Assembly: GCA_024220505.1 (NCBI GenBank)
Contig: JAKZZE010000029.1
Span: 618,900-682,899 of the forward strand
Length of the DNA stretch: 64,000 nucleotides
Source of the DNA: Rhizopus arrhizus
Taxonomy: Eukaryota; Mucoromycota; Mucoromycetes; Mucorales; Rhizopodaceae
Direction: 5' to 3'
Below the pieces are notes generated by a model, which did no database searches, was not told the DNA's origin, and was given only the letters and a program-made list of their open reading frames with translations. How positions within the stretch are numbered: position 1 is the stretch's first letter; each line of letters starts with the position of its first letter. Position numbers and translations under genes: made by a program. Shown here piece after piece: positions 1-64,000 of the stretch.

Positions 1-2026
1 ATCTATCGTTTGATATGTGCCAATACATACGAAAAGGATATGTTTGACCGTGCTGGTATGAAACTCGGTCTTGATAAGGCTGTGATGGGTACACACGATG
101 ACGGTAATACCAACAAGACATCAGAGTTGAATAGACAAGAAATTGAAGATCTTTTGAAAAAGGGCGCTTATGGTGCTATGCTAAATGATGAAGAAAGTGC
201 TAAATTCTGTGAAGAAGATATTGACCAAATTTTAGAAAGACGTACAAAAGTTATTCGACACGAAGGCAATGAAAAAGGTTCCGTTTTCTCTAAAGCTACT
301 TTCTCTGCTGCCGATGATGATAATTTAGGCGTAGATCTCGACGATCCGGATTTTTGGGAAAAGTGGGCTGCTAAAGCTCAGATTGATACTTCCGAAAAGC
401 CAGATGAAAACACTTTGATTATTAAGCATTCTCGAAGAAGACGACAAGTGCAACGTTTTGGATCGCGCAATGGAGATGGATTTTATTCTTCAGAAAATGA
501 TTCTGATGCTGCATATGAAGATGAGTCTGATTTGAAATCCTCACGACGTGGTCGTGGAGAACAGCCTCGCCCCTGGACTCTCTCAGAAAAAACAAAGTAC
601 GAACGAAAATTGATGATTTACGGCTATGGGAGTTGGGACCTGATGGTAATACACTTCCCACGTCGAAGTGAGAAAGATTTGAGAGCGGTTACAAGAGCTT
701 TAATGCGAAAAGCTTTGCCTGCTATTGACAAAAAGAACGAAGAGGATCGCAAGCTGATAGAAGATATTCAAGAGATTTTAGTTAATGACTCGCGTGATGA
801 AGCAAGAAAGTATGACAGTGTTCCTTACATTGGCGCAACAAAGAAGCAAATTACGGAATATCGTTCCTTCTTGAGTCCCCCAGATTATGCTGATCATATT
901 GAACGCAAAGGTAAATATGGTTTTTGTTTATCAGCTTCTAATGCTTAAAAAACGGGTAGGTCGTAACTTTTTACTTCGTATTCAAATGCTTCAAATTATT
1001 CGAGAAAAAATTGTCCCTAATGATTGGGAAGAAGCTAAAAAATTGGAAATTCCTCGTGTTACTGGTTCTCCGCCTGCCTCTTGGTGGAAATCAGATGAAG
1101 ATCGTGATCTGTTGTTAGGTATCTTGAAACATGGTTACCAGCAGTATCTTTCTATTCGAAGTGATCCAGAATTTTGCTTTTATGGTAAAAAATACGATGA
1201 TAGTCAAACCGACGGTGGAGAAGACGATGAACCCAAGAACGACCAGGCACTTGAGACAGAAGAAAAGAAGCCAATCACTTTTGGTACAAAGGATGAAGAT
1301 AGCGATTATGAAGATAAAAATAATGGAAATGAAACAGATGAAGAAGAATACATTGACGGTAGTAAATCTGAAGTTTATATCTGGCCATCCAAGGCCGATA
1401 TTGGCATGCGCCTTCGTCGTATCATTGCTGCCTTTTTAAGAGAACGTGTTACCACAACCCGCAGAAGACGAGCCCATGATGGGTCTACTCGTTCACGACA
1501 AAGACAACCTGCTCAAAAACAGCGAAGTCAGGGTACTGGTCGTCGGTCAAAAAAGCGTAAAGTTGATGTTGAGCAAGATGAAGAAATAAAAGGATTAATT
1601 ACTGAGCAAAGTGTGGAACAAAACAATGAACAAAGTGCGGAGAATAACGACGAATTGTTGCCTTTAGATGACGCATCATTAGAAAAGAGACCAGAGACTC
1701 TTTCTGGATATCAAGTTGGAGCATGTCTTGCAGGAAATGTAGAGGAGGCAACCATGACAGAACGACATTTGTTGACAAGTGAAAAAGAACTACCTCAAGT
1801 ATATACAAAAGAACTAAATACCACCGAAGTTCCTGTAATGGGAACGATAGAACAGCCTCTATCAGAGAAAAAAGAAGAAACGGTTCATTTAGGTCTAAAG
1901 GAAGGGCCTGTTACCACGTTTGCTACTGAGCCTTCACCTGTAGATCAGAATGTAGCACACATCAATACAAAAGAACAAAAAGAAGTTGCTTCTGAAGCTG
2001 TTAGTACTGCTAATGTATTGAATTAA
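1..2026 (+). CDS. CHD6-9/Kismet-like SNF2 chromatin remodeller, C-terminal part (5' end outside window)
   Basis: The reading frame is open from base 1 and joins two exons, 1-910 and 960-2026, so the gene begins upstream of the window. The first residues (IYRLICANTYEKDMFDRAG) match the segment just after the SNF2 helicase C-terminal lobe in CHD ATPases. They are followed by KLGLDKAVM, the IEDLLKKGAYGA and FCEEDIDQILERRT blocks, a DDPDFWEKWA motif, a SANT/SLIDE-like part (YGYGSWD) and, in exon 2, SWWKSDEDRDLLLGILKHGY and a WP..ADIGMRLRRI block. This order is that of CHD subfamily III (CHD6-9, Kismet), nuclear ATP-dependent nucleosome remodellers. The tail (about residues 510-660) is acidic, basic and Gln-rich and looks disordered. 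The gene ends at TAA 2024-2026. Family assignment is from remembered motifs, not from an alignment. Confidence 0.82.
911..959 (+). other. Intron in the CHD-like gene
   Basis: A 49-nt GT-AG intron begins GTAAAT and ends GGGTAG. It has a branch-like CTTCTAAT at 935-942 and an in-frame stop at 946-948. Removing it joins frame 1 to frame 2 and restores the conserved RNFLLRIQML segment. Its length is typical of Mucoromycota introns. Confidence 0.8.
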
Positions 2027-2270
2027 TTGAATTACCCCTTTTTAAATACGCACCACTATTTAAACTGTGTTTTTATGTAAAAGACATAGAAGTTGTATAC
2101 ACAAGAAAGAAATGTTTACTAATAAATATATATACAGATATTATAACAATTTGCTTTTTATTTAGACCTCGTATTAAGTAGGTTTTGGTGTGAGATTAAC
2201 GGGTGACTCTTGCTAAAAGTGACTACTGGATCTTTTATTGTTAGATGAAACAGTTAAAATATAAAAAAGA

Positions 2271-2302
<32 letters not shown>

Positions 2303-3764
2303 GTTAACTGGCTGCTTGAAGTTAGATCAAATATTGACATTTACAAGCGAAATTGAAAAAGCATATTAATATCTCTAAAGCATTGATGGCTGCCTTACAA
2401 TTAATGCTCATCCTTAAGAACTGTATTAATATAAACTTGGTTAATAATTCGGATTGTAGGTCTCGGAATGTATGTTTTTGATAAACTTGGAGTCGAAAGG
2501 CATAAGAATATAAGGGACAATTGGATAGGTTCGTTTGTGCAGTGGAATGGATCTGATTCAGAAAGGTAAAGTAGCTTAATTCGAATAAAAAAGAGATGCA
2601 ATGACATTATTATCTTCAAGAGACTTGTTTTGATTGAATTATATATGCATCTATAATATTAAAAAAAATATATTTTTATATGAAGGAGGAATAGTATTTG
2701 AATTTACTAAAGGTTATTGATAAAAAGTAAAGTCCTACGTGTATCAAAATAGTTTATTTAAAGCAAATTGATTAAATTGAATAAAAGATTTTAAAAAAAA
2801 GAAGATATTTGAAGTGAGGTAAATAAAAGGTATAAAAAATATCGCTCCTTTTCATATGCTTCTAAAGAAATATTGAAATAATTTTATATCAATGTTATAG
2901 TGTTAATATTTGTGAGCTGTGCAAGAGAAATTTAAATCATGTTTTAAGTTCAAGCAAAGTAACATACAGATTTCATAGTAATCAACTTGAGTTAAAATAA
3001 GATGAAAATAACAAAAATAAAGATGAATCAATGAAAAGAATTACTCGAGAGAAGTAATTCAAAGTGTGAAGTAAAAGAAAATAGAGTAAAATAAAATAAA
3101 AGAATTGAACAACAGTTCCTTTTTAAGTGTCGATAGAGTATAACTATAATTATATTTTTTTACAAATATATATTTTAAAAAATTAACGAAGTAAATAATA
3201 GCGTTACTAACTCTAGCTCAAACCACTGCAGTACCTGATGTAACTTGCTATTATTTGGGTAACTTGCTAGGCCTATAGAAGTAATTTAGGTGTTTGTTGT
3301 TAGAATTGAGAGAGTTTTTCTTGTAAAAGATGGTCATAAGCAGAAGTTTAATAGAGGTTTATTATCATTATTGACCAGCAGATCGTATAAGATCAATAAG
3401 GAATTTTCTTGATAAAAGTTATAATGTGGTAAAAATAAAAGATCAGGAACTTTTTAAATCAAAGCAAATCCTGCTTATTGAGAAAGTATAGAAATATAAA
3501 AGAGCCTGATTAAAGCTCTTGTTTTCCTTTAACTGAAAGGCTGATCCATGTAATAGTCTTTTTTACCTTTTTGGTTACGATAAAAAAATAAAGTATGTGG
3601 TATATGATTACAGTTAAAAGATAAATAGTTTAGATTATTAAATCTTTTAAATAAAAAAGATTTTAGTTTTTAAATATTATAAAATTGGAATTTGTAAGAT
3701 TTTTATAGAGTTAAGTAGACTTGATTTAAAAGATGTTTGTTGTGAGACCAAGGTTCTGAATAGA
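2027..3764. other. AT-rich intergenic DNA with decayed LTR-like stretches
   Basis: No convincing gene is visible. There is an A tract at about 2279-2302. Around 3225-3480 the sequence GACCAGCAGATCG, followed by GATCAATAAGG, resembles the LTR family of element E (GTGACCACCAGATCTT). This suggests an old, heavily mutated LTR remnant, which is a weak inference. Confidence 0.4.
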
Positions 3765-3769
3765 GTTTG

Positions 3770-4110
3770 TGAAGTGTTTTAAGTATTCAAAAATAGGATA
3801 AAGAAGAATTAACGAGACCGAACAATAGTTCTAAAGTCGAATACTTTTATTAAAGAAAGATTTCAAGGCTATTTATATTAGTTGAGCAAGACCTGAGATT
3901 AGATGACAAAAATAGTTACGACCGATATGATTTGACATGTATAAGAAAAATTTTATAGACTGGTGTTAATAATCAACTGTTGAGATGAAAGTGAAACTTG
4001 GCTGTTTAGGGCAGTGATAATTATCAGGTTCTATTCTTATTCAAACTCATTTGTAAAGATTTAGTCCAGAATGATAAGACTGTATCTTATTGACATGTCA
4101 AAACATGACA
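3770..4110 (-). mobile_element. Solo LTR (341 bp) with 5-bp target duplication
   Basis: On the minus strand the unit starts TGTCATGTTTTGACATG and ends AAAACACTTCA, so it has TG...CA ends. It is flanked by GTTTG at 3765-3769 and 4111-4115, a perfect 5-bp target duplication. A second copy of the same length lies in the opposite orientation at 13647-13987. No internal retroelement sequence is attached, so this is the product of LTR-LTR recombination. Confidence 0.85.
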
Positions 4111-4115
4111 GTTTG

Positions 4116-5365
4116 GCACCCAAGATAGTAATAGATTGAATATAAGTTCACTTTGTTGTATAATGGTAAAAGTAGTTGAGGAAAAGGTAGAAACAAAAAT
4201 AAAGAAACAGTGTAGGTACTTTTTGAGACTGATCTTTATTTCAGTTTAAGTTAAAGTAAAAATTATTCTAATTGAAGGCAGGTATTTATATCTTATTGAG
4301 TGAGTGGCTTGATATCTTCTATTGTAAGCGTTCTTCTAATATTTAGGTACTTTAACAAGCGTCATCTATAATTATGATTATGAAAACTTTTCATTTGTTC
4401 TTTTGTATGTCTGTCATAGATTATCTTTTATTCTGGGAATTCCTCACTGATTTGAATAAGGTTATTTTACGCGTTATTTCAATTGACGGTCGAAATAAAT
4501 TTCTCACGTAAATTTAGTGAGACAGTCAAATCTATAACAAGGAAGGATAATTGTGCTGTAATCTTCTTTTATTTATTTAAAGATCGATTTCTAATTACAT
4601 AAACAAAAATTTTTTGACATATCTTATCTTTGATCTTCTTTTTCGCTCCGGTCAAAACCGCAAAACTTAGATTCTGTTTAGGAAAGGGGAGTTTTAGGTA
4701 AATATAATATAGCAATCAAAGATAAAGAAATACTGTTAGAACTTGGTATCTCTTTATTAAGTTAAGATAACTATTGTATGATTCAAAATAAATTCTACAT
4801 GTAAAAAGTGAGAGTATTTATAGACATGATACGGATAAAGAATTAGGACAGATTTATAATCAACTTGACAGAATAGATAATTACGATTTCTAATTATTAG
4901 TTTAGCCTGTTCCTAGCTTGTATTGTCAATTATGCTATTGGGATGGTTTCAGATAACTCTGGATAAAGACTATTTAAGGAGACGGTACGGATGAATATAA
5001 TGACCTTTAGTTCCGTGATTGGATATCATTGCTAACAATAATATCTCAGTCAGGATAAATGTTTTCATGACTAATGATGATCCGGTAAGTAATCGTCATT
5101 CCTTATTCAACATGCTCATACTATCACTAAACTATATTACAACCATGTCATCTTATTTGACTATGTGAAGTAAATATGAATAAAGCTTAATATAAAAATC
5201 TAATCAAAGTATTTTATTGATCTGTGTTGGGAATAATGTTATAAATGATTCCAAGTTATGTCAACATATTATTCAGGATCATATCTGATTCCTTTTACTA
5301 AAATAAAGTGACTATAATCTTATGTATCCTTAACAGATTCTCTTTTCGTCTTACTACCTTTCAAC
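4116..5365. other. AT-rich region 5' of the DIRS-like ORF1
   Basis: No open frame of note is present. The stretch probably includes the 5' non-coding part of the DIRS-like element that starts coding at 5366, but I could not identify its inverted terminal repeat. Confidence 0.4.
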
Positions 5366-6330
5366 ATGTCCAACTTTGAAGAACGTTTTCAAAACATGCA
5401 ACAACAGGTAGAGGCAATGCAACAACTCCTCCAGTCCATCTGTCAACCTCAACAGCAAGACAATGCTCAACCCATGGACACCAATGCTAATACTGCCACG
5501 CAGTTAGCTGTAGATACTGCTTCGTTTCACTCCTTTGCCGTACGCCCTTCGTACGAATAGACACCTTCTGATTTCCTCCAACAACAGCTCGGTTTGGATC
5601 GTCCTTTACATACTTCTCCTCTTATGAATGAGGATCAGCGTAAGAAGCTTATTGAGTCTTACCCTGGTATTTCGGGTCTCGAATACAAAGCACCCACCAC
5701 TCTTCCTATTGCTGAGAAGAAAATGAACAAGGGTCAACAGCACGAGGATAGGTCTCTCCGCAATTTTCAATATCTACTTTCCGCTGTCTTCCGCCCTCTT
5801 GAAATTTTTGCTCATGAGTTGGCCACTGTTGTAGAACAGCGTCTGATCATAACGGACATTGAATAATCACAACTAAAAGAAGTATATTAAAATTGATAAA
5901 AGATAATAATTTAAATCTTTATCAAATAAAATATAATCTTCTTCTTTTTATATAAAACTATCACAATTAGATTCATTCTATAAAGTAAACATGAACAATA
6001 AATAAGTCATGATCTTTACTATTCATCATTTCTGTAAATGAATAATAATGGATCAGGTACCTAGTCAACTTTGATCTGACTAGAGGCATTTCATATAAAT
6101 ACACTAGGTGAAAAAATAGGGACAACCTACCCTAAAATAATTTTTAACTTTTTTTTTTTCTCTCTTCCACTCCGTACGACATCCAAGCCATGCCTATAGA
6201 GCGTAACCTTAGGTAGTGAGTATTACGTTTCCTGCATATAAAACTGATCAGGATAACATATGGCGGAAGGAAAGAGGAAATAGTTGCAATAATTTTATAA
6301 GTGTTATATTATAAAATGGGTAGTATTTAT

Positions 6331-7352
6331 TTAATAACGAGTAAATCTCCCTTTTAATTTGATTACCGCTGCTATGCGATCAGGCATGCTGTCAATGTAA
6401 CTTCTACAAACATCTTTATCTAGCTTGTTCCATTCAAAGTCCACTCGTTCCCATAGCTCGTCGATGTTTCTGGCCTTTCGTTCATAAAGGCTTAACCTAA
6501 GTTTCAGCAAATGCCACACATGCTCTATAGGATTCAGATCCGGACTATTAGGTGGCCAATCGTTAATGTACTGGACCTTGTTTTGTTGGAGCCATGACAT
6601 TGTTGATTTCGACTTGTGCTTTGGGTCGTTATCTTGTTAAAAGTAAATAGTGCGCTTGTTCATACCATAGTACTTCAGCGTTTCCATGTAAGTTGTTCCA
6701 AGAATATGCTGGTACACCAAGGAGTCCATAGTACCATCGTATACCTGGCACGCATATCCTGATCACTCACTGGTTATACATCCCCACATGATCAATTTGC
6801 CGTCACCATGCTTCACTGAAAGATCTATGTGGTGTGGACGAAGGACATCATCAGGCTGGGTCCAATAGTATCGGCAGCCATTAGATCCCAAATGTTGATC
6901 TTCGTTTCATCGGAGAACACTGCTTGATGCCACTATTGCATACACCAACTTTGATACTTTTTTGCCCATCCTAACCTCTGCTTGCGGTGGTTATTAGTTA
7001 AAAGAGGCTGCTTCTTTTTACGCCTAGCATAAAAATCCATTGATACAAGGACATTTATTGCTGAACGGTAAGACATAGAATACTCAAGTTGTATGAGCAT
7101 CCGATGTACATCCTTGGCTGTCTTTGGGGCTCCTTCAATCAGTAATACCTTGATATATTCCTTCGTAGCAGATGACACAAGTGTATGCCTACCACGTGTT
7201 GCGGGTACCATTGGCCCAAATAGCTTGTTTCTATATCTCCTAACTGTCTTGGGATGGACATCAAGTTCACCAGCAATATCCTTTGGGATTCTATTGCTCA
7301 TCAGTGCAGACTTGATGCTGTCTTGCGTGTCTTGAGGTAAAGCGCGAGGCAT
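6331..7352 (-). pseudogene. Tc1/mariner transposase of element A, decayed
   Basis: The N-terminal third (from ATG at 7352) is open and helix-turn-helix-like (DVHPKTVRRYRNKLFG). The C-terminal part (6331-6600) keeps the SPDLNPIEHVWHLLK block with the catalytic Glu. The middle, about 6600-6933, still reads VFSDETKI near 6905 but has several stops, so no full protein can be made. Such transposases cut and paste DNA at TA sites in the nucleus. Confidence 0.8.
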
Positions 7353-7408
7353 CAGTAAGAGAAATTTCGCAGAAAGTAAGATGAATACAATAAAAAAAAA
7401 AGAATGTA

Positions 7409-9047
7409 CAGTAGGTCAAAAAATTGCTGCAAGGAATCCATTTTTCTCAATTTTTGTAGCGTACATCCTGCCACAATGGTACAAACTGCCTCTGTTTCCA
7501 CATAGTAGATTTCCTACATGTCTTGAAAAGTCCGAAAGAGTTTAAGCCCTATTGGATAAGTATTGAAGGAAGTATGAGGCGCGCAATTTGAAAATTTGAA
7601 AAAACGAAAATTTGAACGCAATGAATTTATTTATTAATATTTAGTTGATCCTCCTTTTCTATTAATAACCTCTTGAATTCTTACCGGCATGCTATCGATG
7701 TACCTTTGGCAAAGTTCTTTATCAAATCCATTCCATGCTTTTTGTACTCGTTCCCAAAGCTCATCCGTATTCTTTGCTCTACGTTCGTAACAGCTGAGCT
7801 TTAACTTCAGTTGATGCCATACATGTTCTATTGGATTTAAGTCCGGACTCTGAGCTGGCCAATCGTTAATATAACTCTATTGGTGACTATTCAACCAGGC
7901 TACTGTAGATTTTATCTTGTGCTTTGGGTCATTATCATGCTGAAAGTAAATGTAGGACCAGTCGGAATTATAGTGCTCCATAGTATCACGAAGCGTGGTG
8001 TTCAAATTATGCTGGTAAACATCCGAATAAATGCTTCCATCGTAAATTTGGCAGTCATATCCTGGACTTCCGCATGTTATACAGCCTCACGTCATCAACT
8101 TGCTAGCTCTATGCTTGACTGTAAATTTCAGGTCACGATGTTGAAAAAGACCACTTGGCCTTTTCCAATAGTAGTTACCACCATCAGATCCCCATACATT
8201 GATCTCAGATTCATTAAAGAATACCGTTTATTGTCAGTCGTCTACTGTCTAATCCTGATGATCGTTGACACATTCTAACTGATGCTACATATGTGCTTTT
8301 GTCGGAAATAGCTTCTTTTTTTCTATTGAAAAATGGAACTCCATTGATTTCAGTACCTTAATTGCTGACTGGTATGAGATATCATAGCCAAGTTCAGCCA
8401 GCTCCCGGCATACCTCTTTGGCAGTATTTGGAACCCCTTTAACGAATTTTCTTTTGCTTAACCGCTTCGTCACTTTGGAGTTTATTGTAGGTCTACCACC
8501 TGTATTTATTGTCCTGTTTAAAAACAACCTTCTAAAGTAACTACTAACAGTTGATTTATGTACTCCAGTCTCCTTAGCAATAGCGTACGCTGATGTGGGC
8601 TCAGTTAATGCTTGTTTGAGATTGTTTACTTTCTCGTTTGATAGTCGTTTAGGCATGTGGTTGATGATAGGGTAAAAAAGATAAATAGTGCAAGCAAGAC
8701 AATTTAAAATTTAAAATAAAGGAATTGCAAGCGTCTTTATATACTGCTAACATTCTTACGATGTCAAGGATGTGAATTCATACGATAACAATCGGCTGGG
8801 TCGTATTAAAATTCGTTATTCCAAACATATGTAAACAAGTAAAAAATGCCAGATGTTTATAACATTCCCTTTAACTATATTAAATTCCGCCAATAACCAT
8901 TGTCCATATCAGATAATCGACGAATAAATGCCCTTTCTAGTGAGGTACAAACGATCAAAGTTTGAGATAGTTTGGTGCAGTATCCATAGACAACCAGCTG
9001 TAAAACCGGTATTTTGCAATTCCTTGCAGCAATTTTTTGACCTACTG
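7409..9047 (-). mobile_element. Mariner-like element B1 (1639 bp)
   Basis: Its inverted ends read CAGTAGGTCAAAAAATTGCT inward from 7409 and from 9047 on the other strand. TA flanks it at 7407-7408 and 9048-9049. It is inserted in element A upstream of A's transposase start. A second copy, B2, of identical length lies at 21785-23423 in the opposite orientation and differs at only a few positions that I could find. Confidence 0.9.
7634..8656 (-). pseudogene. Tc1/mariner transposase of B1, stopped by nonsense codons
   Basis: The frame runs 1023 nt from ATG 8656 to TAA 7634-7636 with no frameshift but has six internal stops, at the same codons as in B2. The N-terminal 123 residues are open (helix-turn-helix with HKSTVSSYFRRLF). 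Further on, HDNDPKHK and SPDLNPIEHVW carry the second Asp and the Glu of the DD34E triad. The first Asp position reads Asn (FFNES). It cannot encode an active enzyme. Confidence 0.85.
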
Positions 9048-9220
9048 TATGAATGAAGGAAAGCAGCACCCATTTTATATTATTAATTATAGGAATGTGC
9101 ATAGCTAAAATTAGAATTGGTTTGCATTTTAATTGTAGCTGATATTCTAGGTCAAATTAGAAGAGTACGAAATATGGTATAAAACTGAGCTGTGGAGTAT
9201 CTAAAATTCTACCAATTATA

Positions 9221-10850
9221 CAGTAGCGGACAAAACTGGTGCACAAAAATTAAAATCAACATTGTATCTCCGCCATATGTCTGCGACTTTTGTGGCATAT
9301 ACCATCTGAAAGACAGTCCAAAATATACATTATGTTATGTAAACCGGAACTGTGCCGGACATCCCCCAGGCATAAGGTCATTTTTAGTGATTTTTTGCAT
9401 ATTTCAATTTTCGCCAAAAATGTAGTGCTTGTCTAGCCTTCTTTCAATTTTCCCCATATCTCTCCCGTTTGCTTTCAGATTTCACAGCATATTAGTAAAT
9501 TTTAGTAGCTCTTAAAAAATATATAAAACTGTACTTATTTTGTATTTCCCATTGAGTCCCCCCTTTTGTTTTTACCCTATTCACTATAACAAAGTACTAG
9601 CCTTATATGTTTAAGAAAATAAGCAACTGTAAAAACGAAACTCTGAGATCTCGAACACGCCTAGTTCGTACGACAGCAGATATTTCTAGAGTAACAAGGA
9701 TCTCTAAATGGACAATCAACAGGAGAAAGAGGGAAGAAAGAAACTTAATGTCTTGTGATCATGAAGGTCTCCCGCTTTTAGTCTGAAAAGTTACTAGCTC
9801 AATCACCAACCTAAAGCTTGGACAAGGTCCGTTACACACAGTTTCTGATGCTCAGCACATTTCGAGGACCTTAAGATACAGTATTAGCAGACTGTTAGTC
9901 TGAAGGCACTGTAGGAAGCTAGATTTTGAGTCCGGAAGTAAGGAATCGAAGAATTTCATCAGCTGTATAAGTCGGAAAAAGCGATGAATGTGGTATCACA
10001 ACAAGCCATTGTATACAATAGAGGGCTGAAAGTCTGCTATCTTTAGCAATGAAACAAATATGAACATTATGGATGCAGATAGTATACACTAATATTGAAA
10101 GCAAGTCGAGCAACCTTAGCGATTTTTTCACGGTGATCAAACAATGAAGCATGCTGGCTGCTCTGTTATGTTTTAAGGCTGTATTAGATATTGAGGACCA
10201 GAATATGTGTGTCAGGTATACGATGGTATAATGAACTCATAAATATACACATATATTTCGCTTACTTCATACCACAAAAGCCTAGCGTATAGTAGTCTAA
10301 AACGTCGTAATCTCTCGTTTCAGTATGACAATGACACAAGGCACAAGTCAACGCATGTCACAAACTCAATATTTGATAACAGCGCTTCTGTGCTACAAGT
10401 TTAGCCGCCACTAATCCCGGCCTAAGTCCGCTTAAGCATGCCAGGTGGCAATTGATGGCAAAGGTATGATGATACGACACTAGATCAAAAAGGGTCGATG
10501 ATCTTTGGAAAAGAATAGTTAAAGAGCCGGGTTCTTTTACTGAAAATGATATACACGCATATTATTAGCATATGCAAAGAAGAATATCCGATAATATCAA
10601 GAGATGAGATGATTATATAAAGTCTAAGATTTTAGCCACTTTTGCGGTTTCTAGAAAATATAAGATTTTATAAATTCAAAGCACGCTTATCGCTCAGTTT
10701 TAACAATGTCATGCTTAGAACATACATAAATTACAATGACTAGTATATCCTCCTTCTAGTACAGTTTCATGACTATTGCAATTACCATGAGCAGGTAATG
10801 GTAGTTAAAAGCTAAAAAAAAGTTTTGTGCACCAGTTTTGTCCGCTACTG
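9221..10850 (+). mobile_element. Mariner-like element C1 (1630 bp), decayed
   Basis: Its ends begin CAGTAGCGGACAAAACTGGT and are inverted at 9221 and 10850, with TA on both sides. The plus strand keeps traces of a transposase: a helix-turn-helix remnant near 9650-9730, YDNDTRHKST near 10325-10355 and VDDLWKRIVKE near 10490-10530, all among stops. C2 at 26585-29819 is a close copy. C1 still has the empty TA site at about 9921-9922 that element I occupies in C2. Confidence 0.85.
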
Positions 10851-11859
10851 TACATGCATTACTCCCTCATTTTCCATAGTTGGCTCATCATATTTTGATG
10901 AAATACTCTACACATTAACCTCGTTTTAACATATTGCTAGCGTCATGAGGCGACCTTCTCTTAATGCTACATGCTGCATGAAATGAAATTTTCGAAAAGG
11001 TTGTCCCTATTTTTTCACCTAGTGTATATCTTTCCTCTCAATGAAGACGGGACAATTCTCCCAGATCAGTTAAAGAACAATAAGATCTATAAAAACAACG
11101 AATTAAAAATTTTCATAATCAATTCAGTAATCATTCTTCAATCAAACATGTCAATTATTGGATCTACGCTCATAACTACTCATTTACCCGCCCTGATAGA
11201 AGAATATAAATAATAGACTTTGTAATGATTTCTTTTTAACAATTAAGATTGTCTTAAATAAAGTTCAGTCTCAAAAAGTATTCTTTGGTTTTTATTCCTA
11301 TCTTTAAGTTACTTTACCAGAACATAACAGCCACTACGGAACGTGAGAACCCTAACTTAGAGCGTTACTTCGCTATCATTGCTGACATACGCAATCTGTT
11401 GCTTCACGCTTGTTCTTCTTTGACTCAAGCTCGCAATGATATTGCTTTTCGTGCCTTTAACCCTGGTTTTACGGCTAGTACTGGGAGCGCCCACACTTTC
11501 ACTATGCCTGCTGCCGACTTTCAAGCGTCGCTTGTTCAACAGAATGCCACTACGAAGGCTCTTCGGGATGCTACTGCTCGCAAGCCCAAGCGACCTTTTG
11601 GACATAACAGCAATGCCTCTCCCTCCGCCTCCTCGGCTGGTGATAACCCGCAGTTTTTTCGATTCGGTCCGTCCTCTCAGCAGGGCGGTCACTTCAACAA
11701 CGGCAACGCCGCCAACAACCGGCCCCACAACCACAACGATCACAGCAACGCCGGCAACCACCACAACAGCCACAACAAACGGGGCAACAACTACAACCCC
11801 TTCAAACAACGAAATCAACACTAGAGGATTCCACCATCCTCTCCAACAACGAGGACCCA

Positions 11860-12708
11860 GTGGGAGGGCGTCTCAGCCGGTTCAGTTCCGAGTGGATAAC
11901 ACTTTCCGACAAAGACTGGCTGCAACAAACTATCAGAAGCGGTTTCCAAATTCCGTTTCACACCGCACCACCTCTCACGTCCTCTCCAACACCGGTTGTC
12001 GCCTTTTCTCAGGAACAAGTGCAGCAACTGGATTCAGCAATACACGATTTACTACAGAAAGCAGCAATCGAAATCGTTCAGCCTCCAGCCACATCCTCGA
12101 CAAACTACACGACCTCCACACTCAGCTTCTACAGCTCAATGTTTGTGATTCCCAAGAAGAACGGGGGGATTCGACCAGTCTTCAACCTCAAACGTCTCAA
12201 CCAGTACGTTTCGACCCCGCACTTCAAGATGGAGACGCTGAAGGAAGTGTCTTTGATGTTACGTCCCAACGATTACATGACTTCAATAGACCTTTCCGAT
12301 GCATTTCTTCATATTCCAGTGCACGTCGATTCCCGGCCATATCTGCGATTCCAATGGAAATCTACTATTTACCAGTGGTGCACCATTCCTTTTGGTCTCT
12401 CTGTGGTTCCATGACTTTTTACCAAAATTACTCGTCTAATTTTGGAATGGGCTCGACGCCAAGGAGTTCGGATCTCCAACTATTTAGACGATTGGATCAT
12501 TGCAGCACCATCTCGCCAATTAGCGAAACAACATACAACTTTAGTGTTGAACAAGCTACAACGCCTGGGATGGAAAGTCAACCTGGAGAAGTCGATTCTG
12601 ACGCCCACTCAAGAATTGGAACACCTCGGCTTTACGTTGGATACGACCCGGATGATTGCCAAGCTACCAGGAAAGAAGTTGCGCGACATCCAGAAGTCTA
12701 TGTTATAG
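11860..12708 (+). pseudogene. DIRS-like reverse transcriptase, nonsense-mutated and 3' truncated
   Basis: After ORF1 a second frame encodes a DIRS-type reverse transcriptase: FVIPKKNGGIRPVFNLKRLN, the IDLSDAFLHIPVH block with the first catalytic Asp, IPFGLSVVP, then SNYLDDWIIAAPS with the YLDD active site, and LEHLGFTLDTTRMIAKLPGKK. A TGA at 12412-12414 falls where these enzymes usually have Trp (VPWLFTK), and the frame stays open after it, so this is a single nonsense change. The sequence breaks off after KLRDIQKSM at about 12700, so the RNase H, methylase-like and tyrosine recombinase parts are missing. Confidence 0.82.
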
Positions 12709-13438
12709 GTAGACATAATAAAATAATAAATTATGCTATAAACCAAACATCTCCAACACTAGCATAGTTAAACCATAAAGATCTGACGATGAATTATATC
12801 ATAAAGAGTAATAAATGTCTTGCATGTATAATACCAACCTGTTATAGTATTAAGTCTTTGCATAATCTCTTTTATGATCCAATGTATTTAGTTGCATTGA
12901 GACTATGTGTGTCAGAATAGAATATTGTTTTTCTTGCATAGTAACTTTATCGATCTAAACGAATGATTGAGAAATATTCTTATCAATAATCCGATTGGTG
13001 CCTTAATGACTCCTGTTGTCTCCATTATTAGGTTTCAGTCTTTCTGTACTAATTTAGTAACCAAGTTTACTCAAACCCAATAATCATTCAGGAACAAAAT
13101 ACAAGTGCTGTCTTAAACAACAATTCCATGGATGCCTATTTATAAATGCAACACTAGTAGCTTAGAAGAATGATTTATAATATAATTATACAAGATAAGA
13201 TTCCATGGAACAAGATATGATGGCAATGCCCCAATCCAGAATGAAACATCAAGAAAGAACCAATTGATTTAACTCAATCATCCCCATGAATTATTCTTCA
13301 AAAGAATATAAATATCCCACCTAAATCCTCATTGAAAAAAGGGATAACTTTAACTTGGATATAATCAAGAATAAAAAGTATCTCAAAGTAATTATCGTTT
13401 TGGTGCTTTTTTATTTCTTTTTATCTTCGTTTATTACA
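12701..13438 (+). other. Possible LTR-like insert truncating the DIRS element
   Basis: The segment begins TGTTATAGGTAGACATAA and could end TTTATTACA, giving TG...CA ends. An ATATAAATA box lies near 13306, and it starts exactly where the DIRS reverse transcriptase breaks off. The flanks GTCTA and AGTGC do not match, so there is no target duplication. It has no coding content. Confidence 0.3.
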
Positions 13439-13646
13439 AGTGCCACCGTGATCGCTTTTGACTCTGCAGAAGACCATACGCAAGCATGTACCGTGGGTGT
13501 CGTGGTCCATTCTTTCACAATCCATGGCACGCCTACTTTGTCGGCGGAAAGCACAGTTTACCGCCTATCATTGGATAAACTGCCTTTGCTACGATAAGCT
13601 GATCTGAAACCACTTTTGAAAGAGGCTCTGAGTCAATATGGCAACG
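13439..13646. other. Unassigned short segment between LTR-like sequences
   Basis: Its GC content is higher than the surroundings and it is open in two frames for about 50 codons, but there is no ATG and no motif I recognise. It may be a remnant of the DIRS element or of another retroelement. Confidence 0.25.
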
Positions 13647-13987
13647 TGTCATGTTTTGACATGTCAATAAGATACAGTCTTATCATTCTGGACTAAATCT
13701 TTACAAATGAGTTTGAATAAGAATAGAACCTGATAATTATCACTGCCCTAAACAGCCAAGTTTCACTTTCATCTCAACAGTTGATTATTAACATCAGTCT
13801 ATAAAGTTTTTCTTATACATGTCAGATCATATTGGTCGTAACTATCTTTTGTCATCTAATCTCAGGTCTTGCTCAACTAATATAAATAGCCTTGAAATCT
13901 TTCTTTAATAAAAGTATTCGACATTAGAACTATTGTTCGGTCTCGTTAATTCTTCTTTTTCCTATTTTAAATACTTAAAACACTTCA
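13647..13987 (+). mobile_element. Solo LTR, second copy of the 341-bp family, without target duplication
   Basis: It is the same unit as 3770-4110 but on the plus strand, from TGTCATGTTTTGACATG to AAAACACTTCA. The flanks CAACG (13642-13646) and GTCAG (13988-13992) differ. Its right edge abuts the middle of a mariner transposase gene whose left half is absent, so a deletion or recombination passed through this LTR. Confidence 0.75.
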
Positions 13988-14394
13988 GTCAGTTAAAGTC
14001 AAAGCTATCTCGATACGATACCAGACCCAAAAGTATAAATGATCTTTGGGAAAGAATTGATAAAGAGTGGAACTCTTTTACTAAAACTGATATTCAGCCA
14101 TACCACGAAAGCATGTCAAAGCGAATTGCTGCTGTTATCAAATGAAGAGGCAATTATACGAATTTTTAGGTTTTAACTATTTTTATGGTTTTTTTTTAAA
14201 AATATGTATTCTTATAAATAAAAAACCTGTTACTCCCTCATTTTTAGCAATACAATTATTGAACTTCGCATAAGTTGCAAGGTTTAGTATGTCTTCTATC
14301 TGGTATAGTTTCATAGCTATCGCAACTGACATGAGCAAGTACTGGTAGTTAAAAACCGAAAAAAAGTTTTGTGCACCAGTTTTGTCCGCTACTG
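13988..14394 (+). mobile_element. Truncated mariner of the C family (C3), right end only
   Basis: The piece keeps the last ~52 codons of a Tc1-type transposase (YDTRPKSINDLWERIDKEW ... MSKRIAAVIK, stop TGA 14143-14145) and the right terminal repeat ending ...TGTCCGCTACTG at 14394, followed by TA. The coding part is less mutated than in C1 and C2. The left half is missing at the LTR junction at 13987. Confidence 0.75.
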
Positions 14395-14478
14395 TATGTA
14401 AATAAAATGTAAACATAAAAAAAATAAATAAAGGGATCAGGAGCTTCTTATGAGAAGGTTGCCTGTTTATTGAATAAT

Positions 14479-14688
14479 TGTCGTGTTTGGTCATTAATGA
14501 TGTCTTTATTTATTATTTTATGATTGATCTCAGTCAAGCCTACGTCAGACTATATAATTAATAGTCAGACAATATAATCCAGGGTTCATTCTAAATTATT
14601 AGTTCCTCTCCTTTTTCTCACTTAATAAATAGTAGTTGTTAGCTATTGACTTCTTACTGTTTTCATATTATAAGTACCAAATATCTCA
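14479..14688 (+). repeat. 5' LTR of element K
   Basis: This is a 210-bp direct repeat with TG...CA ends. It should carry the promoter and the R/U5 regions. I saw no difference from the 3' copy when reading both through. Confidence 0.92.
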
Positions 14689-14731
14689 TTTTTTTCAATA
14701 AGCCACTCCAACTATTACCACCACTACAAAC

Positions 14732-17700
14732 ATGGCCGTCATCACCCGCAACAACCGCCCCACTCGCACATCTCGTGCTTCCATCTCTTCTGTCTCTTCT
14801 TTGTCCTCTGTTGTTTCTGAGGTTACTTCTTCTCGTCCTGTTTCTCCTGTGGCTCCTGGCCTGGACAACTTTTCTGACCGTCCTGGGTCACCTTCCTACG
14901 TGGAAATGGTCACTGGTTCCCGTTCTCGTTCGCCTTCTCCTGCTGACTCAGTCAGTGGTGCTATAGGGGAGAGACTTAACTCTCTTTCTATAAAGAAGGA
15001 CGAATCGTCTTTGGTACGTGGTGACGCCATTAGTCTGTCCACTGCTGAAGATGACGTTGTGATGGAGGATGCACCTCTGAACAACGCTCGCCGCGCCATT
15101 AGTGGTGAGAAAAAGAACGCCTCGCGTTATTCTAAGTCTGTCTCGAACAATAAGAGCAGATCTTATGAGAAATTAAATCACTTTCATCGTAAGTATGATG
15201 AGACAACTGGCTTGCTCGACAAGTTAGTTGAGAAACGTGATTTGGAAGAAGATGAGTCTAAAAGAAAGGCTCTTAAGATTCAAATACGCGAGTACAGGGA
15301 AGATTTGGAATACTATGAGGAGCGTATTACCAAGCTGGATGAGATCATCGCTAATGAAATTAGCCGAAAGATGAATGAGGTTGGGAGCAATACCAACAAT
15401 ACTCGTGAATCTGAGCCTACCATCCCCATCAAGGTCATTCCTCCCTTTCGCCTGTTGGTCAGCGCTGCTTACAGTCTTAAGCATTACAATGCTAGCAAGA
15501 TCAGCCCTGATGATGTGAAGAATGATAATGCCTTTAAAACGGTAAAGGATTTCATCAGGAAGTTTGAGACAGTCCTGAAGCACTACAATGTCAACATTGA
15601 CAAGAACGGGCTGAGATATCTCCAGGTATCCATTGAAAATGGCCAGGATGATAGGAGCATCAATTGGCTCCAACATAAGCTGACTGTAGCTGATTTCAAG
15701 AACAGTAATTGGGAAGGAATCAAGGCCGCTCTCATAGGCAAGTTTGGTGAGTCCTTCACCTACTTGCAGTATCGTCAAAAGCTGATGAGAATAAGACAGC
15801 TCAATGGCGAATACTTGAACACGTACGTTGACAGGTATATAGATCTCATGACCAAAGCCAAGTTTGCAGACAGTTCTCTGGCAGTAATGCATTTCTTGGG
15901 CACGTTGATTGCACCTGTCAAGGATTGTTTGGAAAGAAAACTGGCTGAAATACGCGCGAAGAAGAATGCTGAGTTCATCTTGGAAGATGACTCGTTGTCG
16001 AACATTCAGACAATCATAGAAAACAACAAGATGCATTTTATAGAAGAATGCAAGAAGAGCTTCCCTGATTTGAAAAATCAGGAAAGACCCCAACTCAAGT
16101 CTGCCAACAATAAGGCACCAAGACTTACGGAAACGAAAAGAAAGTTTCATGGCGACGAGCAGAGATACTTTCCTGAAAACAAGAATAGGGAAAGAAATTT
16201 TCACAAAAGGCCCGCACACAGCATGCCTAAATGTCGCTATTGTGGGGACAAACATACCCCTGGTCACCTTGACAAATGTCGAGAAATGGAAAAACGTCGT
16301 GACCATTATATAAATAAAGATACGGGTTTTAGAGCACACAAAGATGCACCCAAAAACTATACTGGTAATTTTTCCCAAAGGCGTAGATCATTTGAAGAGA
16401 AAGTTCATAACAGAAATGATTCACGCATAGCGGTTCATAATGTTGAGAAGGTCGAGAAACAGACCATTACTGAATCAGAGATCATGCAAACACATCCTGC
16501 GGATGAGGTTATGAATGACCTTTTAAATGATGATGAAGTCATCAGTCCGTTTCAGAAAGCGTTGAAACAAGTTCAGGAGAAAAAGAAGCATAAGCAAGGT
16601 AATGTTCGTTGCTACAGTTTAAAAACAAAAGAGGAGACACATCCCACTATGCTTCAAAGCCCTTACTCATTACACACTCCTTTTTTATTGAACGATCATA
16701 GATTAATAGCTCTCGTCGACACAGGCGCAGATATTTCTTTCATAAGTAAAAATGCTGTTAATAAATTGAAACTGAGTGTTATTCCAGTTCATGGTTCATT
16801 ACTGTTAGCAGATAAAGAAAAAACTGTTAAACGAGTGGGAGTGACCGATAAGTTAAATGTCGGGTACAAAGGACAAATTATAGCTCATGAATTTGAGGTT
16901 TTGAACATGCATGATAAGATAGACGCTATTTTCGGAAAGGATATATTACCAATCTTAGGAATCCACCTTACTGGTGTTGCTACTAATTGGGATGACAACA
17001 AAGTCAAATTTGATGACTCTATTGAAGACTCAGAATACATTCCAAATGTTTCCAATGCTGGCACACCAGATGAACATGAAGCTTTATTACTGACGCTGCA
17101 ATCTCACATTGATAAAAATCAACAGATTGATGTTCATTCCTTATGTAATCTACCAGAAGCCGTAGTAAAGTTAGATACTCCTCATGGAAAACATGCACAC
17201 GTCCGGCAGTATCCTATTGCAAATAAGATGATGCCAATCTTTGATGAGGCTGTAAAAACATGGCTCGAGAACGGTGTCATTATACGTGCGCCACCCTCAC
17301 CATGGAATAGTCCTATCACATTTGCTCCAAAAAAGGATGCAAATGGTAATCCCACTGATTACAGACCGTGTATTGATCCTCGTAAAATCAATGCTCTACT
17401 GGAGTCCGATAACTATCCATTACCATTGATTGATGATATTTTCCATGACCTTGCTGGTTCTACCATTTTTACTTCACTTGATCTCAAAAGTGCATTTCAT
17501 CGATTACCAATTCGTAAATCAGATCAAGTCAAAACTACTTTTACTCACAGAAACAAACAATACATGTTTCGTTCAGCACCATTCGGATTGAAACATGTCT
17601 CCAGTCATTTCATGCGCATCATGAACCTCATTCTCAATGATCTACCCAATGTTCATGTGTACGTGGATGATATTGTGATTGGCACTCCAGGTGATTCCAT

Positions 17701-20263
17701 GGAAAAACATTGTCAAGCCGTTAGTGCTGTCATTGATAGACTCACTCAACATAACATGATCCTCAATCCTCAGAAATGTCACTTTGGCAAAAGAAGTGTT
17801 CATCTGTTGGGTTTCTGCATTTCTGAAAAAGGGAAAAGCTTGGATCCACGCAAATTGACAAATATTGCTGACTGGCCCCGCCCTAAAACCGGCAGAGAAA
17901 TGATGCAATGGTTGGGCACTGTCAACTACTTCCGTGCACATATCCCTTGTGCTGCCACACTCACTGCTCCTCTAGATGCGTTACGAAATGTTGCGTTCAT
18001 CGATGATATTAATTGGACACCTGAACTGCAAGTTCACTTTCAAAGCATCAAGGACATATTATGTTCCAACGTTGTTTTGAGTCCATACGATCCTGCTAAG
18101 TCTCTCTACGTTGCCACTGATGCATCCAACACTGGGATCGGTGCAGTTCTGTTCCAAAAATTTGACGAAAAACAGTCGGATGGACTCACTGTTACCACCA
18201 TCAGATACCTAGGCTTCATGGCAGGTTCTTTATCCCAATCTGAGCGAAACTATTCTGTCACTCGACGTGAACTTCTCGCTATTGTGTTTGCTTTGAAAAA
18301 GTTTCACAAATTTTTATATGGTCATCACTTTACCTTATATTCTGATCATCGAGCGCTCACATACTTGTTCACATCAGATGAACTCAACCCCATGATGGTG
18401 GGTTGGATGGACACATTGTTGTCCTATGATTTTGACATCATCCATATACCCGGTGTACAAAACGTTTTACCTGATGCTCTTTCACGTCTTTTTCCACCTG
18501 AAAAAGAACTGGCAGGGGGTGATTCTAATAGTAGCACAGTAAAACACCAAAACCTTGCTTACAAACCAAATCTAAAAAAGGAACATGAATTAAAAATGAA
18601 AAAAGAGAACCGAAAAGTGTTCTATGTACAAAGTCCTACCAAATTCAGTGACAAGGACTATATCACTCCACCACATGAGGATCGACAAGAGATTCTTGAT
18701 GGAGTCCATAAATTCGGACACTTTGGAGCTGATCATATTGTGAAATCAATCCATAACCAAAACCTACATTGGCCAAACTTATTAGCTGATGCAGTAAATT
18801 ATGTAAGCAAGTGCAATACCTGTCAAAAGTACAATATTGCTAAAAAGGGTTATAATCCTCATCGACCTGTCTACGCTTATGTTCCTGGGGATGCCTATGC
18901 TTTTGATTTAATTGGGCCCTTTCAATCTAGTAGCAACATGTATACATATGTGTTGATTCTAGTCGACATTTGCACCAGATTCTGCGTGTTGAAACCCCTA
19001 GTAGACAAAAAGGCAAAAACCGTTGCAGGTGCCATGGTTGATACATTTTCTTTACTCGGCTATCCTAGACACTTTGTATGTAGCGATAACGGCTCTGAAT
19101 TCAAAAATGAAATTTTAGAGAATCTATTCAATGCAATGGGTATCGACAAAAGATATACCACTCCTTACCATCCCTCAGCAAATGGAGCTGCTGAACGTTA
19201 TGTTCAATCTGCTAAAAAAATATTAGCAAAGTTCCTTGAAGGTGCCACTGAAGATTGGCATCATTACATTCCATCTGTACAGCTCATGATCAACAATAAG
19301 ATCTCCACACGCTTGCAGACCACACCCTTTTCATTGATGTTTGCTCGCAACATAAATGACTTCATTGAATACAGGGATGATGCTGGTGAATTAAAAAAGA
19401 AGGAGTACATGCCGCACGATGAGTTGTTGAAAAGAATAGACTACATGTCGCAAGTGGTCTTCCCTGCTATACAGGATAGAACCGACCTTTACACCAAAAG
19501 GCAAAAAGAAAAAGCTGACAGCAAAAATCGTCAGTCCACATTCCCGGAAGGAAGTTACGTAATGGTGCGTGACAGAGAGCAGTACAATAGTCTCTCCCCG
19601 GCTTACAAAGGTCCATATCGTGTTGTACGTCAAGTACAAGGTGGTGCTTATATACTTCGTGATGTTGACGAAACGCTCATGTCTCGAAATTATTCTCCAG
19701 AAGAATTAAAGATCATTTCACAGGATGAAGTCATTCCAAAAGATGAATTGTACGAAATGGAGGCAATCATCAATCATAGAGGCGAACCTGGAAACAGGGA
19801 ATATCTCGTACGCTGGAAAAATTACAGCAAAGACGATGATAGCTGGTTAACTGCTGAAGCATTTACTGATCCCGAGTCCATTAACATTTATTGGCGCAAA
19901 CTGGGTAAATCCATAAACCAAAAGGGTGAAGTAGTAAAAAAGAAAAATAATGAGGCTGAAAAGAATAAAAAGCAAAAATTGCCCTCAGACTACACCCCTA
20001 GTAAATTATTGACTACGACAAGCATGAATGAACAGTCAAAGTCTGGAATCATGTCGCACAATAGACAATCTCACAATACAAAAGAAAAAAAGAAACGCCA
20101 ATCCAAACGTAATGGCAACACTTTATCCAGATATCCCAAACGAAGACTACACCAAAATCAAGAAAGCTCTGATCGAAGAACAGATCATCATGAAGGCTTC
20201 GTAAAAAATACCGTGACTGCAAATAATAATCTTAGGCACAGTAAGCGCATTAAGAGAAATTAG
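14732..20263 (+). CDS. Gag-Pol polyprotein of element K with C-terminal chromodomain (1843 aa)
   Basis: Domains run in Ty3 order in one frame. A Ser-rich N-terminus leads into a coiled-coil and gag region (about 140-480). It is followed by a zinc knuckle with unusual spacing (CRYCGDKHTPGHLDKC, ~500), a retropepsin with LVDTGADISF (~660), and a reverse transcriptase with YVDD (~976). RNase H has TDASNTGIG (~1130). Integrase has an HHCC finger (~1327-1367) and catalytic residues in AFDLIG (~1391), SDNGSEF (~1451) and ANGAAERY (~1487). A chromodomain (~1674-1724, EAIINHRG...YLVRWKNY) is followed by a basic tail. The protein would make the particle, copy the RNA and integrate the cDNA. The chromodomain probably guides integration to marked histones, as in other chromoviruses. 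No break is visible. Confidence 0.93.
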   Translation: MAVITRNNRPTRTSRASISSVSSLSSVVSEVTSSRPVSPVAPGLDNFSDRPGSPSYVEMVTGSRSRSPSPADSVSGAIGERLNSLSIKKDESSLVRGDAISLSTAEDDVVMEDAPLNNARRAISGEKKNASRYSKSVSNNKSRSYEKLNHFHRKYDETTGLLDKLVEKRDLEEDESKRKALKIQIREYREDLEYYEERITKLDEIIANEISRKMNEVGSNTNNTRESEPTIPIKVIPPFRLLVSAAYSLKHYNASKISPDDVKNDNAFKTVKDFIRKFETVLKHYNVNIDKNGLRYLQVSIENGQDDRSINWLQHKLTVADFKNSNWEGIKAALIGKFGESFTYLQYRQKLMRIRQLNGEYLNTYVDRYIDLMTKAKFADSSLAVMHFLGTLIAPVKDCLERKLAEIRAKKNAEFILEDDSLSNIQTIIENNKMHFIEECKKSFPDLKNQERPQLKSANNKAPRLTETKRKFHGDEQRYFPENKNRERNFHKRPAHSMPKCRYCGDKHTPGHLDKCREMEKRRDHYINKDTGFRAHKDAPKNYTGNFSQRRRSFEEKVHNRNDSRIAVHNVEKVEKQTITESEIMQTHPADEVMNDLLNDDEVISPFQKALKQVQEKKKHKQGNVRCYSLKTKEETHPTMLQSPYSLHTPFLLNDHRLIALVDTGADISFISKNAVNKLKLSVIPVHGSLLLADKEKTVKRVGVTDKLNVGYKGQIIAHEFEVLNMHDKIDAIFGKDILPILGIHLTGVATNWDDNKVKFDDSIEDSEYIPNVSNAGTPDEHEALLLTLQSHIDKNQQIDVHSLCNLPEAVVKLDTPHGKHAHVRQYPIANKMMPIFDEAVKTWLENGVIIRAPPSPWNSPITFAPKKDANGNPTDYRPCIDPRKINALLESDNYPLPLIDDIFHDLAGSTIFTSLDLKSAFHRLPIRKSDQVKTTFTHRNKQYMFRSAPFGLKHVSSHFMRIMNLILNDLPNVHVYVDDIVIGTPGDSMEKHCQAVSAVIDRLTQHNMILNPQKCHFGKRSVHLLGFCISEKGKSLDPRKLTNIADWPRPKTGREMMQWLGTVNYFRAHIPCAATLTAPLDALRNVAFIDDINWTPELQVHFQSIKDILCSNVVLSPYDPAKSLYVATDASNTGIGAVLFQKFDEKQSDGLTVTTIRYLGFMAGSLSQSERNYSVTRRELLAIVFALKKFHKFLYGHHFTLYSDHRALTYLFTSDELNPMMVGWMDTLLSYDFDIIHIPGVQNVLPDALSRLFPPEKELAGGDSNSSTVKHQNLAYKPNLKKEHELKMKKENRKVFYVQSPTKFSDKDYITPPHEDRQEILDGVHKFGHFGADHIVKSIHNQNLHWPNLLADAVNYVSKCNTCQKYNIAKKGYNPHRPVYAYVPGDAYAFDLIGPFQSSSNMYTYVLILVDICTRFCVLKPLVDKKAKTVAGAMVDTFSLLGYPRHFVCSDNGSEFKNEILENLFNAMGIDKRYTTPYHPSANGAAERYVQSAKKILAKFLEGATEDWHHYIPSVQLMINNKISTRLQTTPFSLMFARNINDFIEYRDDAGELKKKEYMPHDELLKRIDYMSQVVFPAIQDRTDLYTKRQKEKADSKNRQSTFPEGSYVMVRDREQYNSLSPAYKGPYRVVRQVQGGAYILRDVDETLMSRNYSPEELKIISQDEVIPKDELYEMEAIINHRGEPGNREYLVRWKNYSKDDDSWLTAEAFTDPESINIYWRKLGKSINQKGEVVKKKNNEAEKNKKQKLPSDYTPSKLLTTTSMNEQSKSGIMSHNRQSHNTKEKKKRQSKRNGNTLSRYPKRRLHQNQESSDRRTDHHEGFVKNTVTANNNLRHSKRIKRN

Positions 20264-20339
20264 GTCACACAAAAATTTATAGCTGTTCAAACACTTCCCA
20301 TTCAACTTCCAAACGTTGATACCAACTGGTAGGGGGTGA

Positions 20340-20549
20340 TGTCGTGTTTGGTCATTAATGATGTCTTTATTTATTATTTTATGATTGATCTCAGTCAAGC
20401 CTACGTCAGACTATATAATTAATAGTCAGACAATATAATCCAGGGTTCATTCTAAATTATTAGTTCCTCTCCTTTTTCTCACTTAATAAATAGTAGTTGT
20501 TAGCTATTGACTTCTTACTGTTTTCATATTATAAGTACCAAATATCTCA
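20340..20549 (+). repeat. 3' LTR of element K
   Basis: It is the second copy of the 210-bp LTR, preceded by the purine tract at about 20331-20339 and followed by the ATAAT duplication. Confidence 0.92.
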
Positions 20550-20635
20550 ATAATATATAATAAAAAATATATGAGTAGAACTGTACTGCCCTTTTTTTTG
20601 ACTAAATGGTTGTGATATTTAGATGTGACAATTTT

Positions 20636-20706
20636 TTTTCTTTTTGACTTTTTTTCATTTTCTTGACTTTTTTCATTTTTTTTTTTTGACTTTTTTCATT
20701 TTTAGC
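20636..20706. repeat. Short T-rich tandem repeat
   Basis: Three to four imperfect units of about 20 nt built on TTTTGACTTTTTTCATTTT. It is non-coding and lies in the ~170-bp spacer between element K and the next solo LTR. Confidence 0.6.
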
Positions 20707-20726
20707 TTCTTTGTTACAATAGCTAC

Positions 20727-21178
20727 TGTAATAGCTTGTTTTCTATTTAGGCCTTGTGTATTTATTGAGAGTTTAGAGTGATTTTGAATATAAAGTAAAG
20801 TTATATTTGGGTATTTTCTTGATAGGAGCGACCACCAGATCTTGTTTTAAAGTAGATCAGTCTTGATGTAAAGATAATGATAGCTTGATGTGAGATTTAA
20901 TAGAGTTACAATGAAGATATTTGGCTTCAAGGGACTTGACTTATTCTTGATATTTAGTAAAATAATAATAATAAAAGATTTGCTTTGAATGATATTTATT
21001 GAAGAATAATAGTAAAGTCTGTCAGAAGTAAATAAAATAACTGTTTTTATAGTTTTGATAAATTTTCAATATGCTTTAAATTTAAAGCATGCCTTGATTT
21101 TAATGCACCTTTCAATTTTCAAGTTTGCATTAATTTTTATGTACCTTCGGGTCAAAAATCAAAGTCTGCATCTTTACA
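20727..21178 (-). mobile_element. Solo LTR of the element E family, 4-bp target duplication
   Basis: This 452-bp unit is highly similar to the two LTRs of element E. On the plus strand it starts TGTAATAGCTTG and ends GCATCTTTACA. CTAC flanks it at 20723-20726 and 21179-21182. The 4-bp length matches the ATAG duplication around element E, which supports both boundary calls. Confidence 0.88.
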
Positions 21179-21784
21179 CTACAGTGTAACTTGTTAGTAC
21201 TTGGGAATTGGATTGTATTAAAGTGTTGTAGATTTGTTTAATTTGAGGTTAGAAGCCTTGAATGACTTGAGTTTGATTACTTGAGTGAACGTTTAACAGT
21301 TCTTTTGATATAGTAATTTGGTTTTAAGTAGTGACCACCAGATCTTTATAGATCAATAAGGTTAAGTGTGAGATTATTTTATAAAAGATAAAAATAAAAG
21401 GGGACTTTCTTGATTCGTGATATTTCATGTATCAGATCAGAAAGAATAAGTAAAAATAAAAAGAAAAGAAAAGGTAATTGTGACCCAATAAGAAGAGATT
21501 GCTTTTTAAGCGCAAGAAGATATGATTTATTGGATGTTTGTTATTTTGTTCAAAATATTCATCTTATTTGTTGTAATTTTTGGGTTGTTTCAATGGCTTG
21601 TAAGAGTTAACGGTTTTAAAATAGAGTAAAATTGATGAAGATGGATCAAAAAAAAATAAGAGTTGGATAGAGTATTGATATTAGGTTCGCTTGTAAGTGA
21701 CCACCAGATCTTGTTACGTTGATCAGACTTGTTTTATATTCAGATAACTTGATAAGAGTATTAAAAGGATTTACAATGAAGATA

Positions 21785-23423
21785 CAGTAGGTCAAAAAAT
21801 TGCTGCAAGGAATTGCAAAATACCGGTTTTACAGCTGGTTGTCTATGGATACTGCACCAAACTATCTCAAACTTTGATTGTTTGTACCTCACTAGAAGGG
21901 GCATTTATTCGTCGATTATCTGATATGGACAATGGTTATTGGCGGAATTTAATATAGTTAAAGGGAATGTTATAAACATCTGGCATTTTTTACTTGTTTA
22001 CATATGTTTGGAATAACGAATTTTAATACGACCCAGCCGATTGTTATCGTATGAATTCACATCCTTGACATCGTAAGAATGTTAGCAGTATATAAAGACG
22101 CTTGCAATTCCTTTATTTTAAATTTTAAATTGTCTTGCTTGCACTATTTATCTTTTTTACCCTATCATCAACCACATGCCTAAACGACTATCAAACGAGA
22201 AAGTAAACAATCTCAAACAAGCATTAACTGAGCCCACATCAGCGTACGCTATTGCTAAGGAGACTGGAGTACATAAATCAACTGTTAGTAGTTACTTTAG
22301 AAGGTTGTTTTTAAACAGGACAATAAATACAGGTGGTAGACCTACAATAAACTCCAAAGTGACGAAGCGGTTAAGCAAAAGAAAATTCGTTAAAGGGGTT
22401 CCAAATACTGCCAAAGAGGTATGCCGGGAGCTGGCTGAACTTGGCTATGATATCTCATACCAGTCAGCAATTAAGGTACTGAAATCAATGGAGTTCCATT
22501 TTTCAATAGAAAAAAAGAAGCTATTTCCGACAAAAGCACATATGTAGCATCAGTTAGAATGTGTCAACGATCATCAGGATTAGACAGTAGACGACTGACA
22601 ATAAACGGTATTCTTTAATGAATCTGAGATCAATGTATGGGGATCTGATGGTGGTAACTACTATTGGAAAAGGCCAAGTGGTCTTTTTCAACATCGTGAC
22701 CTGAAATTTACAGTCAAGCATAGAGCTAGCAAGTTGATGACGTGAGGCTGTATAACATGCGGAAGTCCAGGATATGACTGCCAAATTTACGATGGAAGCA
22801 TTTATTCGGATGTTTACCAGCATAATTTGAACACCACGCTTCGTGATACTATGGAGCACTATAATTCCGACTGGTCCTACATTTACTTTCAGCATGATAA
22901 TGACCCAAAGCACAAGATAAAATCTACAGTAGCCTGGTTGAATAGTCACCAATAGAGTTATATTAACGATTGGCCAGCTCAGAGTCCGGACTTAAATCCA
23001 ATAGAACATGTATGGCATCAACTGAAGTTAAAGCTCAGCTGTTACGAACGTAGAGCAAAGAATACGGATGAGCTTTGGGAACGAGTACAAAAAGCATGGA
23101 AGGGATTTGATAAAGAACTTTGCCAAAGGTACATCGATAGCATGCCGGTAAGAATTCAAGAGGTTATTAATAGAAAAGGAGGATCAACTAAATATTAATA
23201 AATAAATTCATTGCGTTCAAATTTTCGTTTTTTCAAATTTTCAAATTGCGCGCCTCATACTTCCTTCAATACTTATCCAATAGGGCTTAAACTCTTTCGG
23301 ACTTTTCAAGACATGTAGGAAATCTACTATGTGGAAACAGAGGCAGTTTGTACCATTGTGGCAGGATGTACGCTACAAAAATTGAGAAAAATGGATTCCT
23401 TGCAGCAATTTTTTGACCTACTG
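21785..23423 (+). mobile_element. Mariner-like element B2 (1639 bp)
   Basis: The ends (CAGTAGGTCAAAAAATTGCT, inverted) and the TA flanks at 21783-21784 and 23424-23425 are as in B1. It is inserted in a diverged E-family LTR. Its length equals that of B1, and I found only a few single-base differences, for example near 21898 and 23102. Confidence 0.9.
22176..23198 (+). pseudogene. Tc1/mariner transposase of B2, six nonsense codons
   Basis: The 341-codon frame is free of frameshifts but has stops at 22545, 22581, 22596, 22602, 22743 and 22953. Most stand where the family has Trp (DHQDW, VDDW, MTW), so they are explained by G-to-A changes. The first catalytic Asp is also changed to Asn (FFNES near 22614-22625). 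The helix-turn-helix N-terminus, HDNDPKHK and SPDLNPIEHVWHQLK are kept. Confidence 0.88.
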
Positions 23424-23699
23424 TAATTGGCTTCAAGGGACTTGTCTTGCTTGTATTTTAAGAGTGTTATATCAAAAGATTCAGAGATAAGGATACTTGG
23501 TTTATTGATAAAATATATTTATATTGTTAAGAGAAGTAAAGTCAAGAAAAAAGTGAAGTGAAATCAAAAGAATAAAAAGCTGGGCTTTTTATAGGCAAAA
23601 ATATAAAGTTCAATTTTTACAAAATGTAAAAATATCAAAAGGTAAAAAAAATATCAAAAAGTAAAAAATATATCAAATGGTTAAAAATTTGTCAAATAG

Positions 23700-24153
23700 T
23701 GTAATAGCTTATTTTTTATTTAGGCCTTGTGTATTTATTGAGAGTTTAGAGTGATTTTGAATATAAAGTAAAGTTATATTTGGGTATTTTCTTGATAGGA
23801 GTGACCACCAGATCTTGTTTTAAAGTAGATCAGTCTTGATGTAAAGATAATGATAGCTTGATGTGAGATTTAATAGAGTTACAATGAAGATATTTGGCTT
23901 CAAGGGACTTGACTTATTCTTGATATTTAGTAAAATAATAATAAAAGAGATTTGCTTTGAATGATATTTATTTAAGAATAAAAGTAGTAAAGTATGTCAG
24001 AAGTAAATAAAATAACTGTTTTTATAGTTTTTATGAATTTTCAATATGCTTTAAATTTAAAGCATGCCTTGATTTTAATGCACCTTTCAATTTTCAACCT
24101 TGCATTAATTTTTATGTATCTTCGGGTCAAAAATTAAAGTCTGCATCTTTACA
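23700..24153 (-). repeat. 3' LTR of element E (454 bp)
   Basis: On the minus strand it reads TGTAAAGATGCAGAC... to ...GCTATTACA. The stretch before it on the minus strand (GGCGGGGGCTTC) is the likely purine-rich primer. It differs from the 5' LTR by a few substitutions and small indels. Confidence 0.88.
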
Positions 24154-26524
24154 GAAGCCCCCGCCGACATGATGTTCGTCCTCGAACATTCTTTCGTTCT
24201 TACACCAAGAGTCTTGTTCCCTGAGTTTTCTCATAATTGAGCGGCTGATGAAGTGGTTTGGTAGGATTGATCTGAGCTGATTGTTCTTCGTGGTAACATA
24301 CATATGTTGACTTTTCTTTTCATTGGTAGGTCGAGTAAACTTGAGATGTGCCCATTCAGCAACATTGTGGGCAAATATTCTGATTATTGTTCTCTTTTGC
24401 TTGTTTATCTCACTTTCTTCCCGTAACAACTCTTCATACTTCTTGAAGTTTTTCATAAACTGATCCTGATAATGATTAGCAAATCCTTGGTTGAATTCGT
24501 ACTGATTGCGACATTGCTCTAATAAATCATCCCAGAAATCAGCCATGTTTTGGGTTTTTATCGATTTGGGAGAAGGTTTGAAGTCTATTTCTTCGTCCAT
24601 TTTTTGAAATCTTTGGATTATCCAATCAATATACAGTGACTCCCAAAAGTGTCCCAATGTTTTGTAATTTTGTCTTTCACTGTCATTGGTGCTATTGCTG
24701 TTTGCATAAAATATGTCTTGTTGTACCTCATTTGAAAGCTACGGTAGTGTAGATGCACGTGGTACAAGTTACGTCTAAATTGATGTAGCGCAGGCGGAGA
24801 TAAAGCATATACAAAACGAGCGGTGCATTGGGACACTTTTGGGAGCATATTGAAAAAATCGGAATCTCTTTATTTATTTATTATTAATAGTCTGTCCAAT
24901 GCCCTTTGTTCTAAATACACTTTTGTATACGTTGTGGCATACTTTCTATAACTTTTTGACACTCTTCCGGCTTCATAAGGTCGTGCCAAGCCTTAGTCAC
25001 ACGTTCATAAAGCTCGTTCATGCCTTTTGGTGCAGTTTCATAGTCATTAAGTCTCCTTTTCAACAATGACCACATATTTTCGATAGGGTTTAAGTCTGGA
25101 GATTGTGCAGGCCATTGTAAAACAGTACAAGATTGTTTTTGAAGGTACTCCTTTACTACTTTTGATGTATGCTTAGGGTCGTTGTCATGCTGGAAAATCA
25201 CCTGGTGACGTTCGAAGCCTAATCTATTGACACCATACTCAATTGTACACTCTAGTTCATCCTCCAAAATCTCTTTATACAATTCTTTTTCCATATTACC
25301 ATTGATTTTGCACATCCAACCGACTCCAGCATAGGTAATAGCACTCCACAACATAATACTGCCTCCACCGTGTTTAACAGTCATCTTCACGTGATGGGAT
25401 TTCAGGCTTTGTCCTGATCGAATCCATGCCCAGGTGCGTCCATCCGAATTAAATCTATTAATTTTTGTTTCGTCTGACCAAATAACACGCTTCCAGTCAT
25501 CGATTGTCCAGTCCTTGTGAGCAACGCACCAAGAAAGTCTGTTGCGGATATTCTTCGCGCTGAGCAATGGCTTCTTTGGCTTCTCAATCGCACCTAAGCC
25601 TGCCTTCCGAAGGGCTCTACGAACTGTTTTGACACCTACTTTCTTTCCGATATCGTTTTCAAAGCATTCGGCAACCTTCACAGCAATTGGAACACGATTT
25701 TTGGTGACCTGGCGTACACAGTAACGTTCATCGGCTGCAGACAACACCTTGGGTCGACCTATGTTTGGCTTCATAACACCAGCGCAATGGGTTTTTCGTA
25801 GTCTCCCAACAGTACCCTTGCTTAAACCCGTCAATTCTTCCACCTTCCGAACCGAATTATCTTGTTTAAGGAGAGAAATAGCTTGAAATACCATATCTTG
25901 GGGGACTTGTTTCATATTGAGATTTAATGAGCGAGTTATAGCAGAGTAGGAGCTTAAAACTACAGCAAATGATAATTTGGACATCAGATATGTTTGCGAC
26001 GCTAATATATGCAGTTTGGTGATTGCATGCAAGTTGTGGGTGGATATTTTGTAGATATTCCGATTTTTTCAATATGCTCCCAAAAGTGTCCCAATGCACC
26101 GCTCGTTTTGTATATGCTTTATCTCCGCCTGCGCTACATCAATTTAGACGTAACTTGTACCACGTGCATCTACACTACCGTAGCTTTCAAATGAGGTACA
26201 ACAAGACATATTTTATGCAAACAGCAATAGCACCAATGACAGTGAAAGACAAAATTACAAAACATTGGGACACTTTTGGGAGTCACTGTATCCTTGTCGA
26301 TTAGTATCGCTTTCTTCGGTAGCATACCGTATTTTGTAAGGGTTATCCTGTTCTTTTTCTTGAGCAGAGAAGTATGTATTGAGGGCCTCTATGGTGAGTT
26401 CCTTTCCAAAGGATTGGTACATATCCCGAAAATGCATTTGAATGGTTATGTCCATTTGTACAGGCAGGACGTCTTCCTTTTCATCAGTTAAATCAACGTA
26501 AACAGTTTTGTTATCTGAATTCAT
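24127..26524 (-). CDS. Third ORF of element E, unknown function, interrupted by mariner F
   Basis: The ATG at 26524 follows the integrase ORF, an A tract and guest C2. The frame runs to 26291, is broken by F, and resumes without change of frame from 24633 to a TGA inside the 3' LTR, giving about 245 residues in all. It is charged, with an acidic N-terminus (DLTDEKEDVLPV), helical stretches (DWIIQRFQKM, FWDDLLEQCRNQYEF) and a Cys/His-containing tail (HHVGGGFCKD). I see no signal peptide or membrane segment, so it is not an obvious envelope protein. I do not recognise the family. The position between integrase and LTR is where some gypsy elements carry an extra gene. Confidence 0.6.
24634..26288 (-). 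mobile_element. Mariner-like element F (1655 bp), intact, with ~230-bp inverted repeats
   Basis: The ends begin CAGTGACTCCCAAAAGTGTC and TA flanks both. The inverted repeats run about 24634-24866 and 26056-26288 and appear nearly identical. The outer motif (CCCAAAAGTGTCCCAATG) recurs inverted at the inner edge of each repeat, so each repeat has two likely transposase sites. It is inserted in E's third ORF. Confidence 0.92.
24911..25915 (-). CDS. Tc1-type DD34E transposase of element F (334 aa, uninterrupted)
   Basis: It starts with a helix-turn-helix (residues ~15-42, LTGLSKGTVGRLRK) and a second DNA-binding helix region (to ~110). The catalytic core has Asp148 in VIWSDETK, Asp244 in FQHDNDPKHTS and Glu279 in SPDLNPIENMWSLL; the Asp-Glu spacing is exactly 34. 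The glycine-rich GGGSIMLW is also present. An in-frame ATG at 25984 would add 23 residues. I preferred 25915 because the recognised fold begins there. It lies inside F's long inverted repeats and should cut and reinsert F at TA sites. No defect is visible, so F may be autonomous. Confidence 0.9.
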   Translation of the reverse strand: MKQVPQDMVFQAISLLKQDNSVRKVEELTGLSKGTVGRLRKTHCAGVMKPNIGRPKVLSAADERYCVRQVTKNRVPIAVKVAECFENDIGKKVGVKTVRRALRKAGLGAIEKPKKPLLSAKNIRNRLSWCVAHKDWTIDDWKRVIWSDETKINRFNSDGRTWAWIRSGQSLKSHHVKMTVKHGGGSIMLWSAITYAGVGWMCKINGNMEKELYKEILEDELECTIEYGVNRLGFERHQVIFQHDNDPKHTSKVVKEYLQKQSCTVLQWPAQSPDLNPIENMWSLLKRRLNDYETAPKGMNELYERVTKAWHDLMKPEECQKVIESMPQRIQKCI

Positions 26525-27285
26525 TTTCTTAGCTTTGTTTTTAAAGTCTTTCAATAGATTTTTTTTTTTGATTTTCTTGGTTTACAGTAGCGGACAAAAC
26601 TGGTGCACAAAAATTAAAATCAACATTGTATCTCCGCCATATGTCTGCGACTTTTGTGGCATATACCATCTGAAAGACAGTCCAAAATATACATTATGTT
26701 ATGTAAACCGGAACTGTACCGGACATCCCCCAGGCATAAGGTCATTTTTAGTGATTTTTTGCATATTTCAATTTTCGCCAAAAATGTGGTGCTTGTCTAG
26801 CCTTCTTTCAATTTTCCCCATATCTCTCCCGTTTGCTTTCAGATTTCACCGCATATTAGTGAATTTTAGTAGCTCTTAAAAAATATATTAAGCCGTAGTT
26901 ATTTTGTATTTCTCATTGAATCCCCCCTTTTGTTTTTACCCTATTCACTATAACAAAGTACTAGCCTTATATGTTTAAGAAAATAAGCAACTGTAAAAAC
27001 GAAACTCTGAGATCTCGAATACACTTAGTTCGTACGACAACAGGTATTTCTAGAATAACAAGAATCTCTAAATGGACAATCAACAGGAGAAAGAGGGAAG
27101 AAAGAAACTTAAAGTCTTGTGATCATGAAGGCCTCCCGCTTTTAGTCTGAAAAGTTACTAGCTCAATCACTAACCTAAAGCTTGGACAAGGTTCGTTACA
27201 TACAGTTTCCGGTGCTTAGCACATTTTGAGGACCTTAAGATACAGTATTAGCAAATTGTCAGTCTGAAGGCACTGTAGGAAGCTA

Positions 27286-28888
27286 CAGTAAGGGACAAAA
27301 TCAGTCCGTTTTTTGGTTTTTTCGCAATGCCTCGCCGGGAATTAAACTTAGGGCTTCGCTTTGCTGACGAAACATTTGCACGCAAGCTAGACAAAATTAT
27401 TGGTGTAACCTAATTGCTTCTACCACCATTTTCTCTGTAGTTATGGCGGAAAAAGTGATTTTCCGTGATTGTTGCTAACGCCCGATTTTGCATTAGACAC
27501 CATATCTCCAAAAACAGTCACTGGACTGACTTGAGATTTAGTTTGGTACGTCTTATGACGTCAGTGAACGCTAACGTGTTCTCATATTTTAGCTTCTTTT
27601 ATTTTTTTACATTTTTTCTTTTTCCTCATTTACCTCATCTCAGATTAGCCAAACACGCCATGACAGCAAAGAATGCCGACAAACATGCCCAAATTGAAAA
27701 CATGTTGAACCACTCCATTCCATGGGATGTAATTAAAAAAAAAGTAGGCTGTGGAAAGTCCATGATTCGAAGAATTTCAAGGAAAACCAAGTTGCAGTCA
27801 AAAAATAGCGCGGGTAGACATCGTTTACTCACACCTAGGGAGGAAACCAAAGCAGCTAGAGACATAAGGCTTGGCTTATCTAAAAGCGCAGCCGATGCTT
27901 CCTTTGGCGTTAAAAAACCAGATCAAATGGTCAATCCAAAAACAATTGCTCGTACTTTGAAACGCAAAGGTCTAAAATCGACTAAGAAAAAGACGGTACT
28001 TCCACTTAATAATGACAAGCAAAAGGCACGATATGATTGGGCAAAGGCTCATAAAGACTGGTCCGAGACTGATTGGGAACGCGTTGTCTTTTCTGATGAG
28101 ACAAAGATCCAAAAAAGAGGGTCTAATGGCCTAGAATACGCTTGGAAAGAGGATAATGCACCTTATCGAGACCATCACTACAAAAAGAAACATGCTTATG
28201 GAGGAGACGGGATCATGCTTTGGAGTTGCATAACTATACATGGAGGGGGCTACATGTCCTGGCTACAAAGTAATGTAAATGGTGAGCTATACACGTCAGT
28301 ACTTGAGGAGGAATACAAGGAGACATTGAAGTATTATGGCCTGCAAAGTAAGGACATGATCTTTCAACAAGATAATGCAAGCATCCATTGTGCTTCAGCT
28401 CCTTCAAAATGGTTCCAAAAGAACAAGATTAAGCTCCTGAGTTGGCCAGCATACTCCCCTGACCTTAACCCAATTGAAAATGCATGGGCCATGCTTAAAA
28501 AGAAGGAACAGATGACAAGACCACCTTCTTCTGTGGTTGAGACTGACCAAGCATTTTTTGACCGGGTTTCGAAGCTTTGGTATGACCTAGCAACTCCAGA
28601 GTACTGTAGAAACCTTATTCACTCTATGCCCCGTCGAGTTCGGGACGTAATCCAGCGTAAGAGCCGCGATACCAAGTGCTAATCGAAATTCAAAAAAATA
28701 AAAATACATTATTTTCAATATATCTTCTTATAACATGGCGGAAAATAAAAAATACCATTTCCGACAAATATTGTCAACTTTGTTGAAGGAAGAGACAAAT
28801 TTTTCGTCAGCAAAGCAGAGCTCTAAGCTTAATTCCCGGCGAGGCATTGCGAAAAAACCAAAAAACGGACTGATTTTGTCCCTTACTG
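27286..28888 (+). mobile_element. Mariner-like element I (1603 bp), intact
   Basis: Inverted repeats begin CAGTAAGGGACAAAATCAGT, are at least 60 bp long and hold GCAATGCCTCGCCGGGAATT. TA flanks at 27284-27285 and 28889-28890. Its removal leaves sequence identical in layout to C1 around 9921. Confidence 0.93.
27660..28682 (+). CDS. Tc1/mariner DD34E transposase of element I (340 aa, uninterrupted)
   Basis: The chosen ATG at 27660 begins MTAKNADKHAQIE. The open frame extends further upstream but through a hydrophobic stretch with no homology I recognise. Domains are an N-terminal helix-turn-helix (residues ~10-45, GCGKSMIRRIS), a second DNA-binding part, and a catalytic core with Asp146 (VVFSDETKI), Asp238 (IFQQDNASIH) and Glu273 (SPDLNPIENAWAML), spacing 34. 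It should act on the inverted ends of its own element. It is one of two undamaged Tc1-type transposases in the window and differs clearly from that of F. Confidence 0.9.
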   Translation: MTAKNADKHAQIENMLNHSIPWDVIKKKVGCGKSMIRRISRKTKLQSKNSAGRHRLLTPREETKAARDIRLGLSKSAADASFGVKKPDQMVNPKTIARTLKRKGLKSTKKKTVLPLNNDKQKARYDWAKAHKDWSETDWERVVFSDETKIQKRGSNGLEYAWKEDNAPYRDHHYKKKHAYGGDGIMLWSCITIHGGGYMSWLQSNVNGELYTSVLEEEYKETLKYYGLQSKDMIFQQDNASIHCASAPSKWFQKNKIKLLSWPAYSPDLNPIENAWAMLKKKEQMTRPPSSVVETDQAFFDRVSKLWYDLATPEYCRNLIHSMPRRVRDVIQRKSRDTKC

Positions 28889-29826
28889 TAGATTTTGAGT
28901 CTGGAAGTAAGGAATCGAAGAATTTCATCAGCTGTATTAGCCGGAAAAAGCGATGAATGTGGTATCACGACAAGCCATTGTATACAATAGAGGGCTGGAA
29001 GTCTGCTATCTTTTGCAATGAAACAAATATGAACATTATGGATGCAGATAGTATACACTAATATTGAAAGCAAGTCGAGCAACCTGAGCGATTTTTTCAC
29101 GGTGATCAAACAATGAAGCATGCTGGCTGCTCTGTTATGTTTTAAGGCTGTATTAGATATTGAGGACCGGAATATGTGTGTCAAGTATATGATGGTATAA
29201 TGAACTCAGAAGTATACACATATATTTCGCTTACTTCATACCACAAAAGCCTAGCGTATAGTAGTCTAAAACGTCGTAATCTCTCGTTTCAGTATGACAA
29301 TGACACAAGGCACAAGTCAACGCATGTCACAAACTCAATATTTGATAACAGCGCTTCTGTGCTACAAGTTTAGCCGCCACTAATCCCGGCCTAAGTCCGC
29401 TTAAGCATGCCAGGTGGCAATTGATGGCAAAGGTATGATGATACGACACTAGATCAAAAAGGGTCGATGATCTTTGGAAAAGAGTAGTTAAAGAGCCGGG
29501 TTCTTTTATTGAAAATGATATACACGCATATTATTAGCATATGCAAAGAAGAACATCCGATGATATCAAGAGATGAGATGATTATATAAAGTCTAAGATT
29601 TTAGCCACTTTTGCGGTTTTTAGAAAATATAAGATTTTATAAATTTAAAGCACGCTTATCGCTCAGTTTTAACAATGTCATGCTTAGAACATACATAAAT
29701 TACAATGACTAGTATATCCTCCTTCTAGTACAGTTTCATGACTATTGCAATTACCATGAGCAGGTAATGGTAGTTAAAAGCTGAAAAAAAGTTTTGTGCA
29801 CCAGTTTTGTCCGCTACTGTATATAG

Positions 29827-29853
29827 TTTTTTTTTTTTTTTTTTTTTTTTTTT
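29827..29853 (-). promoter_or_regulatory. A27 tract (sense strand) between integrase ORF and ORF3 of element E
   Basis: Twenty-seven T on the plus strand, so A27 in the element's RNA, starting 8 nt after the integrase stop. With guest C2 removed, the ORF3 ATG (26524) is about 65 nt downstream. It resembles the tract before the integrase ORF in length and distance. A role in internal initiation is inference. Confidence 0.45.
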
Positions 29854-29861
29854 GTTTGTTG

Positions 29862-31205
29862 TTAGAAGCATTCGTCTTGATCTATCTCTATAGGATTAGG
29901 AATACGTCTTGCATTATCTGTAGACCACTGCACTTTTGGGATTGCAAATATTTTAAGCCTATTTCCGTGAACTCTTCTGATTCTATTATCATCTGATTTG
30001 AAGCTTTTAATGTGATAGGTGCCTTTTCCCAAAATGCTATGTATGATGAAGGGTCCTTCCCAATTATCTTGTAGCTTTCCTGACCATGATGTAGCCATAT
30101 AATCCTTGTATAATAACACGATGTCACCTAACTTGAATGGTGGTTTGAGTTCCTTCTTTTCTTCAAGAATCTTATTCTCAATAGCTTTCTTTTGGGCCAC
30201 TTGAGTCTGTTTGATGGATTGTGCTGATTGTTCGCGTACCAAATTCAGGTTCCGTATTTGGTGAATTGTTCTATGCATCAAGATGGCGTCAAACTTTGGT
30301 GTTTTAAAGCCAATGATCCTATGGTTGTTATCAAATGGTGTTTTTGGTTCATAACCATACATTAAGAAGAATGGGCTTTGTTTTGTTGTAGCTTGTTTGA
30401 TAGATCTATATGCAAATAATGCCGCTGGTAAATATAGATGCCAGTCTTCTTTTTCTTCTGTGGACCTCTTTTGAAGTATTTGACCAAGTGTTCTGTTAAA
30501 TCTTTCTATTAATCCATTACTTTGTGGATTGTAAGGAGTGGTTGTCTTATGTATAATGGAAAAGTTGTGACAAACAGCTCGCACTAATCCGCTTACAAAA
30601 GGTTTTCCATTATCCGTTACTATAAGGGTAGGACAGCCATGTCTACTAATAACTTCTTCATACAGAAATATGGCTATCTCTGAGGCAGTTTGTAGTCTAA
30701 GTGGCTTTGCCTCAACATACTTGGTTAGATAATCTATGGCTGCAACAATATATCTGTGTCCTGCTCGAGAAGCTTGCACATGCTTCACGTCTATTGCTAT
30801 TCGATCAAAGGGTTTGGGTGATACGGGAACAGGATACAACTCCTCATTCAATTTCTTTTTCCCATAAACTTGGCATCGGTGACATTTCTGCACATAGTTA
30901 AAAATGTCTTGAGCCATGTTTTCCCAGTAGTACCTCGATGCAATCTTGTGTAATGTGTTATTGTATGCCAAGTGTCCACCCAAAGGATGTTGGTGGTATG
31001 AATATAACATCTCTTCAGCTTCTTGTTTTGACAATACTTTGCGTATCGTACCATTTTCTGTATTATATCTATATAGTATTCCATTATAGATGGTGTATCT
31101 TTTTGCATTTTGTTTGATGTATTTTTGCATCTTTGTTTCTATGCCACTGGGCAGATTTTGTTCTTGCAGGTATATCTTCAAATATTTGATTTTATCGGAG
31201 TTCAT
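29862..31205 (-). CDS. Integrase of element E as a separate ORF (447 aa)
   Basis: It starts at ATG 31205. The zinc-binding HHCC finger has His73, His78, Cys108 and Cys111. The catalytic core has Asp139 (IAIDVKH), Asp198 (VTDNGKPF) and Glu234 (SNGLIERF), giving DD35E. A GPY/F-like module (DNWEGPFIIHSI) and HGNRLK lie near the C-terminus, and there is no chromodomain. The enzyme would insert E's cDNA into the genome. Integrase is unusually cut off from RT-RNase H by a stop, a ~160-nt gap and an A32 tract. The ORF itself has no break. Confidence 0.88.
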   Translation of the reverse strand: MNSDKIKYLKIYLQEQNLPSGIETKMQKYIKQNAKRYTIYNGILYRYNTENGTIRKVLSKQEAEEMLYSYHQHPLGGHLAYNNTLHKIASRYYWENMAQDIFNYVQKCHRCQVYGKKKLNEELYPVPVSPKPFDRIAIDVKHVQASRAGHRYIVAAIDYLTKYVEAKPLRLQTASEIAIFLYEEVISRHGCPTLIVTDNGKPFVSGLVRAVCHNFSIIHKTTTPYNPQSNGLIERFNRTLGQILQKRSTEEKEDWHLYLPAALFAYRSIKQATTKQSPFFLMYGYEPKTPFDNNHRIIGFKTPKFDAILMHRTIHQIRNLNLVREQSAQSIKQTQVAQKKAIENKILEEKKELKPPFKLGDIVLLYKDYMATSWSGKLQDNWEGPFIIHSILGKGTYHIKSFKSDDNRIRRVHGNRLKIFAIPKVQWSTDNARRIPNPIEIDQDECF

Positions 31206-31261
31206 TGTTGTTTTCAAGTTGGATTATACAAATTTGTAGATTTAAGAATATTTGTTTGTTT

Positions 31262-31262
<1 letters not shown>

Positions 31263-31294
<32 letters not shown>
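31263..31294 (-). promoter_or_regulatory. A32 tract (sense strand) ahead of the integrase ORF
   Basis: Thirty-two T on the plus strand, so A32 in the sense RNA, ending 57 nt before the integrase ATG at 31205 and lying after the RT-RNase H stop at 31365. A shorter A11 run (39376-39386) precedes the gag ATG at 39333 by a similar distance. Confidence 0.45.
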
Positions 31295-31295
<1 letters not shown>

Positions 31296-31364
31296 TTCAA
31301 CTACCCCTCCCTTCCTCCATGTAGTTCAGTTAAAATTTAATAATTGATATTATTGTAGACATAT

Positions 31365-33698
31365 TTAGTATCCAAGGCGCGATAAGAAATCAGCACTTTC
31401 ATTGACACGACCAGGTCTATACTTTATCTCGTATTCATATTCCGATAAGATGGCTATCCAACGTGCTAATATTCCGGTGGGATTTTTGGTTTTTAGAAGT
31501 CCAGTTAATGCAGAGTGATCAGTAATGATGGTAAATTTTTCTCCAAGCAAATATGGTCTAAACATTTTTACTGCCCATACTACAGCTAAACATTCTAATT
31601 TAGTTGCAGCATAATTTACTTCACTGGATTTCAGACTTCGACTTGCATATATAACTGGATGTTCTCTTCCGTCTACATCCAACTGTGTAAGAATACATCC
31701 TAAGCCTAATTTCGATGCGTCTGTTACTAAAATTAATGGTTTACTAAAATCTGGTCTAGATAATACTGGTGCTGTTGTAAGTAATCTTTTGAGTGTCAAA
31801 AAGGATTGTGTCGTCTTATCTGTCCATGGTGTTTTCTTTGAGGTCTTTGTTTGGTCATATAGCGGTCGTGCTATTGCAGCAAAATTCTTTATAAATCTTC
31901 TGTAGTAAGAGGCTAACCCGAGGAATCCACGGATTTGAGTCACTGTTTGTGGAATAGGATAATCTATAATTTTCTGTATTTTGCTGGGATCTGTCTGAAT
32001 TCCTTCTTTTGTAATGATATATCCAAGGAATTTGAGATGGTTCTTAAAGAAAAAACACTTGTCAGGGTTTAATTTCAGATTTGCTATCTTGATGCAATTA
32101 AAAACTTGTTCAAGATGTTGTAAATGGTCATCATTATTTCTTGAATATATATTAAGGTCATCTATATATGCGACCAAACATTTGTTAATTAATGGCCGAA
32201 AGCATAAGTCGATAAGTCTTTGAAACGTTGCTGGTGAATTGACCAATCCCATTGGTAAAGTATTGTAATGATATACACCATATTTCGTCGTGAAAGCGGT
32301 AAGTTCTTTGCTTTCTTCTTCTAAAGGTACCTGGTGGAAACCTGCTCGCATGTCTAAGGCAGAGAATATTGATGCTTTTCCTAGTGTATCTAAGAGATCG
32401 TCTATTCTAGGCAAAGGATACGAGTCTTTTTTGGTAACAGCATTAAGCTTTCTATAATCAATAACCATGCGATATTCGCCATTCTTTTTCTTCACTAAGA
32501 TAACCGGGGCTGCCCAAGGACCATTTGAAGGAGATATCACACCAAGTTTGCAATATTTGTCGATTTCTTGTTCTAGGTATTTAGCTTCAATGGGACTCAG
32601 TCGATAGGGTCGATGACTAATAGGTTGAGTATGTTTATCAATAATGATTTTGTGTGTAATTATTGATGTGTTTCCGATTGTATCATTATTCCAATCGAAT
32701 ATACTGTAGTACTTTTTCAATAATATTCTTAACTTCTTCTCGACGGCTTTATCCAGATTTCCAACTTCTAACTTGGTGTATAATTCTGGTTCCAACAGTT
32801 CCTTTTCTTTTTCATTTATACTGGGAGGTTCTTCTAATTCCATCACAAATAATTCTGAATTTAATCGGACATCATATGCCTTAACATCTGTCTCTTCTTG
32901 TAAATCTATTTCCTCTAGTATTCCAATTTCTTCATAGGGATAAAGGGATATATGTCCTCTTGTACGATTATAAAGGTATATTTCTATTGTCTTCCTATTC
33001 ACTATTAAATTTGAGGATGAATCAAAACATCCATATGTGTATTTCAGTTTTGCATTGGTGATTTCAAAAATATATTTGATATTTTTGTTTTGGTTTTTCG
33101 CTTTATCTATTACTAGCTTTTTTGATGAGTTTGCTGGAATATACAATCCATTTCTTCCTGCTGTGATATGGCAGGTGTCTTTCAAATGATTTATAACGAT
33201 TTCTTCCTGACCATCATTCTCTAATACTAGTAACGATTTTTCATCATTTTCTTCATCATCTGACTCATCTAAACTTGAACTTTCATCTTCTATTTCATTT
33301 TCAGAACTTTCTTCAGAAGAGCTTTCTATAACTTCATTTTGAAAATGCACTCGTTTTACAAGGTGTGAGTTTGTATTGCTGACTGGATTCTTGTAAGTTT
33401 GTTCGTAACTAGAAACATGTGTCGGTTTTTCATTTTTACGTAGGAATGATATTTCCAGCTCTGCATTCTTATTCTTATATGTTACTTTCAATGATGAAGT
33501 ATTAAAATCAATTCTTGCTTTAGAACGATTAAGCCAATTATTTCCAATGATAAAGTGACTAGGACAACTAGGTAGTACTTCTACTGTACAAGGAATGATC
33601 ATATTTTCCTCCACTTGAATTGGTACGTCATAGATTATTCCCAATGCTGGCTGTTTAGTTCCATTTCCTAAAGTGAACACACTTTCCGATGAAGCATC
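31365..33698 (-). CDS. Reverse transcriptase-RNase H part of element E Pol
   Basis: The frame enters from the protease part at 37525 once guest D is removed with one TA; before that junction the open frame is D's terminal repeat. An acidic linker precedes the reverse transcriptase: PVILVKKKNGEYRMVIDYRK, then SALDMRAGFHQVPL, LPMGLVNSPATFQ and VAYIDDLNIYS with the YIDD active site near 32170. RNase H has ILVTDASKLGLG and ITDHSALTGLL. It stops at 31365-31367 after ADFLSRLGY. It makes cDNA from E's RNA and removes the template. No internal stop is visible. Confidence 0.88.
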   Translation of the reverse strand, partial: DASSESVFTLGNGTKQPALGIIYDVPIQVEENMIIPCTVEVLPSCPSHFIIGNNWLNRSKARIDFNTSSLKVTYKNKNAELEISFLRKNEKPTHVSSYEQTYKNPVSNTNSHLVKRVHFQNEVIESSSEESSENEIEDESSSLDESDDEENDEKSLLVLENDGQEEIVINHLKDTCHITAGRNGLYIPANSSKKLVIDKAKNQNKNIKYIFEITNAKLKYTYGCFDSSSNLIVNRKTIEIYLYNRTRGHISLYPYEEIGILEEIDLQEETDVKAYDVRLNSELFVMELEEPPSINEKEKELLEPELYTKLEVGNLDKAVEKKLRILLKKYYSIFDWNNDTIGNTSIITHKIIIDKHTQPISHRPYRLSPIEAKYLEQEIDKYCKLGVISPSNGPWAAPVILVKKKNGEYRMVIDYRKLNAVTKKDSYPLPRIDDLLDTLGKASIFSALDMRAGFHQVPLEEESKELTAFTTKYGVYHYNTLPMGLVNSPATFQRLIDLCFRPLINKCLVAYIDDLNIYSRNNDDHLQHLEQVFNCIKIANLKLNPDKCFFFKNHLKFLGYIITKEGIQTDPSKIQKIIDYPIPQTVTQIRGFLGLASYYRRFIKNFAAIARPLYDQTKTSKKTPWTDKTTQSFLTLKRLLTTAPVLSRPDFSKPLILVTDASKLGLGCILTQLDVDGREHPVIYASRSLKSSEVNYAATKLECLAVVWAVKMFRPYLLGEKFTIITDHSALTGLLKTKNPTGILARWIAILSEYEYEIKYRPGRVNESADFLSRLGY

Positions 33699-34939
33699 TA
33701 CAGTAGGTGAAAAAATACGAGCAACCTCTGTTCGATTTGTCTTCATATCTTTTTATTTTTGTGTGTATATTTGCCAGAGCTTTGATATCACACAAACTAA
33801 TTAGGGCAACAAAGATACATGTAATACAGTAAAGAGATTGACTCTACTTGAAGTACAAGCTTTTTAAAAAGGGAAAGACAGTCATAAAAAAGCCAATGAT
33901 GATTTTTCAAAATTCGCTATGTTTATTTAATATTTTCTATATCTTCCCTTTGCTTTAATAACTGCTTCTACTTTGGCTGGCATACTATTGATGTGCCTCT
34001 TGCAAGCATTTGCATTGGGTTTATTTCGTTCTACATCCACAAATTGCTAAAGCTTTCTGACACCTCTTTCTCCGACTTCATGTGGTGTGAGATTAAGTTT
34101 GAGCTGATGCCAAACATGCTTTATATGATTTAAATCCAGGCTTTGAGCATACCAATAATTTGTATACCTTACGCTGATACCGCATACCTATGGAGTTATG
34201 AATTTTAATTTATACTTTACGTCGCTATCACTCTGAAGGTATACATCAGACGTCTTCAAATAATGGTACTCTAACGTATTCATGTAAATAATGCTAAGTA
34301 TATGTGGACAAGTCGTTGAGTTTATGTTATCATCATAAAGCTGACATGTCTAAACTGGTCCCTGAGTAGCTATGTGACAACACATGTTCATCCTACCGCT
34401 GCTGTGCTTTACTGTAATGTCGATGTGATGAGGGAGTAAAATGTCATTTTATACTACTCTATACTACTTTACTCCATCTGATCACTAGATGATAGTCTTT
34501 GCTTCAGCTGAGAACGCTACTGGTCGTAACTATGAACTTGACCAGTTGCGATGCCTTTTTGCTCAGGCTATCTGCTTTTTTCAATGATCCTTTTTTAAAA
34601 ATGCCTTCTTTTTTTTTAGCTCTCGGTGGCAGTTTATGGATCTCAGCGCATTTACTCCTGAATGGTACATGAACAAGTAACCAAACTTACCTAACTCCCT
34701 GAATAGCTCTTTCGCTACTGTTCGATGACCAGTAATAATACACAGCTTGATATAGTGCTTCATGGCCGAAGAGACAATAGCATGTCTTCCAGCAGACAGG
34801 TGTGAATTTCATGGAAAAAGCTTCCTAGGGATGGTTGTAACTTTGCTGCCGTCGGACTTTAAAATTTTCAATTTCCTTATTAGGAAATCCCCATTTTTAG
34901 GCATTTAGCTGTAATAACCCGTAAAATATAATTGTATTA

Positions 34940-35032
34940 TGCATGTTATTGTCCAGATTGGTTAGGGTGTCAGTTTCCTAAGCAAGAGGTCACCGGTTCG
35001 AAACGTGCGGTGCATCCTTTTTTTTTTTTTTT
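34940..35032 (+). promoter_or_regulatory. tRNA-like module in the left inverted repeat of G1
   Basis: GATTGGTTAGGGTGTC reads like a tRNA D arm (A box), TTCCTAA like an anticodon loop, AGAGGTC like a variable loop, and GGTTCGA is a B-box core. It is followed by a T tract at ~35018 that would stop RNA polymerase III. The stems pair poorly, so it is tRNA-derived rather than a working tRNA. The mirror copy is at 36810-36910. Confidence 0.5.
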
Positions 35033-35274
35033 TAGGAAGTTGCAATTGCAGTTTTATAGCTGTGATTCGTTTTTTTAAATTAACGCTTTTATTTATCGTT
35101 TTATTTTGTATTTATATTGTAAACACACAAAAACGAATACCATTACAATTTTTTTTTTTAAATTGATTATCTTAACACTTTGGCTATTTTTTTACATAAA
35201 GTATTAATAATACTTGCTTCAAATAATATTAACATTTTAACAAAGATTTTTACTTTTATTTTCTATTATTATTA

Positions 35275-36668
35275 TTATTCTGCAGCAAGTTCTGTTAGCC
35301 AGGCTGGATTACGTTGAGCTCGATCAAAGCTAACATGCTTAAGGCAATTTATTATACCGTTAAATATGTCGTTATGATGCTTTCTTCGCCAAATAAATTC
35401 AATAAGCAACCAAGGCATCATTTTCTTCGTTCTGAGAGCAGGAGTTACATTCATTTTTATTCCATTCCATGTTCCTAAAGAAATTTTAGAATAATTTTGA
35501 ACTATAAACCTTTGTATATAGTAATCTTATTCTTACCCTCAATAGTGTTAGTGTGAACATCGCCATCGCGAAATGTTACACTATGGTTGACAGTTCGATG
35601 TATTAAATTCATTCCAAGGTTTACCATATTTTCGTAGGCTCGCCAACAGTCTGTATGTACTATCGATCCATCTGCAACATAGTTTTGGATAATTGTATCC
35701 ATCGTTTCCGTGTTTCTGTTATTAACTACAACTAGAAAACACTTTCGTTCAGGTGTCTTTTCCACACCACCAACCACCCAAACACCCTCCACACGGTGTC
35801 CACGATGATACTTTCGTTTTCCAAACTTTGATTCATCAATTTCTACCACGATTGGATTTCCATCCACATCATAGCCTCCAATTTTACAGTCGTTTTGCTG
35901 CAAATCTTCTTGTAAGACTTGGTACCAATCTGTTAATGTTTTACGTACTGTATTAGGAGAGCATCCAACCATGGTAGAAATTGTCATGCGGCGTATTTTT
36001 AAACTCCAAAAGTAAAGAATCGAAAGTGTGTCATAGGTTGGTAAGTTGCGATGACTAAAAAAGGAAGCATTTCGTACGGCTATTTGACGTCCATTACAGC
36101 ACTTTTCACCGGTTTCTTGGTTTATTATTATGCCATTACATCTCCAACGTGGAATACTTCCTGTTTGTTCCAAGTACATCATACTTCCTTCAGCACCATT
36201 GCAACGATAAACAGTATTGCTTCCATAATAAATTCCATTATTAATAAAAAATCTAATTTATAAAAAAAAAAATAGAGTTACTAATATTGCATAAAAGAAT
36301 ATTTCGTTATACTTTTATACTTACTGCATACACGCTTCTTCTGTTCCAAAAGTTAAAAAAAACGTTCTGGTGGACATAATAGGAACATTTTGCTCTATGC
36401 TCCAATTGTCTGGCAAAATATTACTGTCATGTAACTCTTCATCAACTTCAAAATCTTCTATTTCCAATAATTCCTCATTATCGTCGTTATTGATAGAAAT
36501 AAATGCTTCATCCAAATCTGAAGTTTGTTCAGTTTCTAAACGCATTTCTTCTACTTCTTCATCAGAATCAACAATAATAATAGGGTTGCTTGGTGAAGTA
36601 ACAGGTCTTTGACGACGAATACCAGCAGGATTGGTGTAGTTTGCAGTTGAAATGTTGATAAAAGACAT
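35275..36668 (-). CDS. Merlin/ISXO2-like DDE transposase of G1, three exons (419 aa)
   Basis: Exons are 36325-36668, 35537-36252 and 35275-35474. Both introns (72 and 62 nt) have GTAAGT/GTAAGA donors and TTAG acceptors, and splicing keeps one frame. The N-terminus is acidic. Cys-rich text (VYRCNGAEG, RWRCNGIII, KCCNGRQ) suggests a zinc-binding domain, followed by a helix-turn-helix (MVGCSPNTVRKTLTDWY). The ISXO2 core has EIDESKFGKRKY, WVVGGVE, SIVHTDCWRAYE and HTNTIEG, giving the DDE triad, with intron 2 falling right after TIEG. It should cut G elements out and insert them with 8-bp duplications. All parts look intact. Confidence 0.85.
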
Positions 36669-36809
36669 AATATACTAACTTTAATTTGAAAAATGTAAAA
36701 AGGGAAGAAAAAAAAAAGAGGAAAAACGCGAAATGGAAAAAAATTTATTTCAAAAAATTTAAGTCACAAAAAGAAAAAACTCAGACTTAAAAAATTACTA
36801 CCAAAATTT

Positions 36810-36910
36810 CAAAAAAAGGTATATGTAAGGGTCGAACTAGTGACCTCTTGCTTAGGAAACTGACGCCCTAACCAATCTGGACAATAACATGCATAATACA
36901 ATTGTATTTT
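36810..36910 (-). promoter_or_regulatory. tRNA-like module in the right inverted repeat of G1
   Basis: On the minus strand it reads GATTGGTTAGGGCGTCAG, TTCCTAA, AGAGGTC and AGTTCGACCC, then a T run (ACCTTTTTTTG). It faces inward, opposite to the left module. Box spacing is as in a tRNA gene. Confidence 0.5.
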
Positions 36911-37524
36911 ACGGGTTATTACAGCTAAATGCCTAAAAATGGAGATTTCCTAATAAGGAAATTGAAAATTTTAAAGTCCGACGGCAGCAAAGTTACAATT
37001 AACCCTTCCTAGTATACCTTTTAACTGTGCGATAATGAACGTAATGCTTATCTGTGATATCCTCTGGCTTCATGCTATTCGGTGATATATCTTTTATTTC
37101 TGAATTGCTTTTCCATTGGTATAGATTTAGGCATGATGATGAGAAGTAGTGAAAGAAATTGAGCAAAAAAAAAGAAACCAAGGGCTCTTGAAGCCGCACT
37201 TGCTTTTATATGGACACAATGAGGAAAGCTCACAGTCCTATACAAGTACGCTGTATAGTCTTCCGATATGTTCTTTGTTGATTTAAATATAAACGTATGA
37301 TTACTGTACATAATTTAAGCTGGTCGGAAGTCAAATTTTTAAATTCGGATTCTCATTCCTCTCTCAATTTCCAGTATTACTACATGAGACCTTTACTGTT
37401 TCAAGACACATGATCCCGAAAATATACCATAGGAGTCTCAAGCCAGTAGTTGGCATGCACCTTTTGATATAGCGAAAAAAGTCGATTTTGCCAAAAGGTT
37501 GCTCGTATTTTTTCACCTACTGTA

Positions 37525-38245
37525 TTTCTAAATTTAAAGCATCTGCGAGAGCTTTTGACATACAGGTCTTTGCTGCACCACAGTCTACTAATGCTTTAAT
37601 TCTTTTCGATCCTATGCTCACTTTAGAATATACAGCAGTTGTACTATAGTCTTCATTGTCTTCTATTAAGGCAAAAGTTGCTTTATCAGGATTTATTGTC
37701 CTTCTTTGTTGATTGGGTCTGCACGCTACATTAAGTTGTCTTCTTAATGCTGGAACAGTTGTTATTAGATCCCGTACAGTGATGTTTGCTGGTTTATCCA
37801 ACACGTCAGCAGCTATATCATATGATATTTCAGGTTTTCTTCGTTTAGTTATTTTTTTCTTTGTATGTTAGTTGTCTTTAATTTCTATAGGCAATTCAGT
37901 ATCCATGTCCATGTTTTGATCTGTGGTGATTTTTTGTATAGATGGTTGATTTATTTCTTCCATATGCCTTCGAGTAGTGACTCTTTTAGTAACTGTGGGT
38001 TTTTCAGATTCTTTTCTTTTAGGTGAGGTTTTTCCTTTATTATAGGGTGCTGTTCTTGCTGAAATCACTTCAGGAGGTCTATCAGGTCTAACAGCAGCGT
38101 ATAACTCGTGATTATATGGATCGTATTCTCCTTCAGTGATTAAAGCATTAAGATGGTGTTGTGAAGTTGGTTTGTTAATGGATTTAGTGTGTTGATGGGT
38201 GTTCGATTGACCATTCTTTTGGTTGTCAAAAGCAACCGACCCCAT
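37525..38245 (-). pseudogene. Second frame of element E leading into protease, one in-frame stop
   Basis: The ATG at 38245 overlaps the gag stop as TAATG. The frame gives 125 residues, then TAA at 37868-37870, then continues in the same frame through KKITKRRKPEI to a retropepsin-like ALVDCGAAKTCMS, where the usual DTGA/DSGA is DCGA. It reaches guest D at 37524 and joins the RT frame beyond it. The stop may be a mutation or a readthrough site; one copy cannot decide. The protease would process Gag and Pol. Confidence 0.68.
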
Positions 38246-39333
38246 TAGTTTTTTGAGTTTTGAGCTTGATGATTTGTGTCATCTCTTGGAGGATAACGTC
38301 TGTAATTTGAAGGCTCTTCCCTTCGGTTATAATAGTTGTTACGGTAGTTGCGTTGATTATTCCTGTTTGACTGTGGATAATATGATTGTTGTTTGTTGAG
38401 TTCATTTCTAATTGTTTCTTGAATGAGGGTTACAATATCTTGTTGATCAACCTTATGAACGTTAGTGCTTTCTTTATGTCTATTGTTTTGATGCTTGTAT
38501 GAGGGAGAGTGATTGATATCATTGACGACATACATAGTTGTCAACTGGTTAGGCCCAGTGTTAACATTATGGGTAACGTTTAATTTATCCATCCTTTCGT
38601 TCATACGTGCATTACCAACAGGAATGTATTGAAGCATGCGGTCTTCGGTATCAATAAGATCTACATTATGTTTATAAACTGACGCATGGTTACAATATGC
38701 ATTGTCGTCATTGTATATTAATGCATTATTAACATTTCTAGGCAAGAAAGGGTTGTCCACTATGGCGATTTTTCTTGGTCTGTTGGCATTCCACCAACCT
38801 TCTGCATGAACTGTCCAGTATTTAAAGGTGCGAGAGCTGCATTGAATACAGAATTGTTTTATCTCTTTGAGGAGTCCCGCACGAAATCGACTCTCAATGA
38901 CTTCTTCGCTATCAATGTCTGCAAGGTCTGCTGCTTCCCTAAGACGTGCAAGGAAGATTTGCGGATGCTCTTGCTCACCCTGGAACATTTCATTGAATTC
39001 CAATTCATAAGTTTGTATGAGCTCAGGAGTAATATAGTGCTTTTTTAATTTTTCTACTGCTTGCTCGTAACCGATATCAGGTTGTTCTTTAAGTATTGTT
39101 CTTTCAAAATAGACCTTAGCAGCACGACGTAGCTGGGATTTGAGAACGATCAATTTTCGGGCATCGCTATGTGTATTTGTAATTGCCAAGTAAGAATCAA
39201 GAGTTTCTTGAAAATGTCTAAAATCTTCGCCTTCGTATCCATAAAATTCAATGAGACGAGGTCTGAAGCCTTGGATGGCGCTTTGATTATTGACAGTAGC
39301 CAACACGGTTTGTCCTGATTGTAAAGAGGCCAT
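38245..39333 (-). CDS. Gag of element E (362 aa)
   Basis: The ATG is at 39333. The N-terminal two thirds fit the retrotransposon gag fold (FYGYEGEDFRHFQETLDSYL, RRAAKVYFERTI, GEQEHPQIFLARLREAADL). The C-terminus is Asn/Gln/Tyr/Arg-rich without a CCHC zinc knuckle, so RNA binding probably rests on the basic tail (NQRNYRNNYYNRREEPSNYR). The stop TAA shares its last base with the next ATG. It forms the particle shell in the cytoplasm. The frame is unbroken. Confidence 0.82.
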   Translation of the reverse strand: MASLQSGQTVLATVNNQSAIQGFRPRLIEFYGYEGEDFRHFQETLDSYLAITNTHSDARKLIVLKSQLRRAAKVYFERTILKEQPDIGYEQAVEKLKKHYITPELIQTYELEFNEMFQGEQEHPQIFLARLREAADLADIDSEEVIESRFRAGLLKEIKQFCIQCSSRTFKYWTVHAEGWWNANRPRKIAIVDNPFLPRNVNNALIYNDDNAYCNHASVYKHNVDLIDTEDRMLQYIPVGNARMNERMDKLNVTHNVNTGPNQLTTMYVVNDINHSPSYKHQNNRHKESTNVHKVDQQDIVTLIQETIRNELNKQQSYYPQSNRNNQRNYRNNYYNRREEPSNYRRYPPRDDTNHQAQNSKN

Positions 39334-39469
39334 TATGTAATCTTGATGTTGTAAGTATTGTTGTTAATAAAAATATTTTTTTTTTTGTAGAAAGTTTTGG
39401 TTGATAATAGACTGTTAATAATAAATTTGATTGATTTTTGTTTAATTTCCCCTCGTAGTGACCACCAAA

Positions 39470-39924
39470 TGTAATAGCTTATTTTCTATTTAGGCCTTGT
39501 GTATTTATTGAGAGTTTAGAGTGATTTTGAATATAAAGTAAAGTTATATTTGGGTATTTTCTTGATAGGAGTGACCACCAGATCTTGTTTTAAAGTAGAT
39601 CAGTCTTGATGTAAAGATAATGATAGCTTGATGTGAGATTTAATAGAGTTACAATGAAGATATTTGGCTTCAAGGGACTTGACTTATTCTTGATATTTAG
39701 TAAAATAATAATAAAAGAGATTTGCTTTGAATGATATTTATTTAAGAATAAAAGTAGTAAAGTATGTCAGAAGTAAATAAAATAACTGTTTTTATAGTTT
39801 TTATGAATTTTTAATATGCTTTAAATTTAAAGCATGCCTTGATTTTAATGCACCTTTCAATTTTCAACCTTGCATTAATTTTTATGTACCTTCGGGTCAA
39901 AAATTAAAGTCTTGCATCTTTACA
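39470..39924 (-). repeat. 5' LTR of element E (455 bp)
   Basis: It has TG...CA ends and matches 23700-24153 and the solo LTR at 20727-21178. It is followed outward by ATAG and, 130 bp further, by the 3' end of the tRNA-Cys gene. Confidence 0.9.
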
Positions 39925-40054
39925 ATAGGAAAAATAATGACAATTTGTAAAGTGATTTACAAAGCGTCAAAAATTAAAGCTTGAAAGAAATTTCTGAGTT
40001 CAAATCTTCATAATCATAGCTACAACATTTACCCGAACAAAATTCAAAAAAAAT

Positions 40055-40126
40055 AGAGGAATCCGTGGATTGAACACGGGACCTAAAGATTTGCAATCTT
40101 CCGCTCTACCGCTGAGCTAATCCCTC
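40055..40126 (-). tRNA. tRNA-Cys (GCA)
   Basis: On the minus strand the 72-nt sequence folds as a cloverleaf. The acceptor is GAGGGAT/ATTCCTC, the D stem GCTC/GAGC, the anticodon stem GAAGA/TCTTT with loop TTGCAAA (anticodon GCA), and the T stem CCGTG/CACGG with loop TTCAATC. The discriminator base is U, as expected for tRNA-Cys. It has no intron. A T run follows (plus-strand A at 40047-40053), a Pol III terminator. The A box TAGCTCAGCGG spans the LINE insertion point. It looks functional. Confidence 0.95.
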
Positions 40127-40182
40127 ACTTTTCTTTCGCTTTTGGTTCAAAAGGTAAACTTGTTTATTTTTCAAAAAAGCCG
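40112..40182. repeat. 71-nt LINE target (first 15 nt of tRNA-Cys plus flank), copy 1
   Basis: It runs from CTGAGCTAATCCCTC (complement of tRNA nt 1-15) to AAAAAAGCCG. The same 71-72 nt occurs after L1 (45200-45270) and after L2 (53342-53413) with one or two changes, as expected of a long target-site duplication. Confidence 0.85.
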
Positions 40183-40325
40183 ATAACTCCTCCAAATCAA
40201 GCCATCCATCTCCAATTTTTACACCATTCGATTCATCTTTCAAAAACACACCTTTTGGTATCTTTAATTTTTCGAATACATCAACTTTACATCGCTTTTT
40301 TACCGTTTGAAGTTAATCACAAAAG

Positions 40326-41297
40326 ATGGGACCCTTAAGAAAAACCTTGGGTTCAAGGATCCCCAACGCCGCCGCCTCAACAAACTCAGCAAATTCCAAT
40401 GCTGACGTCACTCTTCAGTCTTTGGCTGCAGCCTACGAAGACCTCACTGCCCGCTTGAGTGCCTTAGAGCAGCTCCAGCTCGAAAACGCTCGCCTTTTGG
40501 AACTGACCAACAGTCAAGCCAATGAGATTGCTTCCTTGCGTGCCCAACTGGCCGCACAATCTGCCGGGTCTCCTAGGGACACCCCAAGTTCAAATGCCGC
40601 TGCTTCTTCTCCTGCTCCTCAAAATGGTGCTAAAGAGACCGTTTCTTCGCCCTCTTTGGGTACTGCTGCTTCATCTTGGGCTACTGTGGCTTCACGTGGT
40701 TCCAAGAACAAACTCCGTCGTCGTGCCGCTGCTGCAAGAGGCTTCCAGCCTGTTACAGGTGAACAAGGATTTGAGTACGTATACATTCCTAGATCTCGCA
40801 AAATGTCGTACACCGAAGCTCGTCGTCGTCTTGGTCGCTTGGGTGTTGACACCTGGCGGGTGCTAGATGTTTCGTTTCCCGCCCACTCCGTTGTTGGTCT
40901 GCTTGTCCATCTTCAGTACAAGCCTGCTCTCGTCTCTTTGCTGGAGAAAGCAAAGATCAAGGTCCTTGATCAATTCGATCCCTTAGATCCGGACAACGTT
41001 GCTGACCCTACTTTCTCTTCTGCGTCTCTTGAGGTGCGTCAAGAAAAGATGGCGCACATTTCTAATGAGCGTTGCCTTCGTACCCTTGAGCGCTTGCGCT
41101 ATCCTGTTGCTGTTGCTGTCTCTCGTTTCTTTTTGGCCAATGCCATGGTGTCTGATGAGGCTGTCTCTGAAGTCTTGGCTGCCAAGCAAGATCGTCCTGC
41201 CTTCCCACGCCATCGTGACCAACCTGACGATGAAATGCTTCTGGATCAGTATGATCAAGACCGTCCTGCCTCTCGCTCCAGCTTTGGATCATTATAA
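40326..41297 (+). CDS. LINE L1 ORF1 protein (323 aa)
   Basis: The N-terminus has a coiled coil (about residues 25-75, LTARLSALEQLQLENARLLE). A Ser/Ala-rich linker follows, then a basic patch (NKLRRRAAAARGFQ) and a folded domain (~140-260) with FEYVYIPRSRKMSYTEARRR, RVLDVSFPAHSVVGLLVHLQ and RYPVAVAVSRFF. The role is presumably RNA binding and RNP assembly, as for ORF1 of other non-LTR elements. No CCHC knuckle is present. The stop TAA (41295-41297) shares its last base with the ORF2 ATG, inside a palindrome CATTATAATG (41290-41299). Confidence 0.85.
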   Translation: MGPLRKTLGSRIPNAAASTNSANSNADVTLQSLAAAYEDLTARLSALEQLQLENARLLELTNSQANEIASLRAQLAAQSAGSPRDTPSSNAAASSPAPQNGAKETVSSPSLGTAASSWATVASRGSKNKLRRRAAAARGFQPVTGEQGFEYVYIPRSRKMSYTEARRRLGRLGVDTWRVLDVSFPAHSVVGLLVHLQYKPALVSLLEKAKIKVLDQFDPLDPDNVADPTFSSASLEVRQEKMAHISNERCLRTLERLRYPVAVAVSRFFLANAMVSDEAVSEVLAAKQDRPAFPRHRDQPDDEMLLDQYDQDRPASRSSFGSL

Positions 41298-44200
41298 TGA
41301 TGAGTAGTAATACTTGTCATTATAATGCACCCTCGGTCTCTCCATCTGGTATGGTCCCAGATCCGTCAACCCCTTCCTCTCCTTTGGTTTCTCTTGGTTC
41401 TCATGGCTTCCATGGTTCATCCTCTCGTTCTCCTTCATCAACTTCATCTGTTCCGCTTACCATCGGCTTGTGGAATGCCAACGGTCTCCAGGCTTCCACA
41501 GTCGATGACCTCCTCCGTCACTGCCAGTCGTTCTCGTTGGTCTTTATTACCGAAACCTGGTTGCTTCCTCCTGCTCGCCTTCCGACCTCATGGCAGCAGT
41601 TCCATCTCTATGGCTCTCCAGTTGCAGGTCAGTATCGTGGTTCTATGGGTGTCTCTGCCTTGGTCTCTCCTCGGTGTCCACTTCCTGTGGTTGAGTTCCC
41701 TGTGAACTGTAAGTATGCTCTTGGTCTGCAGTTGGGTCGTTCCCTACGGCTCATCTGTCTCTACCTGCCTCCTTCTCTGTCTACTGCTGAGGTACAGTCT
41801 GTTCTGGATTCACTGCCACTCACTGACGATACGATCATCTGTGGTGATCTGAATGTTCGTCTTGGTCGTCTCGTCGGTGACTCTCGTACTAACATGCGTA
41901 GCTCTGTCCTTCGTCGTTGGTGCAATGATCATGGTCTTAACATCCTGAACAAGACACTTGCCTATGGTATTCCAACATACCTGACTTGCCGTGGTCATGC
42001 TGAGGTAAGCAGCATTGTAGACTACTACATCACCAACATGCCACTGGTTCGTTCAGCAAGTATCTCGGTTGCCTTGGATCTTTCTTTGGGGTCAGACCAC
42101 AAACTGATGTCACTCTCTTTTGAGTACTCGGTCCCTGTGGTCCATTCCACACAGCCTTCTTCTTCTCCATCTGGTCAAGTCCGTCGTCTTTGGAACCTTT
42201 CTCGGTTGAAAGAACCAGAAGTCCAGAAGCTGTATGTGTCCACCTTTGGTTCCTTGTCTGCTGCTTTGCTTGACCAGCTTCAACAGCTGTGTTCAAGTCC
42301 ACCGTCAACACGTCCACCCATTGACCATCTCAACGATGAACTCAATGCGGCCATCTACTCTGCTCTGGACAAGTCTGTTGGATCTCGTGTCTCTCGACCC
42401 AAGCAATGGAAGAAGTTTTGGACCTTTCAACTACAGGCTCTGGCTGATCGTCGAGACTGGCTCTACCGTAAGTGGCGTTGGTCTCTTGGGATTGACAAAG
42501 CTTACTGGTGGGGTCTTCATCAAGAAGCTCATGTCCGTTTCCGCACGGCTGTCAAGCGAGCTAAACGAGAATCTTGGCGTGCCTTTTGTGACTCCCTCGC
42601 TCGTGGCGACTTTTCTTCTGCGGTGCGTAGGGTCAAGCAAGTCCATAACCGTCGTCGTCCTCAAGTCTCATATGCTCATCCTGATGGTCCTGTCGCTGGT
42701 GCCAATGCTATGCGAGATCATCTTGCATCCGTCTACTCTGGCTCTGGTCTACCATCCACTCGTCCTCCTCCTCTTCCATCGTCTGATGATCATGTCCCTT
42801 TTGATCTTGCGTCAGCTTCTGAGGATGACCCATCTGGCTCTGGTCTTGGTTCTAGTCTTGGTTCTAGCCTTGGTTCTGGTCTTGGTCCTGGTTCTGGTTC
42901 TGGTGCTGGTCTTTCTTCTTTTTCGGCTGACTCTGTTGCTGACACAATGCGACGTCTTCCTTTACGCAAAGCTCCTGGCTCTGATCATCTGCGTACAGAG
43001 ATGCTTATTCCCATTCGTAAACAAGTAGCTGCTATCCTGGCTCGTCTCTTTGATATCTGCTGCCAATGGTCTTACACTCCTTCTCTTTGGCGTCATGCGC
43101 AGGTCGTGCCTATCTATAAGAAGGGCGACCCTCATCAACCGTCAAACTTCAGGCCGATCTCCTTGACGTCCATCATCCGAAAGCTGTTTGAAATGTGTCT
43201 CTTTCCACTCTTACAAGATGTCTCGCCTCCATTGGACATTGCTCAAGGTGGTTTCCGTCCACAGCGAAGTGCTCTTGACCAAGCCCTCTGCTTGCATGAC
43301 TTGATACAGGAGTACTATCGCCGAAAGCGTCATTTTCCTGTCGTGGCTTTTCTTGATATCAAGGCTGCCTATGATACCGTCGACAGACGTGTCATATGGC
43401 AATCACTCTTGGCTGTCTCTGCTCCTTTTGCTCTGGTCTCTGTCTTGGCTCATCTCTTTGATGATGTTTCAATCTCGGTTCTGATGTCTAATCAAGTCTC
43501 GACGCCATTCACACCGAGTACAGGTGTGCTTCAAGGCTCTGTCTTGAGTCCGCATCTGTACTCGATCTACATCAACACGCTGCCTGCTCTTCTTCGTTCT
43601 GCTGCCACGCGTACTACAACAATGGTCTCATCCTTGTCTCCTTCTGGTCCTCCTGGTTCTGATCTTGGTCTTTCTCCTGGTCTTCCTTTTGGTCCGACAT
43701 TGGATGTCTCCTCTCTGTCTTTGTCACCCACAGCCATCAACTCTCTGCTTTATGCTGATGATGTGGCTATTCTCGGTTCTGCAAGCGAAGTCAAACAGAT
43801 GCTTGACCTGGCCCAAATTCATTCACAGGTACTTGGCTACAGATGGAGTCCCACCAAGTGTGCTGTCCTCAATGCACCAGATCCGACGTCGTCAAGATAC
43901 GTCCGACTCACTCTCTATGATGAAGACATACCGTCTGTCGATGAGTTTGTCTATCTTGGTGTGCCATTCGTTCGCAATGGTACCTCTCCGTCTCGTCTGG
44001 TCGCTCATCGCAAGCCTGGTGCTCAGCTCAAGATGGCTCAACTGTCTGCTATTGGTGCCAATCGATCTGGTTTCTCGCTGCTGTTCTCTTCTCGCCTCTA
44101 TGCTATGTTTGTACGTCCCAAGTTAGAGTATGGCCTAGCCATCTCCAAGCTGCTCAAAAAGGACTATGACGAGCTAGAGCGCGCTCAAAGTCGGTGTCTG

Positions 44201-44929
44201 CGTCTGATCGTTGGTGGCCACAAGACCTCGTCGACGGTTGTGCTTCGGCACATCTGTAACCTACCGTCGATGCGTTTCCGTGCTGATACCTTGGTATTGA
44301 AGTTTTGTCTCCGTGTCCAGACTTTACCTGATGACTGTCTCCTGTCGCTGCTTTCTTCTTCGCTGCCATCGTCACTACTATCAACTCTTCGCTCTCGACG
44401 CATTGTGCTCGATCACCCACCAGAAGTTACGGCTCCTTCTCGGCTTAAAACCTGGTTACATGCGTATCGTCAGCAAGAGTTTGATCAGTTCCTGGCTTCG
44501 ACTTCTCAAGTCTTGATTCGAGCCTGTCGTCCTGTACTGCGAGTGGATCCGATCCTCTATGTTCCTGCTTCGCGTGCTGATCGTAGTCGTCTGATACGTT
44601 GGCGTATGGGTTGGCTGCCTGGTGATCCTCGTCCTTGTGCTTGTCTGTTTGGTCATACCACTCGTGCCCATCTCATGGTCTGTCCTCAGGTCCCATCGGC
44701 TCTTTGGTGTTGTCTTCCTTTTCCTCCTGCTGGTTCTACCGAGCTGCACATTGACTATCTCTTGTCCTTGTTGCCTGTTTCTCCTTCTGCTCGTTGTCCT
44801 CCATTCTGGGTCAGTCTTTGTACTATCCTTTGGCACTTTGATCGTCTTTGCAACCCTGATGGTGATTACACCAATGATCCTTCACCTGGATTACTCTGGT
44901 ATGAAAGGTCGACTTCTCGTTCTCGGTGA
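41297..44929 (+). CDS. LINE L1 ORF2 protein: APE endonuclease plus reverse transcriptase (1210 aa)
   Basis: After a Ser/Pro-rich leader comes an exonuclease-endonuclease-phosphatase domain (~55-285): TIGLWNANGL, FITETWLLP with the catalytic Glu, ICGDLNVRLG and GSDHKLMS. A helical region, a variable Gly/Ser/Leu linker (~512-536) and the reverse transcriptase follow: VVPIYKKGDPHQPSNFRPIS (~603), AFLDIKAAYDTVD (~684), GVLQGSVLSPHLY and LLYADDVAILG (~819). A Pro/Ser/Gly-rich insert separates the last two motifs. A Cys/His cluster CACLFGHTTRAHLMVC lies at ~1113-1128. There is no RNase H. The enzyme should nick the tRNA-Cys A box and prime cDNA there. The frame is unbroken. Confidence 0.93.
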   Translation: MMSSNTCHYNAPSVSPSGMVPDPSTPSSPLVSLGSHGFHGSSSRSPSSTSSVPLTIGLWNANGLQASTVDDLLRHCQSFSLVFITETWLLPPARLPTSWQQFHLYGSPVAGQYRGSMGVSALVSPRCPLPVVEFPVNCKYALGLQLGRSLRLICLYLPPSLSTAEVQSVLDSLPLTDDTIICGDLNVRLGRLVGDSRTNMRSSVLRRWCNDHGLNILNKTLAYGIPTYLTCRGHAEVSSIVDYYITNMPLVRSASISVALDLSLGSDHKLMSLSFEYSVPVVHSTQPSSSPSGQVRRLWNLSRLKEPEVQKLYVSTFGSLSAALLDQLQQLCSSPPSTRPPIDHLNDELNAAIYSALDKSVGSRVSRPKQWKKFWTFQLQALADRRDWLYRKWRWSLGIDKAYWWGLHQEAHVRFRTAVKRAKRESWRAFCDSLARGDFSSAVRRVKQVHNRRRPQVSYAHPDGPVAGANAMRDHLASVYSGSGLPSTRPPPLPSSDDHVPFDLASASEDDPSGSGLGSSLGSSLGSGLGPGSGSGAGLSSFSADSVADTMRRLPLRKAPGSDHLRTEMLIPIRKQVAAILARLFDICCQWSYTPSLWRHAQVVPIYKKGDPHQPSNFRPISLTSIIRKLFEMCLFPLLQDVSPPLDIAQGGFRPQRSALDQALCLHDLIQEYYRRKRHFPVVAFLDIKAAYDTVDRRVIWQSLLAVSAPFALVSVLAHLFDDVSISVLMSNQVSTPFTPSTGVLQGSVLSPHLYSIYINTLPALLRSAATRTTTMVSSLSPSGPPGSDLGLSPGLPFGPTLDVSSLSLSPTAINSLLYADDVAILGSASEVKQMLDLAQIHSQVLGYRWSPTKCAVLNAPDPTSSRYVRLTLYDEDIPSVDEFVYLGVPFVRNGTSPSRLVAHRKPGAQLKMAQLSAIGANRSGFSLLFSSRLYAMFVRPKLEYGLAISKLLKKDYDELERAQSRCLRLIVGGHKTSSTVVLRHICNLPSMRFRADTLVLKFCLRVQTLPDDCLLSLLSSSLPSSLLSTLRSRRIVLDHPPEVTAPSRLKTWLHAYRQQEFDQFLASTSQVLIRACRPVLRVDPILYVPASRADRSRLIRWRMGWLPGDPRPCACLFGHTTRAHLMVCPQVPSALWCCLPFPPAGSTELHIDYLLSLLPVSPSARCPPFWVSLCTILWHFDRLCNPDGDYTNDPSPGLLWYERSTSRSR

Positions 44930-45199
44930 AATGTGTTTTGATTGTTCCTCTGGCTTCTACCTCCCACTGCCACAACCACTTAGTGCACGATGCGGAGGAG
45001 ACCACGAACATGATATCCTACAAACTAGCTCTTTTGATTTCTCTTTTTGCTTCTCTTCTCTCTCCTCTTTTTTGGTCCATCAAATGGTCGCTAGGACTTT
45101 TTTTCGCATCATGTATACCCTCTTTTTGTACTTTGATTAGCAAATAATGGCCTAAAGGTCGATTGCATTAATCTTTTAAATAAAAACATAAATTTTCGA

Positions 45200-45270
45200 C
45201 TGAGCTAATCCCTCACTTTTCTTTCGCTTTTGGTTAAAAAGGTAAACTTGTTTATTTTTTAAAAAAGCCG
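45200..45270. repeat. 71-nt tRNA-Cys target remnant between L1 and L2
   Basis: It is copy 2 of the LINE target, with two base changes from 40112-40182. It ends at GCCG, where element H is inserted. Confidence 0.88.
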
Positions 45271-45903
45271 CACTGCACCCAATCCCTATATTCTAAATTA
45301 TTATACTTCGGGTGTTTTAACAGTTGAACTTCGAATAAAATAATACAAATTTGAATTTGCAGGATAGAGATATAATATTTGTATCAAAAAAAACCTAGAA
45401 AAAAATATATGTTATTTCTATAACGATATGTATATGTTTATAATCTGTATATTGGATAAAAAGAAATTGTATTTCTTGTAAAAAAATTTTTGTCTCTTTT
45501 GTACTACATGAATCCATGCAAACTTATAAACTGGGAAAATGAAAAGTTTTCAAATTCAGTGTATGATTTTTTAATTTCAACAAAGGTCAATAACGTAAAT
45601 CCATTGGACTGTAAGCTCGGAAATTTAACTGCTTGAGTTGCGACGTCCTCTTGCCAAGCATACTCGATTTGCTATACTGCAAAAAAAAAAGAAAGTACAT
45701 AGTACATCTACCCAAAAAAAATAATTTTGTAGGTTTATAATGAAAAGATAGAGAGCAACATTACTTAAATTGTGAAAGGGAACATGAGTTCGATGCTTTT
45801 ATCCAACGAAGAGTAAAATTAATTATTTATAATTGAAATAAAAGAATGGTCTATAGGGAAGTAATAAATATAAACGTTAAATAAAAGATAAAAGCTAGAA
45901 ACA

Positions 45904-45975
45904 AAAATGAACAAGGAAAAAGGAAAAAAAAAAAAAGAAAAAAGAAAAAAGAAAAAAGAAAAAAGAAAAAAGAAA
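45904..45975. repeat. GAAAAAA heptamer tandem repeat
   Basis: About eight units of AAAAAAG/GAAAAAA inside element H. It is simple-sequence and non-coding. Confidence 0.75.
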
Positions 45976-46256
45976 ATGGTATTTCTTTTTTTGACCGTAA
46001 GGAAAATAGCATCTATCAAAGATGATAGTGCAATGTTTAAAGGACTAAAGCTAAGCAGAAAATAGAAGGGTATGGGTTTGGTAATCATTTTTATTTTTAA
46101 TTGCAAAAAGAAACAACAATATTAACATCAAGTAAATTTACATGGCTTGAGATCCCTTATAACAGAGACTATAAGAAAGAGTTATTGTTAATGAAATAAA
46201 ATAGAACATTTTGATAGATTTAGAAAAAAAAGAAAGTGATGTTGAAATTAGAGAAT

Positions 46257-46330
46257 TGCAATGTCGGAATTACTTGCATGTCAAAAAAAAGCAATGTTGG
46301 AATTACGTGCATGTTAAAAAAAAAGAATGT
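46257..46330. repeat. Two-copy ~36-nt tandem repeat in element H
   Basis: Units built on GCAATGTYGGAATTAC and TGCATGTYAAAAAAAA stand directly next to each other, and a third truncated unit follows. Confidence 0.7.
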
Positions 46331-46830
46331 TAAAAGTGACATTGCAAAAGAATACTTACTTTTACAAATTGTCTTAAGCTGAACAAACCTACTTACAGGA
46401 TATTCGTTTTATTTATAGAGCATACAGAGACTTACTTTAGGTTATAGAAAGCGGTTTTAGAAATTGCACTGAAATTGGAAATTTTTTTTGATCAAGTACT
46501 TTGAAAAAAAAAATCTAGCTGAGACGTCAACTACAAATGTTTTAATTCATTTACCTTTGTGTGCTAATTACAATGTATTATTCAGTATGTATGCCTTTAT
46601 TTATGAGCTTTTTGTCCTATCTTTGATAAAGAATATCATCACTTTGCCTTTTTTTTTTTCTTTTTTTTTGGATTACCGCAGTACACTTAACTAAACTCCA
46701 TCATTTCTTTTTTGTAAAGTAGTGCACTTATGTAAACTAATCAATATAATACTGAATATGATGGGAAAAGATTCAAATATCTTATCACAAAAGTTGAATT
46801 GATTTTACTCGATGAAAAATTTATTCTTGT

Positions 46831-47177
46831 TTAGCGGCACTTGTATAATGTCGGTAATGTAACAACATCAATTGAAACTTGTTCTTCCTCTGGAACTTCA
46901 AACTGAGTATTAAAGATTCTTATTGTTTGATTTTGGAGCTGTATATAAGGAGTTCATAAAGCGACGTATCAATTGTATAAAAGTTTTTGTTGTATTTATA
47001 CAAAAAGTAAATACTCATAGATAAATTTAATACTACTGAATTACAGTAAAACTATATCTCTATAAATAAATATGAGACCTCTGCAATGATCACCTTTGAT
47101 GTATTGTTCATATCGGTAGAGCTAGGATTACGAGCATTGACAGGTGCAGGGTTGATTTCGATAATACGGTCAGACAT
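46831..47177 (-). CDS. Hypothetical small spliced gene in element H (56 aa)
   Basis: Exon 1 (47079-47177) starts at ATG with MSDRIIEINPAPVNARN and ends at a GTCTCA donor. Exon 2 (46831-46902) follows TACTCAG and reads FEVPEEEQVSIDVVTLPTLY to TAA. Splicing 176 nt keeps the frame at a codon boundary. The amino-acid composition looks protein-like, unlike the surrounding AT-rich DNA. The donor is weak and I do not recognise the protein. A captured host gene fragment is possible. Confidence 0.28.
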
Positions 47178-48076
47178 ATTGATATAAGGTACTTTGAAGG
47201 AAAAGTAAAGAAACTTAACGTTGAAGCTAGACACACCTTAAATACTATTGCGTTCAACTGTAAACTCAGTTCTATTCAAGTCAAAAAATCTATAAAAGGA
47301 TTGATGTCTCAGATGAATCTTTTCTTTTCTTTCTTTCTTTTTTTTTGATTTGTTATCCCAGGTAAGTCTCTCTTTTTTTAAATTTTTTTTTCTAATGTTC
47401 TTTATTAAAGATTTATAGATATGCTCATGGCTATCATAAGTCCTTGAGTCTTTCTGTATCTGTTTATGTGGTAAGTATGCTTTTAAACCTTCATTATCTT
47501 TATTAACAATCAAATTTTGTTTTTTAGGCTTGATTCTGAAGCTGTTTGAATAGTTTGGCATTGTCTTCTGGTTTTGAAAGAGGTTTAATGTAAGAAAATC
47601 GGGTACATCATGTTTCACTGTAATTAATCTTTCATTTTATCTAGCTTTGACTCTATTTTCCTCCTGTTTAGTCTACTGTCTTTATCTTTATATTGCTTTT
47701 GATCTCTTTTGAGGCTGCTTCATTGTATTTGTTTATTTTGCCTGATTTGTCTGCTATATTCTATTGTTTGATGCTTCTGAGGTCAAGGTAAGTGCAATTT
47801 TGAAAAAAAAAAATTTTTTTTTTGTATCTACCGTTTAAAGGTGATGTTTCATTATTCCCATAAATTCCCTGCTCCTCCCCCCCTCTTTTCTTTAAATCAT
47901 ATTTAATAATCAAATGAACCAATAATATATAATCAATATGGCAAAAGAGCCCAAAAATAAATGAATAAAACCACATTTTTGACCAATAATACTGTATTTT
48001 AAGCCTATTTTTTTCCTAATACAAATCATCCAGAGCTATATATAATCATAATAAACCAATAAGAAAGTATTGTGAA

Positions 48077-48179
48077 AAGGCAATAAGCCAATAAAGAAGT
48101 AATATTAAAGAGAAATAGACCTATAAGGAAGCTTTGCTAAAAGGCTATAAGCCAATAAAGAAATAGCATCAAAGAGAAA
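48077..48179. repeat. Subterminal direct repeats of element H
   Basis: Two 39-nt copies built on AAGCCAATAAAGAA and AAAGAGAAA at 48077-48115 and 48141-48179. They lie about 240-340 bp from the right end, where CACTA transposases of known elements bind repeated motifs. Confidence 0.55.
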
Positions 48180-48560
48180 CGCAAGCATGTAAGGTCCAAT
48201 GGAAAAGCGTTATGTTTGTGTATCATCGTAGAAAGAACAATGAAGCGGCGCGTCACCAAAAGTAACACGGTATTTTATATACATATCTTAACATTTCGAG
48301 CAAAATATGCGAAGTACATATTTTATGGAATCTGTAAATATATTGACGTAAACCCGAAATATCTCATTATATTCTGTCAAATATAATGCTATATATATAG
48401 CAATTATGTGCAGTGCCGATAACTCCGCCAAATCAAGCCATCCGTCTCCAATTTTTACACCATTCGATTCATCTTTCAAAAACACACCTTTTGGTATCTT
48501 TAATTTTTTGAATACGTCAACTTTACATCGCTTTTTATCAGTTTGAAGTTTGTCAAAAAG

Positions 48561-49463
48561 ATGGGACCCTTAAGAAAAAACTTGGGTTCAAGGATCCCCA
48601 ACGCCGCTGCCTCAGTAAACTCAGCAAATTCAAATGCTGACGTCACTCTTCAGTCTTTGGCTGCAGCCTACGAAGACCTTACTGCCCGCTTGAGTGCCTT
48701 AGAGCAGCTCCAGCTCGAAAACGCTCGCCTTTTGGAACTGACCAACAGTCAGGCCAATGAGATCAATTCTTTACGTGCACAGCTTGCCGCACAATCTGCC
48801 GGAACTCCTAGGGACACCCCAAGTTCAACTGCCGCTGCTTCTTCTCCTGCTCCTCAAAATGGTGCTAAAGAGACCGTTTCTTCGCCCTCTTTGGGTACTG
48901 CTGCTTCATCTTGGGCTACTGTGGCTTCACGTGGTTCCAAGAACAAACTCCGTCGTCGTGCCGCTGCTGCAAGAGGCTTCCAGCCTGTTACAGGTGAACA
49001 AGGATTCGAATACGTGTATATACCTAGATCTCGCAAAATGTCATACACTGAAGCTCGTCGTCGTCTTGGTCGCTTGGGTGTTGACACCTGGCGGGTGTTA
49101 GATGTTTCATTCCCAGCTCACTCCGTTGTTGGTCTGCTTGTCCATCTCCAGTACAAGCCTGCTCTCGTCTCTTTGCTGGAGAAAGCAAAGATCAAGGTCC
49201 TTGATCAGTTCGATCCCTTAGATCCGGACAACGTTGCTGACCCTGCTTTCTCTTCTGCGTCTCTTGAGGTACGTCAAGAAAAGATGGCGCATATTTCCAA
49301 CGAGCGTTGTCTTCGTACCCTTGAGCGCTTGCGCTATCCTGTTGCTGTTGCTGTCTCTCGTTTCTTTTTGGCCAATGCCATGGTGTCTGATGAGGCTGTC
49401 TCTGAAGTCTTGGCTGCCAAGCAAGACCGTCCTGCCTCTCGCTCCAGCTTTGGATCATTATAA
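48561..49463 (+). CDS. LINE L2 ORF1 protein (300 aa)
   Basis: It starts at the ATG of MGPLRKNLG, matching L1. It has the same coiled coil, basic patch and folded domain. It lacks 23 residues near the C-terminus (between AAKQDRPA and SRSSFGSL). In L1 and L3 that segment lies between two copies of GAYCGTCCTGCC, so slippage or recombination between the repeats removed it in frame. The TAATG overlap with ORF2 is kept. Confidence 0.85.
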   Translation: MGPLRKNLGSRIPNAAASVNSANSNADVTLQSLAAAYEDLTARLSALEQLQLENARLLELTNSQANEINSLRAQLAAQSAGTPRDTPSSTAAASSPAPQNGAKETVSSPSLGTAASSWATVASRGSKNKLRRRAAAARGFQPVTGEQGFEYVYIPRSRKMSYTEARRRLGRLGVDTWRVLDVSFPAHSVVGLLVHLQYKPALVSLLEKAKIKVLDQFDPLDPDNVADPAFSSASLEVRQEKMAHISNERCLRTLERLRYPVAVAVSRFFLANAMVSDEAVSEVLAAKQDRPASRSSFGSL

Positions 49464-52400
49464 TGATGAGTAGTAATACTTGTCATTATAATGTATCCTC
49501 GGCCTCTACATCTGGTATGGTCCCAGATTCGTCAACTCCTTCCTCTCCTTTGGTTTCTCTTGGTTCTCATGGCTTCCATGGTTCATCCTCTCGTTCTACA
49601 TCATCAACTTCATCTATTCCGCTCACCATCGGCTTGTGGAATGCCAACGGTCTCCAGGCTTCCACAGTCGATGATCTCCTCCGTCACTGCCAGTCGTTCT
49701 CGTTGGTCTTTATTACCGAAACCTGGTTGCTTCCTCCTGCTCGCCTTCCGACCTCATGGCAGCAGTTCCATCTCTATGGCTCTCCAGTTGCAGGTCAGTA
49801 TCGTGGTTCTATGGGTGTCTCTGCCTTGGTCTCTCCTCGGTGTCCTCTTCCTGTGGTTGAGTTCCCTGTGAACTGTAAGTATGCTCTTGGTCTGCAGTTG
49901 GGTCGTTCTCTACGGCTCATCTGTCTCTACTTGCCTCCTTCTATGCCTACTGCTGAGGTACAGTCTGCTCTGGATTCTCTGCCACTCACTGACGATACGA
50001 TCATTTGTGGTGATCTGAATGTTCGTCTTGGTCGTCTCGTCGGTGACTCTCGTACTAACATGCGTAGCTCTGTCCTTCGTCGTTGGTGCGACGACCATGG
50101 TCTCAACATCCTGAACAAGACTCTTGCCTATGGTATACCAACATACCTGACTTGCCGTGGTCATGCTGAGGTAAGCAGCATTGTAGACTACTACATCACC
50201 AACATGCCACTGGTTCGTTCAGCAAGTATCTCGGTTGCCTTGGATCTTTCTTTGGGGTCAGATCACAAACTGATGTCGCTCTCTTTTGAGTACTCGGTCC
50301 CTGTGGTCCATTCCACACAGTCTTCTTCTCCTCCGTCTGGTCAAGTTCGTCGTCTTTGGAATTTATCTCGGTTGAAAGAACCAGAAGTCCAGAAGCTGTA
50401 TGTGTCTACCTTTGGTTCCTTGTCTGCTGCTTTGCTTGACCAGCTTCAACAGCTGTGCTCAAGTCCACCGCCAACGCGTCCACCCATTGACCATCTCAAC
50501 GATGAACTCAATGCGGCCATCTACTCTGCTCTGGACAAGTCTGTTGGATCTCGTGTCTCTCGACCCAAGCAATGGAAGAAGTTTTGGACCTTTCAACTAC
50601 AGGCTCTGGCTGATCGTCGAGACTGGCTCTACCGTAAGTGGCGTTGGTCTCTTGGGATTGACAAAGCTTACTGGTGGGGTCTTCATCAAGAAGCTCATGT
50701 CCGTTTCCGCACGGCTGTCAAGCGAGCTAAACGAGAATCTTGGCGTGCCTTTTGTGACTCCCTCGCTCGTGGCGACTTTTCTTCTGCGGTGCGTAGGGTC
50801 AAGCAAGTCCATAACCGTCGTCGTCCTCAAGTCTCATATGCTCATCCTGATGGCCCTGTCGCTGGTGCCAATGCTATGCGGGATCATCTTGCATCTGTCT
50901 ACTCTGGCTCTGGTCTGCCGTCCACCCGTCCTCCTCCTCTTCCATCGTCTGATGATCATGTCCCTTTTGATCTTGGATCCTTGTCTGAGGATGACCCATC
51001 TGGTTCTGGTCTTGGTCTTGGTCTTGGTGCTGGTCTTGGTTCTGGTTCTGGTCTTTCTTCTTTTTCGGCTGACACTGTTGCTGACACAATGCGTCGACTT
51101 CCTCTGCGCAAAGCTCCTGGCTCTGATCATCTTCGTACAGAGATGCTTATTCCCATACGCAAACAAGTAGCTGCTATCTTGGCTCGTCTCTTTGATATCT
51201 GCTGCCAATGGTCTTACACTCCTTCTCTTTGGCGTCATGCGCAGGTCGTGCCTATCTACAAGAAGGGCGATCCTCATCAACCGTCAAACTTCAGGCCGAT
51301 CTCCTTGACGTCCATCATCCGAAAGCTGTTTGAGATGTGTCTCTTTCCACATTTAGAAGATGTCTCGCCTCCACTGGACATTGCTCAAGGTGGTTTCCGT
51401 CCACAGCGAAGTGCTCTTGACCAAGCCCTCTGCTTGCATGACTTGATACAGGAGTACTATCGTCGAAAGCGTCATTTCCCAGTCGTGGCGTTTCTTGATA
51501 TCAAGGCTGCCTATGATACTGTCGACAGACGTGTCATATGGCAATCACTCTTGGCTGTCTCTGCTCCTTTTGCTCTGGTCTCTGTCTTGGCTCATCTCTT
51601 TGATGATGTTTCAATCTCGGTCCTGATGTCTAATCAAGTCTCGACGCCATTCACTCCGAGTACAGGTGTACTTCAAGGCTCTGTCTTGAGTCCGCATCTG
51701 TACTCGATCTACATCAACACGCTGCCTGCTCTTCTTCGTTCTGCTGCCACGCGTACCACAGCAATGGTCTCATCCTTGTCTCCTTCTGGTCCTCCTGGTT
51801 CTGATCTTGGTCTTTCTCCTGGTCTTCCTTTTGGTCCGACATTGGATGTCTCCTCTCTGTCTTTGTCACCCACAGCCATCAACTCTCTCCTTTATGCTGA
51901 TGATGTGGCTATTCTCGGTTCTGCAAGTGAAGTCAAACAGATGCTTGACCTGGCCCAAATCCATTCACAAGTGCTCGGCTACAGATGGAGTCCTACCAAA
52001 TGTGCCATCCTTAATGCTCCAGATCCGACGTCGTCAAGATACGTCCGTCTCACTCTCTACGATGAAGACATACCGTCTGTCGATGAGTTCGTTTATCTTG
52101 GTGTGCCATTCGTTCGCAATGGTATCTCTCCGTCTCGTCTGGTAGCTCACCGCAAGCCTGGTGCACAACTCAAGATGTCTCAACTGTCTGCAATTGGTGC
52201 CAATAGGTCTGGTTTCTCGCTGCTGTTCTCTTCTCGCCTCTATGCTATGTTTGTACGTCCCAAGTTAGAGTATGGCCTAGCCATCTCGAAGCTGCTCAAA
52301 AAGGACTATGACGAGCTAGAGCGCGCTCAAAGCCGATGTCTGCGTCTGATCGTTGGTGGCCACAAGACCTCGTCGACGGTTGTGCTTCGGCACATCTGTA

Positions 52401-53071
52401 ACCTACCGTCGATGCGTTTCCGTGCTGATACCTTGGTGCTAAAATTTTGCCTTCGTGTCCAGTCTTTGCCTGATGACTGTCTCTTGTCGCTGCTTTCTTC
52501 TTCGCTGCCATCGTCACTACTACCAACTCTTCGCTCTCGACGCATTGTGCTGGATCACCCACCAGAAGTTACGGCTCCTTCTCGGCTTAAAACCTGGTTA
52601 CATGCGTATCGTCAGCAAGAGTTTGATCAGTTCCTGGCTTCGACTTCTCAAGTCTTGATTCGAGCCTGTCGTCCTGTACTGCGAGTGGATCCAATCCTCT
52701 ATGTTCCTGCCTCGCGTGCTGATCGTAGTCGGCTTATACGTTGGCGTATGGGTTGGCTGCCTGGTGATCCTCGTCCTTGTGCTTGTCTGTTTGGTCATAC
52801 CACTCGTGCCCATCTCATGGTCTGTCCTCAGGTCCCATCGGCTCTCTGGTGTTGTCTTCCTTTCCCTCCTGCTGGTCCTACCGAGCTGCACATCGACTAT
52901 CTCTTGTCTTTGTTGCCTGTTTCTCCTTCTGCTCGTTGTCCTCCGTTCTGGGTCAGTCTTTGTACTATCCTTTGGCACTTTGACCAGCTTTGCAACCCTG
53001 ATGGTGATTACACCAATGATCCTTCACCTGGATTACTTTGGTATGAAAGGTCGACTTCTCGTTCTCGGTGA
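49463..53071 (+). CDS. LINE L2 ORF2 protein: endonuclease plus reverse transcriptase (1202 aa)
   Basis: Domain order and catalytic motifs are as in L1: WNANGL, FITETWL, ICGDLNVRLG, SDHKLM, IKAAYDTVD, YADDVAIL and the C-terminal Cys/His cluster. The Gly/Ser/Leu linker is shorter (GSGLGLGLGAGLGSGSG). The frame is open throughout, so L2 may be active. Confidence 0.92.
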   Translation: MMSSNTCHYNVSSASTSGMVPDSSTPSSPLVSLGSHGFHGSSSRSTSSTSSIPLTIGLWNANGLQASTVDDLLRHCQSFSLVFITETWLLPPARLPTSWQQFHLYGSPVAGQYRGSMGVSALVSPRCPLPVVEFPVNCKYALGLQLGRSLRLICLYLPPSMPTAEVQSALDSLPLTDDTIICGDLNVRLGRLVGDSRTNMRSSVLRRWCDDHGLNILNKTLAYGIPTYLTCRGHAEVSSIVDYYITNMPLVRSASISVALDLSLGSDHKLMSLSFEYSVPVVHSTQSSSPPSGQVRRLWNLSRLKEPEVQKLYVSTFGSLSAALLDQLQQLCSSPPPTRPPIDHLNDELNAAIYSALDKSVGSRVSRPKQWKKFWTFQLQALADRRDWLYRKWRWSLGIDKAYWWGLHQEAHVRFRTAVKRAKRESWRAFCDSLARGDFSSAVRRVKQVHNRRRPQVSYAHPDGPVAGANAMRDHLASVYSGSGLPSTRPPPLPSSDDHVPFDLGSLSEDDPSGSGLGLGLGAGLGSGSGLSSFSADTVADTMRRLPLRKAPGSDHLRTEMLIPIRKQVAAILARLFDICCQWSYTPSLWRHAQVVPIYKKGDPHQPSNFRPISLTSIIRKLFEMCLFPHLEDVSPPLDIAQGGFRPQRSALDQALCLHDLIQEYYRRKRHFPVVAFLDIKAAYDTVDRRVIWQSLLAVSAPFALVSVLAHLFDDVSISVLMSNQVSTPFTPSTGVLQGSVLSPHLYSIYINTLPALLRSAATRTTAMVSSLSPSGPPGSDLGLSPGLPFGPTLDVSSLSLSPTAINSLLYADDVAILGSASEVKQMLDLAQIHSQVLGYRWSPTKCAILNAPDPTSSRYVRLTLYDEDIPSVDEFVYLGVPFVRNGISPSRLVAHRKPGAQLKMSQLSAIGANRSGFSLLFSSRLYAMFVRPKLEYGLAISKLLKKDYDELERAQSRCLRLIVGGHKTSSTVVLRHICNLPSMRFRADTLVLKFCLRVQSLPDDCLLSLLSSSLPSSLLPTLRSRRIVLDHPPEVTAPSRLKTWLHAYRQQEFDQFLASTSQVLIRACRPVLRVDPILYVPASRADRSRLIRWRMGWLPGDPRPCACLFGHTTRAHLMVCPQVPSALWCCLPFPPAGPTELHIDYLLSLLPVSPSARCPPFWVSLCTILWHFDQLCNPDGDYTNDPSPGLLWYERSTSRSR

Positions 53072-53341
53072 AATGTGTTTTGATTGTTCCTCTGGCTTCT
53101 ACCTCCCACTGCCACAACCACTTAGTGCACGATGCGGAGGAGACCATGAACATGATATCCTACAGACTAGCTCTTTTGTTTTCTCTTTTGGCCTCTCTTC
53201 TCTCTCCTCTTTTTTGGTCCATCAAATGGTCGCTAGGACTTTTTTTCGCGTCATGTATATCCTCTTTTTGTACTTTGATTAGCAAATAATGGCCTAAAGG
53301 TCGATTGCATTAATCTTTTAAATAAAAACATAAATTTTCGA

Positions 53342-53413
53342 CTGAGCTAATCCCTCACTTTTCTTTCGCTTTTGGTTAAAAAGGTAAACTTGTTGATTTT
53401 TCCAAAAAAGCCG
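53342..53413. repeat. 72-nt tRNA-Cys target remnant between L2 and L3
   Basis: It is copy 3 of the LINE target, from CTGAGCTAATCCCTC to AAAAAAGCCG. It directly joins the 3' end of L2 to the 5' end of L3. Confidence 0.9.
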
Positions 53414-53552
53414 ATAACTCCGCCAAATCAAGCCATCCATCTCCAATTTTTACACCATTCGATTCATCTTTCAAAAACACACCTTTTGGTCATTTTAATT
53501 TTTCGAATACGTCAAGTCTATATCGTTTTTACCAGTTTCAAGTTTATCAAAA

Positions 53553-54524
53553 ATGGGACCCTTAAGAAAAAACTTGGGTTCAAGGATCCCCAACGCCGCT
53601 GCCTCAGTAAACTCAGCAAATTCAAATGCTGACGTCACTCTTCAGTCTTTGGCTGCTGCTTACGAAGATCTTACTGCCCGCTTGAGTGCCTTAGAGCAGC
53701 TCCAGCTCGAAAACGCTCGCCTCTTGGAACTTACCAAGTCCCAAGCCAATGAAATCAATTCTTTACGTGCACAGCTTGCCGCACAATCTGCCGGAACTCC
53801 TAGGGACACCCCAAGTTCAAATGCCGCTGCTTCTTCTCCTGCTGCCCCAAATGGTGCTAAAGAGACCGTTTCTTCGCCCTCCTTGGGTACTGCTGCCTCT
53901 TCTTGGGCTACTGTTGCTTCTCGTGGCTCTAAGAATAAACTCCGTCGTCGTGCTGCTGCTGCTCGTGGTTTCCAGCCTGTAACTGGTGAGCAAGGGTTTG
54001 ACTATGTCTACATACCTAGATCTCGCAAAATGACATACACTGAAGCTCGTCGTCGACTTGGTCGCTTGGGTGTTGACACCTGGCGGGTGTTGGATGTTTC
54101 ATTTCCCGCACACTCCGTTGTTGGTCTGCTTGTCCATCTTCAGTACAAGCCTGCTCTCATCTCTTTGCTGGAGAAAGCAAAGATCAAGGTCCTTGATCAG
54201 TTCGATCCCTTAGATCCGGACAACGTTGCTGACCCTGCTTTTGCCTCTGCGCCTCTTGAGGTACGTCAAGAAAAGATGGCGCACATTTCTAATGAGCGTT
54301 GTCTTCGTACCCTTGAGCGCTTGCGCTATCCTGTTGCTGTTGCTGTCTCTCGTTTCTTTTTGGCCAATGCCATGGTGTCTGATGAGGCTGTCTCTGAAGT
54401 CTTGGCTGCCAAGCAAGACCGTCCTGCCTTCCCACGCCATCGTGACCAACCGGACGATGAAATGCTTCTGGATCAGTATGATCAAGACCGTCCTGCCTCT
54501 CGCTCCAGCTTTGGATCATTATAA
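53553..54524 (+). CDS. LINE L3 ORF1 protein (323 aa)
   Basis: The frame is open, with the same layout as L1 ORF1 and with the C-terminal RHRDQPDDEMLLDQYDQDRP segment that L2 lacks. The gene overlaps ORF2 by TAATG at 54522-54526. Confidence 0.87.
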   Translation: MGPLRKNLGSRIPNAAASVNSANSNADVTLQSLAAAYEDLTARLSALEQLQLENARLLELTKSQANEINSLRAQLAAQSAGTPRDTPSSNAAASSPAAPNGAKETVSSPSLGTAASSWATVASRGSKNKLRRRAAAARGFQPVTGEQGFDYVYIPRSRKMTYTEARRRLGRLGVDTWRVLDVSFPAHSVVGLLVHLQYKPALISLLEKAKIKVLDQFDPLDPDNVADPAFASAPLEVRQEKMAHISNERCLRTLERLRYPVAVAVSRFFLANAMVSDEAVSEVLAAKQDRPAFPRHRDQPDDEMLLDQYDQDRPASRSSFGSL

Positions 54525-57500
54525 TGATGAGTAGTAATACTTGTTATTATAATGCATCCTCGGTCTCTACATCTGGTATGGTCCCAGACCCGTCAACTCC
54601 TTCCTCTCCTTTGGTTTCTCTTGGTTCTCATGGCTTCCATGGTTCATCCTCTCGTTCTTCTTCATCAACTTCATCATCATCGTCATCACTCGTTCCGCTC
54701 ACCATCGGCTTGTGGAATGCCAACGGTCTCCAGACTTCCACAGTCGATGACCTCCTCCGTCACTGCCAGTCGTTCTCGTTGGTCTTTATTACCGAAACCT
54801 GGTTGCTTCCTCCTGCTCGCCTTCCGACCTCATGGCAGCAGTTCCATCTCTATGGCTCTCCTGTTGCAGGTCAGTATCGTGGTTCTATGGGTGTCTCTGC
54901 CTTGGTCTCTCCTCGGTGTCCTCTTCCTGTGGTTGAGTTCCCTGTGAGCTGTAAGTATGCTCTTGGTCTGCAGTTGGGTCGTTCTCTACGGCTCATCTGT
55001 CTCTACTTGCCTCCTTCTTTGTCCACTGCTGAGGTACAGTCTGTTCTGGATTCTCTGCCACTCACTGACGATACGATCATCTGCGGTGATCTGAATGTTC
55101 GTCTTGGTCGTCTCGTCGGTGACTCTCGTACTAACATGCGTAGCTCTGTCCTTCGTCGTTGGTGCGACGACCATGGTCTTAACATCCTGAACAAGACACT
55201 TGCCTATGGTATTCCAACATACCTGACTTGCCGTGGTCATGCTGAGGTAAGCAGCATTGTAGACTACTACATCACCAACATGCCACTGGTTCGTTCAGCA
55301 AGTATCTCGGTTGCCTTGGATCTTTCTTTGGGGTCAGATCACAAACTGATGTCGCTCTCTTTTGAGTACTCGGTCCCTGTGGTCCATTCCACACAGTCTT
55401 CTTCTCCTCCGTCTGGTCAAGTTCGTCGTCTTTGGAATTTATCTCGGTTGAAAGAACCAGAAGTCCAGAAGCTGTATGTGTCTACCTTTGGTTCCTTGTC
55501 TGCTGCTTTGCTTGACCAGCTTCAACAGCTGTGCTCAAGTCCACCGCCAACGCGTCCACCCATTGACCATCTCAACGATGAACTCAATGCGGCCATCTAC
55601 TCTGCTCTGGACAAGTCTGTTGGATCTCGTGTCTCTCGACCCAAGCAATGGAAGAAGTTTTGGACCTCACAACTACAGGCATTGGCTGATCGTCGCGACT
55701 GGCTCTACCGTAAGTGGCGTTGGTCTCTTGGGATTGACAAAGCTTACTGGTGGGGTCTCCATCAAGAAGCTCATGTCCGTTTCCGCACGGCTGTCAAGCG
55801 AGCTAAACGAGAATCTTGGCGTGCCTTTTGTGACTCCCTCGCTCGTGGCGACTTTTCTTCTGCGGTGCGTAGGGTCAAGCAAGTCCATAACCGTCGTCGT
55901 CCTCAAGTCTCATATGCTCATCCTGATGGCCCTGTCGCTGGTGCCAATGCTATGCGGGATCATCTTGCATCTGTCTACTCTGGCTCTGGTCTGCCGTCCA
56001 CCCGTCCTCCTCCTCTTCCATCGTCTGATGATCATGTCCCTTTTGATCTTGGATCCTTTTCTGAGGATGACCCATCTGGTTCTGGTCTTGGTCTTGGTCT
56101 TGGTGCTGGTCTTGGTTCTGGTTCTGGTCTTTCTTCTTTTTCGGCTGACACTGTTGCTGACACAATGCGTCGACTTCCTCTGCGCAAAGCTCCTGGCTCT
56201 GATCATCTTCGTACAGAGATGCTTATTCCCATACGCAAACAAGTAGCTGCTATCTTGGCTCGTCTCTTTGATATCTGCTGCCAATGGTCTTACACTCCTT
56301 CTCTTTGGCGTCATGCGCAGGTCGTGCCTATCTACAAGAAGGGCGATCCTCATCAACCGTCAAACTTCAGGCCGATCTCCTTGACGTCCATCATCCGAAA
56401 GCTGTTTGAGATGTGTCTCTTTCCACATTTAGAAGATGTCTCGCCTCCACTGGACATTGCTCAAGGTGGTTTCCGTCCACAGCGAAGTGCTCTTGACCAA
56501 GCCCTCTGCTTGCATGACTTGATACAGGAGTACTATCGTCGAAAGCGTCATTTCCCAGTCGTGGCGTTTCTTGATATCAAGGCTGCCTATGATACTGTCG
56601 ACAGACGTGTCATATGGCAATCACTCTTGGCTGTCTCTGCTCCTTTTGCTCTGGTCTCTGTCTTGGCTCATCTCTTTGATGATGTTTCAATCTCGGTCCT
56701 GATGTCTAATCAAGTCTCGACGCCATTCACTCCGAGTACAGGTGTACTTCAAGGCTCTGTCTTGAGTCCGCATCTGTACTCGATCTACATCAACACGCTG
56801 CCTGCTCTTCTTCGTTCTGCTGCCACGCGTACTACAACGATGGTCTCGTCTTTGTCTCCTTCTGGTCCTCCTGGTCCTCCTGATTCTGGTCTTGGTCTTT
56901 CTCCTGGTCTTCCTTTTGGTCCGACATTGGATGTCTCCTCTCTGTCTTTGTCACCCACAGCCATCAACTCTCTGCTTTATGCTGATGATGTGGCTATTCT
57001 CGGTTCTGCAAGCGAAGTGAAACAGATGCTTGACCTGGCCCAAATTCATTCACAGGTGCTCGGCTACAGATGGAGTCCCACCAAGTGTGCTATCCTAAAT
57101 GCTCCAGATCCGACGTCGTCAAGATACGTCCGTCTCACGCTCTATGATGAAGACATACCGTCTGTCGACGAGTTCGTTTATCTTGGCGTGCCATTCACCC
57201 GTAATGGTATCTCTCCGTCTCGTCTGGTCGCTCATCGCAAGCCTGGTGCTCAGCTCAAGATGGCTCAACTGTCTGCTATTGGTGCCAATCGATCTGGTTT
57301 CTCGCTGCTGTTCTCTTCTCGTCTCTATGCTATGTTTATACGTCCCAAGTTAGAGTATGGCCTAGCCATCTCGAAGCTGCTCAAAAAGGACTATGACGAG
57401 CTAGAGCGCGCTCAAAGTCGGTGTCTGCGTCTGATCGTTGGTGGCCACAAGACCTCGTCGACGGTTGTGCTCCGGCACATCTGTAACCTACCGTCGATGC

Positions 57501-58157
57501 GTTTCCGTGCTGATACCTTGGTATTGAAGTTTTGTCTCCGTGTCCAGACTTTACCTGATGACTGTCTCCTGTCGCTGCTTTCTTCTTCGCTGCCATCGTC
57601 ACTACTATCAACTCTTCGCTCTCGACGCATTGTGCTGGATCACCCACCAGAAGTTACAGCTCCTTCTCGGCTTAAAACCTGGTTACATGCGTATCGTCAG
57701 CAAGAGTTTGATCAGTTTCTGGCTTCTACAACCCAAGTCTTGATTAAGGCATGCCGTCCTGTACTGCGTGTGGATCCGATTCTTTATGTTCCTGCTTCGC
57801 GTGCTGATCGTAGTCGTCTTATCCGTTGGCGTATGGGTTGGCTGCCTGGTGATCCTCGTCCTTGTGCTTGTCTGTTTGGTCATACCACTCGTGCCCATCT
57901 CATGGTCTGTCCTCAGGTTCCATCGGCTCTTTGGTGTTGTCTTCCTTTTCCTCCTGCTGGTTCTACCGAGCTGCACATTGACTATTGCTTGTCTTTGTTG
58001 CCTGTTTTCTCCTTCTGCTCGTTGTCCTCCGTTCTGGGTCAGCCTTTGTACCATCCTTTGGCACTTTGACCAGCTTTGCAACCCTGATGGTGATTACACC
58101 AATGATCCTTCACCTGGATTACTCTGGTATGAAAGGTCGACTTCTCGTTCTCGGTGA
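54524..58157 (+). pseudogene. LINE L3 ORF2, one frameshift near the 3' end
   Basis: The endonuclease, reverse transcriptase and Cys/His cluster are intact up to about 58000. There CCTGTTTTCTCC has one T more than L1 and L2 (CCTGTTTCTCC). This replaces the normal last ~50 residues by a shifted end at 58069; the normal frame continues to 58157. The enzyme core is untouched, so activity may be reduced rather than lost, or the extra T may be a sequencing error in a homopolymer. Confidence 0.8.
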
Positions 58158-58638
58158 AATGTGTTTTGATTGTTCCTCTGGCTTCTACCTCCCACTGCCA
58201 CAACCACTTAGTGCACGATGCGGAGGAGACCATGAACATGATATCCTACAAATTAGCTCTTTTGATTTCTCTTTTGGCTTCTCTTCTCTCTCCTCTTTTT
58301 TGGTCCATCAAATGGTCGCTAGGACTTTTTTTCGTATCATGTATATTCTCTTTTTTGTACTTTGATTAGCAAATAATGGCCTAAAGGTCGATTGCATTAA
58401 TCTTTAAATAAAACATAAGTTTTCGACTGAGCTAATCCCTCATCTTTCTTTCGTGTTTCATACCGTTACACAAGGATTTATTAATTTTATTTTTTATAAA
58501 TCTTTTAAACACTCATATCTCGCTCAATATTGGCCATCCATCAGAACCGATTTCACCATTCAACTCAGCATTATTAATTGCATATAATATCCAATTTTCA
58601 ACTCGCTGCGTTAATTATTCGTCATTTCTTATTTTGCA

Positions 58639-59664
58639 ATGTCGACTCATTCATTTGCTCCATCTAGTCGAATGTCGACTACAAGACCTCAAACTGTGAT
58701 GCCAACAGGTGCTTCTACTGTTCCTCTTTCTATGCAAGACTTATTTAGCAAGTTCCAAGAGTTGGAACAACGAGTCTCTTACCATGATGGTCTGCTTAGT
58801 CAATTAGAGGAATTGCAAGCGGAAAATGCTCATCTCAAGAAAATTACGAATGAGCAATCTGACGAGATTGCAACACTTCGAGCAAAGCTTAGTCCTGTGA
58901 CGTCCTCTGGCCATGCTGGCTCTAACAAAATTGCAAAACCTGTTTCACAAGTTGGAAATGTCGCTGCTGCTTCCGCCATCTCTGTAATGGACGATGGTAA
59001 TGTCAACCCTGTGTCATCTGGCACTGAAGCCTCCTCTTGGGCCGTTGTGGCTGCCAATGGTAAGCCCCGTAATAAGGTTCGTCGTCGTCTTGCTGCTGCT
59101 CGTGGCTTTCAACCTGTCTCTGGTGATCAGGGATTCGAATACGTTTACATCCCTAGATCTAGGCGTATGTCCTACTCCGAGGCGCGTCGTCGCCTTAGTC
59201 GGCTTGGTGTCGATAACTGGCGTGTTCTAGATGTGTGCTTTCCTGCACATTCTGTTTGCTGGTCTGCTTGTGCACTTGCAGTACAAGCCTGCTCTCCTTG
59301 GTCTGCTCGAACGAGCAAAGGTTCCAGTCTTGTCTGACTTTGATCCATTGGATCCTCAACACCTTGCTGACCCCGTCTACGCCTCTGCCACCATGGACAC
59401 TTCGCCTTGACTGCCATCGCCACCATTGTCAATGAACGCTGCTCTCGTACTTTGGAACGATTGAGATACCCTGTTGCCGTTGCTGTCTCCAAGTTCTTCC
59501 TTGCCAACGCAATGGTATCAGATGAAGCTGTCTCGGAGGTGCTCTCCTCAAAGGGGGATCGACCAACTATCCGCCGTCACCGTGATGATCCTGTTGAAGA
59601 CATGGCCATGGACCTGTACGATCAATTCGATGCTGCCTCTCGCTCCAGCGAACGATCATTATAA
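58639..59664 (+). pseudogene. LINE L4 ORF1, frameshifted
   Basis: It has the same architecture as L1 ORF1 (coiled coil FSKFQELEQRVSYHDGLLSQ, basic patch NKVRRRLAAARGFQ, FEYVYIPRSRRMSYSEARRR) but many substitutions and a different N-terminus. The frame is lost near 59257, where GTTTGCTGGTC has one base more than L1, and again near 59410. It resumes from 59407 to the TAA at 59662-59664 (RYPVAVAVSKFFLANAMVSD). The TAATG overlap with ORF2 is conserved despite the divergence. Confidence 0.8.
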
Positions 59665-59760
59665 TGATGTGTAGTAATACATATTATTATAATGCTTCTG
59701 ATCTGTCTCTACCATCGTCTTCGTCCATTCCTTTGTCTCAGTCCACTCCTTTAACTTATG

Positions 59761-59850
<90 letters not shown>
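59761..59850 (+). repeat. (CAT)30 microsatellite coding for poly-Ser in L4 ORF2
   Basis: Ninety bases of perfect CAT/TCA trinucleotide in the leader of ORF2. L3 has only a few TCA units at the same place (about 54660-54690), and L1 and L2 fewer, so the repeat has expanded in L4. Confidence 0.95.
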
Positions 59851-59851
<1 letters not shown>

Positions 59852-60109
59852 GTCATCACTCGTTCCGCTCACCATCGGCTTGTGGAATGCCAACGGTCTC
59901 CAGGCTTCCACAGTCGATGATCTCCTCCGTCACTGCCAGTCGTTCTCGTTGGTCTTTATTACCGAAACCTGGTTGCTTCCTCCTGCTCGCCTTCCGACCT
60001 CATGGCAGCAGTTCCATCTCTATGGCTCTCCAGTTGCAGGTCAGTATCGTGGTTCTATGGGTGTCTCTGCCTTGGTCTCTCCTCGGTGTCCTCTTCCTGT
60101 GGTTGAGTT

Positions 60110-62266
60110 GGATGGTTGTAACTTTGCCGCCGTCGGACTTAAATTTCAATTTCCTTATTAGGAAATCCCCATTTTTAGGCATTTAGCTGTAATAACCCGT
60201 CAATATAATTGTATTATGCATGTTATTGTCCAGATTGGTTAGGGCGTCAGTTTCCTAAGCAAGAGGTCACCGGTTCGAAACGTGCGGTGCATCCTTTTTT
60301 TTTTTTTTTAGGAAGTTGCAATTGCAGTTTTATAGCTGTGATTCGTTTTTTTAAATTAACGCTTTTATTTATCGTTTTATTTTGTATTATATTGTAAACA
60401 CACAAAAACGAATACCATTACAATTTTTTTTTTTAAATTGATTCTTAACACTTTGGCTATTTTTTTACATAAAGTTTAATAATACTTGCTTCAAATAATA
60501 TTAACATTTTAACAAAGATTTTTACTTTTATTTTCTATTATAATTATTATTCTGCAGCAAGTTCTGTTAGCCAGGCTGGATTACGTTGAGCTCGATCAAA
60601 GCTAACATTCTTAAGGCAATTTATTATACCGTTAAATATGTCGTTATGATGCTTTCTTCGCCAAATAAATTCAATAAGCAACCAAGGCATCATTTTCTTC
60701 GTTCTGAGAGCAGGAGTTACATTCATTTTTATTCCATTCCATGTTCCTAAAGAAATTTTAGAATAATTTGAACTATAAACCTTTGTATATAGTAATCTTA
60801 TTCTTACCCTCAATAGTGTTAGTGTGAACATCGCCATCGCGAAATGTTACACTATGGTTGACAGTTCGATGTATTAAATTCATTCCAAGGTTTACCATAT
60901 TTTCGTAGGCTCGCCAACAGTCTGTATGTACTATCGATCCATCTGCAACATAGTTTTGGATAATTGTATCCATCGTTTCCGTGTTTCTGTTATTAACTAC
61001 AACTAGAAAACACTTTCGTTCAGGTGTCTTTTCCACACCACAACCACCCAAACACCTCCACACGGTGTCCACGATGATACTTTCGTTTTCCAAACTTTGA
61101 TTCATCAATTTCTACCACGATTGGATTTCCATCCACATCATAGCCTCCAATTTTACAGTCGTTTGCTGCAAATCTTCTTGTAAGACTTGGTACCAATCTG
61201 TTAATGTTTTACGTACTGTATTAGGAGAGCATCCAACCATGGTAGAAATTGTCATGCGGCGTATTTTTAAACTCCAAAAGTAAAGAATCGAAAGTGTGTC
61301 ATAGGTTGGTAAGTTGCGATGACTAAAAAAGGAAGCATTTCGTACGGCTATTTGACGTCCATTACAGCACTTTTCACCGGTTTCTTGGTTTATTATTATG
61401 CCATTACATCTCCAACGTGGAATACTTCCTGTTTGTTCCAAGTACATCATACTTCCTTCAGCACCATTGCAACGATAAACAGTATTGCTTCCATAATAAA
61501 TTCCATTATAAAAAAAATCTAATTTATAAAAAAAAAAATAGAGTTACTATATTGCATAAAGAATATTTCGTTATACTTTTATACTTACTGCATACACGCT
61601 TCTTCTGTTCCAAAAGTTAAAAAAAACGTTCTGGTGGACATAATAGGAACATTTTGCTCTATGCTCCAATTGTCTGGCAAAATATTACTGTCATGTAACT
61701 CTTCATCAACTTCAAAATCTTCTATTTCCAATAATTCCTCATTATCGTCGTTATTGATAGAAATAAATGCTTCATCCAAATCTGAAGTTTGTTCAGTTTC
61801 TAAACGCATTTCTTCTACTTCTTCATCAGAATCAACAATAATAATAGGGTTGCTTGGTGAAGTAACAGGTCTTTGACGACGAATACCAGCAGGATTGGTG
61901 TAGTTTGCAGTTGAAATGTTGATAAAAGACATAATATACTAACTTTAATTTGAAAAATGTAAAAAGGGAAGAAAAAAAAAGAGGAAAAACGCGAAATGGA
62001 AAAAAATTTATTTCAAAAATTTAAGTCACAAAAAGAAAAAACTCAGACTTAAAAAATTACTACCAAAATTTCAAAAAAAGGTATATGTAAGGGTCGAACT
62101 AGTGACCTCTTGCTTAGGAAACTGACGCCCTAACCAATCTGGACAATAACATGCATAATACAATTGTATTTTACGGGTTATTACAGCTAAATGCCTAAAA
62201 ATGGAGATTTCCTAATAAGGAAATTGAAAATTTTAAAGTCCGACGGCAGCAAAGTTACAATTAACC
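60110..62266 (-). mobile_element. Merlin-like DNA transposon G2 (2157 bp)
   Basis: GTTGAGTT flanks it (60102-60109 and 62267-62274), an 8-bp duplication of LINE sequence that occurs once in L1-L3. Its ends GGATGGTTGTAACTTTGC and, inverted, GGTTAATTGTAACTTTGC match G1. The same tRNA-like modules (around 60231-60310 and 62080-62150) and transposase are present. Many single-base deletions in runs distinguish it from G1. Confidence 0.9.
60547..61932 (-). pseudogene. Merlin/ISXO2-like transposase of G2, frameshifted
   Basis: The three-exon layout of G1 is recognisable. Exon 1 (from ATG 61932) reads the same protein. In exon 2, one-base deletions near 61161 (CGTTTGC for CGTTTTGC), 61042 (ACCACAACC for ACCACCAACC) and 61055 break the frame. 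If the deletions are sequencing errors, the gene could be intact. Confidence 0.8.
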
Positions 62267-64000
62267 GTTGAGTTCCCTGTGAACTGTAAGTATGCTCTTG
62301 GTCTGCAGTTGGGTCGTTCTCTACGGCTCATCTGTCTCTACCTGCCTCCTTCTCTATCCACTGCTGAGGTACAGTCTGTTCTGGATTCTCTACCGCTCAC
62401 TGACGATACGATCATCTGTGGTGATCTGAATGTTCGTCTTGGTCGTCTCGTCGGTGACTCTCGTACTAACATGCGTAGCTCTGTCCTTCGTCGTTGGTGC
62501 GATGATCATGGTCTCAACATCCTGAACAAGACTCTTGCCTATGGTATACCAACATACCTGACTTGCCGTGGTCATGCTGAGGTAAGCAGCATTGTAGACT
62601 ACTACATCACCAACATGCCACTGGTTCGTTCAGCAAGTATCTCGGTTGCCTTGGATCTTTCTTTGGGGTCAGATCACAAACTGATGTCTCTCTCTTTTGA
62701 GTACTCGGTCCCTGTGGTCCATCCTACACTGTCTTCTTCTTCTCCGTCTGGTCAAGTCCGTCGTCTTTGGAATTTATCTCGGTTGAAAGAACCAGAAGTC
62801 CAGAAGCTGTATGTGTCCACCTTTGGTTCCTTGTCTGCTGCTTTGCTTGACCAGCTCAACAGCTGTGTGCAAGTCCACCGTCAACACGTCCACCCATTGA
62901 CCATCTCAACGATGAACTCAATGCGGCCATTTACTCTGCTCTGGACAAGTCTGTTGGATCTCGTGCCTCTCGACCCAAGCAATGGAAGAAGTTCTGGACC
63001 TCTCAACTACAGGCTTTGGCTGATCGTCGCGACTGGCTCTACCGTAAGTGGCGTTGGTCTCTTGGGATTGACAAAGCTTACTGGGGTCTTCATCAAGAAG
63101 CTCATGTCCGTTTCCGCACGGCTGTCAAGCGAGCTAAACGAGAATCTTGGCGTGCCTTTTGTGACTCCCTCGCTCGTGGCGACTTTTCTTCTGCGGTGCG
63201 TAGGGTCAAGCAAGTCCATAACCGTCGTCGTCCTCAAGTTGCCTATGCTCATCCTGATGGTCCTGTCGCTGGTGCCAATGCTATGCGAGATCATCTTGCA
63301 TCCGTCTACTCTGGCTCTGGTCTACCATCCACTCGTCCTCCTCCTCTCCATCTCCTGATGATCATGTCCCATTTGATCTTGGATCCTTTTCTGAGGATGA
63401 CCCATCTGACTCTGGTCTTGGTTCTGGTCTTGGTTCTGGTCTTGGTCCTGGTGGGTTCTGGTGCTGGTCTTTCTTCTTTTCGGCTGACTCTGTTGCTGAC
63501 ACAATGCGACGTCTTCCTTACGCAAAGCTCCTGGCTCTGATCATCTGCGTACAGAGATGCTTTTCCCATTCGCAAGCAACTAGCTGTCATCCTGGCTAGT
63601 CTCTTTGATATCTGCTGCCAATGGTCTTACACTCCTTCTCTTTGGCGTCATGCGCAGGTTGTGCCTATCTACAAGAAGGGCGACCCTCATCAACCGTCAA
63701 ACTTCAGGCCGATCTCCTTGACGTCCATCATTCGAAAGCTATTTGAAATGTGTCTCTTTCCACTCTTAGAAGATGTCTCGCCTCCACTGGACATTGCTCA
63801 AGGTGGTTTCCGTCCACAGCGAAGTGCTCTTGACCAAGCCCTCTGCTTGCATGACTTGATACAGGAGTACTTATCGTCGAAAGCGTCATTCCCTGTTGTA
63901 GTTTCTGATATCAAGGCTGCCTATGATACCGTCGACGACGTGTCATATGGCAATCACTCTGGCTGTCTCTGCTCCTTTTGCTCTGGCTCTGTCTTGGCTC

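Follow-up and report, generated by a model that had tools for sequence, protein, structure and literature searches.

APE-type LINEs in head-to-tail arrays at a fixed A-box position of several tRNA genes

Why are LINE copies lined up head to tail behind a single tRNA gene, each joined to tRNA sequence at the same base? This question is raised by a window of 64,000 nucleotides, the whole stretch of DNA analyzed here, in which an array of LINEs adjoins an intact tRNA-Cys gene (Table 1). A preliminary description had placed this gene on the minus strand, which ARAGORN and Rfam bore out, and had reported that the 3′ ends of copies L1, L2, and L3 all meet CTGAGCTAATCCCTC at an identical base, as we also observed. 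Exact copies of CTGAGCTAATCCCTC occur at positions 40112, 45200, 53342, and 58427 of the window; with two mismatches allowed, 0.11 matches are expected by chance, and the maximum in 100 shuffles was 2. The fourth LINE copy, overlooked in the preliminary description, differs from L1 in its 5′ end and ORF1 (72% DNA identity to L1) and has an endonuclease/reverse transcriptase resembling that of L1.

Table 1. Features of the LINE array in the window
Feature	Position	Strand	Remarks
tRNA-Cys (GCA) gene, intact, array head	40055..40126	-	ARAGORN; Rfam RF00005, 64.6 bits
tRNA-Cys nt 1-15, duplicated target	40112..40126	-	ends within A box (TAGCTCAG^CGG)
LINE copy L1	40127..45199	+	5073 bp, apparently full length
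L1 ORF1	40326..41297	+	323 aa, no Pfam match
L1 ORF2	41297..44929	+	1210 aa, APE-type endonuclease and reverse transcriptase
tRNA-Cys remnant behind L1	45200..45214	-	15 nt
LINE copy L2, first 56 nt	45215..45270	+	96% identical to 40127-40182
Element H	45271-48415		located within copy L2
LINE copy L2, remainder beyond element H	48416..53341	+	ORFs 48561-49463 and 49463-53071
tRNA-Cys remnant behind L2	53342..53356	-	15 nt
LINE copy L3	53357..58426	+	ORF1 53553-54524; ORF2 54524-58069, C-terminus changed and shortened
tRNA-Cys remnant behind L3	58427..58441	-	15 nt
Fourth LINE copy	58442..64000	+	continues past window end; interrupted 60110-62266

The extent of the target duplication had to be revised. 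It had been put at approximately 71 nt, on the view that a remnant of 71-72 nt, composed of the tRNA 5′ part plus flank, leads into the next copy. The actual remnant comprises 15 nt; the 56 nt behind it are already the start of the next LINE, as given by the 96% identity between the starts of L2 and L1. In a tRNA-Thr array on contig C40, a tRNA-Thr remnant precedes the same 5′ end (ACTTTTCTTTCGCTTTTGG) of a copy of this LINE family, hereafter family A. Furthermore, at seven junctions where the next element is 5′-truncated (L006, L007, L021, L056, L065, L081, and L084), internal element sequence sets in one or two bases beyond tRNA nt 1. Thus, L1 spans 40127-45199 and the duplication consists of tRNA nt 1-15; both 5′ truncation, here abutting nt 1, and a target duplication are usual marks of LINEs. 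For family A, the duplication may be 14 bp instead of 15, because G15, found in every target read of families A, B, D, and F (see below), could match a terminal C of the element.

The ATG of L1 ORF2 overlaps the ORF1 stop codon as TAATG, where ORF2 is predicted to be translated by re-initiation, for which SART1 is a precedent. Pfam domains PF14529 and PF00078 scored above the cut-off in L1, L2, and L3. The structural model of the L1 ORF2 endonuclease (pLDDT 93.3) had its best PDB match in the human LINE-1 endonuclease, with a TM score of 0.76, compared to 0.62 for R1 and 0.70 for TRAS1 (PDB structures 2ei9 and 1wdu). The element is consequently an APE-type LINE, as originally proposed: in ORF2, the APE-type endonuclease is N-terminal and the reverse transcriptase comes after it. 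Some 80 residues lie beyond the C-terminal C/H motif of ORF2; judged from these and from the APE domain, a restriction-like endonuclease as in the NeSL group is probably not the nicking domain. Searches of viral contigs with the protein and with the alignment, and of genome contigs with the protein, gave no relatives with DNA context. The alignment retrieved seven distant loci from genome contigs (L095-L101, 23-28% identity), which were left out of the analysis.

We tabulated 30 genomic 3′ ends of family A. Eighteen abut tRNA-Cys nt 1-15 and seven abut tRNA-Thr nt 1-15, one meets a decayed Cys remnant, and four lie in other DNA. Most copies therefore sit at one defined site, as is characteristic of sequence-specific LINEs, with exact tRNA words at 25 of the 30 ends (26 with the decayed one) and not mostly unrelated flanks. 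This bears out the single fixed junction within the A box that had been deduced from the window. The specificity is not absolute, given the four ends in other DNA; these are short pieces only, of 102-322 bp, which begin CT(G/C). The Cys word CTGAGCTAATCCCTC occurs 23 times in the genome and the reversed control word 0 times. At all five tRNA-Cys genes found in the genome, an antisense LINE, 5′-truncated in one case, lies directly upstream of nt 1 and joins at the same A-box base. At C4:1789204, a Cys remnant was seen with no accompanying intact gene, 2.7 kb from the contig end.

The 15-nt tail might conceivably belong to the LINE itself, or the LINE might enter older LINE ends, so that the tRNA genes would be incidental. 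Within arrays, every remnant does adjoin a LINE 3′ end by construction. The same LINE, however, carries the Cys word at 18 ends and the Thr word at seven, and intact Cys, Thr, Gly, Phe, and Pro genes have an element directly upstream. We therefore rate this reading as barely credible; the exchange of the Cys for the Thr word identifies the CTGAGC... tail as target DNA.

The same exchange contradicts the earlier view that tRNA-Cys is the sole target. In fact, several LINE families occupy one fixed A-box spot in six or more types of tRNA gene. The intact target genes read are those for Cys, Thr-TGT, Gly-TCC, Phe-GAA, Ile-AAT, and Pro-AGG, and four additional targets (E2, E4, E5, and F2) are known as words, without an intact gene read. 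Next to the intact tRNA-Ile gene (L088), no LINE end was seen in the 8 nt of upstream sequence read. The other LINE families, with ORF2 proteins 41-71% identical, have the same junction habit: 20 of 20 3′ junctions, hand-chosen and not random from 118 scored ORF2 hits (the best 118 of 732 candidates), fall on tRNA-like 5′ ends (10 of family E, three of D, and seven of F). In a 70-kb stretch of contig C40, the Thr word is joined by five family B ends and one family A end. The junction lies after nt 15 (possibly 14) in families A, B, D, and F, and TAGCWCAG is common to all their targets read. Family E joins after nt 14 and uses at least five tRNA words with little in common beyond A14 and the A-box position. 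Besides the Cys word, the genome contains 95 Ile and 50 Pro target words.

SINE-like elements occupy the same tRNA sites, flanked by two remnants at a spacing of 521-546 bp. Three of them (L082-L084) carry the family F tail, that is, the LINE-like 3′ tail at a shared target by which SINEs are recognized. Their heads contain A- and B-box-like letters by eye, and Rfam and ARAGORN report no tRNA there. LTR elements are also present within the arrays, approximately 10 bp upstream of nt 1.

How did the arrays grow? With site groups drawn by contig, strand, and distance, gaps equal to one LINE length made up 9 of 17 for Cys, 41 of 81 for Ile, and 16 of 41 for Pro. Such regular head-to-tail spacing could result from tandem duplication, or unequal crossing-over, of a unit of LINE plus tRNA remnant after one original insertion per gene, and recombination is plausible among copies that are about 95% identical. 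We compared the 20 of the 30 family A copies that gave a full 1.7 kb alignment, leaving out the other ten. Divergence was 3.29% within arrays (14 pairs) versus 3.35% between arrays (176 pairs), and the within-array value was as low in 37% of 5000 shuffles. The nearest relative resided in the same array for three of the 20 copies, as duplication would have it, but in a different array for 17, one of them a tie. Moreover, LINE families alternate within a single array, such as family A among family B on C40, and 5′-truncated copies are placed exactly at nt 1. These observations make tandem duplication a highly improbable origin of the arrays. Since copies sharing an array resemble one another, on average, no more closely than copies taken from separate arrays, the arrays likely grew by serial insertion, which upholds the original proposal of repeated insertion into the same gene. 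In the 16 of these 20 copies that come from arrays with at least two usable copies, a copy that lies farther from the gene end has a more distant nearest relative (11 pairs for, two against, one tie; exact P 0.019); for the C4 and C39 arrays, in which no intact gene was read, the order was taken from the LINE strand.

A few 5′ junctions carry tRNA letters. We merged identical contexts and left out sites with <15 nt beyond the word, which gave 66 distinct junctions. Only three contain a carry-over of 5-8 nt of tRNA. In two of these, the letters come from a tRNA gene other than the one occupied, as would be expected if the elements moved through an RNA. Specifically, L092 at a tRNA-Pro gene has 8 nt of tRNA-Gly (only 9 nt of the element were read), L086 at a tRNA-Gly gene has 5 nt of tRNA-Pro plus 2 nt, and L087 at a tRNA-Phe gene has 8 nt of tRNA-Phe, which could be local slippage.

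From these junctions, duplications, and arrays we infer that, very probably, APE-type LINEs enter the array-head gene in antisense orientation at a fixed A-box position by repeated target-primed reverse transcription. The LINE protein itself would recognize the A-box DNA, and the ORF2 endonuclease would introduce a nick in the sense strand of the tRNA gene, placed after nt 14 in family E and after nt 15 (possibly 14) in families A, B, D, and F. The freed 3′ end would then prime copying of the LINE RNA from the RNA's 3′ end. The second strand would be cut between nt -1 and +1, where the tRNA begins, leaving nt 1-14/15 duplicated. The copy on the gene side would restore a complete tRNA gene, in line with the earlier suggestion that one is left after each insertion, and the far copy would remain as a remnant without the rest of the A box and without the B box. 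Later insertions would find a full target only in the rebuilt gene and would therefore line up head to tail behind it. The start of the template RNA would lie in the element or a little upstream of it, in some cases 5-8 nt into the tRNA remnant of the donor, and this would account for the tRNA letters at the three 5′ junctions.

Alternatively, Pol III factors (TFIIIC or TFIIIB) could tether the element to the tRNA gene and leave only the choice of the local base to the endonuclease. The diversity of the family E words would suit such tethering, as would the LTR elements that accompany the LINEs in the arrays, about 10 bp upstream of nt 1. In the sections consulted of PMC5911963, TRE5 of Dictyostelium is described as requiring the B box, and its ORF1 protein as interacting with TFIIIB. 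However, TRE5 inserts in a window of 40-54 bp (same sections of PMC5911963), whereas here the junction of each family is precise to a single base. The TAGCWCAG motif of the A, B, D, and F targets also speaks against tethering, as does the CT(G/C) start of the off-target family A copies, as if some sequence fit were needed. On balance, we consider tethering rather unlikely and prefer recognition of the A box by the LINE protein.

For the broader picture, the case appears evenly balanced: a guild of LINEs with SINE partners may share the middle of the A box, with the gene rebuilt each time, moves between tRNA species, and the upstream remnant starting the next RNA. If so, tRNA genes would be docking sites that renew themselves, and transposons would accumulate on them over tens of kilobases, possibly throughout Mucorales. 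Insertion with rebuilding of the gene would let a parasite accumulate in essential genes without harm, and it would provide a LINE system with a natural, near one-base specificity for the A box. Because the families differ in the tRNA used and in the exact base, protein differences could be matched to target choice. This raises the questions of whether Pol III factors are involved, whether the tRNA remnant serves as the LINE RNA start, and how arrays affect tRNA expression where every gene found for an amino acid is occupied, as are the five for Cys.

Site-specific LINEs with an APE-type endonuclease and one fixed repeated target are represented by R1, TRAS, and SART of insects, which use rDNA or telomere repeats; SART1 has a TAATG overlap of its ORFs. 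The LINEs described here resemble them in endonuclease type, single fixed site, repeated target, and, for SART1, the TAATG overlap. They differ from all three in their tRNA target, and their endonuclease model is slightly nearer to human LINE-1 than to TRAS1 or R1. LINEs specific for tRNA genes are already known with another endonuclease class; in their names, the suffix TV stands for Trichomonas. According to the parts of PMC4640811 consulted, the NeSL group, with a restriction-like endonuclease and elements from planaria and others, includes the tRNA-gene-specific NeSL-1_TV (tRNA-Pro), LIN15_SM (tRNA-Arg), and LIN25_SM (tRNA-Glu). They share specificity for tRNA genes with the A-box LINEs, which, in contrast, are APE-type, form long arrays, use one position across several tRNA species and families, and come from a likely fungus. 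In dictyostelids, TRE5, TRE3, NLTR-A, and NLTR-B are APE-type L1-like LINEs that use tRNA genes, with windows 40-54, 2-6, or 39-64 bp upstream or 40-150 bp downstream (PMC5911963 and PMC5006619, in part). TRE5 shares the orientation opposite to the tRNA. The dictyostelid windows lie in flanking DNA, however, whereas insertion here is inside the gene at nt 14/15, with the second edge at nt 1. Text searches of the literature gave no earlier report of LINEs that insert within the A box of tRNA genes in fungi, and the consulted portions of PMC4640811, PMC10886601, PMC5911963, PMC7377519, PMC2699053, and PMC5006619 describe none. Compared by description only, Grem-LINE1 of Mucor is likewise a two-ORF L1-like LINE of Mucoromycotina, but it is described as pericentric, and the main text of PMC7377519, as far as consulted, contains no word beginning with "tRNA". 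Multicopy tRNA genes are also targeted by Dada elements, which insert into multicopy tRNA or snRNA genes but are DNA transposons and not retrotransposons (PMC3706591, PMC8869645).

In the window, the start of L1, the first LINE copy of the tRNA-Cys array, directly adjoins tRNA-Cys nt 1 on the upstream side of the gene. L1 encodes an ORF1 of 323 aa and an ORF2 of 1210 aa; the ORF1 stop and the ORF2 start overlap in TAATG, and ORF2 comprises endonuclease (APE-type) and reverse transcriptase (RT) domains. L1 is followed by tRNA nt 15–1, L2, nt 15–1, L3, nt 15–1, and the fourth copy, which is likely a chimeric LINE generated via recombination or template switch.

Features of the tRNA-Cys array and further mobile elements in the window
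Feature	Position	Strand	Description
tRNA-Cys (GCA) gene	40055–40126	minus	Complete
LINE copy L1	40127–45199		5073 bp; antisense to tRNA-Cys
LINE copy L2	45215–45270 + 48416–53341		Two pieces split by element H
Element H	45271–48415		CACTA-like DNA element; termini CACTGCA...TGCAGTG; duplicates 3 bp (CCG); no ORF of 200 aa
LINE copy L3	53357–58426		
Fourth LINE copy	from 58442 on		Differs from L1–L3
Part of fourth copy	58442–60109		Own 5' end and ORF1 (72% identity at the DNA level), continuing into L1-like endonuclease/RT sequence
Insert in fourth copy	60110–62266		2157 bp; inverted ends; 8-bp duplication GTTGAGTT
Gypsy-type polyprotein ORF	14702–20263		1853 aa; chromodomain
Two Tc1/mariner-type transposase ORFs	24911–26068 and 27459–28682		

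The 3' ends of this LINE family (family A) were located in the genome using the 3'-terminal 200 bp as query. Among the 30 places found, 18 joined the first 15 letters of tRNA-Cys (the Cys word, CTGAGCTAATCCCTC), seven joined CTGTGCTAAACGGGC, one joined the Cys word with two changes, and four, all short pieces of 102–322 bp, lay in other DNA. CTGTGCTAAACGGGC corresponds to nt 1–15 of tRNA-Thr (TGT), an intact gene of which stands at the head of an array on contig C40. The preliminary description had placed the insertion in tRNA-Cys and named a tail belonging to the LINE itself as the case against it. Because the same LINE joins either the Cys or the Thr word, the 15-nt tail is target and not element; the Cys junctions are borne out, while exclusivity for Cys is not. 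CTGAGCTAATCCCTC occurs 23 times in the genome, five times in the tRNA-Cys genes found and 18 times behind LINE 3' ends; its reversed control does not occur in the genome. All five tRNA-Cys genes found carry a LINE directly upstream, 5'-truncated in one case. We conclude that the association of LINEs with tRNA genes is real, beyond chance, and wider than originally described.

The 71 nt behind L1 and L2 had been taken as tRNA remnant plus flank, and a duplication of about that length had been proposed. This has to be corrected: the last 56 nt constitute the beginning (nt 1–56) of the next LINE. An identical type of LINE 5' end also stands behind a tRNA-Thr remnant (family A copy, C40). Seven junctions lead into a next element truncated at its 5' end, and there the internal sequence of that element starts at base 1 or 2 past tRNA nt 1. 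Thus, the duplication extends from tRNA nt 15 to nt 1 and no further. In families A, B, D, and F, the inner edge may also be nt 14, since every target read has G15, which would match a C at the element end. In family E, the Gly and Pro remnants are followed by GA, where the intact genes have AT and GT, respectively; the junction therefore lies after A14, with the element ending in TC.

These further families emerged when the C-terminal 342 residues of ORF2 were used as query. Among the best 118 of 732 candidate places, which were scored, family A copies showed ~96–100% identity (one with a stop, 82%), and additional classes at ~71%, 64–69%, and 51–56% were called D, E, and F. Family B, located at tRNA-Thr on C40, is 41% identical over ORF2; the Thr word there is joined by five family B ends and one family A end. 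Twenty 3' junctions of families D, E, and F were read, selected to cover the clusters and not at random; all of them joined a tRNA-like 5' end (E 10/10, D 3/3, F 7/7). Intact target genes were read for tRNA-Gly (TCC), tRNA-Phe (GAA), tRNA-Ile (AAT), and tRNA-Pro (AGG). A LINE 5' end lies directly upstream of the Gly, Phe, and one Pro gene (L092; 9 nt of element read), a SINE-like head directly upstream of a second Pro gene (L093), and no LINE end within the 8 nt read upstream of the Ile gene. For the target words GGGGAAATGGTGTA, GGTCCCGTGGCGTA, GCGCGGATGGTTAA, and GGGGATGTAGCTCAG, no intact gene was among those read. With site groups drawn by hand, the gaps between the 95 Ile words amounted to one LINE length in 41/81 cases and SINE length in 16/81, and those between the 50 Pro words in 16/41 and 15/41, respectively; on contig C3, 16 Ile words are spread across 64 kb. 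Most 5' junctions of families A, B, E, F, and the fourth copy have, after 0–3 variable letters, CTTT(T)CTTTCG in common, which may be a shared start signal; the remainder differs.

The arrays could have been built by tandem duplication or by serial insertion. Of the 30 family A copies, 20 are complete over the last 1.7 kb; among these, mean divergence was 3.29% for same-array and 3.35% for different-array pairs, a within-array value as low being reached in 37% of 5000 label shuffles. The nearest relative of 17 of these 20 copies (one a tie) resides in a different array. L1 differs by 0.18% from the copy beside the tRNA-Cys gene on contig C23 and by ~4% from the neighbouring L2 and L3. Cys and Thr copies are intermixed on the tree (5 label changes vs. 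about 6 in shuffles). Moreover, the divergence of a copy from its nearest relative, a crude proxy of age, tends to increase with distance from the gene end of the array (11 pairs for, 2 against, 1 tie; exact P = 0.019). These patterns are consistent with serial insertion into the intact gene and argue against tandem duplication. At three of 66 distinct 5' junctions, the element itself starts with tRNA letters: AAGAACGC at a tRNA-Pro gene (L092) is the complement of tRNA-Gly nt 1–8, AAGCC following GC at the tRNA-Gly gene (L086) that of tRNA-Pro nt 1–5, and ATACCCGC at the tRNA-Phe gene (L087) that of tRNA-Phe nt 1–8. The Phe letters, found at a Phe gene, could also stem from local slippage. 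The simplest reading of the carry-over would be that the RNA of the donor element starts inside the tRNA remnant upstream of the donor and that elements pass from one tRNA gene to another.

The endonuclease model (pLDDT 93.3) best matched the human LINE-1 endonuclease (TM 0.76, 21% identity), the next LINE matches being TRAS1 (TM 0.70) and R1 (TM 0.62). Among named sequences, the closest relative of ORF2 comes from Rhizopus delemar (62%), and further relatives occur in Mucor, Phycomyces, and Cokeromyces, which makes a Mucorales fungus the likely host. A quick tree placed family A with the Rhizopus protein and family B elsewhere among the same relatives. If both families inherited the A-box habit from a common ancestor, it would predate these species and is predicted in relatives. 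According to the available excerpts, tRNA-specific LINEs of the NeSL group carry a restriction-like endonuclease (PMC4640811), dictyostelid APE-type LINEs integrate within a window next to tRNA genes (PMC5911963, PMC5006619), and Rhizopus oryzae LINEs are given as a total only (PMC2699053). Our literature search did not turn up any account of fungal LINEs located inside the A box. The present LINEs would work in the same way as known site-specific LINEs, but at a new address, the A box, common to several families and tRNA species.

SINE-like elements occupy the same sites. At L082, L083, and L084, elements ending in the family F tail lie between two remnants 521–546 bp apart, and elements with a different head stand behind family E ends at L069, L070, and L073. 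The SINE-like heads contain, by eye only, A- and B-box-like letters; neither Rfam nor ARAGORN called a tRNA in them. Sequences starting with TG lie ~9–10 bp beyond tRNA nt 1 at L058–L060 (C40), L018, L023, L050, and L076, and their sites look like LINE 5' ends. Ty3-like elements of Rhizopus (oryzae) co-localise with tRNA genes, as stated in the excerpt of PMC2699053. One TG-starting element on C40 has 505-bp LTRs with 99.8% identity to each other, and its ORF encodes protease, RT, and RNase H domains.
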